Source of the DNA: Pseudooceanicola sediminis
GTDB lineage: Bacteria > Pseudomonadota > Alphaproteobacteria > Rhodobacterales > Rhodobacteraceae
Direction: 5' to 3'
Length of the DNA: 64,000 nucleotides
Assembly (NCBI RefSeq): GCF_003575965.1
Contig: NZ_QWJJ01000005.1
Span: 62,001 to 126,000, forward strand
The notes under the pieces were generated by a model that worked only from the letters and a program-made list of their open reading frames with translations, was not told the DNA's origin and made no database searches. Below, in pieces: positions 1 to 64,000 of the stretch (its first letter is position 1; every line of letters starts with the position of its first letter). The translations under genes were made by a program, and so were the position numbers.

Positions 1-308
1 ATGACATCGCCAGCAGGCGTCACGGGAACAAAGTGCTTGGCGCGGTTCAGGTCGAAATTGCCGAAGGCGTTGATGCCGACATAGGCCAGGAACGCCTCTG
101 CGTCCGGGCCTTCAACGATCAGTTCGTCCATGTGGTGCGTCTGATCGAACAGCACGGCGGTGTGACGCCATGCCTCTTGCTCGCTGCGCCAGTTGGAAAA
201 CTCAGGCGCGACGACTGGGTATACATAGATACCGCTCTTGGAATTGCGCAGCAGTTCCACAGGGTTGGCATATCCCTTTAGAAGCTCCGAAAAACTCTCT
301 CCAGCCAT
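1..308 (-). CDS. LigM/GcvT-like tetrahydrofolate-dependent O-demethylase, N-terminal part
   Basis: Partial gene: the ATG is at 308 and the reading frame runs off the left edge, leaving about 102 residues. The translation opens MAGESFSELLKGYANPVELL and continues with an FSNWRSEQEAWRHTAVLFDQ stretch and a THHMDELIVEGPDA stretch. This is the N-terminal pattern of aminomethyltransferase-fold demethylases such as LigM and DesA, which move a methyl group from vanillate, syringate or 3-O-methylgallate to tetrahydrofolate. A GGGAGGAG ribosome site precedes the start, and the palindrome ATGTATACAT lies 28 bp upstream. The neighbouring ring-cleavage and hydroxycinnamate genes fit vanillate demethylation. 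The exact methoxy substrate cannot be told from this fragment. Confidence 0.8.
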   Translation of the reverse strand, partial: MAGESFSELLKGYANPVELLRNSKSGIYVYPVVAPEFSNWRSEQEAWRHTAVLFDQTHHMDELIVEGPDAEAFLAYVGINAFGNFDLNRAKHFVPVTPAGDV

Positions 309-335
309 GACTGGCTCCTCCCATTTTCAAATCCA

Positions 336-345
336 ATGTATACAT
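336..345. promoter_or_regulatory. Candidate GntR operator, perfect palindrome
   Basis: ATGTATACAT is a perfect 10-bp palindrome 28 bp upstream of the O-demethylase start. The same word occurs between the ligase and crotonase genes at 7435-7444, and variants lie upstream of the hydrolase. FCD-type GntR regulators commonly bind short palindromes of the TGTATACA kind. That the product of the gene at 563-1318 binds here is inferred. Confidence 0.65.
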
Positions 346-533
346 GAAGTCGTGAATCGGCGGACAAAAAGCAAGCGAAAAAAATCATTCCGCGAAAATT
401 GGCCGCTTTCAGGTGGTCCGCACAGGCCACGCCACATCCCGCGCGCGGCCATGCCACGCTGCGTCACGGTATTCGGATTGATGGCGATATCTGCGCCACG
501 TCGCGCCTGCGGGCCGATGGCCCGCCCCGCTGC

Positions 534-578
534 CAGTCGTCGCGGCGTCAGTCGTGGCGGCGTCAGTCGTCGTTGCGG
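534..578. repeat. Three 15-bp tandem units spanning the gntR stop codon
   Basis: The units at 534-548, 549-563 and 564-578 all begin CAGTCGT and differ at a few bases. The gntR stop codon (minus strand, 563-565) sits at the junction of the second and third units. Unit gain or loss would keep frame but move the C-terminus. Confidence 0.7.
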
Positions 579-1318
579 TTGCCCTGCCCCACCAGCGCCA
601 GCGCCGGAACCGTCTGGGCGACACTGCTGTCGGCGGAAAAAATGTATTCGACGTTGCGCCGCGCCGCGCAGGCATGTTCCCGCGCCAGCGCCTCGGCGCG
701 CGCACCCTCTCGACGCACAATCGCATGGATGATCTGATGGTGCTGATCCTGCGCCAGCCCCAGCGACCTGCGAAACGCCGACAACTGGCGCCGGTCCGGC
801 AGAAAGGCCGAAGGGGAGGCAAAGGGCAGCCGGGTCGCGCGCGCGATCTCCCGCTCCAGTGTCGCACTGCCCGGCAGGGCCGCCAGCACCAGGTGATATT
901 GGCCATTCAGTTCGGAATAGGCATCGAAATCCACGTCATCCGGGCCATTGCCGAAACAGGTATCCAACTGGCGCACGATTTCCGAGATTTCCTTCAGCCG
1001 CGCATCGCTGACGCCCCGTTCCGCCGCCAGGCGCGCCGCTGTCCCCTCCAGCACGCCGCGCAGCTCGATCGCGTCCAGCACATCGGCGAAATCGAAACTG
1101 CGCACCAGGAAACCGCCATTGCGCGCACGCTCCAACAGACCTTCTTCGGTCAGCCGCGACATCGCCTCGCGGACAGGTGTCCGCGAGACCTGCAAATCCT
1201 CGGCCAGTGCCACCTCGAACAGGCGCGTACCGCCGGGAAAGGCTCCGCTCAGAATCCTCTGGCGCAACTCCTCCAACGCGCGCTTGGTATGGGTATTCGC
1301 GCCAGTGTTCTCGACCAT
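563..1318 (-). CDS. GntR-family regulator with FCD ligand domain
   Basis: A 251-residue transcription factor. Residues about 10-75 form a GntR winged helix (AEDLQVSRTPVREAMSRL is the recognition region). Residues about 85-220 form an FCD domain, an all-helical sensor that usually binds a small carboxylate with a metal; the QYHLVLAAL and HHQIIHAIVRREG histidines fit its metal site. It diverges from the hydrolase/ligAB operon and sits beside the O-demethylase gene. Palindromes 1378-1389, 1452-1461, 1515-1524, 336-345 and 7434-7445 are its probable operators. The inducer is likely an aromatic acid or ring-cleavage product (inference). The last residues after the FCD core (QGNRNDD) are encoded by a 15-bp tandem repeat. 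Confidence 0.85.
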   Translation of the reverse strand: MVENTGANTHTKRALEELRQRILSGAFPGGTRLFEVALAEDLQVSRTPVREAMSRLTEEGLLERARNGGFLVRSFDFADVLDAIELRGVLEGTAARLAAERGVSDARLKEISEIVRQLDTCFGNGPDDVDFDAYSELNGQYHLVLAALPGSATLEREIARATRLPFASPSAFLPDRRQLSAFRRSLGLAQDQHHQIIHAIVRREGARAEALAREHACAARRNVEYIFSADSSVAQTVPALALVGQGNRNDD

Positions 1319-1377
1319 TTACCGCTCCGTTTCGCCCCGCTGGCGTCTGCGCCCGGGGTATCCATGCCGTGTCCGCC

Positions 1378-1389
1378 CGTGTATACACG
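1378..1389. promoter_or_regulatory. Candidate GntR operator in the divergent regulator/hydrolase gap
   Basis: CGTGTATACACG is a perfect 12-bp palindrome 60 bp upstream of the gntR start. It has the same TGTATACA core as the sites at 336 and 7435, so autoregulation is likely. Confidence 0.6.
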
Positions 1390-1451
1390 CAACTGTGCGG
1401 CAACTCCAATACACTGGCGACTGTGCCCCGAGCATAGCATTTTCCCGGGTT

Positions 1452-1524
1452 ATGTATTCATTTATCCGAGAATTTTCTTGAAATTCGCGGATTTCGAGCC
1501 TAACTCAGTATCAAATGTATTCAT
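1452..1524. promoter_or_regulatory. Two identical operator variants upstream of the hydrolase/ligAB operon
   Basis: ATGTATTCAT occurs at 1452-1461 and again at 1515-1524, 63 bp apart (about six helical turns). Each differs from ATGTATACAT at one base. The second ends 22 bp before the hydrolase start codon. The pairing suggests cooperative or looped binding by the GntR protein; this is inference. Confidence 0.5.
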
Positions 1525-1546
1525 ATCTCGGCTGGGGAGGGCCTTT

Positions 1547-2269
1547 ATGACCACATTGTTGCTGATACCCGGCCTGGTGTCCGACGCCCGCGTGTGGAAA
1601 TGCCTGCGTGATCAGGCGACCGACGGGACGACATTTCACGACGCGGATGTGACGCGTGATGCGACGATTCCCGCCATGGCCGCGCGCCTGCTGCACGAGG
1701 TGTCGGGCCCCTTCATCGCGGTCGGCCATTCCCTGGGCGGTCGCGTGGCGATGGAAATCGCCCACCAGGCCCCGGAACGCGTGCAGGCCCTCGTCCTGGC
1801 CAATACCGGCCACAACGCCCGCACACCCGGCGAAGACGCCAAGCGTCAGGCCAAGATCGACCTGGGCCACCGCGACATGCAGGCGCTGGCCGCAGACTGG
1901 CTCCCCGGTATGCTCGACCCCGCCCGTACTGGCGACATCGCCCTGGTGTCCGACCTGACCGAGATGGTCCTCGCCGCCGGCGCTGACGTGCACGAACGCC
2001 AGATCCGCGCCCTTCTTGCGCGCCCCGATGCCGCGACCTACCTGCCCGACATCACCTGTCCCGTGCTGCTGCTGACCGGCGCACAGGATCTGTGGTCACC
2101 CGTGGCCCAGCATCAGGTGATTGCAGACCTGCTACCGCAGTCAGAGTTGCGCGTGATCGACAACGCCGGGCACTTCATGCCCGTCGAACGCCCCGATGAA
2201 ACCGCCGCCCTCGTGCTTGACTGGCTCAGCCGTCAGGGCCTGGCAACCGCCACCCCGCAGGAGGCCTGA
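1547..2269 (+). CDS. Alpha/beta hydrolase of the ring-cleavage operon
   Basis: A 240-residue alpha/beta hydrolase. The start at 1547 follows a GGGGAGGG ribosome site; the open frame extends far upstream but that part is antisense to gntR. The nucleophile elbow GHSLGG is near residue 64, an acid is expected in the GAQDLWSP loop, and the catalytic histidine is in DNAGHFMPVERP. The stop is one base from ligA, so the genes are translated together. Such enzymes cleave C-C or ester bonds, or lactones, in aromatic pathways (PcaD, meta-cleavage hydrolases). The canonical protocatechuate 4,5-pathway uses an amidohydrolase lactonase (LigI), so this gene may act on a ring-fission product. Its substrate is unknown. 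Confidence 0.8.
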   Translation: MTTLLLIPGLVSDARVWKCLRDQATDGTTFHDADVTRDATIPAMAARLLHEVSGPFIAVGHSLGGRVAMEIAHQAPERVQALVLANTGHNARTPGEDAKRQAKIDLGHRDMQALAADWLPGMLDPARTGDIALVSDLTEMVLAAGADVHERQIRALLARPDAATYLPDITCPVLLLTGAQDLWSPVAQHQVIADLLPQSELRVIDNAGHFMPVERPDETAALVLDWLSRQGLATATPQEA

Positions 2270-2270
2270 C

Positions 2271-2603
2271 ATGTCCGACATCCCCGAAACCCCGCTCTAC
2301 GACCGCGCCGGTTCGATCCGCGGCTACCGCATGAACAAGATGGCCATGTCGCTGGGCATCCCCGCCAACCGAGAGGCCTTCAAGGCCGACGAATCGGCCT
2401 TTCTCGACAGCCACGGCCTCAGCGAGGCTGAAAAAGCCGCCGTCATGGCGCGCGACTGGCACGAGATGGTCGCGCTCGGCGGCAACCTGTTCTTCATTCT
2501 CAAGATCTCGGCCATCGACCCGACACCGATGACGCGCATTGGCGCGGCGCAGGCCGGCATGGACCATGATCTGTTCCTGCAACAACGTCTGGGAAAAATC
2601 TGA
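2271..2603 (+). CDS. ligA: Extradiol dioxygenase small (alpha) subunit, LigA-like
   Basis: A 110-residue protein matching the LigA family, the small helical subunit of protocatechuate 4,5-dioxygenase. It covers the active site of the LigB subunit and does not bind iron. Recognisable blocks are YRMNKMAMSL, FKADESAFLD, GLSEAEKAAVMARDW and the ALGGNLFFILKI segment. It is a little shorter than the Sphingobium subunit. It is preceded by GGAGG and its TGA overlaps the ligB ATG (TGATG), which points to coupled, equimolar synthesis. The substrate could be protocatechuate, gallate or 3-O-methylgallate. Confidence 0.9.
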   Translation: MSDIPETPLYDRAGSIRGYRMNKMAMSLGIPANREAFKADESAFLDSHGLSEAEKAAVMARDWHEMVALGGNLFFILKISAIDPTPMTRIGAAQAGMDHDLFLQQRLGKI

Positions 2604-3442
2604 TGGCAAAAATCATTGGCGGAGTCGGCACCAGCCACGTGCCCTCGATCGGCGCGGCGCTCGACAAGGGCCTTGCGGATACCCCCGACTGGAAACCCTT
2701 CTTCGACGGGTACATCCCTGGAAAGCAGTGGATGGCCGACATGAAACCCGACGTGGCCGTCGTCATCTTCAACGACCACGGCAATTCCTTCTTTCTCGAC
2801 CGGGTGCCGACCTTTGCCGTGGGCGTAGCAGAGACCTATCGCCCGGTGGACGAGGGCTGGGGGCCGCGCAATGTGCCTGATTTCAAGGGCGCGCAGGACA
2901 TGTCGTGGCATTTCGTCGACCAGCTGGTCGAACGCCATTTCGACCCGCTGGTCTGCCGCGAGATCGACGTCGACCATGGCCTTCAGGTCCCGATGGAGCT
3001 GTTCTTCGGCCATCCCGACGCCTGGCCGGTCAAGGTACTGCCGATCTGGGTCAATACGATCCAGTTCCCGATCCCGACGCCGCAGCGCTGCTGGGACATG
3101 GGCAAGGTCCTGCGTGACGCCATCGAGAGCTTTCCCGGCGACGACCGCGTCGTCATCATGGGCACCGGCGGCTTGTCGCACCAACTTCAGGGCAGCCGCG
3201 CCGGCTTCATCAACCGCGCCGCGGACGAGGCATGGCTGAACGGCATCGCCGACAACTACGAACATTACCGCGACATGACCCGGGAAGACTATGTCGAAGA
3301 GTTCGGCTCCGAAGGGGCAGAGCTGATCATGTGGCTGGTGATGCGCGCTGCGATGAACGACAAGGTCACGCTGAAACATCGCCACTACCACGCCCCCGCC
3401 TCGATGACCGGCGCTGGCATGGTCGTGCTGGAAAACGCCTGA
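2603..3442 (+). CDS. ligB: Class III extradiol dioxygenase catalytic (beta) subunit, LigB-like
   Basis: A 279-residue LigB-type Fe(II) dioxygenase that opens a catechol-type ring next to the hydroxyls. The Sphingobium LigB metal ligands His12, His61 and Glu242 and the catalytic His195 correspond to His12, His59, Glu240 and His193 here, a constant two-residue shift after the first. It sits between ligA and the YciI gene with TGATG overlaps on both sides. With the O-demethylase nearby, protocatechuate made from vanillate is the most likely substrate; gallate or 3-O-methylgallate are alternatives. LigC, LigI, LigJ and LigK are not in the window and may lie to the left. Confidence 0.9.
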   Translation: MAKIIGGVGTSHVPSIGAALDKGLADTPDWKPFFDGYIPGKQWMADMKPDVAVVIFNDHGNSFFLDRVPTFAVGVAETYRPVDEGWGPRNVPDFKGAQDMSWHFVDQLVERHFDPLVCREIDVDHGLQVPMELFFGHPDAWPVKVLPIWVNTIQFPIPTPQRCWDMGKVLRDAIESFPGDDRVVIMGTGGLSHQLQGSRAGFINRAADEAWLNGIADNYEHYRDMTREDYVEEFGSEGAELIMWLVMRAAMNDKVTLKHRHYHAPASMTGAGMVVLENA

Positions 3443-3765
3443 TGGCCTTCTTCCTCATGCGCTGCCTGCACCACCCGGATCAGGACGCCGCCCGGGATAC
3501 GCTGCGTCCGGATCACCGCGTATGGGTGACGTCCGGGGGCGATGGTCTGGTCTCGGTCCTGATCGGATCGGCCCTGACCGATGCGACGGGCGGTTCCATC
3601 GGCAACTTCGGGATTCTTGAGGCCGCAACGCCCGACGACGCCCGCCGCTTTGCCGAAGGCGACCCCTTCGCGCGGGCAGGCATAGTGGCTGACATCGACA
3701 TCACGCCCCTGCCCGACAGCTTTCAGGCACAGCGCATCACCGACCCGATGAGCCCGCGCCTGTAA
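3442..3765 (+). CDS. YciI-like small protein, last gene of the ligAB operon
   Basis: A 107-residue protein with the YciI pattern (ferredoxin-like fold related to muconolactone isomerase). It has an early HHPDQDAARDTLRPDH segment, a central GNFGILEAATPDDARRFAEGDPF block and a C-terminal strand. The His-Asp pair typical of YciI active sites may be the HPD or RPDH motif. Its ATG overlaps the ligB stop. The family has members acting as isomerases or lyases in aromatic catabolism, so a role on the ring-opened product is plausible but not shown. Confidence 0.75.
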   Translation: MAFFLMRCLHHPDQDAARDTLRPDHRVWVTSGGDGLVSVLIGSALTDATGGSIGNFGILEAATPDDARRFAEGDPFARAGIVADIDITPLPDSFQAQRITDPMSPRL

Positions 3766-3782
3766 CCTTCCGCCTTGCTGAA

Positions 3783-3815
3783 ACAGGGCGCGTCGCTACC
3801 GGCTCCGCGCCCTGT
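3783..3815. terminator. Bidirectional hairpin between convergent operons
   Basis: ACAGGGCGCG (3783-3792) pairs with CGCGCCCTGT (3806-3815) across a 13-base loop. It lies between the converging YciI and acyl-CoA dehydrogenase genes. There is no strong T-run on either side. Confidence 0.6.
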
Positions 3816-3854
3816 CCTTAAGGCAAGCGCCCCGCCCTGAACGCAAGGGGCCTG

Positions 3855-3884
3855 TCCGTCAGGCAAGGGTCCGTCAGGCAAGGG
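3855..3884. repeat. Exact 15-bp tandem duplication over the acyl-CoA dehydrogenase stop codon
   Basis: TCCGTCAGGCAAGGG occurs at 3855-3869 and again at 3870-3884. The minus-strand stop (3874-3876) lies in the second copy and a duplicate of it lies in the first. Confidence 0.8.
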
Positions 3885-5499
3885 CCGCGTGCACGGCCGC
3901 CTCATGCACCGCGAAACGCGCTTTCATCTGCGCCATCGCATGATCGCGCGCGGGCGCATCGTAACTGGCCACGCGCGGCGCCAGCCAGCAGGTCAGCGCC
4001 AGCCAGCCAGCCCGCAACCAGTCATCCGCCGCCATCAACCGCTTGTCCGCATCCGGGCAGGACAGCAGCACATCGGCCAGTGCCGCGAACCGCGCGATCA
4101 CGACCGCACCGTCGCCCTCCCCCCCGGCCCCTGCCCGGCGGATAAAGGCGTCGAACCCCGCGCGATTGCGGATCAATTGCCGCTCAAGGAAATCAATCCC
4201 CTGCATCCCTGTCGTGCCTTCGTAGATCGCCAGAACGCGGCTATCGCGCAGCATCTGTTCCAGCGGCCATTCGGCGGTATAGCCCGCCCCGCCCAGCACC
4301 TGGATACCCGCATTCACCACATCAAAGCCGGTCTCGGCCCCGAACGCCTTGATCAGCGGCAAAAGATAGGCGACCAGTGCCGCCGCGTCGTCCTCCGCCG
4401 GTTGCCGCGCCAGGTCCATGGCGCAGGCAATCTCCAGCACCGCGACCCGCAGCACCTCGGTCGCGCCGCGCATCGCACCCAACTGGCGGCGCACATCCGG
4501 GTGCCGCGCGATGGCCACCGGCGGTTCAGTCGGCGCGCCGCCCTGCAACCGTTCCTCGGCATAGCTCTCGGCGATATCACAGGCCCGGCTGGCCGCGCCC
4601 AACCCCTGACAGCCGGTCTGCAGGCGCATCAGTTCGATCATCGTGAACAATTGCACCAGCCCGCGCTCCGGTTCTCCCAGCAGCACCGCCTCGGCCCCGG
4701 CGAATTCCATGACGCAGGTGGGCGAACCGTGCAGGCCCATCTTTTCCTCTAACCGCAACGCAGTAACGCCGTTCTCCGAGCCATCCTCGCGCCGCGACGG
4801 CACCAGGAACAGGCTCAGACCGCGCGTGCCCGCCCCCTCTCCGGTGCGCGCCAGCAGGCAATGCCCGATCACCGGCGTCAGGTCGTGATCGCCAAAGGAA
4901 ATCCAGATCTTCTGCCCGGTGACGCGCCAGACTCCATCCTCGCCCTGCACGGCCCGTGTGCTGATGCGCCCCACGTCCGACCCTGCGCCGGGTTCGGAAA
5001 TGCAGATGGTCGTGCTGCGTCTGCCCGCGATCAGATCCGGCACCCACAGGGCGGCAACATCCGCCGGCGCGCGCTCGGCCAGCAGCACCGCGCCCGCCCG
5101 ACTGGCCCCCGTGACCATGTTGAAGGCCGGGCACCCGCCGTCGAAAATCTGCCCCGCCGCCGCCTGCACCGTGATCGGCAAACCGCTGCCGCCGAAATCC
5201 TGCGGCAGGTCCAGCCCCATCCAGCCGCCCTCGGCCACGGCCCGGAACGCCGCGTGGTAGGCCTGCGGCACCTGCACCCGGCCCGCCCCGATCCGGCATC
5301 CCTGCTGGTCCGCCACCCGGTCCAGCGGCGCCAGAACCTCATCGGTCAGCGCGCCCGCCGCCTCCAGGATCGCCGCGACCACGTGATCGTCGATATCGTC
5401 GCGCGCCGCACAAACCGCCGCCCAGCCCGGCGTGGCCGCCAGCGCCGCCAGGGTGCGGCGCTGCTGGTCGGCCGAGCGGCGTGTTGCGAAATCCTTCAT
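3874..5499 (-). CDS. Acyl-CoA dehydrogenase, long DmdC-like type
   Basis: A 541-residue flavoprotein dehydrogenase, longer than the usual 380-400 residues because of a C-terminal helical extension, as in DmdC-type enzymes. The FAD/substrate motif ISEPGAGSDVG is near residue 170, and the likely catalytic base is the glutamate in LAIYEGTTGMQG. Its start overlaps the stop of the upstream CoA ligase by 4 bp, so the two form one operon. Context suggests oxidation of a phenylpropanoyl-CoA, for example dihydroferuloyl-CoA to feruloyl-CoA, feeding saturated side chains into the hydroxycinnamate route. That substrate is inferred; general fatty or methylthio acyl-CoA use cannot be excluded. Confidence 0.85.
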   Translation of the reverse strand: MKDFATRRSADQQRRTLAALAATPGWAAVCAARDDIDDHVVAAILEAAGALTDEVLAPLDRVADQQGCRIGAGRVQVPQAYHAAFRAVAEGGWMGLDLPQDFGGSGLPITVQAAAGQIFDGGCPAFNMVTGASRAGAVLLAERAPADVAALWVPDLIAGRRSTTICISEPGAGSDVGRISTRAVQGEDGVWRVTGQKIWISFGDHDLTPVIGHCLLARTGEGAGTRGLSLFLVPSRREDGSENGVTALRLEEKMGLHGSPTCVMEFAGAEAVLLGEPERGLVQLFTMIELMRLQTGCQGLGAASRACDIAESYAEERLQGGAPTEPPVAIARHPDVRRQLGAMRGATEVLRVAVLEIACAMDLARQPAEDDAAALVAYLLPLIKAFGAETGFDVVNAGIQVLGGAGYTAEWPLEQMLRDSRVLAIYEGTTGMQGIDFLERQLIRNRAGFDAFIRRAGAGGEGDGAVVIARFAALADVLLSCPDADKRLMAADDWLRAGWLALTCWLAPRVASYDAPARDHAMAQMKARFAVHEAAVHAALA

Positions 5500-7376
5500 G
5501 CCCGCTCTCCCGCAGGCTCGGTTGTCCGCGCCGCAGCTGCCGGAAACAGCACCTTCGGCCCCCCGTCATACAATTGCCGCACCAGATCCGAACGGTTGGC
5601 CAAGACTGCGCGCTGGTTGACGGACCCCTTGTCGGTCACCTCGCCCCGGCTCATTTCCAGCGGCACGTCCAGCAGCAACGCCCGCGCAATCCGCCCCGAC
5701 GATCCGGTGGCGCTGCGTGCAAGATCGCCCAGCAATGCCTCGATCCGCGCCCGCACCTGCGGATGGGCGAACAACGTGGCATCGTCCATCTGCGCGCCCC
5801 CTTCGACCAGCCGCTCCAGCGCCGGGCGGAAGGGCACCAGCAGCGCGCCCAGTTCATGCTGGTTCTCGCCGGCGATGACCGCATCGCGCACCAGCCCCTG
5901 CATCGCATCGACCAGCTTGGCCCGCATCGCGCCCACGGCGACCCATGTGCCCGTCTGCAACTTGAAGTTCTCGGCCGTGCGCCCGTCGAACAGAAATCCC
6001 GCAGCCGCATCGCCCGGCACGGCATAGCGCAGGGCATCCCCCATGTTGTAGAAGCCCTCCTCGTCAAAGGCTCGCGCCGTCAGATCGGGGCTGCGCCAAT
6101 ATCCCGGCGTCACGTTCGGCCCCTTGAAACGCGCCTCCAGCTTGCCCTCGACCGGCACCAGCTTCAGAACCACGCCGCGCGCCGGTACGCCGACATTTCC
6201 CGGCTCGTCCTGGGGGGCCGTACCGAACATGGCAAAGGGCGCCGTCTCGGTCGCGCCCAGCCCCGACCCCATCAGCGTACGCGCCCCCACCGTTGCCTCC
6301 GACAGCTCGTTCAGCTGCCGCCAGGTATGGCTGCCCATGCCGGCCCCGGCATACATGATCAGTTGCAGGCGCGCGAAAAAGCTCTCCCGCAGGGCGGCGC
6401 TTTCCTGCATCGCCTCGCAGAGCATCTCGAAACCGGACGGGACGTTGAAATACCAGGTGGGTGACACCTCGGCCAGGTTGCGGATCGTCTCGGCCATGCC
6501 CTGCGGCGTCGGTTTGCCCGCATCGATGTAGAAAGTGCCACCGTTGTAGATGGCGATGTTGAACACCTTGCTGCCGCTTGCCACGTGGTTCCATGGCGCC
6601 CAGTCCACCAGGACCGGGGGCGCATCGCCCAGAAAGCGATAGCAATCCAGCACCATCTCCATGTTGGAACACATCATGCCCTGCGTCTGGATCACCGCCT
6701 TGGGCGATCCCGTCGTGCCAGAGGTGAACAGGAACTTGGCAATCGTGTCCGGGCCAACGGCCAGCCGGGCCTGTTCGACCGCGGGGTTCGCCTGCGTCGC
6801 GATCACCTCAGACCAGCGCGTACAGGCAAATCCCGGCACATCCCCCTCTACCACGATCACCCGAACGTCAGGGTCAAAGACATCCGCGATGGCCGGGGCA
6901 AAGCGCGCGCCATCGTCGGCAAAGACCGCCCCGGGCGTCACCTGCCCCACGATATCGCGCAGCTTGCCATGCCCCTCGCCCAGCAGCGAATAGGCCGGGG
7001 CCACCGCCGCGGACGGTACACCGATGTACTGCGCCGCAAGGGCCACGACAGCATGGGCCACGCTGTTGCCCGACAGGATCATCAGCGGTCGCTCGACCGA
7101 CAGATCCAGCGCCATCAGCCAGCTGCCGACCCGCTGCATCAGATCGTGCAATTCGCCATAACTGACCCTCGCCCAGGCACCGCTGGCGTCACGTTCCGCC
7201 ATCCAGGTGCGATCCGGCGCGACCTCGGCCCAATGCACGATCCGGTCCGACAGACGGGCCGGGTACGCGCCCAGCTCCTCCTCCTGCCAGATCAGCCGTG
7301 TACCATCCTCGCGCAGCTCCTCGCGGATACGCGGTGCCCAGACGCGCGCGGCGCGCATCTTGCCTGTAGTGGTCAT
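5496..7376 (-). CDS. Feruloyl/hydroxycinnamoyl-CoA synthetase-like AMP-binding ligase
   Basis: A 626-residue ANL-superfamily ligase. The ATP motif FTSGTTGSPKAV lies near residue 216, followed by an NGGTFYIDAGKPTP block and a GSGLGATETAP motif typical of the feruloyl-CoA synthetase group rather than acetate or fatty acid ligases. It activates a carboxylate to its CoA thioester. It heads an operon with the acyl-CoA dehydrogenase and diverges from the crotonase operon, with an operator-like palindrome between them. Ferulate or p-coumarate is the probable substrate. The leader shares ACATTGGATTT and a GGGAGG site with the O-demethylase leader. Confidence 0.85.
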   Translation of the reverse strand: MTTTGKMRAARVWAPRIREELREDGTRLIWQEEELGAYPARLSDRIVHWAEVAPDRTWMAERDASGAWARVSYGELHDLMQRVGSWLMALDLSVERPLMILSGNSVAHAVVALAAQYIGVPSAAVAPAYSLLGEGHGKLRDIVGQVTPGAVFADDGARFAPAIADVFDPDVRVIVVEGDVPGFACTRWSEVIATQANPAVEQARLAVGPDTIAKFLFTSGTTGSPKAVIQTQGMMCSNMEMVLDCYRFLGDAPPVLVDWAPWNHVASGSKVFNIAIYNGGTFYIDAGKPTPQGMAETIRNLAEVSPTWYFNVPSGFEMLCEAMQESAALRESFFARLQLIMYAGAGMGSHTWRQLNELSEATVGARTLMGSGLGATETAPFAMFGTAPQDEPGNVGVPARGVVLKLVPVEGKLEARFKGPNVTPGYWRSPDLTARAFDEEGFYNMGDALRYAVPGDAAAGFLFDGRTAENFKLQTGTWVAVGAMRAKLVDAMQGLVRDAVIAGENQHELGALLVPFRPALERLVEGGAQMDDATLFAHPQVRARIEALLGDLARSATGSSGRIARALLLDVPLEMSRGEVTDKGSVNQRAVLANRSDLVRQLYDGGPKVLFPAAAARTTEPAGERA

Positions 7377-7433
7377 TGTCCCCCCTCCCGAAATCCAATG
7401 TCTCCTCGAAGATAGTTTACAAGGAAATTAAAA

Positions 7434-7445
7434 AATGTATACATT
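7434..7445. promoter_or_regulatory. Candidate GntR operator between ligase and crotonase operons
   Basis: AATGTATACATT is a perfect 12-bp palindrome with the same core as the site at 336-345. It lies 58 bp from the ligase start and 31 bp from the crotonase GTG start. It contains an in-frame ATG that makes the crotonase open frame look longer than it is. Confidence 0.65.
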
Positions 7446-7476
7446 AAAACCGGGACAGCGAGGGGAGATTCACAGA

Positions 7477-8271
7477 GTGACCGACACCAGCACGGCGGCT
7501 TTCGTCACCTACGAGATGCGCGGCGACGTCGCCCTCATCGGCCTCAACCGACCGGACAAGCGCAACGCCATCAGCGACCGTTTTGTCGAAGAGATCGGCC
7601 GCGCTGTCGAACGTGCCCGCACACAGGCAAAGGCCGCCGTCCTGCATGGTCATGGCAAGCATTTCTGCGCCGGGCTGGATCTGGCCGAACATGTGCGCAA
7701 ATCACCGATCGAGGGCGTGCACGGATCGCGCCGCTGGCACGAGATCTTCGGACGAATCGAATTTGGCCCGATTCCCTGGTTCACTGCCCTGCATGGTGCC
7801 GTCGTCGGCGGCGGGCTGGAACTGGCGGCCTCAGCGCAGGTGCGCGTGGCCGACGAAACCGCCTTTTTCGCCCTGCCCGAGGGGCAACGCGGCATCTTTG
7901 TCGGCGGCGGCGGATCGGTGCGCGCCGCCCGCCTGATGGGGGTCGCCCGGATGACCGACATGATGCTGACGGGCCGCTCTGTCGACGCCCGGCAGGCCGA
8001 GTCATGGAACCTCGTGCAATATGTCGTCCCGGCAGGTCAGGCCGTGGAAAAGGCGCTGGAACTTGCCGCCCGCGCCGCCACCAATGCCGAACTGTCCAAC
8101 TACAGCGTCATCAATGCCCTGCCCCGCATTTCCGAGATGAGCCACGCCGACGGCCTGTTCGTCGAAAGCTTCATTTCCTCGTTCACCGCCACCAGCCCCG
8201 AGGCCGAGGCCCGCCTGACCGCCTTTCTGGAAAAGCGCGCGCCCAAGGTCACCGACCCGGGGCTGGCGTGA
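7477..8271 (+). CDS. Crotonase-family enoyl-CoA hydratase, probably hydroxycinnamoyl-CoA hydratase
   Basis: A 264-residue crotonase. The oxyanion-hole segments are HFCAGLDL and AVVGGGLELA; the second acidic residue is expected in ALPEGQRGIF. I chose GTG at 7477 because GAGGGGAG lies nine bases before it, whereas the ATG at 7435 is inside an operator palindrome and has no ribosome site. It would hydrate feruloyl- or coumaroyl-CoA. The next step could be retro-aldol release of vanillin (as in Fcs/Ech systems) or oxidation and hydrolysis (as in the Cou route of Rhodococcus). The CouO-like amidohydrolase two genes on favours the second. Its TGA overlaps the marR ATG. Confidence 0.85.
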   Translation: MTDTSTAAFVTYEMRGDVALIGLNRPDKRNAISDRFVEEIGRAVERARTQAKAAVLHGHGKHFCAGLDLAEHVRKSPIEGVHGSRRWHEIFGRIEFGPIPWFTALHGAVVGGGLELAASAQVRVADETAFFALPEGQRGIFVGGGGSVRAARLMGVARMTDMMLTGRSVDARQAESWNLVQYVVPAGQAVEKALELAARAATNAELSNYSVINALPRISEMSHADGLFVESFISSFTATSPEAEARLTAFLEKRAPKVTDPGLA

Positions 8272-8777
8272 TGGGGGCCGTGGGCAAACTCGCTCCCAAA
8301 CCCTCCGCCGATGCGGCAGCGGGGGTCAGGTTGGGCGCGCTCCGCCACTCCATCGGCTTTCTGCTGCGGGTCTGCCAGGTGCGCCTGTATGACCAGTTTT
8401 ACGAACGCCTCGGGGATTCAGACCTGCGACCGGGCGAATTTTCCCTGCTCTGGGTGATTTCCCAGAACCCCGGGATCAAACAGGGCGTGCTGGCCCAGAC
8501 CCTGGCCATCAAACCCGCCCATATGACGAAAACCGTGCGCCGCTGCGCTGCGCGGGGGCTGCTGCACCGGGTCATTCCCGAAGACGACCGTCGCTCGGTC
8601 CAGCTCAGCCTGACCCTGCGCGGCACGGATTTCGTGACGGCGAACAGCCACAACTTCTTTGGCCCGACCGCCTACAACACCCATTCCCTGACCGAGGAAG
8701 AGGCCGCGACGCTGGCGCACCTGCTGCGCCGTTTCTGCGGCCTGCCAGACTGCGAACCAGAAAGGGCCGCCCGATGA
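8271..8777 (+). CDS. MarR-family regulator, CouR-like by context
   Basis: A 168-residue winged-helix regulator. The DNA-binding part is about residues 55-115 (QGVLAQTLAIKPAHMTKTVRR, then a wing with EDDRRSVQLSLT). It lies inside the crotonase-amidohydrolase operon with overlapping starts and stops on both sides, so it is made with the enzymes. CouR of Rhodopseudomonas and Rhodococcus is a MarR repressor released by p-coumaroyl-CoA; the same arrangement suggests a hydroxycinnamoyl-CoA effector here. The ligand is inferred from neighbours only. Confidence 0.85.
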   Translation: MGAVGKLAPKPSADAAAGVRLGALRHSIGFLLRVCQVRLYDQFYERLGDSDLRPGEFSLLWVISQNPGIKQGVLAQTLAIKPAHMTKTVRRCAARGLLHRVIPEDDRRSVQLSLTLRGTDFVTANSHNFFGPTAYNTHSLTEEEAATLAHLLRRFCGLPDCEPERAAR

Positions 8778-9649
8778 ATTTCGACGATCTCGTCGCCTTC
8801 GATTTCCATGTCCACGCCGAAGAGCCCTGCTGTGCCGCGCGCGACGATGGCTACAACGAATTCCAGGCGGGTATGGCCAAGTATTTCCGCAACCCCGCCG
8901 GGGTTGAGGGGATGCTGCCCACGGTCCAGCAGACCGCCGACTACTTTCGCGAACGCAAGATCGGCTTTGTCATCTTTCCCGTCGATGCCGAACGCGAAAC
9001 CGGCTTTCGCCGCTACAAGAACGAGGAAGTTGCCGAAATCGCCGCCGACAACAAGGACATCATGGTGCCCTTTGCCTCCATCGACCCCGCCAAGGGCAAG
9101 ATGGGCGTGCGCGAGGCCCGCCGCCTGATGCGCGACTACGGGGTCAAGGGGTTCAAGTTCCACCCCACCTACCAGGGCTTCTTTCCCAACGACCGCATGG
9201 CCTATCCGCTGTACGAAGCGATTGCCAAAGAAGGCGCGATTGCGCTGTTTCACACCGGCCAGACCGGCGTCGGATCGGGGATGCCCGGGGGCATGGGGAT
9301 GCGGCTGAAATATTCCAACCCGATGTACCTCGATGATGTCGCGGTCGATTTCCCCGCGATGAAGATCATCGCCGCCCACCCCTCCTTTCCCTGGCAGGAG
9401 GAGGCGCTGGCGGTCGCGCAGCACAAGCCGAATGTATACATCGACCTCAGCGGATGGTCGCCAAAGTACTTCCCCCCGATCCTGGTGAAGTACGCGAATT
9501 CGCTGCTGAAGGACAAATTGCTGTTTGGATCCGACTGGCCGGCGATCACGCCGGATCGTTGGCTGGCGGATTTCGAGAAGATCGAAATCAAGGAGGACGT
9601 CCGGCCACTGCTTCTGAAAGAAAACGCGAGGAAGCTACTGGCCGCTTAA
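8774..9649 (+). CDS. Amidohydrolase-2 family protein, CouO/LigW-like
   Basis: A 291-residue metal-dependent TIM-barrel protein. Metal ligands are visible as HVH (AFDFHVHAEE, near residue 12), the histidines in KFHPTYQG, FHTGQTG and AAHPSFPW, and the aspartate in LLFGSDWPAITP. Relatives include decarboxylases (LigW) and the CouO beta-ketoacyl-CoA hydrolase of the Rhodococcus coumarate pathway, which releases the aromatic acid and acetyl-CoA. Position after the crotonase and MarR genes makes the CouO role more likely. Its ATG overlaps the marR stop. The short-chain dehydrogenase needed between hydratase and hydrolase is not in this cluster. Confidence 0.8.
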   Translation: MNFDDLVAFDFHVHAEEPCCAARDDGYNEFQAGMAKYFRNPAGVEGMLPTVQQTADYFRERKIGFVIFPVDAERETGFRRYKNEEVAEIAADNKDIMVPFASIDPAKGKMGVREARRLMRDYGVKGFKFHPTYQGFFPNDRMAYPLYEAIAKEGAIALFHTGQTGVGSGMPGGMGMRLKYSNPMYLDDVAVDFPAMKIIAAHPSFPWQEEALAVAQHKPNVYIDLSGWSPKYFPPILVKYANSLLKDKLLFGSDWPAITPDRWLADFEKIEIKEDVRPLLLKENARKLLAA

Positions 9650-9675
9650 CCAGAGACTCTAGGGAGGAGCTCACA

Positions 9676-10767
9676 ATGCTGACAAGGAAACTTATCGCCC
9701 TTGCGATTGCCGGTCTGATGGCCGGGTCCGGGGCCGTTCAGGCACGCGATCTGCGTCTGGCCCCTGCTGCGCCCCCGGCGCATCCGGCCAACTACATGTA
9801 CGAACACTTCAAGGACTACCTGTCCGAGAATTCCGGCGGCGCGCTGACCGGCACCATTCTCGGGCCGGAGGTCGTGGCCCTGCCGCAGATGAAGGACGCC
9901 CTGCAAACCGGGCTGGCCGAAATCGGCAACGCCCTGCCGCTCTATTTCCCCGCCGACATGCCCGTGACCGGCATCGCGGGCGACCTGGCGCTGCTGGGGC
10001 GCAACCCCCATGCGATGGCCATGGCGATGACCGAATTCGGCCTGACCTGCGCCCCCTGCCAGGAAGAATTCAAGAGCCTCGGCATGGTCTTCCTCGGTGC
10101 CGGTTCGTCCAACGTCTACAACCTGCTGACGACCAAGCCCGTGCGCAGCGCCGATGACATGAAGGGCCTGCGCCTGCGCACCGGCGGCGCCCCCTACTCC
10201 CGCTGGGCCGAAAACTTCGGCGCGACCCCCGTCACCATGGGCGTCGGTGACACGTTCGAGGCAATGTCCCAGGGCACCATCGACGGCACCATGGCCTCCA
10301 CGGTCGACCTGCTGTCGTTCCGCCTGATCGACATCGCCAAATACGTCACGCTGATCCCGATCGGCACCTACCACGTCACGTCGAACTTTACCGTCGGGCT
10401 GAACCTGTGGAAATCGCTCAGCCAGGAAGAGCGCATCCAGATCGCCAAATCCGCCGCGCGGGCAAACTTCGACCTGACCGACCGCTGGGCGTTCCAACTG
10501 CCCGCCGCTGCGATGTCCGCGATCGAGGAAACCAAGATCGAGCTGATCGAGCCCGATGCCGATTTCCTTGCCGCTTCCGAGGCCTTCGCAGCCCAGGATG
10601 CCGCCGACCGCGTCGCCATGTCCGGCCCGCAGGCCGAGGTCTTTACCAAGCTGGTGGAAAAGTGGACCGCCATCGCGGCTGAGGTCGGTGACGACCCCGA
10701 CGCGCTGTCCGAACGTATGGTCAGCGAAGTCTGGGACAAGATCGACCTGACCACCTACGGCATGTGA
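9676..10767 (+). CDS. TRAP transporter periplasmic solute-binding protein, DctP type
   Basis: A 363-residue exported binding protein. A signal peptide (MLTRKLIALAIAGLMAGSGA, cleavage after VQA) is followed by an RLAPAAPPAHPANYMYEHFK opening. The family arginine that holds a ligand carboxylate is probably in LRLRTGGAPYSRW, near residue 170. The start follows AGGGAGGAG and is 26 bp after the amidohydrolase, so it belongs to the same operon. TRAP systems of the TarPQM type take up hydroxycinnamates in Rhodopseudomonas, and the neighbours point to ferulate or coumarate here. The ligand is an inference from context. Confidence 0.9.
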   Translation: MLTRKLIALAIAGLMAGSGAVQARDLRLAPAAPPAHPANYMYEHFKDYLSENSGGALTGTILGPEVVALPQMKDALQTGLAEIGNALPLYFPADMPVTGIAGDLALLGRNPHAMAMAMTEFGLTCAPCQEEFKSLGMVFLGAGSSNVYNLLTTKPVRSADDMKGLRLRTGGAPYSRWAENFGATPVTMGVGDTFEAMSQGTIDGTMASTVDLLSFRLIDIAKYVTLIPIGTYHVTSNFTVGLNLWKSLSQEERIQIAKSAARANFDLTDRWAFQLPAAAMSAIEETKIELIEPDADFLAASEAFAAQDAADRVAMSGPQAEVFTKLVEKWTAIAAEVGDDPDALSERMVSEVWDKIDLTTYGM

Positions 10768-10777
10768 TCAGACCACA

Positions 10778-10801
10778 CCCCCGCCCCACACCGGGCGGGG
10801 G
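10778..10801 (+). terminator. Intercistronic hairpin after dctP
   Basis: CCCCCGCCC (10778-10786) pairs with GGGCGGGGG (10793-10801) over a six-base loop. It sits ten bases after the dctP stop and before dctQ. Such stems often stabilise the binding-protein message or partly terminate, which gives more binding protein than permease. Confidence 0.6.
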
Positions 10802-10828
10802 ACCACCCCTTTCACGGAGAGCCCCGAC

Positions 10829-11344
10829 ATGTCCCGACTTGTCCGGCTGGCCATGACCATCAGCCGCGGTCTTGCCCTGATCGGCGCGACGGGTGTGCTG
10901 GTCATGATGCTGCACATCTGCGCCGATGTCATCGCGCGCAACCTGTTCCGCGTCTCGATCAGCGTCACCGCCGAACTGGTGTCGCGCTACTACATGGTGC
11001 TGACCGCCTTCCTGCCGCTGGCCTGGCTTGAGCTGCGCCGCGACATGGTCTCGGTCGAACTGATCGACTTTGCCCTGCCCCCGATCCTGCTGCGCGCCTC
11101 CGATGTGCTGGTCTGCCTGATTTCGGCAGGCGTCTATTCCGTCCTTGCCTATACCACCTGGGGCGCGGCCTTTTCCAACTACCGCAGTGGCACCTATGTC
11201 GAACTGGTCAGCTTCAAGCTGCCCGTCTGGCACAGCTTCTTCCTGCCCCCCATCGGCTTCAGCCTCGCCGCCCTGGCCTGCCTGATCATGGCCTGGGATT
11301 TCGCCCGAAACGGCACCGCCTCCACACAGGAATTCACCGCATGA
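10829..11344 (+). CDS. TRAP transporter small permease, DctQ type
   Basis: A 171-residue inner-membrane protein with four predicted helices. It has the DctQ hallmarks: a first helix with MMLHICADVIARNLF and a second with TAFLPLAWLELRRDMVSVELI. DctQ binds DctM in the Na+-driven symporter. An ACGGAGAG ribosome site precedes the ATG. The last four bases overlap the dctM start (ATGA). Confidence 0.9.
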   Translation: MSRLVRLAMTISRGLALIGATGVLVMMLHICADVIARNLFRVSISVTAELVSRYYMVLTAFLPLAWLELRRDMVSVELIDFALPPILLRASDVLVCLISAGVYSVLAYTTWGAAFSNYRSGTYVELVSFKLPVWHSFFLPPIGFSLAALACLIMAWDFARNGTASTQEFTA

Positions 11345-12645
11345 GCGTCGAAGCTGGCTTTTACGGCATCCTTGCCCTGACCATCCTTCTGATCCTGCGC
11401 GTGCCTGTCGCCATGGCGCTGATCGCCGTGTCCTTTGCCGGGATCACTGCGATGATCGGTGCGGGGCCTGCCCTCGGCGTGCTGTCCAACACCCCTTATT
11501 CCTTCGTCGCCTCCTGGACGATGAGCGCGGTGCCGATGTTCCTGCTGATGGGCTTCATCGCCTTTCACACCGGCCTGACCGGCGGCCTGTTCGAGGCCGC
11601 AAAGGTGCTGCTGCGCCGCCTGCCCGGCGGCCTCGCGATCTCGTCCGTCTTCGCCTGCTCGGGGTTTGCCGCCGTCTCCGGCTCCTCCCTGGCCTGCGCT
11701 GCCGCAATGGGGCGCATCGCCATCCCCGAAATGGTCAAGGCCGGCTATCGGCCCTCCATCGCGGCGGGCTGCATTGCCGCCGGCGGCACCATCGGCGCGC
11801 TGATCCCGCCCTCGATCCTGATGATCATCTACGGCGTCTTTGCCGAAACCTCCGTCACCCAGGTCTTTGTCGGCGGCATCGGTATCGGTGTGCTGACCGC
11901 CATCGGCTATTGCATCACGATCATGGTGATCTGCTGGCTGCGCCCCGATCTGATCCCCGCCCGCACCGCAGACGGCGACGTGCCCCCCGACTGGTCGGCG
12001 GTGCTGCATGTGCTGCCGATCACGGTGCTGGTGCTGCTGGTGTTCGGCGGCCTGTTCTCGGGCGTCATCACCGCGACCGAGGCCGGGGCCGTCGGGGCGC
12101 TCGGCACGATCATCCTCGCCACCATCACCGGCCGGATGAGCCGCCATGCCCTGTCCCGTTCGCTGATCGAAACCGTGACATCGACCGGTTCGCTGTTCAT
12201 CATCGGCGTCGGCGCGGCGATGTTCACCCGCTTCCTCGGCATCTCGGGGCTGTCGAGCTTCATTTCCTCCTTCGTCGCCAACGCCGACCTCTCCTATGCC
12301 GGGCTGCTGCTGGTGATCGTGCTGATCTACCTCATCCTCGGCACCTTCATGGAACCCTTCGGGGCGATGCTGATCACCCTGCCCATCTTCCTGCCGATCC
12401 TGCGCGCCGAAGGCATCAGCCTGGTCTGGTTCGGGGTTCTGGTGGTCAAGCTGCTGGAAATCGGCATGATCACCCCGCCCGTCGGCATGAACGTCTTTGT
12501 CATCAAGAACGTCGCGGGCAAATACGTCACCATCACGCAGGTCTTTGCCGGGGTGATCCCCTTCATCCTGATGGACCTGATCATCATCTTCCTGGTCATT
12601 GCCCTGCCCGGTATCGTGATGTTCCTGCCCGACCTGATGAAATGA
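11341..12645 (+). CDS. TRAP transporter large permease, DctM type
   Basis: A 434-residue membrane protein, the usual DctM length, with about 12 hydrophobic segments. It forms the transport channel driven by a sodium gradient. Typical blocks are VPMFLLMGFIAFHTGLTGGL, SGFAAVSGSSLACAAAMGRI and the C-terminal ITPPVGMNVFVIKN. It is the last gene of the crotonase-marR-amidohydrolase-TRAP operon and its stop codon lies at the edge of a strong hairpin. Substrate preference rests with the DctP protein. Confidence 0.92.
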   Translation: MSVEAGFYGILALTILLILRVPVAMALIAVSFAGITAMIGAGPALGVLSNTPYSFVASWTMSAVPMFLLMGFIAFHTGLTGGLFEAAKVLLRRLPGGLAISSVFACSGFAAVSGSSLACAAAMGRIAIPEMVKAGYRPSIAAGCIAAGGTIGALIPPSILMIIYGVFAETSVTQVFVGGIGIGVLTAIGYCITIMVICWLRPDLIPARTADGDVPPDWSAVLHVLPITVLVLLVFGGLFSGVITATEAGAVGALGTIILATITGRMSRHALSRSLIETVTSTGSLFIIGVGAAMFTRFLGISGLSSFISSFVANADLSYAGLLLVIVLIYLILGTFMEPFGAMLITLPIFLPILRAEGISLVWFGVLVVKLLEIGMITPPVGMNVFVIKNVAGKYVTITQVFAGVIPFILMDLIIIFLVIALPGIVMFLPDLMK

Positions 12646-12682
12646 TCCACGCGCCCCGGCCTCGCCGCCGGGGCGCGTGGAT
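12645..12682 (+). terminator. Strong hairpin ending the hydroxycinnamate/TRAP operon
   Basis: ATCCACGCGCCCCGGC (12645-12660) pairs perfectly with GCCGGGGCGCGTGGAT (12667-12682), loop CTCGCC. The stem begins on the last base of the dctM stop. No U-run follows, so it may act with Rho or as a 3' stabiliser. Confidence 0.75.
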
Positions 12683-12711
12683 AAGGGCGGACTGAAGTCG
12701 TGGCAAAAAAA

Positions 12712-12795
12712 CACCGTTCAGTTACCGCTCGGATACCGTCCAGATACCGACGTTCGAATTCTGCGATATCAATGACTTGACCCGCAGATACCGAC
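12712..12795 (+). repeat. 11-bp-phased ACCG repeat element, copy A
   Basis: Four ACCG motifs start at 12713, 12724, 12735 and 12746, exactly 11 bp apart, in units like TACCGCTCGGA. A fifth, within ATACCGAC, starts at 12790, which is 44 bp (4 x 11) further on. The stretch between holds TTCGAA and GATATC. My hand alignment to copy B (26441-26524) is ungapped over 84 bp with 16 mismatches. This 315-bp intergenic gap (12646-12960) otherwise holds only the dctM terminator and the leader of the next gene. Confidence 0.75.
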
Positions 12796-12960
12796 AAAGG
12801 GCACCGACATGCCGCGACAACGGCCCGACAGCCGCGCCAGAATGTCGCGCCCAGGTTTACGGAACAGGGCCGCAGGTCACACTGTTAACCTTTGGTCGGG
12901 CCGTTCATTTGACTCTTCAATCGTCAGAGGCGCCCCTCCACATCGGCTGAGGAGACCGCG

Positions 12961-15273
12961 ATGAGCCCCCAAGACCCCCCCTCCGACCAGACAAAGCCCG
13001 ACGACGTTTCCGACCTGCCGCACGACAGCGGCCCAGCCGGCGGCTGGGGATCGCTCAAGGGCATTGCGCGCATCTTTGGCGACCAGTGGCCCAGCCCCAC
13101 CGTCACCGACACGTTGCGCCGCCTGAACAAACCCGGTGGCACCATGTGCGCCTCCTGCGCCTGGCCAAAGCCCGCGAATTACCACGCGTTCGAATTCTGC
13201 GAAAACGGTGCCAAGGCGACGATCTGGGAATCGACCTCGGCCCGCTGCACCCCCGATTTCTGGGATGATCATACCGTTTCGGCACTGCGCGACTGGGCCG
13301 ATCATGACCTCGAAAGCACCGGTCGCCTGACCGCCCCCATGCGCTACGACGCCGACACCGACCGTTATGTCAAGGTTTCGTGGGACGAGGCATTTTCCGA
13401 AATCGGCACCATTCTCAAGGGCTTGCCGCCCGAAGAGGTGGTCTTCTATTCCTCGGGTCATGCCGGGCTTGAGGCCGCCTATCTCTGGGCATTGATGGCG
13501 CGCGCCTATGGCAACAACAACCTGCCGCAATCCTCGAACATGTGTCACGAGACGACCAGCGTCGGCCTGACCAAGGTCATCGGCTCGCCCGTCGGCACGG
13601 TCATCTGGGAGGATCTGGAGCAGACCGATTGCTTCTTTTTCTTCGGCCAGAACCCCGGCACCAACAGCCCGCGTTTCCTGCATCCGCTCAAGGCCGCCAA
13701 GGACCGTGGTGCGAAAATCGTCACCTTCAATCCGGTGCGTGAACAGGGCCTGATCTCCTTCGTCGATCCGCAGGATCTGCACGCCATGACCACGGGCGAG
13801 GCGACGGTGATCTCGGACCAGTACCACCAGCTGCGCGGCGGCTCCGACATCGCCGCGATCCTCGGTATCTGCAAGGCGGTGATCGAGGCCGACGATGCCA
13901 TCGGCGGCGTCATCGACTGGGCCTTCATTAACGAACACACGCAGGGTTTCGAAGATTTTATCGACTTTGCCCGTACAACCCCGTGGCAGGCGATCTGCGC
14001 CGAATGCGGTCTGCCTGAATCCGACCTGCGCGACGCCGCCCGGGTCTATATGCAGGCCGAACGTGTCATCGGCGTCTACGGCATGGGCCTGACCCAGCAG
14101 ACCCATGGCTCCTGGAACATCGGGATGCTGACCAACCTGTTGATGTTACGTGGAAATATCGGCCGCCCCGGGGCGGGCATCTGCCCCGTGCGCGGCCATT
14201 CCAACGTGCAGGGCCAGCGCACCGTCGGCATTGCGGAAAAAACCAAGCTGATCCCGATGGACAAGCTGCGCAACCTGTTCGGCTTTGAACCTCCGCAGCA
14301 GGACGGCCTGCATATTGTCGATGCAGCCCAAGGGCTTATCGACGGCACGGTAAAGGCAATGGTCTGCCTCGGCGGCAATCTCATGCGCGCCCTGCCCGAC
14401 ACCGACCGCCTTGAACAGGCCTGGCCGCGTCAGCGTCTCAGCGTGATGATCTCGACCAAGCTCAACCGTTCACACCTCTACCCCGGCCAATCCGCCTATA
14501 TCCTGCCCTGTCTCACCCGATCCGAGGTCGACGACCAGGAAAGCGGCAACCAGTGGATCACGATCGAGGACAGCTTTTCGATGATCCACGGCTCACGCGG
14601 GCACCGCAAGCCCGCCTCGCCGGACCTGAAATCCGAACTCGCCATCACCTGCGGCATCGCCCGCGCCATCACCCCGGCGAACCCGGCGCTGACCTGGGAG
14701 GCCTGGCAGGCCGACTACGCCCGGGTGCGTGATCTGATCGAGGCAACATATCCCGATGATTTCAAGGACATGAACGCCCGCATGAACCAGCCCGGCGGCT
14801 TTTGGCGCGGCAATCCGGCGCATGAACGCGTCTGGAAAACCGACAGCGGCAAGGCCGAATTCACCGTGCCGGACAAACTGAACGCGCTGGATTTCGACGA
14901 TGCTCCGGGCCGCTTTCGCTTGCTGACCATGCGCTCCAACGACCAGTTCAACACGACGATCTATGGCTATTCCGACCGCTTTCGCGGTATCGAGGGCACC
15001 CGCGACGTGCTTCTGATGAACCCCGAGGATATGGCCGAGGCGGGCCTGTCCCACGGCGATATCGTCTCGCTTGTCGGGGACGCCGCCGATGGCCTGCCCC
15101 GCCGGCTCGACGGCCTCAGCGTGGTGCATTTCGACCTGCCGCGCGGCACCGTCGGTTCCTACTACCCCGAATGCAACGTGCTGATCCCGGTCGGATTGCA
15201 TGACCAGCTGTCAAAAACCCCCGCCTCCAAGGGGGTGCCCGTGCGCATTCAGGCCACCCGGCCAACTGCCTGA
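12961..15273 (+). CDS. FdhF/YdeP-type molybdopterin oxidoreductase
   Basis: A 770-residue cytoplasmic enzyme of the molybdopterin (bis-MGD) oxidoreductase family, YdeP branch. The N-terminus has MCASCAWP followed by EFCENG, in place of the classical four-cysteine iron-sulfur motif. Cofactor regions include SSNMCHETTS near residue 195 and FGQNPGTNSPR, and a C-terminal molydopterin dinucleotide-binding domain starts near residue 640 (LTMRSNDQFNTTIYGYSDR). No signal peptide is visible. YdeP is linked to acid resistance in Escherichia coli but the reaction is unproven. The gene stands alone, facing a convergent Rieske oxygenase. Confidence 0.88.
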   Translation: MSPQDPPSDQTKPDDVSDLPHDSGPAGGWGSLKGIARIFGDQWPSPTVTDTLRRLNKPGGTMCASCAWPKPANYHAFEFCENGAKATIWESTSARCTPDFWDDHTVSALRDWADHDLESTGRLTAPMRYDADTDRYVKVSWDEAFSEIGTILKGLPPEEVVFYSSGHAGLEAAYLWALMARAYGNNNLPQSSNMCHETTSVGLTKVIGSPVGTVIWEDLEQTDCFFFFGQNPGTNSPRFLHPLKAAKDRGAKIVTFNPVREQGLISFVDPQDLHAMTTGEATVISDQYHQLRGGSDIAAILGICKAVIEADDAIGGVIDWAFINEHTQGFEDFIDFARTTPWQAICAECGLPESDLRDAARVYMQAERVIGVYGMGLTQQTHGSWNIGMLTNLLMLRGNIGRPGAGICPVRGHSNVQGQRTVGIAEKTKLIPMDKLRNLFGFEPPQQDGLHIVDAAQGLIDGTVKAMVCLGGNLMRALPDTDRLEQAWPRQRLSVMISTKLNRSHLYPGQSAYILPCLTRSEVDDQESGNQWITIEDSFSMIHGSRGHRKPASPDLKSELAITCGIARAITPANPALTWEAWQADYARVRDLIEATYPDDFKDMNARMNQPGGFWRGNPAHERVWKTDSGKAEFTVPDKLNALDFDDAPGRFRLLTMRSNDQFNTTIYGYSDRFRGIEGTRDVLLMNPEDMAEAGLSHGDIVSLVGDAADGLPRRLDGLSVVHFDLPRGTVGSYYPECNVLIPVGLHDQLSKTPASKGVPVRIQATRPTA

Positions 15274-15286
15274 CATTCCTGCAAAA

Positions 15287-15317
15287 CTCCGCGCCACTCT
15301 CATCGGGCGGCGCGGAG
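15287..15317 (-). terminator. Rho-independent terminator between converging genes
   Basis: CTCCGCGCC (15287-15295) pairs with GGCGCGGAG (15309-15317). Read on the minus strand, the stem is followed by TTTTGCAGG, so it mainly ends the Rieske gene. It may also stop transcripts of the oxidoreductase gene. Confidence 0.75.
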
Positions 15318-15333
15318 ATTCACCGTCGCGGGG

Positions 15334-16455
15334 TCAGGGCATCCGGCTGGCAATCCAGCGGGCGAATTCGTAATTTGGCCGCTCAAGATGGCTCAGCGAA
15401 CCGGGCCGCGCCAACCGTCCCTGCATGCCGCGCCACACCCGCTCGGTACAGCCGCGATCCTCGTCATTGACGTGGTCCAGCAGCCCTTTCAACGTGGCGA
15501 AATGCACATCGGCCTGCGGATCGGCGGCAAAGTCGGGATGCAGGCCGCCGCCATAGACGATGTCGACCTCGCCCGGCGCGCTCGGCGTCAGGCAGAGGTA
15601 CCAGAAATAGCCCGGTGTCAGCGTGATCAGCAGCGACGGATAGATCGCCATCAGCCAGGTCCGATACCGATCATCGCCCTGCAACGTCGTGTTGTCCTTG
15701 TGGGCAATCGACAGCGCGATGGAATCGTCCTTCAGGATGTGGTGATAGTTGAAATTGGCCTTACCCTCGGGGCAGGTCATGCGGCGCAGATCCACCGCGC
15801 CGCCGATCGTCGCCCCATGACACACCGGCAGGTGATAGCTCTCCATGAAGTTCTCGGCCAGGATCTTCCAGTTGGTGTTCCAGTGGTGCTCCTCTCGGAA
15901 GGTTTCGACATAGCTGGACATGTCGAGATAGCCGACCAGATCGTCGACCTCGCTCAGCTGCGCCTGCGGTTCGGGCAGATCCGCGTCCAGCGTCACCATG
16001 ATCCATCCGTTCCAGTTGACACAGCGGATCGCGGGCAGGCTGTTGGCCTCCTTGCAGAACCCCGCGTTCATGTCCATCGCCGGGGCGCCGCGCAGGCTGC
16101 CGTCCAGCGAATAGGTCCACGCGTGGTAGGGGCAGGTGATCACGCGCGTGTTGCCGCGCCCCTCCAGCAGCACCGACATGCGATGGCGGCAGACGTTCGA
16201 CATGGCGCGCAGCTGCCCCTCGCGGTCGCGCAGGATCAGCACCGGTTCGCCCGCGATCTGCATCGTCAGGTAATCGCCGGGCTGCTTCAGCGCATCGGCG
16301 CGCCCGGCACACAGCCAGGATTTCGCAAACACATGGGCCGCCTCCAGTTCCTGGAACTCGGGCGATGTATAGACGGATATCGGCATCGCATGGGCGTGTT
16401 CGAAAGCGACGGCGACATTGGCGCGCAGCTCGGCGGCGGGGTCATGAATGTTCAT
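15334..16455 (-). CDS. Rieske non-heme iron oxygenase, quaternary-amine (CntA/GbcA-like) type
   Basis: A 373-residue oxygenase alpha subunit. The Rieske [2Fe-2S] site is Cys89-X-His91 and Cys108-X2-His111. The catalytic iron site reads ENFMESYHLPVCH, with His208 and His213 and a glutamate at 205. Ring-hydroxylating dioxygenases have aspartate there; glutamate is typical of CntA-like enzymes that oxidise carnitine or betaines. The start at 16455 follows AGGAGA; a longer open frame has no ribosome site. No reductase gene is adjacent, so the electron donor is elsewhere. The substrate is not certain. Confidence 0.85.
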   Translation of the reverse strand: MNIHDPAAELRANVAVAFEHAHAMPISVYTSPEFQELEAAHVFAKSWLCAGRADALKQPGDYLTMQIAGEPVLILRDREGQLRAMSNVCRHRMSVLLEGRGNTRVITCPYHAWTYSLDGSLRGAPAMDMNAGFCKEANSLPAIRCVNWNGWIMVTLDADLPEPQAQLSEVDDLVGYLDMSSYVETFREEHHWNTNWKILAENFMESYHLPVCHGATIGGAVDLRRMTCPEGKANFNYHHILKDDSIALSIAHKDNTTLQGDDRYRTWLMAIYPSLLITLTPGYFWYLCLTPSAPGEVDIVYGGGLHPDFAADPQADVHFATLKGLLDHVNDEDRGCTERVWRGMQGRLARPGSLSHLERPNYEFARWIASRMP

Positions 16456-16617
16456 CAGTTTCTCCTGATCGGCGGCCGCTTTGGGAAATGCTCCCAGCTT
16501 CGCACGCACAGGCCGCGCCTCCCTCAGGCGGCCACAGCCACAGGTTCTGCCCTTGTGCCACGAAAGCAAGCGTCATCTTGGCGCCTGCCCCACCACGCAC
16601 GAAAAAATGTCCGTCAA

Positions 16618-18348
16618 TTAGGCGGCTGTCTCGCGCGCGCTCAACGCGCAGATGGCCGCGTGCTGGCTCAGGAACACCTCGCCCGTCATCTCGTCCAGGA
16701 AATGACTGCGTTTCAGACGGTCCATCACCGGGCCCTTCACTTCGCTCAGGTGCAGCCGCACGCCCGCGTCCCGCAGCCGGGTGTTGATCGCTTCCAGTGA
16801 CTCCAGCGCCGACAGGTCGATATCGTTCACCGCGGCAAACATCAGCACCACGTCCCGCAGGCCGGGCTTTTCGGCGGCATGGCGCATCAGTTGATCTTCC
16901 AGAAAGCGGGCGTTGGGAAAATACAGGCTCTCGTCGACACGCAGCGACAGAACCTGCGGCTGCGTTTCCACATCATGGCGCAGCACGTTGCGATAATGTT
17001 CACTGCCCGGCATCCGTCCAACCACGGCGATATGGGGCCGCGACGTCTTGTACAGGTGCACCAGAACCGATGTCACGACGCCCGCCGTCACGCCAACCTC
17101 CACCCCCATCACCAGGGTCAGCAGGATGGTCACGCTGACCGCCGCGAAATCCGCCCGACTAAAGGCCCAGGCGCGCCGCAGGATCGAAAAATCGACCAGG
17201 CTCAGCACCGCGACGATGATGGTGGCGGCCAGCGTCGCCTTGGGCAGGTAATGGATCAGCGGCGTCAGGAACACCGCCGCCAGCGCCAGCCCAACCGCAG
17301 TAAACGCCCCCGCAGCCGGGGTTTCGGCCCCCGCATCATAGTTCACCACGGACCGCGAAAACCCGCCCGTCACCGGAAAGCCACCGGTCAGCGCCGCCCC
17401 GATATTGGCCGCACCCAGCCCGATAAGCTCCTGGTCGGGGTCGATCCGCTGACGCTTTTTTGCGGCCAGCGTCTGCGCCACGGAAATGCTCTCGACAAAA
17501 CCGATGATGGAGATCAGCAGCGCGGGCAGGGCCAATTCCCGCACCAGCTCGGGCCTGAGCGATGGCAGCGTCAGCGGTGGCAGACTCTGCGGTACCTCCC
17601 CCACGATGGCGACACCCTGCGCCCCCAGATCAAGGCCCCAGGTGACCAGCGTGGTCGCCACGATCGCCAGGACCGGCCCGGTCTTGGCAACCAGATCGGC
17701 CATCCGCGGCCCCAGGCCGATCCGCCACAACAGCGGCTTCAGCCCCTTGCGCACCCAGAACAGGAACACCATCGCCGACAGACCCAGGCACAGGGTCACC
17801 GGGTTGATCTCGCCCAGATGGGGCCACAACGCGGACACGATCTCGATCAGCGTATTGCCCTCGCCCTGGATCCCCAACAGATGCCGCAACTGGCTGGCCG
17901 CAATCAGGATTCCACTGGCGGTGATGAACCCCGCAATCACCGGGTGCGACAGGAAATTCGCGACAAAGCCCAATCGGAACAGACCCAGGGCCAGCAGGAT
18001 CGCCCCGGACATCAGCGCCAGCGTCACCGCCGCCGCCGCGTATCCCGCCGTCCCGCTGGCAGCGATATTGCCCACGGCCGCGGCCGTCATCAGCGACACC
18101 ACCGCCACCGGCCCCACCGCCAGCGCCCGGCTGGTGCCGAACACCGCGTACAACAGGATCGGTGCGATCGACGCATAGATACCGGCCTCGGGCGGCAGAC
18201 CCGCCAACAGCGCATAGGCCAGCGATTGCGGGATCAGCATGATCGTCACGATCAGCGCGGCCACGATATCTCCGCCAAAGGACGACCGGTCATAGCGCCG
18301 CCCCCAATCGAGAATTGGCAGGTAACGCGCAATCGAGTGCAGGTTCAT
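16618..18348 (-). CDS. SulP-family anion transporter with STAS domain
   Basis: A 576-residue membrane protein. Residues about 20-430 carry the SulP transport core (GDIVAALIVTIMLIPQSLAYALLAGLPPEAGIYAS is cut here to its key motif IPQSLAYA), and residues about 450-560 a cytoplasmic STAS domain ending in DLSALESLEAINTRL. SulP proteins move sulfate, bicarbonate or other anions. It lies 180 bp downstream of the persulfide dioxygenase gene on the same strand, in the SqrR neighbourhood, which suggests export of sulfite or sulfate from sulfide oxidation. That role is inferred. Confidence 0.88.
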   Translation of the reverse strand: MNLHSIARYLPILDWGRRYDRSSFGGDIVAALIVTIMLIPQSLAYALLAGLPPEAGIYASIAPILLYAVFGTSRALAVGPVAVVSLMTAAAVGNIAASGTAGYAAAAVTLALMSGAILLALGLFRLGFVANFLSHPVIAGFITASGILIAASQLRHLLGIQGEGNTLIEIVSALWPHLGEINPVTLCLGLSAMVFLFWVRKGLKPLLWRIGLGPRMADLVAKTGPVLAIVATTLVTWGLDLGAQGVAIVGEVPQSLPPLTLPSLRPELVRELALPALLISIIGFVESISVAQTLAAKKRQRIDPDQELIGLGAANIGAALTGGFPVTGGFSRSVVNYDAGAETPAAGAFTAVGLALAAVFLTPLIHYLPKATLAATIIVAVLSLVDFSILRRAWAFSRADFAAVSVTILLTLVMGVEVGVTAGVVTSVLVHLYKTSRPHIAVVGRMPGSEHYRNVLRHDVETQPQVLSLRVDESLYFPNARFLEDQLMRHAAEKPGLRDVVLMFAAVNDIDLSALESLEAINTRLRDAGVRLHLSEVKGPVMDRLKRSHFLDEMTGEVFLSQHAAICALSARETAA

Positions 18349-18528
18349 CTAGGCAGTCCCATTCAGGTTGATCGGGCAACAGGCAGGGTATGTGCAGAAT
18401 GGCCAGCGTCAGGCCCGGCCAGCTACAGGCCGGCCATGGGCCAGCCACGGGCCGGCGCCGCGAGGCGGGCAGCGGATATCGACAGGCCGGGGCGTGGTCC
18501 GCATGACGGCCACGCCCTGCCCCATATC

Positions 18529-19446
18529 TCACTCGAACCGGTTCACCGGCAGCTTCAGATAGGCGTTGCCATCCGCCTCGACCGGGGGCAGCCGCCCTCC
18601 GCGCAGGTTGATCTGCAGGGCCGCCAGAATGCGGGTCGGCAGCGACAGCGTGGCATCGCGTGCCTGGCGACGGGCGATCCAGTCGGTACGCTGGGTGCCG
18701 TCGCGCACATGGATGTTGCGGGCCTTGTGGTCGGCGACCGTCGCTTCCCATTCCGGCGTCTTGCGGGTCGAGGTGCCATAGTCATGACCGACGAACAGGC
18801 GCGTCTGCGACGGCAGCGACAGGATCTGCTGGATCGATTGCCACAGCGCCGAGGTATCGCCACCGGGGAAATCCGACCGCGACGTCCCGGCATCGGGCTG
18901 CATCAGGGTGTCATGCACAAACGCCGCATCGCCGCAGACATAGCTTACCGAACCCAGCGTATGCCCCGGCGACAGCATCACCCGCACCTCCAGATCTCCG
19001 ATGCGAAACACCTCCTCCGCCTCGAATAGGCGGTCGAAATCGCGATGCGGATCAAACGCGTCGGGCAGGTTATACAGATCGGCCCAGAGGCCCGCGATCT
19101 CGGGCACCCGCGCGCCAATCGCCGCAGGCGCGCCCGTGCGCGCCCTCAACTGGGCCGAGGCCATGACATGGTCGGCATGGGGGTGGGTGTCCAGCACCCA
19201 TTGCACCGTCAGCCCCTGCGCGCGCACCAGCTCCAGAACCTGGTCCATGCTCTGCGTGGAAAAGCGATAATTCTTCGGATCAAAGTTCCACACCACATCG
19301 ATCAGCGCCGCCTGGCGTGTCACCGGATCGGCACAGATATACTGGATCGAACCTGTGTCAGGCTCGTAGATCCCCCAGACATCGGGGCTGCCCGCGCCCG
19401 TCGACGCGGAATGACGGACGAGCGGGGTACGCAGTAGATCGCTCAT
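18529..19446 (-). CDS. Persulfide dioxygenase, ETHE1/Blh-like metallo-beta-lactamase-fold protein
   Basis: A 305-residue metallo-beta-lactamase-fold protein. The metal motif THPHADH gives His88, His90, Asp92 and His93; further ligands are in SPGHTLGS, FVHDTLM and VGHDYG. In ETHE1-type enzymes a single Fe(II) oxidises glutathione persulfide to sulfite. I place the start at 19446, just after a GAAAGAGG site; the upstream frame is not coding. It diverges from a SqrR/BigR-like repressor gene, the standard Blh-BigR arrangement, and is followed by a SulP gene. Confidence 0.88.
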   Translation of the reverse strand: MSDLLRTPLVRHSASTGAGSPDVWGIYEPDTGSIQYICADPVTRQAALIDVVWNFDPKNYRFSTQSMDQVLELVRAQGLTVQWVLDTHPHADHVMASAQLRARTGAPAAIGARVPEIAGLWADLYNLPDAFDPHRDFDRLFEAEEVFRIGDLEVRVMLSPGHTLGSVSYVCGDAAFVHDTLMQPDAGTSRSDFPGGDTSALWQSIQQILSLPSQTRLFVGHDYGTSTRKTPEWEATVADHKARNIHVRDGTQRTDWIARRQARDATLSLPTRILAALQINLRGGRLPPVEADGNAYLKLPVNRFE

Positions 19447-19616
19447 GCTGGGCCTCTTTCCTTCGATATGCGGGGCAACACGGCCTCGACCGCGCGCGCC
19501 CCGGGCCACCTTTTTCGGGGGCCATGGTCTCTCTTGTCTCTTGCCCGGCATGGCCGCACACACCGCCGATATTTGCGGGTGCGGGCCTTGCCTGGCTCTG
19601 TCATGCAGATATATTA

Positions 19617-19633
19617 TGAATCACTTATATTCA
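19617..19633. promoter_or_regulatory. Candidate SqrR/BigR operator
   Basis: TGAAT-CACTTAT-ATTCA is an inverted repeat inside an AT-rich island (about 19608-19650) unlike the GC-rich surroundings. It sits 11 bp before the repressor start, in the divergent gap with the persulfide dioxygenase gene. BigR boxes are AT-rich dyads of this kind. Binding is inferred. Confidence 0.55.
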
Positions 19634-19644
19634 AGAGGAAGAAT

Positions 19645-19947
19645 ATGAAAGCAGGCATGGATCTTCGCGACGGCGATATTCGCAGGGCGGCGACACTGAT
19701 GGCGATGCTTGCCTCCGAGGCGCGATTGCAGATCCTGTGCCGACTGGTCGACGCTGAACGCTCGGTCGGTGACCTGGCCCGCGCCTGCGACCTGTCGCAG
19801 CCCAGCATGTCGCAGCACCTGAGGAAACTGAAGGACGCTGAGCTGGTCGTCGCACGCCGCGACGGCCAGACCATCTGGTATTCTCTCAGCGGAGGAGAGG
19901 TCGCCGCGATCCTGAAAACCCTGCACGGCCTTTACTGCGCCCGCTGA
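19645..19947 (+). CDS. ArsR-family persulfide-sensing repressor, SqrR/BigR-like
   Basis: A 100-residue winged-helix repressor; the recognition helix is in CDLSQPSMSQHLRKL. Cys32 and Cys98 are 66 residues apart, the same spacing as the sensing pair Cys41/Cys107 of Rhodobacter SqrR, which form a polysulfide bridge on sulfide exposure. A further cysteine, Cys48, lies in the helix-turn-helix region. The start at 19645 follows AAGAGGAAG. It diverges from the persulfide dioxygenase gene and probably represses it and itself until sulfide appears. Confidence 0.9.
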   Translation: MKAGMDLRDGDIRRAATLMAMLASEARLQILCRLVDAERSVGDLARACDLSQPSMSQHLRKLKDAELVVARRDGQTIWYSLSGGEVAAILKTLHGLYCAR

Positions 19948-20026
19948 AACCGGCCCGCCCCGTCCCTGGCACGATCAGCGCGCGCCATACGCAGCCGGCG
20001 GGTCGCACCGGCGCGGCGCAAACACG

Positions 20027-21172
20027 TCAGGAGCCCGCAGCCTGCGGCCCCATCCCCGACGGCCAGGGGGCGATCGCCGGGCGCGCCACCACCGCCTCGT
20101 GTTCGCCAAAGACAACCTGGTCGCGCCCCTCGACCTTGGCCCGGTACAGCGCCCGGTCCGCGATCTCGAAGGCATCCTCAAGCCGCAATGTCGCCGCCCC
20201 CCAGCAGACGCCGATGCTGGCCGTGGTCGGCGGCGCGTTCCTGGCCTTCACCATGTCCAGCTCGGAAATTGCCGCGCGGATTCTCTGGGCAATGGCAGCG
20301 GCCTGTTCCAGGGTCGACGACGGCAGGCAAACTGCGAATTCCTCACCTCCGAACCGGGCGACCAGGTCGCCATCGCGCACGCAGGTCGACAGCTTGCGCG
20401 CGGCGGCGATCAGCACCTTGTCCCCCCCGGCATGGCCGAGCACGTCATTGACCTTCTTGAAATTGTCCAGGTCGACCAACAGAAAGGCCATGTCCTTCGA
20501 TGTGCCGGTCCGGGTCACGGTGGCATAGGCCGCCTCAAAGGCGCGCCGGTTCAGCAGCCCGGTCAGGGGGTCGATCGACGCCTGCGCCTGTAGCCGCCTC
20601 CACCGTCGCGCCCGGCGCCTCTCGCGCTCCAGGAATCCGCCAAGAACCGTGGTGCCGATGATATTGGTCACCACCAGGAACGGCACGGCCGACGAAAAGA
20701 CCGCCCCCCAGTAACTGCGCGGCAACAGAAACGTACAGACATAGGACAGGCTGATCGTCAGCCCCAGACCAACCAGCAGCTTCCGACTGGTCCGTTCCTG
20801 ATTGCGCGTGAAATGCCGCCATGCCAATCCGGCGCAGGTCGCCACGAACAGCGACACGATGCACACGATCGCCAGCGGCTGGTCTTCGTAATATCGGGTC
20901 ACGGCGGCCATGACAAAACTGATCAGCCCCGCCAACGGCCCCACAAAGGCCCCGGCGCAGCCCACGAACAGATTGCGCGGATCGATCTGGATGCCGTTGA
21001 TGTGCATGACAGGTTGCAGCGATGCGGCGGCCGCACCGAACCCCAGGATCAGCCCCAGGACGATATTGCGTACCAGGCGGTGCGACAGGTTACGCGTTGC
21101 GATCCCGTAACTGATGGCAACCAACGCCATAAGACCGGCAAAATTGGCCGTCGATAAAAGATAGAGCGACAT
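20027..21172 (-). CDS. Diguanylate cyclase with LytS-like membrane sensor domain
   Basis: A 381-residue protein. Residues 1-185 hold about five or six membrane helices of the 5TMR-LYT type (GIQIDPRNLFVGCAGAFVGP is typical). Residues about 200-360 form a GGDEF domain with active site GGEEF and an inhibitory I-site RDGD five residues upstream, so product feedback is expected. It makes cyclic di-GMP from two GTP. It stands alone; the preceding 484 bp are gene-free. The signal sensed is unknown. Confidence 0.9.
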   Translation of the reverse strand: MSLYLLSTANFAGLMALVAISYGIATRNLSHRLVRNIVLGLILGFGAAAASLQPVMHINGIQIDPRNLFVGCAGAFVGPLAGLISFVMAAVTRYYEDQPLAIVCIVSLFVATCAGLAWRHFTRNQERTSRKLLVGLGLTISLSYVCTFLLPRSYWGAVFSSAVPFLVVTNIIGTTVLGGFLERERRRARRWRRLQAQASIDPLTGLLNRRAFEAAYATVTRTGTSKDMAFLLVDLDNFKKVNDVLGHAGGDKVLIAAARKLSTCVRDGDLVARFGGEEFAVCLPSSTLEQAAAIAQRIRAAISELDMVKARNAPPTTASIGVCWGAATLRLEDAFEIADRALYRAKVEGRDQVVFGEHEAVVARPAIAPWPSGMGPQAAGS

Positions 21173-21656
21173 GAAATGGGGTACTCATTACCAAATTGTC
21201 TGAGCGAAATTCGCGCCCGCCGGGGGGTGATGCGGCATTAAAGTATGATAATATCGATTTGTGCAACCCTTGTGGCGCCTGCCGTCTTGCCGTTAGGTCA
21301 ATTCTCTTTCCGACAGGGCCAGACAGGGCCATTCTTCCCCCTATTTCCCGCGTGTCAGGGGCAAATCCCGGCACTGCCATCGCGAATGGCCTCTGCCTCG
21401 CACACGGAGCACGCGCAAACCATACGGAATCGAACGGACTTTGAGGGGGGAGTATCTGAACGGGGTCTGCCGCCCGGGTCCTTCCACGCGCCACGGCATT
21501 GACCCGCGGGGCAGACACGCGGCAAAGGCCGGCGCCTCTGGCAAGGGGGCGGAATGCCTCCGGGTGGATCGGGCGCTGCTGAAGAGGTCGTCAAAGCCTC
21601 TGCGCGCCAGAGGCAGACGGCGGCAGGCGCCCGTCGTCGCGGGCGCCTGCGGGTCT
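21173..21656. other. 484-bp gene-free interval
   Basis: Upstream region of the diguanylate cyclase gene and downstream region of the molybdenum hydroxylase gene. The part near 21180-21260 is AT-richer and should hold the cyclase promoter. A hairpin at 21623-21650 is the only other structure I see. Open frames here have no family resemblance. Confidence 0.6.
21623..21650 (-). terminator. Hairpin after the molybdenum hydroxylase operon
   Basis: GCAGGCGCCCG (21623-21633) pairs with CGGGCGCCTGC (21640-21650) over a six-base loop, seven bases past the operon's last stop codon (minus strand). No T-run follows. Confidence 0.65.
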
Positions 21657-23993
21657 TCAGCCCTTGAGGGCGCTCAGCACATCTGCGGGGCGGATCGGCA
21701 GCTGCCGCAGCCGCACCCCCACCGCCGAATGGATCGCGTTGGCGATGGCCGGGGCAATGACCGTGGTGCCCGGTTCACCCAGGCCTACGGGTACCTCCGT
21801 ACTGTCGACAAAGGCGATCTCCATCGGCGGCGTGTCGATCATCCGCAACGGCGTGTAGGTGCCAAGGTTCACGTCGCTGACATTGCCGTCCTCGAACGTC
21901 GTCCCTTCGTACAGCGCCATGGACAGACCCCAGAGGGCCGCCCCTTCGCATTGCGCCAGCGCGCTGTCAGGATCGACAACCGTGCCGCAATCGAAGGCCA
22001 GCCAGATCTTCTGCACCTCGATGCGGCCAGTCTCGCGATCCACCCGCACCTGCACCGCACCTGCGGTCCAGGTCGGCATGGTGCGCGACTGGCCAAAGGT
22101 GGTGGCGATGCCGATGGCCGTGTCCGCCGGCAGATCCGCCGTGCCATACCCCGACATCTGCGCGACCCGTTCCAGCACGTTGGCCTGGCGCGATGCACCG
22201 CCCACGGCATTCGGCGCCGACCCGGCATTCTGGCCTTCTGCCTTCAGGTGGCGCAGCCGGAATTCCAGCGGATCGGCCCCCAGTTTCAGGGCCGCCTCGT
22301 CCATGAAGCTCTCGACGGCAAAGTTCGTCCAGCCCGGCCCGACCGAGCGCAGCCAGCCGGGGCGGAACGTCTTGTTGGCCAGGTCGTTGGATATCGCCCG
22401 CACCCGGTGCGCGCCGACCGAATACCAATGGTCGGCCCCGTCGATGGCAAAGGGGTCGTAGGGTTCGTCGTTCACCCCCTTGGGCATGAAGGACGGCACC
22501 ATCACCCCCGTCGGCCAGCCCGCGGCGGCATGGTGTTCCATCCCGACAACGCCGTTGTCGGCGTCGAACGCCATTCGCAGCTTTTGCACGCTGGGCGAAC
22601 GCGGGCTGTCGAACTGGGCATCGTCTTCGCGAAAGAACACCAGCTTGACCGGCTTGCCATCCAAAGCCTTCGAGGCGAGGGCCGCCGGAACCGTATAGTC
22701 GCCGTTCAGGCGACGGCCGAACCCACCGCCCAGCATGTAGGTGCGCATGACGATCTTGTCCGCCGGGACATCCAGCGCGCTCGACAGTGTCGGCAGGATC
22801 AGCGATTGCCACTGGTTGCCCGTGTGGATTTCCCAGATGCCATCGTCATTGCGGAACACCGTCGCGTTCAGCGGCTCAAGCTGGAAATGCAGCACCGTCT
22901 GCGTGACATATTCGGCCTCCAGGATATCCGCCGCCCCCTCAAAGGCGCCTGTCGTATCCGGCGTCTGGGTCGGCAGGATCGCACCCACCGTTTCATCCGC
23001 GATCAGGGCCCGCGACCGATCGTTGATATCGGCCTCGGTAACGGCGGCGGTGTCGCCCGCGCTCCAATCGACCTCGATCCGCTCCGACGCCCACTTGGCC
23101 GCCATCAGCGTCTCGCCCAGCACCACGACCCAGCCGGGCACGGTGCCCGAGGGGTCGTCCAGTGTCAGCGTCTGCAAGTACCCCTTCACGTCGCGGGCCC
23201 CGCTGTCATCCACCGAAGAAACGCTGGCGCCCAGCCGCGTCGGCGGCAACAGCGGCACCCCATAGACCATGCCCTCGACCTTGGCATCCAGACCGTAGAT
23301 CGTCTTGCCATCGGTCTTGTTCGCGATGTCCAGCGCGGTGACGTCCTGCCCCACCAGCCGCAATTGCGAATGTGGCTTCAGGGGCAGCGCCTTCAGCTCG
23401 TCCTCGGTGAACGACCGCTCCAGCCCGCCCGCCACCAGCTCGGCATAGCTGATGCTGTTGCCGCCATTGCTGACGACCCCGTCGCGCACGCTGCAGGCAG
23501 AGGCCTCGACGCCCCATTTCTGCGCCGCCGCCTCGATCAGGGCCGTGCGGCCCGCCGCACCGGCCTGTCGATACACCGGCCAGCTCTGCCAGACGGACCA
23601 GCTGCCGCCCGTGACCATGGTGCCCCATTTCTCGGCCGTGTCGACATGGGTGATATGCACCGACTCCCACGCGACCTCCAGCTCGTCCGCCAGGATACGG
23701 GCGATGGCGGTGCCGACGTGCTGCCCCATCTCGGCGCGCGTGATATTCACGTTCACCCGCCCGTCACCGTCGATCCAGTACCACAACGTCGGCTCGAACG
23801 CCGCGCCATCCGGGGTGATCGGCACCCCATCGGCTGCGGCCGGGTCCATCGCGGCAACGGAAGGGCGTGGAAAACCAAAGGCAACCCCCGCCGCGGTCAT
23901 AGACACCAGAAAGCCGCGCCGCGTCATGGCCCCGGCGTGCGGGGCCTTGCCCGACGGCGTCGTCGCCAGGCGTGAAAGCAGTTTGTTACCCAT
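21657..23993 (-). CDS. Exported molybdenum hydroxylase large subunit, IorB-like
   Basis: A 778-residue protein of the isoquinoline 1-oxidoreductase/aldehyde oxidoreductase large-subunit family, which binds the molybdopterin cytosine dinucleotide cofactor. The N-terminus carries a twin-arginine signal ([19 protein letters not shown] near residue 23), so the folded enzyme is sent to the periplasm. [13 protein letters not shown] motif replaces the GGGFGGKE of cytoplasmic xanthine dehydrogenases, and the C-terminal [15 protein letters not shown] holds the expected catalytic glutamate. It overlaps the small-subunit gene by 8 bp and shares an operon with a triheme cytochrome. The substrate is an aldehyde or N-heterocycle; which one is unknown. 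Confidence 0.88.
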
Positions 23994-24459
23994 TGTCTTG
24001 TGCTCCCGACAGTGCGGTCGCGGCCTCGCGGACCGCCTTGCGAATACGCGGATAGGTCATGCAGCGGCACAGGTTGCCCGTCATGACCGCGTCGATATCG
24101 TCGTCGCTGGGGTTCGGAATGTCGTGCAACAGCGCGGCGGCCTGCATGATCTGACCCGACTGGCAATAGCCGCATTGCGGCACCCGCAGATTGCGCCAGG
24201 CCTCCTGCACCGGGTGATTGCCCGCCTCGTCCAGCCCCTCGATCGTGGTGATCTCGGTGCCCGCGACATCGCCCAGCAGCGTGATGCAGGATCGGGTCGC
24301 GCGCCCGCCCACATGCACCGTGCAGGCGCCGCACATGCCGATACCACAGCCGAACTTTGTCCCCGTCAGCCCGATCTCATCCCGGATGGCCCAAAGCAGC
24401 GGGGTCTGCGGATCTGCGTCGACGCTGACAGCGCGCCCGTTGATCGTGAACTCTATCAT
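23986..24459 (-). CDS. Molybdenum hydroxylase [2Fe-2S] small subunit, IorA-like
   Basis: A 157-residue iron-sulfur protein. The plant-type cluster is in [16 protein letters not shown] with a fourth cysteine in RSCITLL; the second, all-helical cluster uses QCGYCQSG and LCRCMTYPR. It passes electrons from the molybdenum centre in the large subunit to an outside acceptor, here most likely the cytochrome encoded just upstream. The start at 24459 follows AAGGGA. It has no signal of its own, so it presumably travels with the twin-arginine large subunit. Confidence 0.9.
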
Positions 24460-24478
24460 TGTGTGTATCCCTTGATGA

Positions 24479-25780
24479 TCAATGCGCTGCCCGGCCCTGC
24501 GCCCGGATTTCGGACACGGTCGTTGCCAGGTTCGCCCAGGCAGGCTTTTCCGCACGCTTGTCGCGCAGATAGGCCGCAATCGCGGTGATTTCTTCGTCGT
24601 TCAGCGCCTGGCGGAATCCGGGCATGACCACGCCCGCAATCCCCACGGGGCCATTCACACCGTCCAGCATGACGTGAATCAGGTTGGTCGGATCGTCCAG
24701 GTTGGTGGCCGAGTTGATGCCCAGGTCGGGCCGGCCCTGCGCGATCTGTTCCGCGTTGTAGTGGCACGATGCGCAGGCCGTCGCATACAGACGCGCGCCC
24801 AGGTCGCCGCGGTATTGCGGATCGGGGCGGTTGGCCTTCAGGCTGGCCATCACCGCCGCACTGCCTGCGGGGTCATCGTCCTGCGCGCCCACCTTGTCGG
24901 CCAGGTAGATGCTCAGCGCGGCGATGTCGGCTTCGGGCAGCGCGCGCACACCGGCATGAACGACCGGACCCATCGGGCCCGCCGCGACACCGTGGTACGT
25001 CGCCACGCCACTCTCGAGATAGGATTTGAACTCGGCCGCGCTCCAGGGGACATGCGACGGGTTGCCGGCGGTCAGTGCCGGCGCGATCCAGCGGTCGATC
25101 TCGGCACCGGCGAACTGGGCGTCCTCACGCTCCGCACCCAGCGCGTTGCGTGGCGTATGGCAGGCGCCACAATGCGTCACACCCTCGGCCAGATAGGCGC
25201 CCCGATTCCATTCGTCCGAATGCGCCTCGTCTGCCTCGTAACGGCCGAAATCCGCGAACAGCAGCTTCCATCCCGATTGCAGCATCCGCAGGTTCAGCGG
25301 AAAGGGCAGCTCGTTTTCCTTCTGCACAGTTTGCACCGGCGCAACCTCGGTCATGATATAGGCATAGATGGCGTCGACGTCCGCATCGCTCATCTTGGTA
25401 AAGTGATCATAGGGAAAGGCCGGGAACAGGTGATTGCCCTCTCGGTCGACCCCTTCGTGCATGGCGCGACGGAACGCCGCCTGCGAATAGGTGCCGATGC
25501 CCGTGTCCACGTCCGGCGTCAGATTGGTCGAATAGATCGTGCCGAACTGCGTCTCCATCGGGTAATTCCCAGCATAGGGCGCGCCGTCCGATGCCGTATG
25601 GCAGGTTGCGCAATATCCGGCGGCGGCCAGAATGCGGCCCTGTTCCACCAGGTCGGCGTCAAATGCGGGCTGGTCATCCCGTGCGACGGGATCCATGGCT
25701 GGCTTGTAGGTATAGACACCGAAACCGACCGCAGCGATGACCGCCACTGCCAGTATGCCTAGAAGGAACCGTTTTAGCAT
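24479..25780 (-). CDS. Membrane-anchored triheme cytochrome c
   Basis: A 433-residue cytochrome with three CxxCH sites: CATCH near residue 56, CGACH near 206 and CASCH near 333. An N-terminal hydrophobic helix ([20 protein letters not shown]) anchors or exports it. It resembles the cytochrome subunits of periplasmic alcohol and aldehyde dehydrogenases. First gene of the operon with the molybdenum hydroxylase, 19 bp before the small subunit, so it is the likely electron acceptor that feeds the respiratory chain. I chose the start at 25780, which has an AAGGA site; an in-frame ATG at 25804 is too close to its ribosome site. Confidence 0.88.
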
Positions 25781-26796
25781 GTAGCTGATGTCCTTGGATT
25801 TCATTCCTGGGGCCGCCGCGCCAAGGATCGTCACTGGCGGGGCAGAAAGGTTTCGCTTGGCTGCGTGGCATCGGGGAGGCCGCGCGTCGTGCGCCGCCAT
25901 CGGGAAACGTCCGGGGGTGAGTCACGCGTGACAGGCACTCTATGCCGGAATAAATCAACGCGAGGCAGCGGGAAGAGTTCCGATCCTTCTGCGGATTATG
26001 TTAATTTTTTGGAAACATCCGACTTGGTTGCCGCTGTCCTGTCACGCCTGCCAAGTCGCCCCTGCCAACTCGCTCTGGGCAATTCGCTCTGGGCAACTCA
26101 CTCCGCACAACGAAGCGCCAGGCCAAGCGAAACAGGGCCATGCCACGCGCCGGGCAGCATGGCATGGCATTATGGCATGGCTCTGTCTTGCCGCCATGGC
26201 GTTACGCTACCGCTGATGCGCCGTGCATAGGCAACCCTGGGCAAGCTGGCCCGCGCACATGTCGCGTCGCTCCGCCTGGCCACCTGCCCGCCCGTGACGC
26301 AACCCAGATCATCCTGACGCGATCCTAGGATCAGTCTCTCGGCCTCTCATCGCAGGCCGCGTTGCGCGAATGGTCTCCTCGTGTCTCTGGTCCCATCATC
26401 ATCGCGCCCCGCCGCCGCCCCGCGAAATTCCGGACTTTCACACCGTTCGGAAACCGTTCTGATACCGTTCAAATACCGACGTTCGAATCTAGCGATATCA
26501 GTCACTTAGCCCGCGAATACCGACACCCCCTTACCGACCCTCCGCCAACAGCCTCTGTCCCACGCCCCGACATCCCCCGGGGCCCGAGGCCGCATCGACC
26601 TCGGGCCAGCAACGGCCCTGCCCCCTCGCGCAAAACGGCGGGCCCTCCGGTCACGCATTCCAGCGCGCGTGATCACACCTGTCCCGCGGTTGCCGACACC
26701 CGTGGCCCCGATGCTGAATGGCCACGAACCCCGAACTCGATCACGGCCCGCAGGTCCGGCCTTTTGCGCCGCTGCCCGAACGAAACCGGTGTCCGA
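25781..26796. other. About 1 kb without a convincing gene
   Basis: The region between the cytochrome start and the aldehyde dehydrogenase stop. Open frames here look like noise. It holds a short direct repeat around 26068-26105 (CGCTCTGGGCAA units), a GGCATGG-rich run at 26148-26184, and copy B of the phased repeat at 26441-26524. The cytochrome operon promoter should be near 25800-26000. I cannot identify any RNA gene. Confidence 0.6.
26441..26524 (+). repeat. 11-bp-phased ACCG repeat element, copy B
   Basis: ACCG motifs start at 26442, 26453, 26464 and 26475 (11-bp steps) and again at 26519 (44 bp on). The layout, length and the inner TTCGAA and GATATC words match copy A with no gap. It lies in non-coding DNA 270 bp beyond the stop of the aldehyde dehydrogenase gene. 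Confidence 0.75.
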
Positions 26797-28245
26797 TCAG
26801 ATCGGGTATTTCAACGCACCGTCCTGCATCGTGATCCAGCGCAGTTCGGTAAACTCGTCTATCCCCCAAATCCCGCCGAACCGACCATATCCTGAGGCTT
26901 TCACCCCCCCAAAGGGCATCTGCGCTTCGTCATGGACCGTCGGGCCGTTGATGTGACAGATGCCGCTTTCAATGCGCTTTGCCACCGCCAGCGCCGCCAT
27001 CGTATCACGGCTGAACACCGCCGCTGACAGGCCAAACTCGCTTTCATTCGCTATGCGGATGGCCTCGTCGACAGAACCCGCGCGGATGATGGCAACAACC
27101 GGGCCAAAGCTTTCCTCGGTATAAATCCGCATCTCCGGCGTGACGTGATCCAATGCAGCGGCGTTCAGGATCGTGCCCTTCCCCCCTCCCGCAATCAGGG
27201 TCGCGCCCTTGTCGACAGCATCGGCCGTCAGGGCGCGGATACGGTCCGCACCGGCCATATTGACCAGCGATCCCAATGGGGTATTGCCGTCGCGGGGATC
27301 GCCCGCTGTCAGCGTCTGGACCTTGGCCGAAAAGGCCTCGACGAAACGGTCCCCGACCTCGCCCACGGTGATGATCCGCTCGGTCGACATGCAGATCTGC
27401 CCCTGGTTCATGAAGGCGCCAAAGGCCGCGGCCGCCACCGCCGCATCGACATCTGCATCTTCCAGAACGATCATCGGGGCCTTGCCGCCAAGCTCCAGCA
27501 GGGCCGGTTTCAGGTTGCGCCCCGCCAGCCCGCTGATGACCCGCCCGACACGAGTCGAGCCGGTGAAGTTGATCCTGCGGATTGCCGGGTGTTCGATCAG
27601 CGCCGCGACAATCTCCGGGGCCTCGTCCGGGGCGTTCGAAATGGCGTTCAACACACCCGCCGGCAACCCGGCCTCCGCAACCGCTTCGACGATAAGCGAA
27701 TGAACCCTGGGGCAAAGCTCGGACGTTTTCATGACCACGGTATTGCCGCAGGCCAGCGGTGTCGCGATGGCGCGCACCCCAAGGATCACAGGCGCGTTCC
27801 AGGGCGCCATCGCCAGAACGACACCGGCTGGCTGACGGATCGCCATGGCCGTTGAACCGGGCCGGTTCGACGGAATGACCTCCCCCTTGATCTGGGTCGT
27901 CAGCGATGCCGCCTCAACCAGCATCTCGGAGGCCAGCATCACGTTGAACCGGCCCCAGGCCTCGGTCGCACCGATTTCCTCCTTCATCGCCTGAACGATA
28001 TCATCACCACGCGCCGTCAGATTTTTCGCCGCCGCCAGCAATGTGTGCCGCCGCTCTCCGGGAGAAGTCACAGACCAGGTGGCAAAGGCACTTGCAGCCG
28101 CGTCCACCGCGCGCGCCACATCGCCGAGAGAGGCCGCCGCCGCCTCGGTCACCACATCGCCGGTCACCGGGTTCGCCAGGGTGAAGCTTCGGTCGCCTTC
28201 GGCCGCGGTGTAAGTTCCGTTGATATAGAGGTTCAGCTTTTCCAT
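26797..28245 (-). CDS. Aldehyde dehydrogenase, vanillin-dehydrogenase-like
   Basis: A 482-residue NAD(P)-dependent aldehyde dehydrogenase. The nucleophile is Cys285 in NQGQICMSTER, the general base Glu251 in ELGGK, and the cofactor loop INFTGSTRVG. The late motif TVHDEAQMPFGGVKASGYG is characteristic of vanillin/benzaldehyde/salicylaldehyde dehydrogenases. It starts 12 bp after livF with a CAGGAGA site, so it is the last gene of the livKHMGF operon. Oxidation of vanillin or another aromatic aldehyde to the acid is the probable job, feeding the demethylase and ring-cleavage genes at the left end of the window. Confidence 0.85.
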   Translation of the reverse strand: MEKLNLYINGTYTAAEGDRSFTLANPVTGDVVTEAAAASLGDVARAVDAAASAFATWSVTSPGERRHTLLAAAKNLTARGDDIVQAMKEEIGATEAWGRFNVMLASEMLVEAASLTTQIKGEVIPSNRPGSTAMAIRQPAGVVLAMAPWNAPVILGVRAIATPLACGNTVVMKTSELCPRVHSLIVEAVAEAGLPAGVLNAISNAPDEAPEIVAALIEHPAIRRINFTGSTRVGRVISGLAGRNLKPALLELGGKAPMIVLEDADVDAAVAAAAFGAFMNQGQICMSTERIITVGEVGDRFVEAFSAKVQTLTAGDPRDGNTPLGSLVNMAGADRIRALTADAVDKGATLIAGGGKGTILNAAALDHVTPEMRIYTEESFGPVVAIIRAGSVDEAIRIANESEFGLSAAVFSRDTMAALAVAKRIESGICHINGPTVHDEAQMPFGGVKASGYGRFGGIWGIDEFTELRWITMQDGALKYPI

Positions 28246-28257
28246 CAGTGTCTCCTG

Positions 28258-28980
28258 TTACCTTGTTTTCGCCAGGGTTCCGCCCAGAAAGGCGCGCACC
28301 ACGGCAGGGTCGGATTTGATCTGGGATGCGGGCCCGGCCCCTGAAATGCGCCCAACCTCCATGAGGTAGGCAAAGTCGGCCAGCTCCAGCGTGGCGCGGG
28401 CATTCTGTTCGACGATCAGGATGGTCAGTCCGGTTTCCCGGATTCGCGACAACGCCGCAAAGACTTCCTTGACGACAATCGGGGCGAGGCCCAGCGATGG
28501 CTCGTCCAGCAAGAGCAAATCGGGTTTCGACATCAGCGCCCTGCCGATCGCCACCATCTGCTGCTCGCCACCTGACATTGTGCCGGCCAACTGGCTCCGG
28601 CGCTGTGCCAGCTTGGGAAATAGCGCGAACACCTCTTCCATCTGCGCATTCGCACCTGTCGCTGCCCGTTTCGCAATGGCCCCCAGACGCAAATTATCCA
28701 GCACCGACAAGCCCGGAAAGATGCCCCGCCCCTCGGGAACCAGGGCGATCCCCTGCTCGACAAGCAGATGCGCGGGACGACCCAGAAGCGACTGGCCCCG
28801 ATACACGATTTCACCTGCCGTGGGTTGCACCCGTCCCCCGATCGCCCCGAGGAGAGATGACTTGCCCGCACCATTCGCGCCCAGGATTGCGACCATGGTG
28901 CCCTGCGCCACGTTCAGCGTGGCACGATCCAATGCGATATGCTTGCCGTAGGCGATGGTCAGGTCTCTGATCTCAAGCAT
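28258..28980 (-). CDS. livF: Branched-chain-type ABC transporter ATPase, LivF
   Basis: A 240-residue ATP-binding subunit. Walker A is GANGAGKSS near residue 38, the signature is MSGGEQQMVAIGRAL, and Walker B is LLLLDEPSLGLAP. The start at 28980 overlaps the livG stop by 8 bp and follows GGGAGAGG. It works with LivG on the inner face of the LivHM channel. The gene downstream is an aromatic aldehyde dehydrogenase, so the cargo is probably an aromatic compound rather than an amino acid (inference). Confidence 0.9.
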   Translation of the reverse strand: MLEIRDLTIAYGKHIALDRATLNVAQGTMVAILGANGAGKSSLLGAIGGRVQPTAGEIVYRGQSLLGRPAHLLVEQGIALVPEGRGIFPGLSVLDNLRLGAIAKRAATGANAQMEEVFALFPKLAQRRSQLAGTMSGGEQQMVAIGRALMSKPDLLLLDEPSLGLAPIVVKEVFAALSRIRETGLTILIVEQNARATLELADFAYLMEVGRISGAGPASQIKSDPAVVRAFLGGTLAKTR

Positions 28981-29701
28981 CGACCTCTCCCCCAAGATAC
29001 GCGCTGACCACCATGGGATCGGCCAGCGCAATGTCCGTCGGGGCGTCCGCGATCAATTCACCGGAATTCATCACCACGACACGGGGGCACAGCGCGCGCA
29101 CGGCGTCGATGATATGTTCGACCATCAGGATCGTCAGCCCGCCCTGATGCAGAGTGCGGATAAGCGCGACTCCTTCGGCAAGCTCGGTCGGGTTCAACCC
29201 GGCCAACCATTCATCAAGCAGCAGGATTTCCGGCTCTGCGGCAAGCGCCCGGGCAAGCTCCAGCCGCTTTTGGTCGATATAGGTCAGGTCAGCTGCGGCG
29301 ACCCCGGCCCTGTCGGACAAACCAACCATTTCCAGCGCGCCGAGCGCGACACGACGCGCTGCGGCGCCCCAATGCGCGTGCCGCCCGAAAACGGCCGTGA
29401 TCATGACGTTTTCGACCAGGCTCAACGATGGCAGGGTCCGAACCAGCTGGAACGTCCTTGCGACGCCCGCGCGCGCAATCCGATCCCGGCTCAGGCCGGT
29501 CAGGCGCAATCCATCCAGCCGTATATCGCCACTGGTCGCGGGCAAGGCACCCGAAACCAGGTTGATCAGGGTCGTCTTGCCAGATCCGTTCGGCCCCAGC
29601 AATCCGACGACCTCTCCCTTTTCCAGGGTGAATGACACGTCGCTGACCGCGCGCAATCCGCCGAATTGCTTTACGGCCCTGTCGATTTCAAGAAAGCTCA
29701 T
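28973..29701 (-). CDS. livG: Branched-chain-type ABC transporter ATPase, LivG
   Basis: A 242-residue ATP-binding subunit. Walker A is GPNGSGKTTL near residue 38 and Walker B is ILLLDEWLAGLNP. The usual LSxGQ-type signature is altered: the equivalent segment reads LTYIDQKRLELARAL, with no clear SGG, a pattern seen in some LivG-like proteins. It overlaps livM by 4 bp (ATGA). Together with LivF it powers the importer. Confidence 0.88.
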   Translation of the reverse strand: MSFLEIDRAVKQFGGLRAVSDVSFTLEKGEVVGLLGPNGSGKTTLINLVSGALPATSGDIRLDGLRLTGLSRDRIARAGVARTFQLVRTLPSLSLVENVMITAVFGRHAHWGAAARRVALGALEMVGLSDRAGVAAADLTYIDQKRLELARALAAEPEILLLDEWLAGLNPTELAEGVALIRTLHQGGLTILMVEHIIDAVRALCPRVVVMNSGELIADAPTDIALADPMVVSAYLGGEVDA

Positions 29702-30612
29702 CCTCTTGCCCCTTTCGCCTTGCCCAAAAGCCGCTCGGTGCTTGCGATCAGGCCATTCGGAACCAGAAAGACGACGCCGATGAACAGCAGGCCCAGCAGG
29801 ATCGGGTATGAATCGGGAAAGTTCGAAGACAGCCATTCAAAGATCAGGAACAGCGGCACCGCACCCAGCGTCGGCCCCCACAGTCGGTTCGCCCCCCCGA
29901 GCAGAGCCATGATGACCGTCAGAAAGCTGATCGTCGGGTTGAACACGATCGACGGTTCCACATACACATACCTGGGCGAGGTAATGGCCCCGGCCAGCGT
30001 CAGGATGACCGCGGACAGCACGAAGGCCAGCAGCTTGACCCGGGCCAGGTTGATACCGGAATGGGCCGCCACGGTCTCGTCGTCCCCGATGACCCTCAGC
30101 GCCATTCCCAGCCTTGAGCGATGGATCCACGCAGTCAGCGCAATCGTGATCGCCGCAAGCCCGAGCATCTGCCAATAGATCTGGCGCGTGGTGATATCCA
30201 GAAAGATATAGCGGCCAAGCGTTCCGGTGACATTGACCTCGTACCACGTGATCAGCTGCCGGACGAGTTCGGCCAGACCGAAGCTGAAGATGACGAAATA
30301 GACCCCACGCAGCCTCAGCGTGGCCAGGCCAACGACCAGCGCGATTGTCCCGCCGATCAGTGCGGCACACAGCAGCACCGCGCCGTAGCCGAGAGTTTCG
30401 TTCAGTACGGCGACGGTATATGCACCGGTGCCATAAAATGCGACCGTCGCCAGCGAGATATAATGCGTCTGGCCTGAAAACAGCGCCCAAGCCGAGGCCA
30501 GCGTGACATAGGTGGCCGCCCCGATCAGCAGCCCGAGACCATAGTCCGTCACGATCAGGGGCACGATTGCCAGCAGGGCAAGGCCGATCAGTGGAAGGAT
30601 GATCCTGCTCAT
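29698..30612 (-). CDS. livM: Branched-chain-type ABC transporter permease, LivM
   Basis: A 304-residue inner-membrane permease with about nine to ten hydrophobic segments. Typical LivM blocks are ASAWALFSGQTHYISLATVA and GVYFVIFSFGLAELVRQL. I start at 30612 (GGAG site, 4-bp overlap with livH) rather than the longer frame. It forms the membrane channel with LivH. Confidence 0.9.
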   Translation of the reverse strand: MSRIILPLIGLALLAIVPLIVTDYGLGLLIGAATYVTLASAWALFSGQTHYISLATVAFYGTGAYTVAVLNETLGYGAVLLCAALIGGTIALVVGLATLRLRGVYFVIFSFGLAELVRQLITWYEVNVTGTLGRYIFLDITTRQIYWQMLGLAAITIALTAWIHRSRLGMALRVIGDDETVAAHSGINLARVKLLAFVLSAVILTLAGAITSPRYVYVEPSIVFNPTISFLTVIMALLGGANRLWGPTLGAVPLFLIFEWLSSNFPDSYPILLGLLFIGVVFLVPNGLIASTERLLGKAKGARG

Positions 30613-31478
30613 GTGCGCGCTCCGAACAGGCCCTGCGGTCGCCACAGCAAGACCAGCAGAAAGATCGCAAAGGTCGCGGCAAGTGTCAGGCCCGGATCAA
30701 TGGCCGTGGCCACGAAGGTTTCAAGCAGGCCAAGGGCAAGACCAGCCGCCAGTGCGCCGGGGACATTCCCGACCCCGCCCATGATCACGATGACCAATGC
30801 TTTCATCGTGAAAACCACGCCGCCTGTCGCGGAAAAGGTCTGGTACATCGAAATTGACGCCCCTGCAGTCGCGGCCAGAGCGGAACCGATCGCGAACCCC
30901 TGACGGGCCACCCGATTGACATCGATCCCGACCAGGGGCGCCGACCCCGGCGTCAGAGCCACAGCGCGCATGATCAGGCCCCACCGCGTCTTTTGCAGCG
31001 CAACCACGAGCGCGCCACCCGCCAGCACGCAGATGGCAAAGGCGATCAGCCGGTTCAGCGCAACCGAGACGCCGAGGACGTCGATGCCGCGATCCAGGTA
31101 GGATATGGAGGTAAAGTTCGCGCCGAACCCGACCAGCAGCACGCCCTGTATCAGGAACAGCAGACCGAACGTGGCAAGGATACTGTCGACCTCAAGCCGC
31201 CCACTGGAACCCGAACGCGCCACGAGCGGTCGCATCATGACCTGATACAACAGCCAGCCGAACCCGTATCCGGCGATGGTGACGAACGGCAAGGCCACCA
31301 AGGGCGGGACCCCCAGATGTTGAAACGACGCGACCACCAGAAAGGCGGCGATCAGGGTGAATTCGCCATAGGCCAGGTTCATGATGCGGGCGATCCCGTA
31401 TTGCAGGGTCAGCCCAAGCGCCAGCAGCGCATAGGTGCCCCCCAGCACAAGGCCGAGGATCAGTGTCGTGGAAAGCAT
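30609..31478 (-). CDS. livH: Branched-chain-type ABC transporter permease, LivH
   Basis: A 289-residue permease with about eight hydrophobic segments. The opening GLVLGGTYALLALGLTLQYG and the middle LRAVALTPGSAPLVGID-like block (here MRAVALTPGSAPLVGID) are typical of LivH. It follows livK after a 65-bp gap that contains a stem-loop, and overlaps livM by 4 bp. Confidence 0.9.
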   Translation of the reverse strand: MLSTTLILGLVLGGTYALLALGLTLQYGIARIMNLAYGEFTLIAAFLVVASFQHLGVPPLVALPFVTIAGYGFGWLLYQVMMRPLVARSGSSGRLEVDSILATFGLLFLIQGVLLVGFGANFTSISYLDRGIDVLGVSVALNRLIAFAICVLAGGALVVALQKTRWGLIMRAVALTPGSAPLVGIDVNRVARQGFAIGSALAATAGASISMYQTFSATGGVVFTMKALVIVIMGGVGNVPGALAAGLALGLLETFVATAIDPGLTLAATFAIFLLVLLWRPQGLFGART

Positions 31479-31508
31479 TGGTAACCTCGATTGGCAGGAG
31501 CAATATCA

Positions 31509-31534
31509 ACCCGCGCCGCCATTGCGGCGCGGGT
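31509..31534 (-). terminator. Intercistronic stem-loop between livK and livH
   Basis: ACCCGCGCCGC (31509-31519) pairs with GCGGCGCGGGT (31524-31534), loop CATT. It lies ten bases after the livK stop. It likely lets livK be made in excess of the permease genes by attenuation or 3'-end protection. Confidence 0.65.
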
Positions 31535-31543
31535 ATTGTTAAC

Positions 31544-32761
31544 TCACCACTCCGGTTTGGGGATGATCGGCGTGGCTGCACCTGTCTTGTCGGCCGGGCC
31601 GATTGCGCGAAACGCATCGCCCTGCCATTGCCCGATCCACCAGAGATCGCGCAACTGGTTGTCCTCCAGCTTGACCTCACCCACGACAGTTTCGAACGTC
31701 CCTCCTGACAACTCCTCGGCCAGGGCCGCATGGTCCAGACCGACCCGTTCGATCGCCTGCGCCAGCATCTCCAACGACGCATAGGTGATGGCCGATGCCC
31801 AGCTGTCGGGGGGGCTTCCGACGAACGCCGTGTGACGGGTGAAATACTCCTGGATGGCCGGGCTTTCAGCGTCGACGCCGCCGATGGCCATGACCCCTTC
31901 GGCCTTGCCGTCCGCGACCCCCGGATAGATCGGGAACGCGCCGCCGACCGAGATATAGAAGACCGCCGGGTTATAGTTCATCGACTGGGCCGTCTTGGTC
32001 ATGCCGAACGAACCGGGGGGATAGGAAAATGCCACGAAACTATCCGCGCCAGATCCCTGAGCTTCGCTCATGATCGCGGCAAAGTCCGAGGTACCCAGTG
32101 GATATGTCTTGTCGTAGACCAGCTCGAACCCCGCCTCGGCAAAGGCCGGACGCGCGCCGGTAATCAGGTCGATCCCGAAGCCATCCGCGACGGAGACAAC
32201 GGCGACCTTGTTGTTGATCGTGCCCGCGTCACGCGCCTTGGTCAAAACGTCAACCAGGCCACCGGCATAATCATGTCCTCCCCCCAGCATCCAGAAACTG
32301 CGGTCCCAACGCGCGGCAAAATCCGGCGCCTTGTCCGTCACCGCCGTGACGGCAAGCTGCGGATAGCCGAACCGCGCCATCAGCGGCGCAATCGCCAGGT
32401 TGCCCCCCGTTCCCCAGGGCGGCAGGATCAGATCGACCTTGTCCTGGGTGGCGAGCCTTTCGATCGATCGGACAAGGTCTTCGTTGGCTGACCGGTTGTC
32501 GTATTCCACAACTTCGATCATTCTCTGCGATCCGTCAGGCATCGTCAGCCCGCCGGCCTTGTTCACCGTATCGACCCAAAGTTCGTAGTTGGGAATCGTG
32601 GTAATTCCCGCGCCCGTGGCGTTCGGGCCGGTCCGGGCCACTGCATATCCGATCTTCACCGGCCCATCCTGCGCCAGCGCGGAACCGGCACCAAACGCAA
32701 GAGTCGATGTCATGCAAATGGAGAGCGCGCGCAGGGCAGCGCGCCGCGAAATACGTGTCAT
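31544..32761 (-). CDS. livK: ABC transporter substrate-binding protein, LivK/aromatic-binding type
   Basis: A 405-residue periplasmic binding protein of the type I fold. The signal peptide begins MTRISRRAALRALSICMTST and ends near SALAQ; the paired arginines suggest possible twin-arginine export. The opening PVKIGYAVARTGPNATGAG is typical of branched-chain and aromatic acid binders. The start at 32761 follows GGGAGGAAA. It leads the livKHMGF-vdh operon and faces a divergent AraC gene. Ligand probably an aromatic acid or aldehyde by association with vdh. Confidence 0.9.
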   Translation of the reverse strand: MTRISRRAALRALSICMTSTLAFGAGSALAQDGPVKIGYAVARTGPNATGAGITTIPNYELWVDTVNKAGGLTMPDGSQRMIEVVEYDNRSANEDLVRSIERLATQDKVDLILPPWGTGGNLAIAPLMARFGYPQLAVTAVTDKAPDFAARWDRSFWMLGGGHDYAGGLVDVLTKARDAGTINNKVAVVSVADGFGIDLITGARPAFAEAGFELVYDKTYPLGTSDFAAIMSEAQGSGADSFVAFSYPPGSFGMTKTAQSMNYNPAVFYISVGGAFPIYPGVADGKAEGVMAIGGVDAESPAIQEYFTRHTAFVGSPPDSWASAITYASLEMLAQAIERVGLDHAALAEELSGGTFETVVGEVKLEDNQLRDLWWIGQWQGDAFRAIGPADKTGAATPIIPKPEW

Positions 32762-32936
32762 AATTTCCTCCCTTGTGATCACCACCAAAGGCGACCTGCT
32801 GTCGCCCCGAGGTGCCGCTTGGCGCGGGTCTTCGGGGCTGACGTCAAAGGTATATCTGCCCGCTCACGCATATAAATGTATTCTTGCGGCCATTTTTTGT
32901 ACTTTTGCTTGATTGAAGCGCAATTGATTGGCACGA

Positions 32937-33806
32937 ATGCTCATGCCGCACATGCTCCGCCCCGCCAGACCGCGCCGCTCCACACCGGGGCTGCACCAGA
33001 TCAAGAGCCCACTGTCCCGCATCGCTTTCGGGCTGGCCTCCGGCACGTCGCATCTGCTCTGGCTTGGGCATGGCACCGTCCACCTGCGACAGGGCGACGG
33101 CGACACGACATTGGAGAGTAACGGACCACGTCTGTTGTGGTGGGCTGACGGCGCGGGGCGTGAACTGATTGCGGAAATCGGTGCCCGTGGCACGCTGCTG
33201 TCGATCCCGCAGGTAACCCTGATCCAATCCCTTCCAACCACGCCGATCGGCGCACAGATGCAACGCACGATCTCTCAGGATCTCGATCTCGCGGCGGAAT
33301 CCTCTTCTTCCGTGGTCAGGCTGCTGGAAGGGTTCGTGCACGAACGCAAAAGCGGCGAACACGGCACCGATATCGCGACCTCACACTACCTGGGACTGCT
33401 GGTCCTTCAGCTCTGGCGACTGGCGCGGCGGGACCTTGTCAACCTTGGGGGCGCGCCACAGGGGTTGTCAGAACGCTTCATCCTGCTGGCTGCACAACGT
33501 GTCCGCGATCACCGTCCCATCGACGACTATGCGCGCGACCTGAACGTAAGCCGCGACCGGCTCGGTTCTGCCGTAAAACGGGCCACGGGTTTGCCGCCCC
33601 AGGCCTATCTGCACCGACTGCTGATCCGCGAAGCGATGGAGCTTCTGGCGAATACGGGGATGCCTGTCTCGCAGGTGGCCTTTCGCCTGGGCTTTGTCGA
33701 TCCGGCCTATTTCACACGGTTTTTCAAGCGCGAAACCGGGCAAAACCCCGGCGCCTTTCGTCGTTCCGAAGATGCGCCCCCGCAATCCTTCGCAGCCTGG
33801 CCCTGA
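32937..33806 (+). CDS. AraC-family regulator divergent from the liv-vdh operon
   Basis: About 289 residues. The C-terminal two-part helix-turn-helix spans residues about 185-285 (RPIDDYARDLNVSRDRLGSA and MPVSQVAFRLGFVDPAYFTRFFKRETGQNP). The N-terminal half is a divergent ligand-binding domain. The start is uncertain: ATGs at 32937, 32943 and 32952 all lack a clear ribosome site. The 175-bp divergent gap to livK is AT-rich and should hold its operator. It most likely activates the transporter and aldehyde dehydrogenase when the aromatic substrate is present. Confidence 0.85.
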   Translation: MLMPHMLRPARPRRSTPGLHQIKSPLSRIAFGLASGTSHLLWLGHGTVHLRQGDGDTTLESNGPRLLWWADGAGRELIAEIGARGTLLSIPQVTLIQSLPTTPIGAQMQRTISQDLDLAAESSSSVVRLLEGFVHERKSGEHGTDIATSHYLGLLVLQLWRLARRDLVNLGGAPQGLSERFILLAAQRVRDHRPIDDYARDLNVSRDRLGSAVKRATGLPPQAYLHRLLIREAMELLANTGMPVSQVAFRLGFVDPAYFTRFFKRETGQNPGAFRRSEDAPPQSFAAWP

Positions 33807-33987
33807 CGGCCGAGCCGAACGACCTGTGACGCGGCCCTGCACGCGTGCGACGCTCCACCCTGTGTTCCCGTGCGCTTCGACCGAGGGGGCCGCGATGCGT
33901 CCTGCGGCAGTTCACGGAAAAATAATCGATGTATGAAATTCAGCTGTAGCTCGGGAGCCTTTTCATTGACGTCGGGACCAGTCCGCC

Positions 33988-36057
33988 ATGACCATCAAAA
34001 GAAAGATATTTGGCGTTTTCACGCTGGTAACCGTTCTGGCATGGGGTGGGATCCTGACCGCGATCCTGTTGCTCGTCGCGCAGAACGCGCGGATGGAACA
34101 AAGCGCGCACCTGTCGCAATCGATCACGCAAAACCTGATGCCGCTCTTTTCCGCTGTAAAGGACATCAAGACCGACGTGATCCAGGTCCAGCAATGGTTG
34201 ACCGACATTTCCGCAACCCGCGCAGCACCGGGTTTCGATGACGGTTTTGCCGAGGCGCAGATCTTCGCCGATGCCTTCGAAACCGACGTCGCCCTTGCGC
34301 GCCAGTACGCGAATTTCCTGGGAATTGTCGACGTCGGCATCGCGCTGGACAATATTTCCCAAGCGTTCCCATCCTTTTACGAGGGTGGCAAGAAAATGGC
34401 GCAGGCCTATATCGCCTCCGGCCCTGAGGGGGGAAACCCCCAGATGTCAGAATTTGATACGGTGGCCGAGGTCATGGGGAACGCCATGGATGGCCTGCTC
34501 GCTGTCATGGAAGAGCATCGTATCATGCTTGCGACGCAACTGAACTCGATCACCGAAGATGTCACCGCCGCCAATACGCGGCTTATTTGGCAACTGGTCA
34601 TATTCACCGTGCTTGCCGCAACCGCCACGGCCGTTGGCGTCCTGGCTCTGTTTCGCAATCTCTCGCACAGCTTTCGCGATCTGGATGACGACATCACCGC
34701 CATCATGACCGAAGGCACCCAGCAAACCCAGGGCAAGCTCGACCCGCAAAGATCGGATGAACTCGGCCCCGTGGCCCGCGCGCTCGATGCCTTTCGTCAC
34801 AACCTGGCCGAGACCCGCGCCACAAAGGAGCGGGAAGAGCACCAACAATTGCAGGAACAGCAAGAACGTCATGCCCTGGAACAGGCCGCCCTTGAAGAGG
34901 CTCAGGCGCAGGCCCGCGAGGCGACCCGGAGGGAGGCCGAATTGCAAGAGCAACGCGCACGTGAGCGCGTGATCGTACAGGATATCGGCGAAGTCGTGCG
35001 CGCCTGTGCTGCTGGCGATTTTTCCAAATCCCTGCGCACGGACGACAAGGATGGCGTCTTCGCCGAGGTCTGTGATGGTCTCAACAAGGTGGGCGAAGCC
35101 GCGAACAAGGGGCTGGGCGCCGTGCTGACAGGTTTGCAGCAACTGGCCGCAGGGGATCTGACACAGCACATGCCCGACAATTTCTCCGGTATTTTCGCCG
35201 AGATCGCGACCGAAATGAACACCGCCTCCGAGACCTTGGGCCGGACATTGTCCGGCATTTCCGAGTCTTCTGAAACGGTGGACGCTTCGTCGCGCGAAAT
35301 TGCCCTGGTCACCAGCGACCTTGCAAAGCGGTCCGAAGACAATGCCGCCATGCTGGAAAACACGTCACTGCGTCTCGCCAACATGTCCGAAACCGTGCAG
35401 GCCGCCGCTGACTTCGCCAAAACGGCCTGTGTTTCGGTCGAAGGCATTTCAGAGGGCGCGAAGTCCGGTCACGACGTGGTCAGACGGGCCGTCGCGGCGA
35501 TGGATGCTATTCAGACATCTTCGGACGCTATCGGAAAAATCCTTCACGTGATTGACGAAATTTCTTTTCAAACCAACCTACTGGCATTGAATGCAGGGGT
35601 CGAAGCCGCCCGCGCCGGCGAGGCCGGTCGAGGCTTTTCCGTGGTTGCGACCGAAGTTCGCGCCCTCGCGCAGCGGTCGGCGGTCGCGGCGGGGGAAATC
35701 GCAGATCTGATCAAGACCTCGGGCATAAACATCGGACGCGGTGTCGACCTCGTAAAGGCATCAGGCGAGGCATTTCAGGACATCGTAGGCGGCATCGACG
35801 TCGCGACGACACAGATCCGCCAGATCGTGACAGCCTCCGATGAGACGGCCAGCGGAATCGAGGAGATTTCCAAGGCGACAAGGGATCTCGATCGCATATC
35901 CCAACGCAATGTCGCAGCCTTCGAAGAAACCAACGCCTCCGTCTACGCCCTTCAGGCCGAGGCGAATGCCTTGAAAAATTCCGCCAGTGCTTTCCGCACC
36001 AAGGCGCTGCCGCGCGGCGGCGCGGCAATCTCCGGCCAGATGCCTCTCTCGGCATGA
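33988..36057 (+). CDS. Methyl-accepting chemotaxis protein
   Basis: A 689-residue chemoreceptor. A first membrane helix at residues about 9-31 and a second near 203-223 flank a 170-residue periplasmic sensor. A HAMP domain follows, then a long Gln/Glu-rich coiled coil (residues about 270-340), a second HAMP-like stretch, and the signalling hairpin tip [20 protein letters not shown] near residue 525. There is no C-terminal CheR-tethering pentapeptide. It lies next to the AraC-liv-vdh module, so it may steer cells toward an aromatic substrate, but the ligand is not visible from sequence. Confidence 0.92.
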
Positions 36058-36343
36058 TCGCGCGACGACGCTGTCGCCCAAACGGCCTCCTCCCCCAAAA
36101 GCGCGAGTTTTCTGCACGCACCGAGCATCGACGACACGCCGGTCGAGCATTCACCGCTTTCCTGATACACGCCCGCCCCGTGCGCAATCTGCCACCCCCC
36201 TGGAAGGGCGGCCGCATCGCAGGCCCATTGGCCTCATGTCGAAAAGGACCCCAGTTGCGACGCAGGTGGTACGGCGCGGCGCGTAAGGTCCGTGCTTAGA
36301 CTGCGGCAACGCAACCCCCCGCACCCCGCGAAAGCATAGTCAA

Positions 36344-37609
36344 ATGATCAAGGTACTGTCCGGCGTCTGGGCCCTTTTGCTGGGCATTGTCCTGATCATG
36401 CTTGGCAACGGCATGCACTTTACCCTGATTGGTCTGCGCGGCGGGATCGAGGGGTTTTCGGCCGCACAGCTGGCCATTGTCACCTCCGGTTATTTCATGG
36501 GCTTTCTCTCGGGCGCGCGGATGACCCCATTGCTGATCCGTCGTGTCGGCCACGTGCGGGTCTTTGCCGCGCTTGGCAGTTTCATGTCGGCAGGTCTGAT
36601 CGCGTTTCCGCTGCTGACTGATCCGATTGCCTGGACCGTGCTTCGCCTGCTTGTCGGGTTCTGCATGTCAGGGGTCTATGTCACGGCTGAAAGCTGGCTG
36701 AACAACGCCGCGACAAATGACACGCGCGGCAAGGTCCTGTCGGCATACATGATCGCGCAGACGTTGGGGATCATTGGTGCGCAGGGCCTTTTGACGTTGG
36801 GCGATGCGGCAACTTCGGCTCTGTTCATCGGTGCCTCGATCCTTGTTTCGATCTCCTTCGCGCCGATCCTGTTGTCCATCACGCCCGTCCCGACCGTAGA
36901 GGTCACCCGGCCGATGCCCCTGAAGGCGCTGTTTTCCGGGTCTCCCCTCGGCACGGTGGGTATCTTTTTGCTGGGCAGCATATACGCGACACAGTCAGGC
37001 ATGGGCGCGGTCTTCGGCACCCAGATTGGCATGTCACCCGCGCAGATCGCGCTGTTCATCGCGATGCTTTTCGCCGGCGCGCTGGTTTTGCAATACCCTA
37101 TTGGCTGGCTGTCGGACCAGATGGATCGGCGCAAGCTGATCTTTGGCGCGGCCGTGCTGGGGGCCCTTTCCTGTGCAATCGGCTGGATCGCGACCGGCAG
37201 CCTCTGGCCGTTGATGATCGCCGCGTTCTTTGCGGGCGGGGTCACCACTCCCCTCTATGCGCTGCTCCTGGCCTTTACCAACGATGCCCTCTCGGCAGAG
37301 GATATGCCAGCGGCCTCTGGGGGGCTCGTCTTTACCTTCGGCCTGGGGGCCATCGCCGGCCCCCTCACCACAGGCTGGGCCATGCAGAGCCTCGGGCCAC
37401 ACGCCTTCTGGCTCGTCCTGGGGACCACATTCATCGTGATCGCCGCCTACGCGCTCTACCGCATGACGCAACGCGCAGCGTTGCCGGTAGAGGACACGGA
37501 AAGTTATCTGAACGTCCTGCCCACCAGCTCCCCCGTCGTCGTCGAGGCCGCAGGTGCCTGGGCCGTGGGAAATGCCGAGGGCGACCCGCAAGACCTGTCC
37601 CAAGACTGA
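36344..37609 (+). CDS. MFS transporter, YcaD-like
   Basis: A 421-residue major facilitator with about 12 helices. Motifs are the first-loop region GYFMGFLSGARMTPLLIRRVG and the mid-protein GWLSDQMDRRKLI, the repeated loop signature. The C-terminal tail (about 35 residues) is hydrophilic. It resembles the YcaD group of putative efflux or uptake permeases. The gene stands alone and its cargo is unknown. Confidence 0.85.
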   Translation: MIKVLSGVWALLLGIVLIMLGNGMHFTLIGLRGGIEGFSAAQLAIVTSGYFMGFLSGARMTPLLIRRVGHVRVFAALGSFMSAGLIAFPLLTDPIAWTVLRLLVGFCMSGVYVTAESWLNNAATNDTRGKVLSAYMIAQTLGIIGAQGLLTLGDAATSALFIGASILVSISFAPILLSITPVPTVEVTRPMPLKALFSGSPLGTVGIFLLGSIYATQSGMGAVFGTQIGMSPAQIALFIAMLFAGALVLQYPIGWLSDQMDRRKLIFGAAVLGALSCAIGWIATGSLWPLMIAAFFAGGVTTPLYALLLAFTNDALSAEDMPAASGGLVFTFGLGAIAGPLTTGWAMQSLGPHAFWLVLGTTFIVIAAYALYRMTQRAALPVEDTESYLNVLPTSSPVVVEAAGAWAVGNAEGDPQDLSQD

Positions 37610-38363
37610 TCCAAACGGAGCTTGCGTCTCTCGCCCCGATAAGCAGACCGCAAACCTTCAATGTCTGGTCCGGTGCGGCGGGCCGGTGTACCCTTGCAGG
37701 TCGCCGCGCACGTCGGGTCCGTCAACACGGCTTCGCCCCGAAAATGCAGCAAGCCCTTTAGGGCCGGGCCGACCTGCCCCACAAAACCAGGCCCGAAGCC
37801 TGCACTAACCGGATCAGATCATGCCAACCGGCGGGACGAAGCCTGCCGGGCGGAAACGATGCGATCTCTGCGCGCGTTTCCCGAGTCTCGCGCCCATCGG
37901 CCAGTGCCGGGCCCGAACCGACAGCCGCTTCTTGCAGCGCAACATGATCTAAACAGTTTCACATCCCAAGATCGGTGCGCTTCAACTGGTCCGCTGCCCG
38001 ATGCAGCGCTGATGGCAAGGGTCCCGACACCCTCGCGCCAGCCACGCCGGAACTGGACATGTGGCAAATCCTGCAAGATCACTTCGGACAAGATACAGCC
38101 TCTCTTGACGCGCCTCGCCGCTCAAAGGTGGTGGCTGGTGCATATCGCCAGCCTGATGTTCCGCGCGCCCGATCGGCGCTCTTACATCCGGAACAGGGGC
38201 CGACGATTTTCAATGCCGATACCGCTCATCCCGGGCATTCGCCGACGACTGGAAAACCCGTGACGTCGCCCCCTGCGAAAGTCCGATCGGGTGGCGTGAC
38301 CTGCGCAACCGCCCCGGTCAATGCAGCGGCGCATCGTCGGTGACCGAAAGAAGTGTAGCGATC
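37610..38363. other. 754-bp interval without a recognised gene
   Basis: Between the MFS gene and the converging methyltransferase gene. Several open frames exist on both strands but none has coding character or family resemblance that I recognise. A decayed gene is possible. One isolated ATACCGCTCAT word at 38219-38229 resembles a unit of the phased repeats but is not part of an array. Confidence 0.5.
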
Positions 38364-39518
38364 TCAGGCACGTTCCATCCAGATCACGGTACGATCCTTG
38401 CCATCTGAATATGTCGCATCCGGGCCTGCGGGGCCCTTGCGTGCTGACAAGCTGAACTGAGACGCATCATGTCGCGCCGTTATTCGCAACAGGTCCCCCG
38501 GCGTGGAAGGCATCGGATTTTCCAGCAAAAAGGCCGTTCTTCCCCAATGCCCGCCAGACCGCAGGTTGTTCGTCAACCGGATGCCCGGCGCAAGGTCCAT
38601 CTGGAAAGATACAAAAACGGCGTGGATCGTGCCCCCGACAGAACATGCCAGGTCTTCCGTCGTGCACTGCGGGTTCGTGTCCGGGCGCATGAAGTCAAAC
38701 CGAAACAGCTCCGACGCCGGGCCCAAGGGCGTTAGCCCACAGGTTGCGAAGTCGCTTGGCGTGATCCTGGCAACGGTGGCGAAGTGGTGGAATTCGGACA
38801 AATCGAACCCCTCGGCTGACCGAGGACGCCAGAGGCTGAGCAGTTTGTCGCTTTCCACCAATTGCGCCATCAGGGTGCCGCGTTCAGGAATGGCGCGTGC
38901 ATGGGGCTTGGCCAGGTGCCGCATGGCATGTTCAAGCGTGGCGAGCGCCCCCTCCCCCAGCAGAAGGGTATCGACGATTTCGGAAATCACGACATCCGCC
39001 TGCTCCGGCAGGTCAGGACCCACGATCAGGTTGTGCGACATCTTTGGGATAACCGTGATGCGGTCGGCCAATCCGTTTGCCTCGATGACCCGAACGGCGG
39101 CCTGGGCGATCAGAGGCTGTTGTTCGCAGGTGTAGACATGTTTGGCACCGGCGCGCGCCGCCAGCATCGCCGTCAGCCCTGCCCCGCAGCCGATGTCGAG
39201 CACGACATCACCGGGCCTGACCTTCGCCCTGATGGCCGCTGCATAGGCGTGATTGCGACCCTCATCCGCCAGCATCGGAAAATGCCACCGAGGGACGAAC
39301 ATCTGGTAGAGCCGTTCAAGCAGGATCTGCGCTTCGTGATGATGGGGGTCCTTGCTCAGGGCGCGCGAAAGCAGTTCAGCAGTCCGCAGGCCGCCATCGG
39401 TCAGTGGCTCAAGCTTCGCAGTCTCGACCAGGTGATCTGCCTCGCGTTCGGCGGCGCGCCCAACGTGCTGCGGAAAATCGTGTTCGTGATGACGGGGGGC
39501 CGCAAGGTTTGTAACCAC
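38364..39518 (-). CDS. PRMT7/PRMT9-like SAM-dependent methyltransferase
   Basis: A 384-residue class I methyltransferase starting at GTG (39518) after a GAGGA site. The SAM motif VVLDIGCGAGL is at residues 105-115. Residues 180-190 read EIVDTLLLGEG, giving two glutamates (180 and 189) placed as in the double-E loop that grips arginine in protein arginine methyltransferases; the following ALATLEHAMRHLAKP and RGTLMAQLVESDKL also follow the PRMT7/9 pattern. An 80-residue N-terminal helical region ends in VPRWHFPMLAD. The C-terminal beta-barrel half is present. Bacterial members are little studied; a small-molecule substrate is possible. Confidence 0.78.
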   Translation of the reverse strand: MVTNLAAPRHHEHDFPQHVGRAAEREADHLVETAKLEPLTDGGLRTAELLSRALSKDPHHHEAQILLERLYQMFVPRWHFPMLADEGRNHAYAAAIRAKVRPGDVVLDIGCGAGLTAMLAARAGAKHVYTCEQQPLIAQAAVRVIEANGLADRITVIPKMSHNLIVGPDLPEQADVVISEIVDTLLLGEGALATLEHAMRHLAKPHARAIPERGTLMAQLVESDKLLSLWRPRSAEGFDLSEFHHFATVARITPSDFATCGLTPLGPASELFRFDFMRPDTNPQCTTEDLACSVGGTIHAVFVSFQMDLAPGIRLTNNLRSGGHWGRTAFLLENPMPSTPGDLLRITARHDASQFSLSARKGPAGPDATYSDGKDRTVIWMERA

Positions 39519-39685
39519 TGTTCAATCGTCCTCGTTCTAAGGAATTGCGTGGACCCCGGAATAGCGGCCACCCGGATAAAATATGGTAAAAGACCGCGCG
39601 AATTATGGACGCGACGCCGCGAAAGAGGCTGTGCAGGATTTTGCGATCCCGGGCGGGGTTCCCTTGCCGCGCTCACTTTCACGTC

Positions 39686-40822
39686 TTATCCCGGCACTGT
39701 CTTGCCCTGCGCGCGATAACGAAACAGCCCGGCCAGCAACGCCAGGACAGCGAAACAGGTGATCGCCAACGAGGCTCCGGGTCCGGCCAAAAGCAGCCCG
39801 AACACCGGCGCCCCGAGCGTCTGCCCGATGGCAATTGTCAGGAATCCGACCATCAGGCCAGTTGCCGGGCGGTCGGGCAACAACCCGACGCCCCAGACAA
39901 GGTAGACCCCCGTCAACGTCACGTAGGCCGCCCCGAAAAGCGCCCCTCCCGCCAGCGCCATCGCAGGTGTGGCAAAGCCCGATCCCATCGCGAGGGTGGC
40001 CAACGACATCACCCCCAGGAACGCCAGGTGCACCCGGTCGAGCGTGAAGCGCCGGATCAGTGTGCCCGCCCAGGCCCCCGCTATTCCGCCGGCACCGATG
40101 CAGCTCCAGAGCCAGCCGGTGCCGGCTGGCCCCCATCCCAGCCGCGCGGCCACGACCTGCCCGCCAAACGACCAGACTGCGGTGCTGGCCGCACCCATCA
40201 GGAAGGACGCCGCGACCAGCCGAAGAAGCGGTGAACTGACCGCAGGCAAGCCGCCCGCGCCCTGCGCCCGCCGCGCTGGCGGCAGCCCCCGGGCCGCCGC
40301 CAGCGCCAGCAGCGCGGCAAGCACGGCAAACAGACCGAAGGCCAGCCGCCATTGCCCGGCCATAGCCAGCGCCACCGGCCCCGACAGGGCCACCCCCGCG
40401 CTCGTCCCGGCGTTGATGGCGGTGTTGGTGATGTCCTGCCGGCCCTTGCGCACAGCCGCCTCGACCGCCGCTGCCATGGGCGGCGAGGCAAGGCCCGTGC
40501 TTGATCCGGCCACCAGCACGGCAACGGCCAGCAGGATCGGTGTTGGCGCCAGCGCGATACCCGCCATGCCGATGGCCGCGACCATGGCGGCGGCCGCTGC
40601 GACGACCCGTGCGCCCAGCCACTCTGTCAGGGCCGCCGATGCGATGATCGCCACGCAGTAGCCCGCGAACGATCCACCCGAGATCACGCCGCTTATCGTC
40701 GGTCCCAGCCCCAGCTCGGCGTCGATCTGCGGCAGGAACAGGCCGAGGGCAAATCGGGCAAGGCCGTAGCAGACCGCGATCAGGCCAAAACCCAGGGCTC
40801 CGATGCGCATGGCCGGGCTCAT
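39686..40822 (-). CDS. MFS transporter under TetR control
   Basis: A 378-residue major facilitator of the YbfB/sugar-efflux type with about 12 hydrophobic segments and very Ala/Gly-rich helices. The opening FGLIAVCYGLARFALGLFLP is typical. Its start overlaps the stop of the upstream TetR gene by 4 bp, so the two are one operon and the pump is probably derepressed by its own substrate. Substrate unknown. Confidence 0.85.
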   Translation of the reverse strand: MSPAMRIGALGFGLIAVCYGLARFALGLFLPQIDAELGLGPTISGVISGGSFAGYCVAIIASAALTEWLGARVVAAAAAMVAAIGMAGIALAPTPILLAVAVLVAGSSTGLASPPMAAAVEAAVRKGRQDITNTAINAGTSAGVALSGPVALAMAGQWRLAFGLFAVLAALLALAAARGLPPARRAQGAGGLPAVSSPLLRLVAASFLMGAASTAVWSFGGQVVAARLGWGPAGTGWLWSCIGAGGIAGAWAGTLIRRFTLDRVHLAFLGVMSLATLAMGSGFATPAMALAGGALFGAAYVTLTGVYLVWGVGLLPDRPATGLMVGFLTIAIGQTLGAPVFGLLLAGPGASLAITCFAVLALLAGLFRYRAQGKTVPG

Positions 40823-41343
40823 CGTCGCGCCCCCTCGAGCAGCACCGCAGCCGCCTCACGCGCGGCAGAGACGGCCTCCGCCCCGCGATAGATCCCCGCG
40901 TGGGTGGCGCCCTCGAACAGCACCAGAACCTGTTCGGCCAGGCGCGGGTTCTCACGCCCGAGATCTGCCGCCACGACCTGCGCGATCCGCTCTGAAAAAG
41001 CCGCCTTGTGGGCCGCCACGGCCTCGGCGATCTCGGGCGTGTCGCCGCCGGTCTCGGCCAAGGCTCGCAGGAACAGGCAACCACGCGTACCCTCGACGCG
41101 CACCCAGTCCTCCAGCGCCGCGAACAGCGCATCCACGCTGCCGACCTCCAGCCGGGCCATGAAGCGTCGATCGCGTGCCCCCAATACGTCTGCCATCAGC
41201 TGCGCCTTGCTGCCCGCGTGCTTGTAGAGGGTACGGCTCGACATGCCCGCAGCCTGTATCAGCCGATCCATTCCGGTCGCCGTGTACCCATGCCGATCGA
41301 ACAGGCGTTCGGCGGCGGTGATCAGTTTCGTGGACAGGTTCAT
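40819..41343 (-). CDS. TetR-family repressor of the MFS operon
   Basis: A 174-residue regulator. The helix-turn-helix is at residues about 8-50 (FDRHGYTATGMDRLIQAAGMSSRTLYKH, key part GMSSRTLYKHAGSK). The C-terminal region resembles TetR_C domains of small-molecule sensors. The start at 41343 is 31 bp downstream of a perfect 26-bp palindrome, and the MFS gene follows with a 4-bp overlap. This is a textbook autoregulated efflux pair. Confidence 0.88.
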   Translation of the reverse strand: MNLSTKLITAAERLFDRHGYTATGMDRLIQAAGMSSRTLYKHAGSKAQLMADVLGARDRRFMARLEVGSVDALFAALEDWVRVEGTRGCLFLRALAETGGDTPEIAEAVAAHKAAFSERIAQVVAADLGRENPRLAEQVLVLFEGATHAGIYRGAEAVSAAREAAAVLLEGARR

Positions 41344-41374
41344 GGTGCGGCCTCCGTCAGCATTTCCTGCCAAC

Positions 41375-41400
41375 AAGTGTAAAATGATCATTTTACACTT
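41375..41400. promoter_or_regulatory. Perfect 26-bp palindrome, TetR operator
   Basis: The left half AAGTGTAAAATGA is mirrored exactly by TCATTTTACACTT. It is AT-rich in GC-rich surroundings and lies just upstream of the tetR-MFS operon, where it would cover the promoter. Confidence 0.8.
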
Positions 41401-41454
41401 CAACCCCTGACCGCAGATCTCATGCCCCGCCCCGGCGACAGGACCGCGCGTGCC

Positions 41455-42084
41455 TCAGCCCGAGAACGTGCAGATATAGGCGCGGCACATCGCGACAAGA
41501 TTGCCGCGAAGCACGCGCGCCTCGCTGTCCGTCAGCCCCCGCTCGAACGCATTGCGCACCGTTCCGTAAATCACCGAAGCCAGCGTCAGGTTCAGCGCGT
41601 CCACGTCCTCGACTGCGCCATCACAGGCGGTGGCGAACATTGCCGTGGTGGCCGCATCGGCGCGCGCGGCAAAGGCATGGAGCAGCGCGTCATTGTCCAG
41701 CTCCACCACCGAACGGTAGAGCGCACGCGTCACCTCTGCCCGCTCGGTCTTTGCCGCCCAGTAGGCGTCGACCAGCGCCTCCGCCATCTTGGCCAACGGC
41801 GCACCCTGCATCCGCGCGCAGACTGCTTCGATCCGGCCCGCCAGCGTGTCGAGGTAGCGTTCGTTCAGGGCGTAGACCAGCGCCTGCTTGTTGGGAAAAT
41901 ACTGGTACATCGTTCCCACCGACACCCCTGCCCGCTCGGCCACCCGCGTGGTGGTCAGCGCCCCCATCCCGTCACGCAGCAAAACCTGAATGGTCGCCTC
42001 GAAAATCGCGTCCACGGTCACCCGCGAACGGCTCTGCATCGGTGTCTTGCGGGCCTTAAGGGCCGGCTTCGGGGCGCGGGTCAT
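41455..42084 (-). CDS. TetR-family regulator divergent from an SDR gene
   Basis: About 209 residues, with the helix-turn-helix at residues about 20-65 (LTTTRVAERAGVSVGTMYQYFPNKQ, key part GVSVGTMYQYFPNK). I use the ATG at 42084; a TTG four codons upstream is also in frame. It diverges from the SDR gene across a 65-bp gap that contains the dyad TGAAGG-TT-CCTTCA, its likely operator. The effector is unknown. Confidence 0.88.
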   Translation of the reverse strand: MTRAPKPALKARKTPMQSRSRVTVDAIFEATIQVLLRDGMGALTTTRVAERAGVSVGTMYQYFPNKQALVYALNERYLDTLAGRIEAVCARMQGAPLAKMAEALVDAYWAAKTERAEVTRALYRSVVELDNDALLHAFAARADAATTAMFATACDGAVEDVDALNLTLASVIYGTVRNAFERGLTDSEARVLRGNLVAMCRAYICTFSG

Positions 42085-42100
42085 ATGCGAATCCAAAAGC

Positions 42101-42114
42101 TGAAGGTTCCTTCA
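42101..42114. promoter_or_regulatory. Candidate TetR operator between tetR and SDR genes
   Basis: TGAAGG-TT-CCTTCA is an inverted repeat with a two-base centre in the 65-bp divergent gap, 16 bp from the tetR start. Confidence 0.65.
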
Positions 42115-42149
42115 TATCCTGAGGGCATCAGATGAAAAGGAAAAGACAA

Positions 42150-42869
42150 ATGACAAAGCAACGCATTGCCCTCGTCACAGGCGGCAACAAGGGCATCGGA
42201 CTACAGATCGCCCGACAACTGGCCGAGGCCGGTTTGCAGGTCGTCATCGGCGCGCGCGACGCCGCCCGAGGGGCCGGGGCCGTGGCCGCGCTGGCGCAAC
42301 ACGGCCTGACGGCGACGACCGTGGCGCTCGACCTCGACACCCCCGAAACACACGCAGCAGCAGCCGCCCAGCTACAGGCGGTTCACGGACGGCTCGACGT
42401 GCTGGTGAACAACGCGGGCATCTTCGATTTCGACGATGCCGTGCCCAGCAAGGCCTCGATCAAAGCGGTCCGCCGGGTGATGGAGGTGAACTTTATCGGC
42501 ACCCTGGCGGTGACCCAGGCCATGCTGCCCCTGCTCAAAGCCGCCCCCGAGGGGCGGATTGTCAATATTTCGACCTCGCTCGCCTCGCTGAACTTGAACG
42601 GCGATCCCACCTCGACCTACTATTCGCAACAGTACATCGGTTACAACGCTTCCAAGGCCGCGCTGAACATGCTGACGGTGCAACTGCACGAGGAATTGAA
42701 AGGAATCGGCATCAGGGTAAATTCGGTCAGCCCCGGCTTCGTCAAGACGGACCTGACCGGGTTCGGCGTCATGACGCCCGAGGAAGGCGCGCGGCTGCCG
42801 GTTCAATATGCGCTCGGCGGCGAAGACAGCGGCCGGTTCGTCGAGCCGGACGGCATGACCCCGTGGTGA
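42150..42869 (+). CDS. Short-chain dehydrogenase/reductase
   Basis: A 239-residue classical SDR. The nucleotide loop is TGGNKGIG near residue 11, the structural NNAG is near residue 87, and the active site is Ser (NISTSLAS) with YNASK. The PGFVKTDLTG segment is typical of carbonyl reductase-like members. The ATG at 42150 has AAAAGGA eight bases upstream; an ATG at 42132 is also possible. Controlled by the divergent TetR regulator. Substrate unknown, probably a reactive carbonyl. Confidence 0.85.
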   Translation: MTKQRIALVTGGNKGIGLQIARQLAEAGLQVVIGARDAARGAGAVAALAQHGLTATTVALDLDTPETHAAAAAQLQAVHGRLDVLVNNAGIFDFDDAVPSKASIKAVRRVMEVNFIGTLAVTQAMLPLLKAAPEGRIVNISTSLASLNLNGDPTSTYYSQQYIGYNASKAALNMLTVQLHEELKGIGIRVNSVSPGFVKTDLTGFGVMTPEEGARLPVQYALGGEDSGRFVEPDGMTPW

Positions 42870-42959
42870 GCCCCCACGACTGACAGTGCCCCAAAGCAGG
42901 CGCTGTCGACCTCGACCAGACAGTCCGTCATCTGGTCCGAGCGCCGCTACGCAAACAAA

Positions 42960-42987
42960 AGGCGCCGGAGCGTCTGCTCCAGCGCCT
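42960..42987 (-). terminator. Rho-independent terminator downstream of nrdJ
   Basis: AGGCGC-C-GGAGC pairs with GCTCC-A-GCGCCT (one internal mismatch) over GTCT. On the minus strand the stem is followed by TTTTGTTTGC. It lies 128 bp past the nrdJ stop; it may also stop the converging SDR transcript. Confidence 0.7.
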
Positions 42988-43114
42988 CTATCACCGTCCT
43001 TCAGAGAGCAGCCGAAGGGCACGAGGTGGTACGTTTCGCCCTTGACACCCCTTGCGCAGACTTATGCTTCCGTTTGCGCATTCATCTGCTTTCTCTGACT
43101 CCCCCCCCAGATCT

Positions 43115-45403
43115 TCAGCCGCACTTGCTGTGACCGCAGGAGGTGCAGGTCATGCAGCCCTCGACCATCTGGAGGGTGTACTGGCCGCAGCTCGGGCAGG
43201 CCTTGCCGCGGTTGTGGCTGGTGCCGCCCGCGTTCAGGCCGACGACCGAGGCGGTCGGATCGGCCTTCAGGCCCAGCCCCTCGCCCGCGATGAACCCCGT
43301 CTCGATCATGTGACGCTCGATGACGCCACCGATCGCCGCCAGGATCGACGGGATGTACTTGCCCTTGATCCAGGCACCACCGCGCGGATCGAACACCGCT
43401 TTCAGCTCCTCGACCACGAAGGACACATCGCCCCCCCGGCGGAACACGGCCGAGATCATCCGCGTCAGCGCGACGGTCCAGGCGTAATGCTCCATGTTCT
43501 TGGAGTTGATGAACACCTCGAAGGGACGGCGATGGCCGCTGATCACGATGTCGTTGATCGTGATATAGATCGCATGTTCGCTGTCGGGCCACTTCAGCTT
43601 GTAGGTGTTGCCCTCCAGCGCCTGCGGACGGTCCAGCGGATCGGCCATGTCCATGTAGACAACCTCGCCCCCCTCTTCGGGCATGGCGGGCTTGGCCTCT
43701 TCCTTGGTCTCGCTGACCGTCAGGACCGATCCCGTCACATCGTTCGGGCGATAGGTGGTGCAACCTTTGCAGCCCTGATCCCAGGCGGCCATGTAGACCT
43801 CCTTGAAGTCATCGAAACCGATGTCCTCGGGGCAGTTGATCGTCTTGGAAATGCTTGAATCGATCCACTTCTGCGCCGCCGCCTGCATCTTGACATGCTC
43901 CAGCGGGGCCAGCGTCTGGGCGTTGACGAAGTAATCCGGCAGGGGCGCGTCGCCCTTGAGGTCTTTCCACATCTTCACCGCGTAATCGACGACCTTCTCC
44001 TCGGTGCGCGACCCGTCCTTTTGCAGGACCTTGCGGGTGTATTCATAGGCGAACACCGGCTCGATCCCCGACGACACGTTGCCCGCGTACAGGCTGATCG
44101 TCCCGGTCGGCGCGATGCTGGTCAGCAGCGCGTTGCGAATGCCATGGGCGGCGACAGCGTCGCGCACGTCCTCGTCCATCTGCTGCATCGTGCCGGAGGC
44201 CAGGTAGGCGTCCTTGTCGAACAGCGGAAACGCACCCTTTTCCCTGGCCAGATCGACCGAGGCCAGGTAGCTGGCACGCGCGATCGCCCGCAACCAGGCT
44301 TCGGTCTGCGCCGCGGCTTCGTCGCTGCCATAGCGCAGGCCCAGCATCAGCAGGGCATCGGCCAGGCCGGTGACACCCAGACCGATCCGGCGCTTTGCCT
44401 CGGCCTCGCGGCGCTGCGCCTCCAGCGGGAAACCCGAGGCATCGACGGTGTTGTCCATCATGCGGATCGCCATGCGCACCAGGTCATCCAGCGCCTCGAT
44501 ATCCAGCGCGGCGTTTTCGGTAAACGGGGCGCTGACCAGCCGCGACAGGTTCACCGATCCCAGCAGGCAGGCGCCATAGGGCGGCAGGGGCTGTTCACCG
44601 CAGGGGTTCGTCGCGGCAATCGTCTCGCAATAGGCCAGGTTGTTGGCCTGGTTGATGCGGTCGATAAAGATCACGCCCGGCTCGGCATAATCGTAGGTCG
44701 CCTGCATGATCGTGTTCCACAGGTCGCGCGCCTGCAGGGTGTGGTACACCTTGTCGCCGAACTTCAGGTCCCACGGGCCATCGGCCTTGACCGCATCCAT
44801 GAACGGGTCGGTCACCAGCACCGACATGTTGAACATGCGCAGGCGGGCCGGGTCGCTCTTGGCGGCGATGAACTGTTCGATATCGGGGTGGTCGCAACGC
44901 ATTGTCGCCATCATCGCGCCCCGGCGCGACCCCGCGCTCATGATCGTGCGGCACATCGCGTCCCAGACATCCATGAAGCTCAGCGGGCCGCTGGCATCCG
45001 CCGCCACGCCCTTCACATCCGCGCCCTTGGGACGAATGGTGCTGAAGTCATAACCGATACCGCCGCCCTGCTGCATCGTCAGCGCGGCCTCTTTCAGCAT
45101 GTCGAAGATGCCGCCCATGCTGTCGGGCACGGTGCCCATGACAAAGCAGTTGAACAACGTCACGCGCCGCGCGGTGCCCGCCCCCGCCGTGATCCGCCCC
45201 GCAGGCAGGAATTTGAAATCCTCAAGCGCGCCATAGAATCGCTGTTCCCAAGTCTCCTTGTCCTCCTCGACGGCGGCAAGGGCGCGGGCGATGCGGCGCC
45301 AGCTGTCCTCGACGGTGCGGTCGATGGGCGCACCGTCCGCATCCTTGAAACGGTATTTCATATCCCAGACTTGTTCGGCAATCGGGGCGGCAAAGCGGGT
45401 CAT
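43115..45403 (-). CDS. nrdJ: Cobalamin-dependent (class II) ribonucleotide reductase
   Basis: A 762-residue enzyme that reduces ribonucleotides to deoxyribonucleotides using adenosylcobalamin to make the thiyl radical, independent of oxygen. Visible signatures are FNCFVMG near residue 90, NPCGEQPLPPYGACLLGS near residue 265 holding the radical cysteine region, and PTGTISLYAGNVSSGIEP. The C-terminus has a cysteine-rich tail (CPSCGQYTLQMVEGCMTC then CGHSKCG) that re-reduces the active site. I see no cobalamin riboswitch in the short upstream gap, which fits an essential housekeeping gene. Divergent from the DUF1489 gene. Confidence 0.95.
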   Translation of the reverse strand: MTRFAAPIAEQVWDMKYRFKDADGAPIDRTVEDSWRRIARALAAVEEDKETWEQRFYGALEDFKFLPAGRITAGAGTARRVTLFNCFVMGTVPDSMGGIFDMLKEAALTMQQGGGIGYDFSTIRPKGADVKGVAADASGPLSFMDVWDAMCRTIMSAGSRRGAMMATMRCDHPDIEQFIAAKSDPARLRMFNMSVLVTDPFMDAVKADGPWDLKFGDKVYHTLQARDLWNTIMQATYDYAEPGVIFIDRINQANNLAYCETIAATNPCGEQPLPPYGACLLGSVNLSRLVSAPFTENAALDIEALDDLVRMAIRMMDNTVDASGFPLEAQRREAEAKRRIGLGVTGLADALLMLGLRYGSDEAAAQTEAWLRAIARASYLASVDLAREKGAFPLFDKDAYLASGTMQQMDEDVRDAVAAHGIRNALLTSIAPTGTISLYAGNVSSGIEPVFAYEYTRKVLQKDGSRTEEKVVDYAVKMWKDLKGDAPLPDYFVNAQTLAPLEHVKMQAAAQKWIDSSISKTINCPEDIGFDDFKEVYMAAWDQGCKGCTTYRPNDVTGSVLTVSETKEEAKPAMPEEGGEVVYMDMADPLDRPQALEGNTYKLKWPDSEHAIYITINDIVISGHRRPFEVFINSKNMEHYAWTVALTRMISAVFRRGGDVSFVVEELKAVFDPRGGAWIKGKYIPSILAAIGGVIERHMIETGFIAGEGLGLKADPTASVVGLNAGGTSHNRGKACPSCGQYTLQMVEGCMTCTSCGHSKCG

Positions 45404-45542
45404 CGCAGTTCCTTTGGCAGAAGGGGCGGGTTGAGCATTCGAAGATCAGCGTTTAGTATCGTATGTGGTCACGGGTCAAGACGCAGCATACCACATTTTG
45501 CGCATCCCCGTGTACAACAATACTTTCCCTAGAGAAATGCGC

Positions 45543-45971
45543 ATGTCTCATACAAACCTCATCAAGCTCAGCGTCGGCACCGAAAGCGTCGAGGATCTTG
45601 CAGCGTGGCAGACCACCGCAATGGCGCGTACCACCGATGGCCTGCCCCGCCATGTCACCCGCATGTGGCCCAAGCGCGAAGCGGAGTTGCTTGATGGTGG
45701 CAGCATTTACTGGGTGATCAAGGGGCAAATACAGGCGCGTCAGCGGATCTTGCGCCTGGACGAGGCGGATCGGGGCGACGGCATACGCCGCTGCGCCATC
45801 GTGCTGGACCCGGACTTGATCCGCGTCGCGCCCTCGACCAAGCGCCCGTTTCAGGGCTGGCGCTATCTCAAGCCCGAGGATTCGCCTGTCGATCTGTCCG
45901 GCACCCGCGCCGACGACGACGCCCTGCCGCCCGAACTGAACGCGGCATTGGCGGAAATCGGCGTCATCTGA
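45543..45971 (+). CDS. DUF1489-family protein
   Basis: A 142-residue protein of a family found mostly in alphaproteobacteria and without known function. Recognisable blocks are NLIKLSVGTESVEDLAAWQ, TRMWPKREAELLDGGSIYWV, then RCAIVLDPDLIRVAP and PFQGWRYLKPED. No signal or membrane helix. The start is either 45543 or the ATG two codons earlier. It diverges from nrdJ. Confidence 0.85.
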   Translation: MSHTNLIKLSVGTESVEDLAAWQTTAMARTTDGLPRHVTRMWPKREAELLDGGSIYWVIKGQIQARQRILRLDEADRGDGIRRCAIVLDPDLIRVAPSTKRPFQGWRYLKPEDSPVDLSGTRADDDALPPELNAALAEIGVI

Positions 45972-46126
45972 CACGGCCACTGGCGACAACGTGCCACCGT
46001 AGCGGCTGATCCCGGCTGCACGATTGATCCGGCCGACCCTTCGCACCCACGACGCCAACCTCTATCGCCTCCCGCCCCTGCGAGCACCGCACGGTGCGTT
46101 AGGATTTACCGGATGCGGTGTTTTCG

Positions 46127-46170
46127 CACCGCTCACATGCCGTCCATGTACCGTCAGGATACCGACGTTC
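46127..46170 (+). repeat. 11-bp-phased ACCG repeat element, short copy C
   Basis: Motifs start at 46128 (ACCG), 46139 (GCCG, one base off), 46150 and 46161 (ACCG), all at 11-bp steps, ending in ATACCGACGTTC as in copies A and B. The downstream tail is not conserved. It lies in the 323-bp gap (45972-46294) between the converging DUF1489 and hisG genes, where I see nothing else. Confidence 0.65.
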
Positions 46171-46294
46171 AAAACGACCGCTTTTCCCTGTTAACCAAGG
46201 CTGATCAGCCGAGTCGCACCGCAGGCCCACCGACGCGCCGTCCGCCACCGGCAGGAACGCTTAACCACGGCGGCGGCCTGCGAAGCTGGCGGTC

Positions 46295-46990
46295 TCAGTC
46301 CAGACCCAGCCGTGCCACCAGTGCCGTCATCACCGCACGCTCCTCGTCATCCATCGCTGCCGCACGCGACCGGAACAGAGTTGCCTGGCTTTTCAGCATC
46401 AGCCCGTCGGACAGGATCTTCAGATGGTTGGCGCGCAGCGTCTCGCCGGTCGAGGTGATATCGGCCACGGCCTCCGCCGTCTCGTTCTTGACGGTGCCCT
46501 CGGTCGCGCCCTGGCTGTCGACCAGCTGGTAATCCGCGACGCCATTTTCCTTCAGGAACTCGCGCACAAGCCTATGATATTTCGTCGCAATTCGCAGACG
46601 GAACCCGTGGTGCCGCCGAAAGGCTGCTGCCGCCGCGTCCAGATCATCCAGACAATCGACATCCACCCAGGCCTGCGGCACGGCGATGATCAGGTCGGCA
46701 TGGCCAAAGCCCAGCTCGGCCATTTCCTCGACACGCTGTTCCCAGTGCCCCAGCTTTTCGCGCACCAGGTCGGTGCCGGTGACGCCCAGGTGAATGCGAC
46801 CCTCCGTCAACTCGCGCGGAATCTCCCCGGCGGACAGCAGAACCAGCTCAACCCCTTCGATACCTTCGACTTTTCCAGCGTACTCACGGTCGGACCCGGC
46901 GCGCCCCAGCACCACGCCACGGGCGCGGAACCAGTCGAACGTCTTCTCCATCAACCGCCCCTTGGACGGCACGCCCAGCTTGATGCTCAT
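46295..46990 (-). CDS. hisG: ATP phosphoribosyltransferase, short form
   Basis: A 231-residue catalytic subunit for the first step of histidine synthesis (ATP + PRPP). It is the short HisG form lacking the C-terminal regulatory domain, which therefore needs HisZ. Typical segments are LGVPSKGRLMEKT at the start, LGVTGTDLVRE and the PRPP-binding region DITSTGETLRANHLKIL. The gene overlaps hisZ by 4 bp, matching the expected HisG-HisZ complex. Confidence 0.96.
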   Translation of the reverse strand: MSIKLGVPSKGRLMEKTFDWFRARGVVLGRAGSDREYAGKVEGIEGVELVLLSAGEIPRELTEGRIHLGVTGTDLVREKLGHWEQRVEEMAELGFGHADLIIAVPQAWVDVDCLDDLDAAAAAFRRHHGFRLRIATKYHRLVREFLKENGVADYQLVDSQGATEGTVKNETAEAVADITSTGETLRANHLKILSDGLMLKSQATLFRSRAAAMDDEERAVMTALVARLGLD

Positions 46991-48096
46991 GCCCAGCCCC
47001 CCAGTTCCACGACCATGCCGGGGCGGATCACGCCGCCCACGGCGGGGATGCCTTCGGGGCGCCCCTCGGCACGGCCCAGCACCCGCGTCAGCGCATCATA
47101 GCGCCCACCGGTCGCCACGGGGGGCAGATCGGGCCGCCCCTCGACCACGAAACCAAAGACGAAGCCGTCGTAATATTCCATGTGCGTGCGCCCGAAGGCC
47201 GCCTCGAATTCCAGCGCCTGAACGTCGATCCCATGCGCTGCTATCGCGTCCATTCGCCGCGCAAGCCGTTCCACCGCCTGCAAAATCGCGGGCATGTCGA
47301 CGGCAATGTCGCGTAATTGTTCCAACGCAAAGGGCAGTGTTTCGCGCACTTTCAGGATCGCCTCGATCAGCATCACGTCGCTGTTCGGGATCGGTGGCGT
47401 CGCGGCATCGGCCCGCAATGCCTCGATCCGCGCGGCAACCTCGTCGCGGCTGCGCATGCCGATTTCAGGCCCCGCATTGCGGAACGGATCATCAGACGTC
47501 AGCAGCACCTTGCGCGCCACGGGGACCGGGTGCCGCCCGGCATAGCGTTCCAGCAGCGCCCTGAAGCGCGCGGGCCGCCAGATATGCCGCCACAGCGCGG
47601 CCTTGCGCGCCTCCGACGTCTCCAGCCCCTCGACCGCTGCCATCAGTATGCCGATGTCGCCGGTCGTCGCCTTCAGGTTCAGCGGCGCAACAGCGCTTTG
47701 CACGCGGGCGAAAACTTCGGCATCAGCCGCGGCAGGGTCCGTTCCGTCAAAGATTTCGAAACCAACCTGGAGGTATTCATTGGCGCGGGCCTCGTCTTCT
47801 TCCTGACGGCGGAACACTTCGCCCGCATAGGTATAGCGCGCCGGTTCGGCCCCTTGGGCCATGTGCATCTGCACCACCGGCACCGTGAAATCCGGGCGCA
47901 GCATCTGCTCGCCCCGCAGAATATCGGAGGTCGTATAGGCGCGGGCACGAATGTCCTCGCCGTAAAGATCCAGCAGCGCGCTGGCCGACAGCAACACGGG
48001 TGCCTCGACCGGCACGGCGCCCGCCGCTTCAAAGCCCTCGCGCAGGGCTGCCGCGCAGGCTTTCACCTGCGCCTTTTCTGGTGTCCGGTTGGCCAT
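46987..48096 (-). CDS. hisZ: ATP phosphoribosyltransferase regulatory subunit
   Basis: A 369-residue HisS-like protein without tRNA charging function; it activates short HisG and gives histidine feedback. It keeps the class II synthetase fold (motif-like RPDFTVPVVQMHMAQG and TGGRYDALTRVLG) but lacks the anticodon domain of HisS. It sits between hisS and hisG on the same strand, with three bases to hisS. Confidence 0.95.
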   Translation of the reverse strand: MANRTPEKAQVKACAAALREGFEAAGAVPVEAPVLLSASALLDLYGEDIRARAYTTSDILRGEQMLRPDFTVPVVQMHMAQGAEPARYTYAGEVFRRQEEDEARANEYLQVGFEIFDGTDPAAADAEVFARVQSAVAPLNLKATTGDIGILMAAVEGLETSEARKAALWRHIWRPARFRALLERYAGRHPVPVARKVLLTSDDPFRNAGPEIGMRSRDEVAARIEALRADAATPPIPNSDVMLIEAILKVRETLPFALEQLRDIAVDMPAILQAVERLARRMDAIAAHGIDVQALEFEAAFGRTHMEYYDGFVFGFVVEGRPDLPPVATGGRYDALTRVLGRAEGRPEGIPAVGGVIRPGMVVELGGWA

Positions 48097-48099
48097 GTC

Positions 48100-49584
48100 T
48101 CAGCCCTGCCCCGCCAGGATATCGCGGATCTTCGCGACCAGCTGATCGCGCGGCACCTCGTACTGCGAGGGGCGTTCCTTCCATTCCTCCAGCGTTGCGT
48201 TTTCCGCGATTTTTGCACCTAGAATCAAGTCCTTGACCTGCACGACGCCACGCGCACGCTCATCTCCTCCCGCGATCACCGCCGCCGGAGATCCTCGTTT
48301 ATCCGCATATTTCAGCTGGTTACCGAAATTCTTCGGGTTGCCCAGATAAACCTCGGCCCGGATACCTGCCTGGCGCAGTTCGGCCACGATCGACTGATAG
48401 TCCGCCATGTGCTCGCGGTCCATGACGGTGACGACGACGGGCCCCTGCGCGTCCGAAGTGATGCGGCCCTTGGCATGCAGCGCGGCAAGCAGACGATCGA
48501 CGCCGATGGACACCCCGGTTGCGGGCACGGATTGCCCCGTGAACCGCTTGACCAGATCGTCGTAGCGGCCACCGCCTGCGACTGACCCGAACTGCCGCTT
48601 GCGGCCTTTCTCGTCAAGCATTTCGAAGGTCAGTTCAGCTTCGAAAACCGGCCCCGTATAGTAGCCCAGACCACGCACGACCGACGGATCAATCTCGATC
48701 CGGTCGGTGCCGTAGCCTTGGGCGGCCAGCAGCGCGGCCATCTCGGCCAGCTCGGCCACACCCTCCGCTCCGACCTCAGAGGTGCCGATGGCAGACCGCA
48801 GATTATCCAGCGTTTCAGAGGCATCAGCACCCTTGGAGGTCAGGAAGGCCAGCACGGGTTCGGCCTGTTCCGGGCTCAGGCCGACACCATCGATATACGC
48901 ACCGGAGGCATCGAGCCGACCCTTGCCCAGCAGCGCGCGCACGCCGTTTTCACCCACCTTGTCGAACTTGTCGATGGTGCGCAGCACGGCGTCGCGCTGA
49001 CTGTCATCGGTCAGGCCCATGGCCTCCAACACGCCGTTCAGCACCTTGCGGTTGTTGACCCGGATCAGGTAGTCACCACGCGGGATACCGACCTCTTCGA
49101 GACAATCCGAGAGCATCGCGCAAATCTCGGAATCAGCGGCGACGGAGGGCGCGCCGACGGTATCGGCATCACATTGATAAAACTGGCGGAATCGACCCGG
49201 CCCCGGCTTCTCGTTGCGCCAGACCGGCCCCATCGCGTAGCGGCGATAGGGGGTGGGCAGATCGTTGCGGTGCTGGGCGTAGACACGGGCAAGCGGGGCC
49301 GTCAGGTCGTAGCGCAGGGCGAGCCAGTCGCCGTTGCCCTCTTCCTCGCCCTCTTGCCAGGCGAAGACACCTTCGTTCGGGCGATCGACGTCGGGCAGGA
49401 ATTTCCCAAGTGCTTCAACGGTTTCCACGGCGGAGCTTTCCAGCGCGTCAAAGCCGTAGCGATGGTAGACGCCGGCAATCGTGCGCAGCATGTCGCTGCG
49501 TTCCGTTACCTGCGTGCCGAAGTAATCCCGGAAGCCCTTGGGGGTCTCCGCCTTCGGACGCGGTGCTTTTTTCACCTTGGCCAT
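48100..49584 (-). CDS. hisS: Histidyl-tRNA synthetase
   Basis: A 494-residue class II synthetase that charges tRNA-His. Motif 2 is [22 protein letters not shown] (core [10 protein letters not shown]), the histidine motif [12 protein letters not shown], and motif 3 [15 protein letters not shown]. The C-terminal anticodon domain covers the last 100 residues. I use the ATG at 49584 (AAGGATCAAG site); a frame extending to 49779 is not supported. First gene of hisS-hisZ-hisG. Confidence 0.95.
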
Positions 49585-49793
49585 CGCTTGATCCTTGCCC
49601 TTTGGAGTGCGCCCGGGGCATAGCCCATGGGGCCGAAGGGGGCAAGCGTGGCTGAGAGCGCCCTGCCCCTTGCGAACCACCCCCCTCGGGCGCCGCGTCG
49701 CCGGGGCAGCACAAAGGCTGGTCGACGGCGGGCCCGCATATGCTAGATGTGCCCCGTTGCGCCGCTGCGGCGCCACCAACCGGAGGACGGACC

Positions 49794-49988
49794 ATGCAGG
49801 AAATCGAAGAAAAGCTGGCGCATCTGATCCGTGCGGTCGACGATCTGTCCGATACCGTCGCGCGCCAGCAGGGCGAGATCGAGGTGCTGACGCGCCGGGT
49901 GCAGATGCTGATGCAGCGCGAAGCGACGCGTGAGGCCGAGGGCGGTGCGGCGATTTTTACCGGGTCGGAAAAGCCACCGCATTACTGA
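49794..49988 (+). CDS. slyX: SlyX-like coiled-coil protein
   Basis: A 64-residue protein with one long coiled coil ([20 protein letters not shown] then [13 protein letters not shown]) and a C-terminal PPHY, the SlyX family end. Function unknown despite the name. A CGGAGGAC ribosome site precedes the ATG. Divergent from hisS. Confidence 0.85.
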
Positions 49989-50023
49989 CCGCGCCGAACC
50001 CCGCCTAAGCCTTTGAAAACGCC

Positions 50024-50073
50024 AGATTCCCACGTCGGTATCTGAACGGTATCCGAGCGGTATCTGAACGGTT
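50024..50073 (-). repeat. 11-bp-phased ACCG repeat element, short copy D
   Basis: On the minus strand four ACCG motifs (seen as CGGT at 50036, 50047, 50058 and 50069) are 11 bp apart, in units such as ATACCGTTCAG, followed by ACGTGGGAATCT. It lies in the 313-bp gap (49989-50301) between the converging slyX and dnaE genes. That gap also has a GACAGC-rich run at 50275-50300 and no gene that I can support. Confidence 0.7.
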
Positions 50074-50301
50074 ATTTCTTCAGGGTTTTTGCCCGTCCTG
50101 CGCCCGCCCGGTCCGTCCTGTCCCCTGCCCTTGCCGCCCTGCCAGCCGGGCCTGCGCAACCGCGTCGGCACAGGCCAGCGCGTTGCGCGCCACGGGCAGA
50201 GCCGCCGAGGCAGATCGTGCAGGGCCGCGACTCGGCTGGTCCGCGACTGTCACTGTAATCGCGACCGTGATTGCGACAGCAACAGCGACAGCGACAGCCC
50301 G

Positions 50302-53300
50302 TCAGATTTCCTCGACCGAGAGCACGCCAGGCAGGCTCTTGATCGCGCCCTTGATCTCGGGCGTGACCGGAAAGCCGTCGTTGATCTTGACGTCGACCTC
50401 GCCCCCGCCGGGCAGGGATGAGTTGACCAGGCAGAACTGGATCGGCCCCTTGCGCACCCCGCGGATGGTTTCGGAGGCGCGCAGCAGCACGTCATGCACC
50501 GCACGGATTTCACGGGTCTCGTTCATGTAGATCTTCAGCCCGATCGCCCCGGCATCGGCCACGACACCGTCCATCGGGACGATGCCACGCGCCAGCAGCT
50601 TGAGCTGGTCACTTTCCAGCGTCGCCTCGACCGTCAGCACGACCTTTGAGCCGTTGATGAGAAAATCGCGGCTGGCCTCAAGCGTATCGGAGAAGATCGT
50701 GATCTCATACCCGCCCGTCGGGTCGGAAAGCTGCGCAAAGGCAAAGCGGTTGCCGCGCGCCGATTTCCGTTCCTGGCAGCCGGTGACGATGCCGCACATC
50801 TTGGCGACCATCGCCCCGCCTTCGGCAAGGCGCGTGACCTCGTCCAGCGTTTTCACGTCCTTGCGTTTCAGCGCGCCCATGTAATCATCCAGCGGGTGAC
50901 CGGAGAGATAGAAGCCGATGGCCTTGAACTCTTCGGTCAGACGTTCGGCGGGCAGCCAATCCTGCACGGGCGACAGGCGCGGTTCGGGCAGATCATCGCC
51001 CGCCTCGCCAAACAGCGACACCTGCGACGATGTCTTTTGTTCCCAGAAGGCGGCGGAATATTGCACCAGCCCGTCAAGACTGTCGAAGACGCGGCGGCGG
51101 TTTCGGTCAAGCTCGTCAAAGGCACCGGCGCGGGCCAGCATTTCCAGCGGGCGCTTGCCGACCTTTTTCAGCTCGACCCGGCGGGCCACGTCGAAAAGGT
51201 TGGTAAAGGGTTTGCCCGCGCGCCCCTCGACGATCATCTTCATCGCCTCGACACCGACGTTTTTCAATGCGCCGAGGGCATAGACCAGCGCCCCGTCCAC
51301 GACCTTGAACGTCGCATCCGAGCGGTTCACGCAAGGAGGGATATAAGGCAGCTTGAGGCCCTTCTTCACCTCCTGGAAATAGATCGTCAGCTTGTCGGTG
51401 AGGTGGATATCGCAGTTCATCACCCCGGCCATGAACTCAACCGGGTGGTTCGCCTTCAGCCAGGCCGTCTGGTAGCTGACGACGGCATAGGCGGCGGCGT
51501 GGGATTTGTTGAAACCGTAGTTGGCGAATTTTTCCAGAAGGTCGAAGACCTCGGTCGCCTTCTTCTTGTCGACACCGTTTTCCGCCGCGCCCTTTTCGAA
51601 TTTCGGGCGTTCGGCGTCCATCGCCTCCTTGATCTTTTTCCCCATGGCGCGGCGCAACAGGTCAGCGCCGCCGAGGCTGTAGCCCGCCATGACCTGCGCA
51701 ATCTGCATCACCTGTTCCTGGTAGACGATGATGCCCTGCGTTTCGGCCAGGATATAGTCGATGGTGGGGTGGACCGAGGTGATTTCCTTCAGCCCGTTCT
51801 TGACCTCGCAATAGGTCGGGATGTTTTCCATGGGACCGGGACGATAGAGCGCCACAAGGGCCACGATATCCTCGATACAGGTCGGTTTCATCTGTTTCAG
51901 GGCATCCATCATGCCCGTCGATTCCACCTGGAAAACCGCGACCGTCTTGGCACGCGCATAGAGGTCGTAAGTGCGTTCGTCATCCAGCGGGATCAGGTTG
52001 ATCTGGTTCTCGCCGCCCGGCGCGGGGTCGTAGAGGTGGCGGCCATCGGCGGCCGTGTGCAGATCGCGCCCCCCGGCGTGGATCTGGTTGATGGCGTTCT
52101 GGATCACGGTCAGGGTTTTCAGGCCGAGAAAGTCGAATTTGACCAGCCCGGCCTGTTCCACCCATTTCATGTTGAACTGGGTCGCCGGCATGTCCGAGCG
52201 CGGATCCTGGTAGAGCGGCACCAGTTCGTCGATGGGGCGATCCCCGATCACCACGCCGGCGGCGTGCGTGGAGGCGTTGCGCAACAGCCCCTCGACCTTC
52301 ATGCCATAGTTCAGCAGGCGTTCGACAACTTCTTCGTTGCGGGCCTCTTCGCGCAGGCGGTCCTCCTGTATCAGGGCCTGTTCGATGGAAACGGGTTTGA
52401 CGCCCTCGACCGGGATCATCTTGGACAGGCGGTCGACCTGGCCATAGGGCATCTGCAAAACGCGCCCGATGTCGCGCACGGCGGCCTTGGAGAGCAGGGC
52501 ACCGAAGGTGATGATCTGGCCGACCTTGTCGCGGCCGTACTTTTGCTGGACGTAGCGGATGACTTCCTCTCGGCGGTCCATGCAGAAGTCGATGTCGAAG
52601 TCGGGCATGGAGACCCGTTCGGGGTTGAGGAAGCGTTCGAACAGCAGGGAATAGCGCAGCGGATCGAGGTCGGTGACGGTCAGCGCATAGGCGACGAGGG
52701 AGCCGGCCCCCGAGCCACGGCCCGGGCCGACGGGAATGTCGTGATCCTTGGCCCATTTGATGAAGTCGGCAACGATCAGGAAGTAGCCGGGAAAGCCCAT
52801 GCCTTCGATGATGTCGAGCTCGAAGTCGAGGCGCTTCTGGTACTCTTCCACCGTGACGGCGTGGGGGATCACCGAGAGGCGCTGTTGCAGCCCCTCGTTG
52901 GCCTGACGGCGCAGCTCCTGCACCTCGTCATCGGCGAATTTCGGCAGGATCGGATCGCGGCGGTAGGCCATGAAGGCGCAGCGGCGGGCGATTTCGACGG
53001 TATTCTCGATGGCCTCGGGCAGGTCTGCGAAGAGGGTGACCATCTCTTGCTGGGACTTGAAGTAGTGCTGGGCGGTCAGGCGGCGGCGCGGCTGTTGCTG
53101 GTCGACATAGGCACCTTCGGCGATGCAGATCAGGGCATCGTGGGCTTCGTACATGTCGGGGGTCGGAAAGTAGACGTCGTTGGTGGCGACGAGGGGCAGG
53201 TCCATCGCATAGGCCATCTCGACAAAGCCGCGTTCGGTCAGGCGTTCCTTTTCCGGTTGGCCGTTTTCCTCGGGGTGGCGCTGAAGTTCGATATAGAGGC

Positions 53301-53808
53301 GGTCGGGAAAGGCCGCGGCAAGGCGCTGCATCAGGGCCTGCGCATCGGGACGGTGGCCAGCCTGCAGCATCTGGCCCACGGGGCCATCGGGGCCGCCGGT
53401 GAGGCAGATCAGGCCGTCGGAATGGGCCTCAAGCTCCTCCAGCGTGACCTGCGGAATCTGGCCGTGGTTGTCCAGGTAGAGGCAGGAGTTGAGCTTCATC
53501 AGATGCTCGTACCCGGTTTCGTTCTGGGCCAGCAGGACCAGCGGGGACGGCGCATGGGCACGTTCGCCGGGCTGGGCCTGATGCCAGGCGATATCGACCT
53601 GGCAGCCGATGATCGGCTGCACCCCCTGCCCGGCGGCGGTGACGGAAAATTCCAGCGCGGCGAACATGTTATTGGTGTCGGTGACGGCGACGGCGGGCAT
53701 TCCGGCCTTTTCGCACATGCCCGACAGCTTCTTGAGGCGGATGGCGCCTTCGAGAAGCGAATATTCGGTATGGACGCGCAGGTGAATGAATCGGGGAGAG
53801 GTGCTCAT
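50302..53808 (-). CDS. dnaE: DNA polymerase III alpha subunit
   Basis: A 1168-residue replicative polymerase. The N-terminal PHP domain begins FIHLRVHTEYSLLEGAIRLK (key HLRVHTEYS). The catalytic aspartates are in MPDFDIDFCMDRR near residue 402, then a helix-hairpin-helix and OB-fold region near residues 820-1080. I place the start at ATG 53808 (MSTSPRFIHL); the longer frame runs into unrelated sequence. Standard single-gene housekeeping locus. Confidence 0.96.
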   Translation of the reverse strand: MSTSPRFIHLRVHTEYSLLEGAIRLKKLSGMCEKAGMPAVAVTDTNNMFAALEFSVTAAGQGVQPIIGCQVDIAWHQAQPGERAHAPSPLVLLAQNETGYEHLMKLNSCLYLDNHGQIPQVTLEELEAHSDGLICLTGGPDGPVGQMLQAGHRPDAQALMQRLAAAFPDRLYIELQRHPEENGQPEKERLTERGFVEMAYAMDLPLVATNDVYFPTPDMYEAHDALICIAEGAYVDQQQPRRRLTAQHYFKSQQEMVTLFADLPEAIENTVEIARRCAFMAYRRDPILPKFADDEVQELRRQANEGLQQRLSVIPHAVTVEEYQKRLDFELDIIEGMGFPGYFLIVADFIKWAKDHDIPVGPGRGSGAGSLVAYALTVTDLDPLRYSLLFERFLNPERVSMPDFDIDFCMDRREEVIRYVQQKYGRDKVGQIITFGALLSKAAVRDIGRVLQMPYGQVDRLSKMIPVEGVKPVSIEQALIQEDRLREEARNEEVVERLLNYGMKVEGLLRNASTHAAGVVIGDRPIDELVPLYQDPRSDMPATQFNMKWVEQAGLVKFDFLGLKTLTVIQNAINQIHAGGRDLHTAADGRHLYDPAPGGENQINLIPLDDERTYDLYARAKTVAVFQVESTGMMDALKQMKPTCIEDIVALVALYRPGPMENIPTYCEVKNGLKEITSVHPTIDYILAETQGIIVYQEQVMQIAQVMAGYSLGGADLLRRAMGKKIKEAMDAERPKFEKGAAENGVDKKKATEVFDLLEKFANYGFNKSHAAAYAVVSYQTAWLKANHPVEFMAGVMNCDIHLTDKLTIYFQEVKKGLKLPYIPPCVNRSDATFKVVDGALVYALGALKNVGVEAMKMIVEGRAGKPFTNLFDVARRVELKKVGKRPLEMLARAGAFDELDRNRRRVFDSLDGLVQYSAAFWEQKTSSQVSLFGEAGDDLPEPRLSPVQDWLPAERLTEEFKAIGFYLSGHPLDDYMGALKRKDVKTLDEVTRLAEGGAMVAKMCGIVTGCQERKSARGNRFAFAQLSDPTGGYEITIFSDTLEASRDFLINGSKVVLTVEATLESDQLKLLARGIVPMDGVVADAGAIGLKIYMNETREIRAVHDVLLRASETIRGVRKGPIQFCLVNSSLPGGGEVDVKINDGFPVTPEIKGAIKSLPGVLSVEEI

Positions 53809-53976
53809 GCCCGCGATCCTATGCCCGGGCCGCGGTGCCAGCAAGAACGCCCGAGGGGAAAGACGCACCCCGTGCGCGGCTTTTGACTTGATGCGCAAAA
53901 GGGCGCCCGCCATAGTCGAGTGGATGGCAACACGCCCCCGCCATGCGTGCGTGCGCGCAACAGAAAGCCCAAACCG

Positions 53977-54441
53977 ATGACATCCGATCTGGACCTGCAC
54001 CTGAGCCGTATCATTCCCGCCAGCCCCGACGCCGTGTGGCGGTGCTGGAGCGAGGCCGAACTGCTGATGCAGTGGTTCACCCCGAAGCCCGTCGAGACCG
54101 TCGAGGCGGTGATCGAACCGCGCAGCGGCGGGCGGTTCTATACAAAGATGCAGCTGCCGGATGGCACGGAAATCGCGTCGGAGGGCTGCGTTCTGGCGGC
54201 CGATCCGGGGCGGCTGCTGTCGTTTACCGATGCCCTGGGGGCCGGGTATCGCCCGACCGGCACCGGCTTCATGACGGCGATCGTCACGTTCGATCCCGTT
54301 GCAGAGGGCACCCGCTACAGCGCGATGGTGCTGCATGCGACCCTGGAGGAACGCGCCCGCCACGAGGAGATGGGATTTCACGAGGGCTGGGGCGCGGCGG
54401 CCGATCAACTGGCTGACCTGGCAAAAAAGATCAGCGGATAG
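53977..54441 (+). CDS. SRPBCC/AHSA1-family protein
   Basis: A 154-residue protein with the START-like ligand-binding fold. Typical AHSA1 features are the opening LHLSRIIPASPDAVWRCWSE, MQWFTPKP and the late FHEGWGAAADQLADL. Such proteins bind hydrophobic ligands or act as stress-related helpers; function here unknown. Divergent from dnaE. Confidence 0.85.
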   Translation: MTSDLDLHLSRIIPASPDAVWRCWSEAELLMQWFTPKPVETVEAVIEPRSGGRFYTKMQLPDGTEIASEGCVLAADPGRLLSFTDALGAGYRPTGTGFMTAIVTFDPVAEGTRYSAMVLHATLEERARHEEMGFHEGWGAAADQLADLAKKISG

Positions 54442-54601
54442 GCCATTTTGACCGTTGCGGAGACAATCCTGTATACGAGGGCTTGCCAAGCTGCTGGCCA
54501 GCGGGTTTTTTAGGTCAAAAGAATATTCAATACGCCGCTTTTCTTACGCCGCATCGGAAAAGCATTCAGGGCGCCAGGGTAACGCGGCGGATGAATGACA
54601 T

Positions 54602-55978
54602 ATGGCACTCTCCTTTCACCTGAACGGAGAACGCGTGGACATCGACGATGTGCACGCGACGACGACTCTGCTGGACTGGCTGCGCACGACGCGCGGACTG
54701 ACCGGCACGAAGGAAGGTTGCAACGAAGGGGACTGTGGCGCCTGCACGGTGATGGTCACCGGCGAGGACGGGCCGCGCGCCCTGAACGCCTGCATCCTGT
54801 TCCTGCCGCAATTGCAGGGCCGCGCAGTGACCACCGTCGAAGGGCTGAAACTGGACGGTGCGCTGCACCCGGTCCAGCAGGCGATGGTCGACAAGCACGG
54901 ATCGCAATGCGGATTCTGCACCCCCGGCATCACCATGTCGCTGGCTACGGCGCACCTGGCCGGATCGGACGCGCATGACCTGACGCTGGCGGGCAACCTG
55001 TGCCGCTGCACCGGTTACGCACCGATCATCCGCGCCGCCGAAGAGGCCTTTGCCCACCCTGCCCCGGACCATCTGCCGAAGACGTTCCAGATGCCCGAAG
55101 ACGGCGATGGCACCGAGGCGAAGGGCCCGTTCCAGCCGCGCAGCGCCGATGCGCTGGCCGCGTGGTATGTCGCGCACCCCGAGGCCACGCTGATCGCGGG
55201 TGCGACCGATCTGGGGCTGCATGTCACCAAGGGGATGCGCGATCTGGGCGAAGTGGCGTTCCTGAACCGCTGCGCAGACCTGAAGGGCGTCGAGGTCGGC
55301 ACCGAGGAGATCCGCGTGGGCGCGATGACGTCGCTGACCGATTTCCTGGCGGCAATCGCACCGCTGCATCCCGGTCTGGCCGCCATGCTGCGCCGGTTCG
55401 GGTCGGTGCAGGTGCGCAATGCCGCGACCGTGGGCGGCAATATCGCCAATGGATCGCCCATCGGGGACAGCCCGCCGGCGCTGATCGCCTTGGGGGCCGT
55501 GCTGCATCTGCGATGCGGCGAGACGCGGCGTTCGATGCCGCTGGAGGATTTCTTTGTCGACTATGGCAAGCAGGACCGCGCACCCGGCGAATTCGTCGAG
55601 GCGGTAAGCTTTCCCCGCCAGGGCGACCGGATCGCCGCCTACAAGCTGAGCAAGCGCCTGGATCAGGATATTTCGGCCGTGTGCGGCTGTTTCAACATTG
55701 TCGTCGAGGGGGGCCGCGTGGCCTCGGCCCGGATCGCCTTTGGCGGCATGGCGGCGACACCGAAACGGGCGGCGGCCGTCGAGGCGGCGATTACCGGGCA
55801 GGCCTGGGACGAGAGCATTCTGGCGCGGGCGCATGACGCCTGGGCACAGGATTTCCAGCCGTTGTCGGACATGCGCGCGTCGGCCGCGTACAGATTGGAG
55901 GGCGCGCGCGGAATGTTGGCGCGGTACCTGATGGCCGATCTGGGCGAAGTCACGGATATCGCGGAGGTTTCGGCATGA
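54602..55978 (+). CDS. xdhA: Xanthine dehydrogenase small subunit (FeS/FAD)
   Basis: A 458-residue subunit. The N-terminal [2Fe-2S] ferredoxin part has CNEGDCGACTV, the second cluster uses CGFCTPG and LCRCTGY, and the FAD-binding domain starts near residue 180 with VGGNIANGSPIGDSPP near residue 278. It transfers electrons from the molybdenum subunit to NAD+. It overlaps xdhB by 4 bp (ATGA). First gene of the xdhABC-ABC transporter group. Confidence 0.94.
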   Translation: MALSFHLNGERVDIDDVHATTTLLDWLRTTRGLTGTKEGCNEGDCGACTVMVTGEDGPRALNACILFLPQLQGRAVTTVEGLKLDGALHPVQQAMVDKHGSQCGFCTPGITMSLATAHLAGSDAHDLTLAGNLCRCTGYAPIIRAAEEAFAHPAPDHLPKTFQMPEDGDGTEAKGPFQPRSADALAAWYVAHPEATLIAGATDLGLHVTKGMRDLGEVAFLNRCADLKGVEVGTEEIRVGAMTSLTDFLAAIAPLHPGLAAMLRRFGSVQVRNAATVGGNIANGSPIGDSPPALIALGAVLHLRCGETRRSMPLEDFFVDYGKQDRAPGEFVEAVSFPRQGDRIAAYKLSKRLDQDISAVCGCFNIVVEGGRVASARIAFGGMAATPKRAAAVEAAITGQAWDESILARAHDAWAQDFQPLSDMRASAAYRLEGARGMLARYLMADLGEVTDIAEVSA

Positions 55979-58404
55979 ACGAACAGGTGCGCAAACCCCT
56001 GCCCCACGACGCGGCCCGCCTGCATGTTACCGGCGAGGCCCGCTATATCGACGATATTCCGACGCCGGCGAACTGCCTGCATCTGGCCTTTGGCCTGTCG
56101 CCCGTGGCCCGTGGCGTGATCCGGTCGATCGACCTTGGCCCCGTGCGCGCCGCGCCCGGCGTGGTGATGGTGCTGACCGCCGAGGATCTGCCGTTCGAGA
56201 ACGACACCTCGCCCGGGGCGCACGACGAGCCGCTGCTGGCAGTGGAGCGGGTGAATTTCGTCGGGCAGCAGATCTTTCTGGTGGCGGCGACCAGCCATCA
56301 CGCGGCGCGCTTTGCCGCACGGCAGGCGGTGATCGAGATCGATGAAGAGGAGCCGATCCTGACCATCGAGGCGGCGCTGGCCGCTGACAGCCGGTTCGAG
56401 GAAGGGCCGCGCATCTATGCCAAGGGCGATGCCGCCACCGCGATTGATGCGGCCCCGCGCAAGCTGACGGGTCGGATCGAGATGGGCGGACAGGAGCATT
56501 TCTATCTGGAGGGTCAGGCGGCCATGGTGTTGCCGCAGGAGGGGGGCGACATGATCGTCGCCTCCTCGACCCAGCACCCGACCGAGATTCAGCACAAGGT
56601 GGCCGAGGCCATCGGCAGGCCGATGAACGCCGTGCGCGTCGAAACCCGGCGCATGGGCGGCGGCTTTGGTGGCAAGGAGAGCCAGGGCAACCCGCTGGCC
56701 GTGGCCTGCGCGGTGGTGGCGATGAAGACCGGGCGTCCGGCAAAGATGCGCTATGACCGGGATGACGACATGATCGTCACCGGCAAGCGGCATGATTTCC
56801 GCATTGATTACGCGGTCGGATTTGACGAGACGGGCCGCATCCATGGTGTTGATTTCGTACAATATACCCGGTGCGGCTGGAGTCAGGATCTGTCGTTGGC
56901 GGTGGCCGACCGGGCGATGCTGCATGCCGACAACGCCTATCTGCTGGACCATGCCCGCATCGAGAGCCATCGCCTGAAAACCAACATGTGTTCGGCCACC
57001 GCCTATCGCGGGTTCGGCGGGCCGCAGGGTGTCGTGGGCATCGAGCGGGTCGTGGATCATATTGCGCATGAGCTGGGGATGGACCCGGTGAAGGTGCGGC
57101 AGGTGAATTACTATGCCGACGCGCCGGTGGGGCGGGTCGAGGGGGGCGCTGCCCCCGCGGCAGAGCCGCTCCCCCGGGATATTTCCAACAGGGAAACCGG
57201 GGAAGACGTGACGTCGCGCGGGGCGGCGCAGGCGTTTCCGGTCGAGGGACCCGCGGTGAAGGCTGCCGGGGGACAGACGACGCCCTATGGGCAGGAGGTT
57301 GTCGATTTCCTGTTGGGGCGGCTGACGAAGCGGTTGCTGGAGCGTTCGGATTACGCGGCGCGGCGCGCGGCTGTGGATGCGTGGAACGCCAGTCACCCGG
57401 TGTTGAAGAAGGGCCTTGGGTTTTCGCCGGTGAAGTTCGGGATTTCGTTCACGCTGACCCATCTGAACCAGGCCGGGGCCCTGGTGCATGTCTACCAGGA
57501 TGGATCCGTGCATCTGAACCATGGCGGGACCGAGATGGGACAGGGGTTGTTCCTGAAGGTTGCGCAGGTGGCGGCGAGCCGGTTCGGGATCGACCTGGCG
57601 GACGTGAAGATCACCGCGACGGATACGGCGAAGGTGCCCAATACTTCGGCCACCGCCGCCTCGAGCGGGACCGATCTGAACGGGATGGCGGTGCAGGCGG
57701 CCTGTGACACCATACGCGAGCGGATTGCGGAAGTCGTGGCGGAGTTGCACCAGGTGGCGGTCGAGACCGTGCGGTTTGACGGCGGCATGGTCACGGCGGG
57801 CGGCAACGAGATGACCTTCGCCAAGGCCGCGCAGTTGGCCTATGAAAACCAGGTGAGCCTGTCGGCCACGGGGCATTACAGGACGCCGGACCTGGCCTGG
57901 GACCGGATCAAGGGGGCGGGGCGACCGTTCTTCTATTTTGCCCATGGCGCAGCGCTGACCGAGGTGGTTGTGGATACGCTGACCGGCGAATACCGCATTC
58001 TGCGCGCCGATATCCTGCACGATGCCGGCCACAGCCTGAACCCGGCCATCGATATCGGGCAGGTCGAGGGCGGCTATGTTCAGGGCGCCGGCTGGCTGAC
58101 CACCGAGGAACTGGTCTGGGATGGCAAGGGCCGGCTGCGCACCCATGCGCCCAGCACCTACAAGATTCCGGCCTGTGGCGACCGGCCACGGGTGTTCAAC
58201 GTGGAGCTTTGGGACGAGCCGAACCCGGCCGCGACGATCTATCGTTCAAAAGCCGTGGGGGAGCCGCCGTTCATGCACGGGATTTCGGCGCTGATGGCCT
58301 TGTCCGACGCTGTGGCGTCTTGTGGTTCTGCCTATCCGGCGCTGGATGCGCCCGCGACGCCTGAGCGCGTGCTGGCGGCCATTCAGCGGGTGCGCGATGT
58401 TTGA
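55975..58404 (+). CDS. xdhB: Xanthine dehydrogenase large molybdenum subunit
   Basis: An 809-residue subunit that hydroxylates hypoxanthine and xanthine to urate. Motifs are GGGFGGKESQ near residue 227, a substrate arginine in AYRGFGGPQG near residue 345, and a late catalytic glutamate in VGEPPFMHG. Between the conserved NYYADAPVGR and TPYGQEVV blocks (residues about 385-433) it carries about 40 extra residues of low-complexity sequence, coded by DNA that looks like a repeat element (see 57142). The usual bacterial length is near 780. The frame remains open, so the protein is probably functional. Confidence 0.94.
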   Translation: MNEQVRKPLPHDAARLHVTGEARYIDDIPTPANCLHLAFGLSPVARGVIRSIDLGPVRAAPGVVMVLTAEDLPFENDTSPGAHDEPLLAVERVNFVGQQIFLVAATSHHAARFAARQAVIEIDEEEPILTIEAALAADSRFEEGPRIYAKGDAATAIDAAPRKLTGRIEMGGQEHFYLEGQAAMVLPQEGGDMIVASSTQHPTEIQHKVAEAIGRPMNAVRVETRRMGGGFGGKESQGNPLAVACAVVAMKTGRPAKMRYDRDDDMIVTGKRHDFRIDYAVGFDETGRIHGVDFVQYTRCGWSQDLSLAVADRAMLHADNAYLLDHARIESHRLKTNMCSATAYRGFGGPQGVVGIERVVDHIAHELGMDPVKVRQVNYYADAPVGRVEGGAAPAAEPLPRDISNRETGEDVTSRGAAQAFPVEGPAVKAAGGQTTPYGQEVVDFLLGRLTKRLLERSDYAARRAAVDAWNASHPVLKKGLGFSPVKFGISFTLTHLNQAGALVHVYQDGSVHLNHGGTEMGQGLFLKVAQVAASRFGIDLADVKITATDTAKVPNTSATAASSGTDLNGMAVQAACDTIRERIAEVVAELHQVAVETVRFDGGMVTAGGNEMTFAKAAQLAYENQVSLSATGHYRTPDLAWDRIKGAGRPFFYFAHGAALTEVVVDTLTGEYRILRADILHDAGHSLNPAIDIGQVEGGYVQGAGWLTTEELVWDGKGRLRTHAPSTYKIPACGDRPRVFNVELWDEPNPAATIYRSKAVGEPPFMHGISALMALSDAVASCGSAYPALDAPATPERVLAAIQRVRDV
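57142..57176 (+). repeat. REP-like hairpin element inside xdhB
   Basis: GGGGGC-GCT-GCCCCC (57142-57156) is a short hairpin, followed by GCGGC-AGA-GCCGC (57157-57169) and TCCCCCGGGATATTTCC (57170-57186). This arrangement resembles the intergenic GGGGGC..GCCCCC..CCCCCGGGATATTT elements that I recall as common between Rhodobacterales genes. Here it is read in frame within xdhB. Identity with that family is from memory and needs a search. Confidence 0.5.
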
Positions 58405-59344
58405 CCTGGTCGGCCTGCGACGCGCGGTGGCGCAGGCAGGCCGCGTCGTGCGCGTGGTGGTGGCCGAGACACGCGGATCGGTGCCGCGCGAGGCGGGCGC
58501 GGCGATGCTGGTGGGAGCGTGCCTGTTCGAGGGCACCATCGGCGGTGGCACGCTGGAGCATAAGGCCATGTTGCGGGCGCGGGCCATGCTGGAGGCGGGC
58601 GATGCGGACCGGCTGGAGAAACGCGCCCTCGGGCCCGACCTGGGGCAGTGCTGTGGCGGGGCCGTGACGCTGCTGTACGAGGTCTACGACGCTGCACGGG
58701 TGGCCGGGCTGGACGAGGTGATGATTGCGCGGGGGGCGGGAGAGATGCCCTTTGCGGTGAAACGTCTGCTGGCCAGGATGCGCGCGGGGGGCGACATGCC
58801 ACCTGCGCAACGCGTGGCGGGCTGGATGGTGGAACCCGTGGCGCGCCCTGAACGCGAGGTCTGGGTCTGGGGCGCGGGGCATGTGGGCCGGGCGATCGTG
58901 TCGGTGCTGGCCCCCCTGCCCGGTGTTGCGGTGACCTGGGTCGATACCGAGGCGGCGCGCTTTCCCGGGGTCATCCCCGAGGGCGTGACGATGCTGCCCG
59001 CCGCCGAGCCGGCGCGGCTGGCCGCCCATGCGCCGCGCCGGGCCGAGCATCTGATCCTGACCTATTCCCATGCGCTGGACCTGGCGCTGTGCGATACCCT
59101 GCTGGGGCGGGGTTTTGCGCGTTGCGGGCTGATCGGATCGGCCAGCAAATGGGCACGGTTTCGCAGGCGGCTAAGCGAGATGGGCCATGATCCTGCCCGT
59201 ATTGCGAGCATCGACTGCCCGATTGGCGCGCCGGAGCTGGGCAAACATCCGCAAGAGATTGCCGTGGGGGTGGCCGCTGCGATACTGAGACAAACGGCGC
59301 AACAAGACGCAACAAGGCCCGGAGAGGTCAACACGGCCATATAG
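58397..59344 (+). CDS. xdhC: Xanthine dehydrogenase accessory protein
   Basis: A 315-residue XdhC family protein that loads sulfurated molybdenum cofactor into XdhB. The N-terminal XdhC part has ETRGSVPREAGAAMLV and GTIGGGTLEHKA; the C-terminal Rossmann part has VWVWGAGHVGRAIV and CGLIGSASKWARF. The start at 58397 overlaps the end of xdhB by 8 bp. Together with xdhA and xdhB it forms one operon. Confidence 0.93.
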   Translation: MFDLVGLRRAVAQAGRVVRVVVAETRGSVPREAGAAMLVGACLFEGTIGGGTLEHKAMLRARAMLEAGDADRLEKRALGPDLGQCCGGAVTLLYEVYDAARVAGLDEVMIARGAGEMPFAVKRLLARMRAGGDMPPAQRVAGWMVEPVARPEREVWVWGAGHVGRAIVSVLAPLPGVAVTWVDTEAARFPGVIPEGVTMLPAAEPARLAAHAPRRAEHLILTYSHALDLALCDTLLGRGFARCGLIGSASKWARFRRRLSEMGHDPARIASIDCPIGAPELGKHPQEIAVGVAAAILRQTAQQDATRPGEVNTAI

Positions 59345-59381
59345 GCCGACACGAACCGCGAAGCGGATAGGGAACGGTAGG

Positions 59382-60899
59382 GTGACGGGGAAACTTCTTT
59401 CAATCAGGGGCCTGACAAAGGCCTATCCGGGTGTGGTCGCCAACAGCGACGTCTCGTTTGAAATCGAGCCGGGCGAGGTGCATGCCTTGCTGGGGGAAAA
59501 CGGCGCCGGGAAATCGACCCTGGTCAAGATGATCTACGGGTTGGTCAAGCCCGACAGTGGCGACATGGTCTTGCAGGGGCGTGAATATACCCCCGCCGAG
59601 CCGCAGGCGGCGCGGGCCGCCGGTGTGGCGATGGTGTTTCAGCATTTTTCGCTGTTCGACGCGCTGAACGTGGCCGAGAATGTCGCGCTCGGCATGGCGA
59701 ACCCGCCGAAGACGAGCGAGCTGGCGGCAAAGATCACCTCGGTATCCGAGCAGTATGGATTGCCGCTGGACCCCTGGAAGATCGTCGGCGATCTGTCGGC
59801 GGGGGAACGCCAGCGGGTCGAGATCATCCGTTGCCTGTTGCAGGACCCCAAGCTGCTGATCATGGACGAACCGACCAGCGTTCTGACACCGCAGGAGGTG
59901 GAGATCCTGTTCGCCACCCTGCGCAAGCTGAAGGCCGAGGGCACCTCGATCCTGTATATCTCGCACAAGCTGGAGGAGATCCGGGCGCTGTGCGACGAGG
60001 CGACGATCCTGCGGCTGGGCAAGAAGGTGGCGACCTGCACCCCGCGCGAGACGACGGCGGCACAGATGGCGGAGTTGATGGTGGGCAGCGAGCTGCACCG
60101 CCCGGAACGCGCAGTCACGGTGCCCGGTGCGGTGCGGCTGGCACTGCGCGGGCTGTCGGTGAAATCGCCGGGGCAGTTCGGCACGTCGCTGAAAGACATT
60201 TCGCTCGAGGTGCGCGCGGGCGAGGTTCTGGGGCTGGCGGGTGTCGCGGGCAACGGCCAGGACGAGCTGCTGGCGGCGCTGGCGGGCGAAATCCTGGCGA
60301 AACCGGGCATGGTGGTGCTGGATGGCACCGAGATCGGTGCCAAGGGCCCCGGCGTGCGGCGCAAGATGGGCCTGCTGACGGGACCGGAGGAGCGGCTGGG
60401 CCATGCGGCGGCACCGAACATGAGCCTGACGGAAAATGCCTTGCTGACCGGCGCGGAACGCGAAGGCTTGATGCAGAACGGGTTTCTGAAATGGGGCAAG
60501 GCCAAGAGCTTTGCCGAGGCGATCATCAAGCGGTTCGACGTGCGCACACCGGGGCCGGAGACGGCGGCACGGGCGCTGTCCGGGGGCAATCTGCAAAAGT
60601 TCGTCATCGGGCGCGAAGTCATGCAGCGCCCGGATGTGCTGGTGGTGAACCAGCCCACCTGGGGGGTCGATGCCTCGGCTGCGGCGGTGATCCGGCAGGC
60701 CCTGCTGGACCTTGCCGTCGGCGGGGCGGCGATTGTCGTGATCAGCCAGGACCTGGACGAACTGATGGAGGTCGCGGACAATTTCGCGGCGCTGAACGAG
60801 GGGCGACTGTCGGAGATCCGACCGGCCAAGGGGCTGAGCATGGAAGAGATCGGCCTGATGATGGGCGGCGCGCATGGGCTGGAGGTGGCGCATGTGTGA
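59382..60899 (+). CDS. Purine nucleoside ABC transporter ATPase (two domains)
   Basis: A 505-residue duplicated ATPase of the NupA/YufO type. The first half has Walker A GENGAGKST near residue 38 and signature LSAGERQRVEI; the second half has a degenerate Walker A (GVAGNGQDE) and LSGGNLQKFVI. It starts at GTG. With the two permeases and the BMP lipoprotein-like binder downstream it forms a complete importer for purine nucleosides or bases, which links directly to the xdh genes upstream. Confidence 0.92.
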   Translation: MTGKLLSIRGLTKAYPGVVANSDVSFEIEPGEVHALLGENGAGKSTLVKMIYGLVKPDSGDMVLQGREYTPAEPQAARAAGVAMVFQHFSLFDALNVAENVALGMANPPKTSELAAKITSVSEQYGLPLDPWKIVGDLSAGERQRVEIIRCLLQDPKLLIMDEPTSVLTPQEVEILFATLRKLKAEGTSILYISHKLEEIRALCDEATILRLGKKVATCTPRETTAAQMAELMVGSELHRPERAVTVPGAVRLALRGLSVKSPGQFGTSLKDISLEVRAGEVLGLAGVAGNGQDELLAALAGEILAKPGMVVLDGTEIGAKGPGVRRKMGLLTGPEERLGHAAAPNMSLTENALLTGAEREGLMQNGFLKWGKAKSFAEAIIKRFDVRTPGPETAARALSGGNLQKFVIGREVMQRPDVLVVNQPTWGVDASAAAVIRQALLDLAVGGAAIVVISQDLDELMEVADNFAALNEGRLSEIRPAKGLSMEEIGLMMGGAHGLEVAHV

Positions 60900-60980
60900 T
60901 CTCATCCCTGTGGGTGCCGAGGGGGCGGAGGCCCGTGGCGGGACTATCATGAGCAAGACGAAGATCGGGGGGCGCGGGCG

Positions 60981-62063
60981 ATGCTGACGCTGGAGAAACG
61001 GCCGCAGCCTTCCAAGGCGCTGTCCTATATCACGCCGGTGCTGGCGGTGATCGTGACGATGATCGCGGGGGGCCTGCTGTTTGCCGCCCTTGGCAAGGAT
61101 CCGATCGTGGCAATCCGCACGATCTTCTGGGAGCCGCTGTTTGGCGAGTTCGCCAGCTATTACCGCCCGCAGCTGCTGGTCAAGGGCGGGCCGCTGATCC
61201 TGATCGCGCTCGGGTTGAGCCTGGGCTTTCGCGCCGGGATCTGGAACATCGGCGCCGAGGGCCAGTATATCATCGGCGCCATCTGCGGCGCGGGCGTGGC
61301 GCTGGCGTTCTATCCGCTGGAGGCCTGGTATATCTTTCCGCTGATGGTGATTGCGGGGGCATTGGGGGGATGGGCCTGGGCGATGATCCCTGCCCTGCTG
61401 AAGGTGAAATTCGGCACCAACGAGATCCTGGTGTCGCTGATGCTGGTCTACGTGGCCGAGCAATTGCTGGCCTCGATGGCGTTGGGGGTGATGAAGAACC
61501 CGCAGGGCTATGGCTTTCCGGGATCGCGCAACCTGCAACAATATCCGTCGGCGTTCAACAATGAGCTGATTGCGGGAACGGGGATGCACTGGGGGGTCGC
61601 GGCGGCCTTCATCGCGGCGATCTTCAGCTATGTCCTGCTGAACCGGCATATACTGGGCTTTCAGATCCGCCTGACGGGAGAGGCGCCACGCGCGGCGCGC
61701 TTTTCCGGCGTCAAACCGGCGCGACTGGTGCTGATCTGCATGGGCAGCGCCGGGGCACTGGCCGGGCTGGCCGGGATGTTCGAGGTCGCCGGGCCTTCGG
61801 GTCAGATCAGCATCAACTTCAACGTCGGATATGGCTTTACCGCGATCATCGTCGCCTTTCTGGGCCGCCTGCATCCCGTCGGCATCATCTTTGCCGGGCT
61901 GCTGATGGCGCTGACCTATATCGGCGGCGACGCGGCGCAGAGCCGGTTGCAGCTGCCTGCCGCGGCGATCCAGATGGTGCAGGGGATGCTGTTGTTCTTC
62001 CTTCTCGCCGTGGATGTCCTGACCAACTACCGCATCAAATTGACCAAGAGGGAGGTGGCGTGA
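60981..62063 (+). CDS. Nucleoside ABC transporter permease 1
   Basis: A 360-residue membrane protein of the BmpA-associated permease family with about ten hydrophobic segments. Typical segments are GPLILIALGLSLGFRAGIWN and IGAEGQYIIGAICG. Start chosen at 60981 (an in-frame-less ATG at 60951 is not used). It overlaps the next permease gene by 4 bp. Confidence 0.9.
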   Translation: MLTLEKRPQPSKALSYITPVLAVIVTMIAGGLLFAALGKDPIVAIRTIFWEPLFGEFASYYRPQLLVKGGPLILIALGLSLGFRAGIWNIGAEGQYIIGAICGAGVALAFYPLEAWYIFPLMVIAGALGGWAWAMIPALLKVKFGTNEILVSLMLVYVAEQLLASMALGVMKNPQGYGFPGSRNLQQYPSAFNNELIAGTGMHWGVAAAFIAAIFSYVLLNRHILGFQIRLTGEAPRAARFSGVKPARLVLICMGSAGALAGLAGMFEVAGPSGQISINFNVGYGFTAIIVAFLGRLHPVGIIFAGLLMALTYIGGDAAQSRLQLPAAAIQMVQGMLLFFLLAVDVLTNYRIKLTKREVA

Positions 62064-62983
62064 TGGATCTGAGCGCAATCAATCCGATCCTGCTGCTGGC
62101 CTCGCTGATGGTGGCGGCCACGGCCGTCATGATCGCGGCACTGGGAGAGCTGATCGTGGAACGCGCCGGGGTGCTGAACCTCGGGGTTGAGGGGATGATG
62201 ATCACCGGCGCCATCGTCGGTTTTGCCGCCGCCGTTCACAGCGGATCGCCCACCGTCGGCTTTATCGCCGCGGCGGCGGGGGGCGCGGGCCTGTCGCTGC
62301 TGTTTGCCCTGCTGACGCAGGTGGCGCTGGCCAACCAGGTGGCAAGCGGGCTGGCGCTGACGCTGTTCGGGCTGGGGCTGTCGTCACTGATCGGGCAGAG
62401 CTATGTCGGGATCAAGCCGCCCTCGACACCCAAGCTGGACATCCCGCTGCTGAGCGACATTCCCGTTCTGGGGCCGATCGTGTTCCGCCATGACCTGATG
62501 GTCTATATCGGGATCGCCCTGGTGGCCGTGGTCTGGGCGTTCCTGAAATTCACCCGCGCCGGGCTGGTCCTGCGCGCCGTGGGCGAGAACCACGATGCCG
62601 CCCATGCCCTCGGCTACAAGGTGGTGCGCATCCGGGTCATGGCGATCCTGTTCGGCGGCGCCTGCGCGGGTCTTGGCGGCGCCTATATCAGCCTGATCCG
62701 CGTGCCGCAGTGGACGGAGGGCATGACCGCCGGCGTCGGCTGGATTGCCCTCGCGCTCGTTGTTTTCGCCAGCTGGAAGCCTTGGCGCGTCCTGCTGGGT
62801 GCCTATCTTTTCGGCGGAGTCACTGTCTTGCAGCTTAATTTGCAGGCGGCAGGTATTGCGATTCCCGTCGAATACCTTTCCATGTCTCCATACCTGATCA
62901 CCATCCTCGTGCTGGTCATCATGTCCGCTGACCGCAGCGCCGCCCCGGCGTCGCTGGGTCGGATTTTCCACGCTTCGCAGTGA
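62060..62983 (+). CDS. Nucleoside ABC transporter permease 2
   Basis: A 307-residue membrane protein pairing with the previous permease. Typical segments are GVLNLGVEGMMITGAIVGFA and LRAVGENHDAAHALGYKV. About eight to nine helices. The last 60 bp of the gene are AT-richer than the rest. The BMP binder follows after 34 bp. Confidence 0.9.
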   Translation: MMDLSAINPILLLASLMVAATAVMIAALGELIVERAGVLNLGVEGMMITGAIVGFAAAVHSGSPTVGFIAAAAGGAGLSLLFALLTQVALANQVASGLALTLFGLGLSSLIGQSYVGIKPPSTPKLDIPLLSDIPVLGPIVFRHDLMVYIGIALVAVVWAFLKFTRAGLVLRAVGENHDAAHALGYKVVRIRVMAILFGGACAGLGGAYISLIRVPQWTEGMTAGVGWIALALVVFASWKPWRVLLGAYLFGGVTVLQLNLQAAGIAIPVEYLSMSPYLITILVLVIMSADRSAAPASLGRIFHASQ

Positions 62984-63017
62984 AGCGTCGCAAGCAAAAG
63001 ACAACAGGGAGTTGCAA

Positions 63018-64000
63018 ATGCTGATGAAGAAACGTTCGTTCCTGGCCGGTGCGGCAACGGCACTGGGCCTCATGACCGTCACCACCGGCGCCGCTTGGGC
63101 GCAGCAGGAAAAGGTCAAGGTGGGCTTTGTCTACCTGGGCCCGATCGGCGATGGCGGCTGGACCTACCAGCACAACCAGGGCCGTCTGGCGCTGGAAGAA
63201 GCCCTGGGCGACAAGGTCGAGACGGTCTACGTCGAGAACGTCCCCGAAGGCCCCGACGCCGAGCGCGTGATGACGGAAATGGCGCTGAACGGTTGCGATC
63301 TGATCATCGCCACCTCCTTCGGCTACATGGATTACACAATCAACGTCGCCAAGAAATTCCCCAAGGTGAAGTTCGAGCACGCCACCGGCTACAAGCTGGC
63401 TGACAACGTGGCCGTCTACGGCTCTCGCTTTTACGAAGGGCGCGCCATCCAGGGTACGATCGCCGGCATGGTCACCAAGTCGAACGTGATCGGCTATATC
63501 GGGTCCTATCCGATCCCCGAGGTCATCCGCGGCATCAACTCGGTCTTCATCCACGCCCGCAAGGTCAACCCCGATGTGCAGCTGAAAATCGTCTGGGCCT
63601 TTACCTGGTTCGACCCCGCGAAAGAGGCCGACGCGGCCCGCGTGCTGATCGAACAGGGTGCGGATGTGGTTATCCAGCACACCGATTCCACCGCCCCGCA
63701 GGCCGCCGCAGCCGAGGCCGGCAACGTCTATACCTTTGGCCAAGCCTCTGACATGGCTGACTTTGCCCCGATGCCGCGCGTCAGCTCGATCATCGACAAC
63801 TGGGCGCCCTACTATATCGCCCGCGCCCAGGCCGTGCTGGATGGCACCTGGGAAAGCGCCAACACCTGGGACGGGATCGCCTCCGGGATGGTCGGCATCG
63901 GCGAGGTGTCCGACGCCGTGCCCGCCGAGGTCAAGACCGCTGCGATGGACATGAAGGCGGCGATTGCCGACGGCAGCTATCACCCCTTCACCGGCCCGCT
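63018..64000 (+). CDS. BMP-family purine nucleoside-binding protein, cut by window end
   Basis: Partial gene, at least 327 residues, running off the right edge. The signal peptide is LMKKRSFLAGAATALGLMTV with a cut near AAWAQ. The mature start VKVGFVYLGPIGDGGWTYQH is the PnrA/TmpC/BMP motif, where aromatic residues stack on the purine. ATG at 63018 follows CAGGGAG. In this order (binding protein last) it completes the nucleoside importer next to xdhABC, so imported purines can be oxidised to urate. Confidence 0.92.
   Translation, partial: MLMKKRSFLAGAATALGLMTVTTGAAWAQQEKVKVGFVYLGPIGDGGWTYQHNQGRLALEEALGDKVETVYVENVPEGPDAERVMTEMALNGCDLIIATSFGYMDYTINVAKKFPKVKFEHATGYKLADNVAVYGSRFYEGRAIQGTIAGMVTKSNVIGYIGSYPIPEVIRGINSVFIHARKVNPDVQLKIVWAFTWFDPAKEADAARVLIEQGADVVIQHTDSTAPQAAAAEAGNVYTFGQASDMADFAPMPRVSSIIDNWAPYYIARAQAVLDGTWESANTWDGIASGMVGIGEVSDAVPAEVKTAAMDMKAAIADGSYHPFTGP

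Follow-up and report, generated by a model that had tools for sequence, protein, structure and literature searches.

Evenly spaced, helically phased iteron arrays in Rhodobacterales genomes: possible docking sites of a co-evolving factor

Results

The window analysed here, a stretch of 64,000 nucleotides from the 4.44-Mb genome of Pseudooceanicola sediminis (G000), contains four short arrays located in the gaps between genes. Direct reading confirmed what the initial annotation had reported, that each array has four ACCG-type motifs at an exact 11-bp spacing, ends with a closing word, ATACCGACG, and in the third copy carries one GCCG motif. The arrays and the words around them are listed below with their positions in the window, the neighbouring genes being named with a simple gene finder and Pfam.

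12713-12752, plus strand: site 1, four 11-bp units (ACCG-N7) with closing ATACCGACG, in the tandem gap that separates dctM from a molybdopterin oxidoreductase gene; the sister genome G218 has an array in the equivalent gap on the same strand (L160)
12767..12779, plus strand: site 1 tail, exact WATCAANNNNTTR, which we take to be the IHF consensus, at +54 from the array start
26442-26481, plus strand: site 2, four 11-bp units, in the tandem gap between the end of an aldehyde dehydrogenase gene and the start of a cytochrome c gene
26496..26508, plus strand: site 2 tail, an IHF-like word at +54 that differs from the presumed consensus at one position
46085..46101, plus strand: upstream word of site 3, CACCGCACGGTGCGTTA, belonging to a composite (class A) element
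46128-46167, plus strand: site 3, class A, four 11-bp units of which the second has GCCG, in the convergent gap between the ends of a DUF1489 gene and hisG; G215 has an array in the equivalent gap on the same strand (L180)
46191..46215, plus strand: downstream part of the class A element of site 3, TTAACC, a spacer and GAGTC (a GANTC word)
50072-50033, minus strand: site 4, four 11-bp units, in the tandem gap between the end of dnaE and the start of a hisS-like gene, with a doubtful 65-aa call between them
50006..50018, minus strand: site 4 tail, an IHF-like word at +54, again one position away from the presumed consensus

That the arrays lie in gene-end intergenic DNA holds for all four sites, though in three of these gaps a gene start is present as well. 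Sites 3 and 4 are separated by 3.9 kb, and the hisG and hisZ-like neighbours of the site 3 array recur in G215 and G218. The absence of hairpins was borne out, since the folding z-scores of the four sites (-1.38, 1.24, -0.35 and 0.30) are all non-significant. Rfam gave zero matches within the window. The initial annotation knew of no described family matching the arrays; our literature searches likewise turned up none, and among the titles they listed none deals with such arrays.

The analysis both confirms the observation and extends it: these sites are members of a family that is spread over the genome and keeps a strict 11-bp phase. A three-motif pattern with at most one mismatch has nine matches in the window against 0.47 expected, a number reached by none of 100 shuffles; eight of the nine are the four sites and one (17361) lies elsewhere. 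Over the whole of G000, a 28-letter pattern has 16 exact matches and 93 within three mismatches (one site being counted in two registers), while the reversed control gave 0 both times. The copy number is thus above chance, and the phase is conserved, as identical words at a 10-bp period match none of 23 genomes of the genus. The site lists used below are limited by the match threshold. Around some arrays there is a composite outer element of TTAAC and GANTC words, and phased A/T steps often run on past the array into the tail.

The family is patchy among relatives. Five of the 23 genus genomes, namely G000, G201, G202, G215 and G218, have 29-138 matches, two have 1-2 and 16 have none, and the array-bearing genomes are scattered across the DnaJ tree. 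Other Rhodobacterales genera have either ATACCG arrays or an alternative 11-bp unit, CCATACGnnnn, the ATAC core being common to both, so that the arrays share with DUS a dispersed over-representation and dialects with a common core. Genomes with arrays also include G303, G263, G067 and G145, and Salinihabitans flavidus DSM 27842 and Shimia aestuarii DSM 15283 are among the array-bearing strains. The highest count per genome was 161 (within three mismatches, register repeats included). To array-free relatives we can attribute no array of another word: a de novo scan for 11-bp periodicity over 400 kb of G199, G204, G206 and G216 showed no excess over other periods, using a detector whose threshold lets it pick up 87 of the 91 known arrays. 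A stricter version of the scan was insensitive, catching one of the four window sites. Among 385 genomes of the class, a draw that held only five genomes of the family and in which arrays with other words would escape, (ATAC-N7)x4 with one mismatch was matched in 25; G000 had 15 matches, and the other places listed resemble local or chance repeats. A blastn search of the arrays against plasmid and phage records gave no match, with a low-complexity filter that may mask such a query. Several contigs with RepC bear arrays (C8 and C46 of G202, C74 and C25 of G215, C5 of G201), and none was among those listed for C31, C9, C14 and C10 of G202, C22 and C18 of G000 or C15 and C17 of G201. As a strict rule, the idea that the arrays mark chromosomes only is rejected by these array-bearing, plasmid-type contigs.

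The arrays are placed selectively with respect to genes. Divergent gaps are avoided (among gaps with arrays, 32 divergent vs 239 others; control gaps 103 vs 167; P = 7.5e-13) and convergent gaps are favoured (P = 2.8e-14). In tandem gaps there is no preference for the strand of transcription (77 cases run the same way as the genes and 62 the other way; P = 0.23), and some arrays are located inside genes. Spacing was more even than random in all four genomes tested. In G202 two gaps are shorter than 15 kb against 17.6 expected, and 0 of 5000 simulations gave so few; in G000 five gaps are shorter than 8 kb against 13.7 expected (P = 0.002), where the coefficient of variation (CV) alone is non-significant (P = 0.17) and some arrays are 2-4 kb apart. 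The numbers for G218 were 5 against 16.4 expected (CV P = 0.011), and G145, which uses another dialect, has three gaps below 30 kb against 11.3 expected (P = 0.0004). The one-contig chromosome of G218 holds 99 of its 138 matches, with a largest gap of 215 kb; no broad array-poor region was noticed among these 99 sites, and strand polarity by replichore was at the limit of significance (35 of the 99; P = 0.05 by permutation).

Position and strand are kept between species. Of the between-species pairs, 55 are in the same gap and on the same strand, 5 on the opposite strand and 17 in other gaps; the sister genomes G000 and G218 share 46 same-strand pairs. At 7 of 22 loci the same spot is occupied by two dialects, including one place within valS. 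The letters of units 2 and 3 track the genome and not the site (excess 0.005 and -0.005 vs 0.08-0.21 in the flanks), and units 1 and 4 retain some site memory (0.154 and 0.129). Linkage between units is slight in G000, and G218 has more of it, between units 2 and 3. The dnaJ-radC gap is longer where an array is present. The initial annotation had contained neither the even spacing, the kept position and strand and the dialects with their second core word, nor the patchy presence, the copies inside genes and the composite outer element.

In G000, the presumed IHF consensus lies at +54 exactly in 19 of 91 arrays and within one mismatch in 50 of 91. The corresponding numbers in G218 are 0 and 2 of 70, and in G215, G202 and G201 the position +54 on the array strand is absent from the commonest positions of the word. 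A general dependence on IHF seems unlikely, as the tail is strong in G000 only, and the tail is retained as a lineage-specific feature.

Discussion

Since place and direction are kept while the letters shift together, the arrays look like docking sites of a factor and not like switches of single genes. We tentatively favour, with a little less than even confidence, the reading that they are DNA-level docking sites of a putative dispensable, co-evolving factor, probably serving chromosome-scale organization; its binding along one helix face would be compatible with the strict 11-bp phase. The four sites of the window are members of a set of short iteron arrays that numbers about a hundred or more over the genome. 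A sequence-specific factor could touch the same helix face at each of four to six successive turns, thereby aligning several protomers on a bent or wrapped stretch. Such sites would act as DNA whichever way they are read and would mark the genome at intervals of about 30-60 kb. Their most likely use would be for anchoring, for setting domains or for handling supercoils between genes. If the factor is dispensable, its loss in a relative would be followed by the disappearance of the arrays there, and as its preferred letters drift every site of the genome could follow, giving rise to dialects. Noc- and SlmA-type systems have a broad site-poor region, and none was noticed in G218. This difference counts against the docking reading, as do the site memory in units 1 and 4, the non-significant CV of spacing in G000, the arrays that lie 2-4 kb apart there (such as sites 3 and 4), the restriction of the IHF-like tail to G000, and the existence both of RepC contigs with arrays and of others with none listed.

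The main rival, which we regard as unlikely, is that the arrays label DNA for transfer, being recognized at uptake, like the DUS of Neisseria and the USS of Haemophilus, or at packaging, like a phage pac site to which a ring of small terminase binds. The spread, the even spacing and the dialects would then result from biased transfer and recombination. The orientation-blind placement and the copies inside genes fit, and the iterated words with the IHF-like site of G000 resemble phage pac/cos sites. According to one paper (PMC3630211), the DUS of different clades are dialects built on a common CTG core, and in five Neisseriaceae genomes no DUS are obvious, a pattern paralleled by the common ATAC core, the dialects and the array-free relatives described here. 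Even spacing has been reported for uptake sequences as well, though the paper in question casts doubt on it (PMC1939737). What speaks against a transfer label is that a genome has ~100-160 matches vs the thousands given for DUS (PMC3630211), and therefore most short DNA fragments would go unlabelled. In viral contigs the four-unit ATACCG pattern was found in 5 stretches, and those inspected resemble unrelated tandem repeats with a GC content of 38-53%.

Gyrase offers another explanation, in which phased gene-end DNA would wrap the enzyme where positive supercoils accumulate, making the arrays BIME-2-like supercoil sinks. The placement at convergent gene ends and the A/T steps extending beyond the array agree with it, as do the 10.75-bp periodic flanks of the E. 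coli gyrase motif and the attraction of gyrase to BIME-2 as well as to DNA lying downstream of genes that are transcribed (PMC6379681). We nevertheless find it improbable, because a degenerate gyrase motif is not expected to show specific letters with dialects. Gyrase is, to our knowledge, universal, yet 16 of the 23 genus genomes have no arrays. More improbable still, in our estimate, are short mobile elements or solo transposon ends, spaced by target immunity and preferring gene ends. Arrays that are dispersed, patchy, evenly spaced, promoter-avoiding and sometimes inside genes would suit such elements, and so would the longer dnaJ-radC gap, but positions and strands are common to different species and genera, and the letters at common sites follow the dialect of the genome. 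Linkage between units is so slight in G000 that no clear copy families are apparent there. Very improbable is that the arrays are operators of an ordinary transcription regulator, or a terminator or 3'-UTR signal at the RNA level. Regulators of the OmpR/PhoB type bind 11-bp direct repeats, and the G000 unit resembles the alphaproteobacterial LexA box, GTTC-N7-GTTC; yet GTTC is missing from the CCATACG and ACCGACG dialects, and LexA boxes were rejected. Divergent promoter gaps are avoided. An RNA-level element was likewise rejected, as there is no Rfam match, no significant fold and no direction preference in tandem gaps.

Returning to the docking reading, there is perhaps just short of an even chance that the arrays represent an undescribed genome-marking system, in which even, phased iteron arrays with a putative dispensable reader change their wording in concert and keep place and strand across genera, even in coding sequence. 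The arrays would then form an address or scaffold code for the chromosome as a whole, evolving like uptake-sequence dialects. If so, a widely distributed bacterial group would carry regular genome-wide marks that annotation tools leave unreported, and a natural experiment would be provided by sister species with and without marks and by sites that occur in at least two dialects. The reader of the code could be found through co-occurrence and tested through word swapping. Such a system would bear on the division of bacterial chromosomes into domains some tens of kilobases long, or on kin-restricted DNA exchange. It would also be informative about the way in which a hundred binding sites can change jointly with function intact.

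Among known systems, DUS and USS are single words of 10-12 letters, unlike the 4-6 phased 11-bp units seen here. They share with the arrays a dispersed and direction-blind placement, clade dialects with a common short core and absence from some relatives (PMC3630211, PMC1939737), but they number thousands per genome (PMC3630211) against roughly 100-160, and the maximum of 161 is below the range of hundreds to thousands. The BIME/REP elements of enterobacteria resemble the arrays in being dispersed in gene-end intergenic DNA at roughly a hundred or more copies, with an IHF-like word in G000. BIME/REP include RIB/RIP elements with IHF sites. As the initial annotation had pointed out, REP elements do not look like this, since our units are non-palindromic direct repeats with no significant fold; conserved positions with dialects and even spacing set them apart further. 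Strong gyrase sites are likewise helically phased sequences downstream of genes (PMC6379681). Unlike them, the arrays have specific words and are patchy among sister species. The sites of Noc (NBS), SlmA (SBS) and MatP (matS) are dispersed along chromosomes, each read by one DNA-binding protein and acting at the DNA level, as we propose for the arrays; they are single, short and regionally biased, whereas ours are tandem iterons and G218 has no obvious empty arc. Plasmid and phage iterons, such as the 11-bp repeats of ParR/parC or pac/cos, occur as one site per replicon, sometimes with an IHF site. The arrays resemble them in that short direct repeats recur at every helical turn, with an IHF-like site in some cases, but here about a hundred arrays are spread across the genome.

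A dispersed family of 11-bp arrays

The four intergenic ACCG sites proposed in the initial annotation are all there, and direct reading of the sequence showed their 11-bp spacing to be exact:

12713-12752, + strand, site 1 array
26442-26481, + strand, site 2 array
46128-46167, + strand, site 3 array, second motif GCCG
50072-50033, - strand, site 4 array

A three-motif pattern with at most one mismatch matched nine times in the window against 0.47 expected; the ninth match (17361-17386, one mismatch) lies outside the four sites within a predicted gene and is probably due to chance. That the sites belong to a genome-wide family was borne out by the pattern ACCGNNCNGNT three times plus ACCGACG, which gave 16 exact matches and 93 within three mismatches (56 forward, 37 reverse) in this genome, and its reversed control none. 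Sequence was retrieved for all but two of the 92 distinct places (30 loci and 60 stretches).

A looser pattern, ACCG N5 ATACCG N5 ATACCG N5 ATACCGAC with up to three mismatches and register repeats counted, was searched in 23 genomes of the genus (genomes carry G numbers, G000 being the window's own, and array loci L numbers). It matched 129 times in G000, 138 in G218, 122 in G215, 110 in G202, 29 in G201, twice in G213 and once in G192, with no match in 16 genomes. The proposed 11-bp phase is strict, as a 10-bp-period pattern matched in none of the 23; neither did the reversed control. In a draw from the family, 24 of 295 genomes matched, eight of them with at least 20 matches (G303 161, G000 129, G263 81, G290 42, G238 34, G282 32, G151 31, G119 22). 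A stricter pattern found 58 stretches in a named genome collection, 54 in records titled as Rhodobacterales (order-level membership checked for five of the record names) and four elsewhere; the former include Roseovarius, Salinihabitans, Sulfitobacter, Thiosulfatihalobacter, Shimia, Pseudooceanicola, Roseobacter and other Rhodobacteraceae/Paracoccaceae.

The reversed control in the family draw was zero in all 24 matching genomes, yet matched in 12 others, most heavily in G067 (85) and G145 (43). Direct search for GCCATA-N5 arrays gave 106 in G067, 50 in G145, 22 in G135 and 8 in G232. The unit in the first three is CCATACGnnnn, a second dialect that keeps the 11-bp period and has the letters ATAC in common with the ATACCG dialect. 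G232 was set aside because its matches look different: those at L363 to L391 (every fourth locus) resemble a GCAGCC-type repeat, not CCATACG arrays. In G420 (contig C7:250425-250538, family f106), 11-bp ATACTAATAGA units follow one another in a long local tandem array, which is unlike the dispersed arrays.

Anatomy and placement

Arrays have four units at 86 of 91 loci in G000 and 69 of 70 in G218, and four to six elsewhere. Past the array, A/T-rich steps go on near +44, +55 and +65, and the IHF consensus is frequent at +54 in G000 tails. A second class (class A), found in several genera, has TTAAC words flanking the array on either side and, downstream, a GANTC word, which is a CcrM-type site:

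46085-46215, class A member at window site 3; further members include L001, L073, L084, L119 and L140

Among the loci then collected, all 14 TTAACC-spacer-CGANTCG composites adjoin an array, as does the window composite, whose array has GCCG as second motif.

Placement was scored for 302 arrays (G000 91, G218 70, G202 40, G215 27, G201 20, named genomes 54) with our own gene finder, not benchmarked against annotation, other gaps of at least 100 bp at the same loci serving as controls. Convergent gaps held 100 arrays against 26 controls, tandem gaps 139 against 141 and divergent gaps 32 against 103; 17 arrays lie within a predicted gene and 14 at a contig edge. Tandem gaps showed no direction preference (77 same, 62 opposite, P 0.23).

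Compared with random placement, rather than random gene gaps, short distances between arrays are depleted. Gaps below 8 kb number 5 against 13.7 expected in G000 (93 sites, P 0.002; CV not significant, P 0.17) and 5 against 16.4 in G218 (99 sites; CV 0.80 against 0.99, P 0.011). Among the matches listed for G202 (76 sites, from 100 of 110 matches minus 21 register repeats and three on contigs of unknown length), 2 gaps are below 15 kb against 17.6 expected, with a CV of 0.58 against 0.94 and 0 of 5000 simulations as low. In G145, with contig ends approximated, 40 sites give 3 gaps below 30 kb against 11.3 (P 0.0004). Median gaps are 29 kb in G000, 36 kb in G202 (among the matches listed) and 63 kb in G145.

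Positions are conserved while wording follows the genome

With the array masked, flanks were compared among five genus genomes (91, 70 or 30, 40, 27 and 20 loci). Locus pairs, partly non-independent, shared gap and strand in 55 cases, lay on opposite strands in 5 and in other gaps in 17. Between the 91 loci of G000 and the 70 of G218, 46 same-strand pairs are common, with flanks 85% alike; the three opposite-strand pairs all involve a single locus. Across dialects, 7 of 22 CCATACG loci share gap and strand with an ATACCG array from a different genus; a further locus shares a distant gene only, two are flipped and one falls into another category. Within valS, between KLWNAARFAEMN and NKWIIGE, an in-frame array, read as a variable insert, is of the ATACCG dialect in Shimia aestuarii (L115) and of the CCATACG dialect in G145 (L370). 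The dialects also share a place at the scpB start or ahead of it (G000, G218, G067), one next to a gene for a RegA-like response regulator and one in front of an lpdA-like gene. An in-frame array in the mutL linker is common to G000, G215 and G218 (L005, L292, L316), and radC has one just upstream in G000, G218, G202, an uncultured Roseovarius and Thiosulfatihalobacter. A mutY-like coding sequence also carries an in-frame array near its end (L197); this gene and mutL are both repair genes. The dnaN gene is preceded, at a distance of about 0.4 kb, by an array in each of Pseudooceanicola, G215 and G218 (L130, L165, L321), those at L130 and L165 having six units each.

Array-bearing genomes are scattered rather than grouped in a DnaJ tree covering 19 of the 23 genus genomes (two others gave no DnaJ match): the sister of G215 is array-free G199, G201 is sister to G216 and G212, and G202 groups with G192, G210 and G203. 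Given that positions are shared, the simplest reading is that arrays are ancestral and were lost repeatedly; an alternative is that the same gaps were targeted repeatedly. No 11-bp array of any word was found in 400 kb from four array-free genomes.

The letters of an array go with the genome rather than the site. Consensus words after ACCG are TTCAG/CTCGG/TTCAG in G000, TTCAG/TTCAG/ACGCA in G218 and ACG words in G202, G201 and G215, the last with ATACAG as unit four. A minor G000 subset (L008, L067, L076, L083, L085) has CCCAG or CCCGG words and less typical tails. In 45 one-to-one G000-G218 pairs, orthologous arrays were no more alike than random pairs at units 2 and 3 (excess 0.005 and -0.005); units 1 and 4 retain some site memory (0.154 and 0.129), lead and tail show an excess of 0.08-0.21, and the whole array 0.042 (z 1.8). 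Such a pattern could arise through overwriting as well as through selection for an optimum that itself changes. Recent copying of whole elements is disfavoured, at least in G000, because linkage between units is low there (it is moderate in G218).

Possible function and relation to known systems

The phase, direction-blindness, placement and concerted wording suggest that the arrays would be read by a DNA-level factor making one contact per helical turn. Their even spacing at tens of kilobases suggests that they may serve a chromosome-scale job, and we tentatively favour a role in chromosome organisation. It is less probable, and in our view unlikely, that they label DNA for transfer; the strongest argument for such a label is the precedent of DUS, which in excerpts of PMC3630211 form dialects with a shared core. 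For uptake sequences, even spacing has been proposed to indicate that they take part in replication, repair or compaction, as cited in PMC1939737, which itself doubts the evenness. We found no described family matching the arrays in the literature searched, as judged by titles. The gyrase motif has a periodicity of 10.75 bp, according to an extract of PMC6379681.
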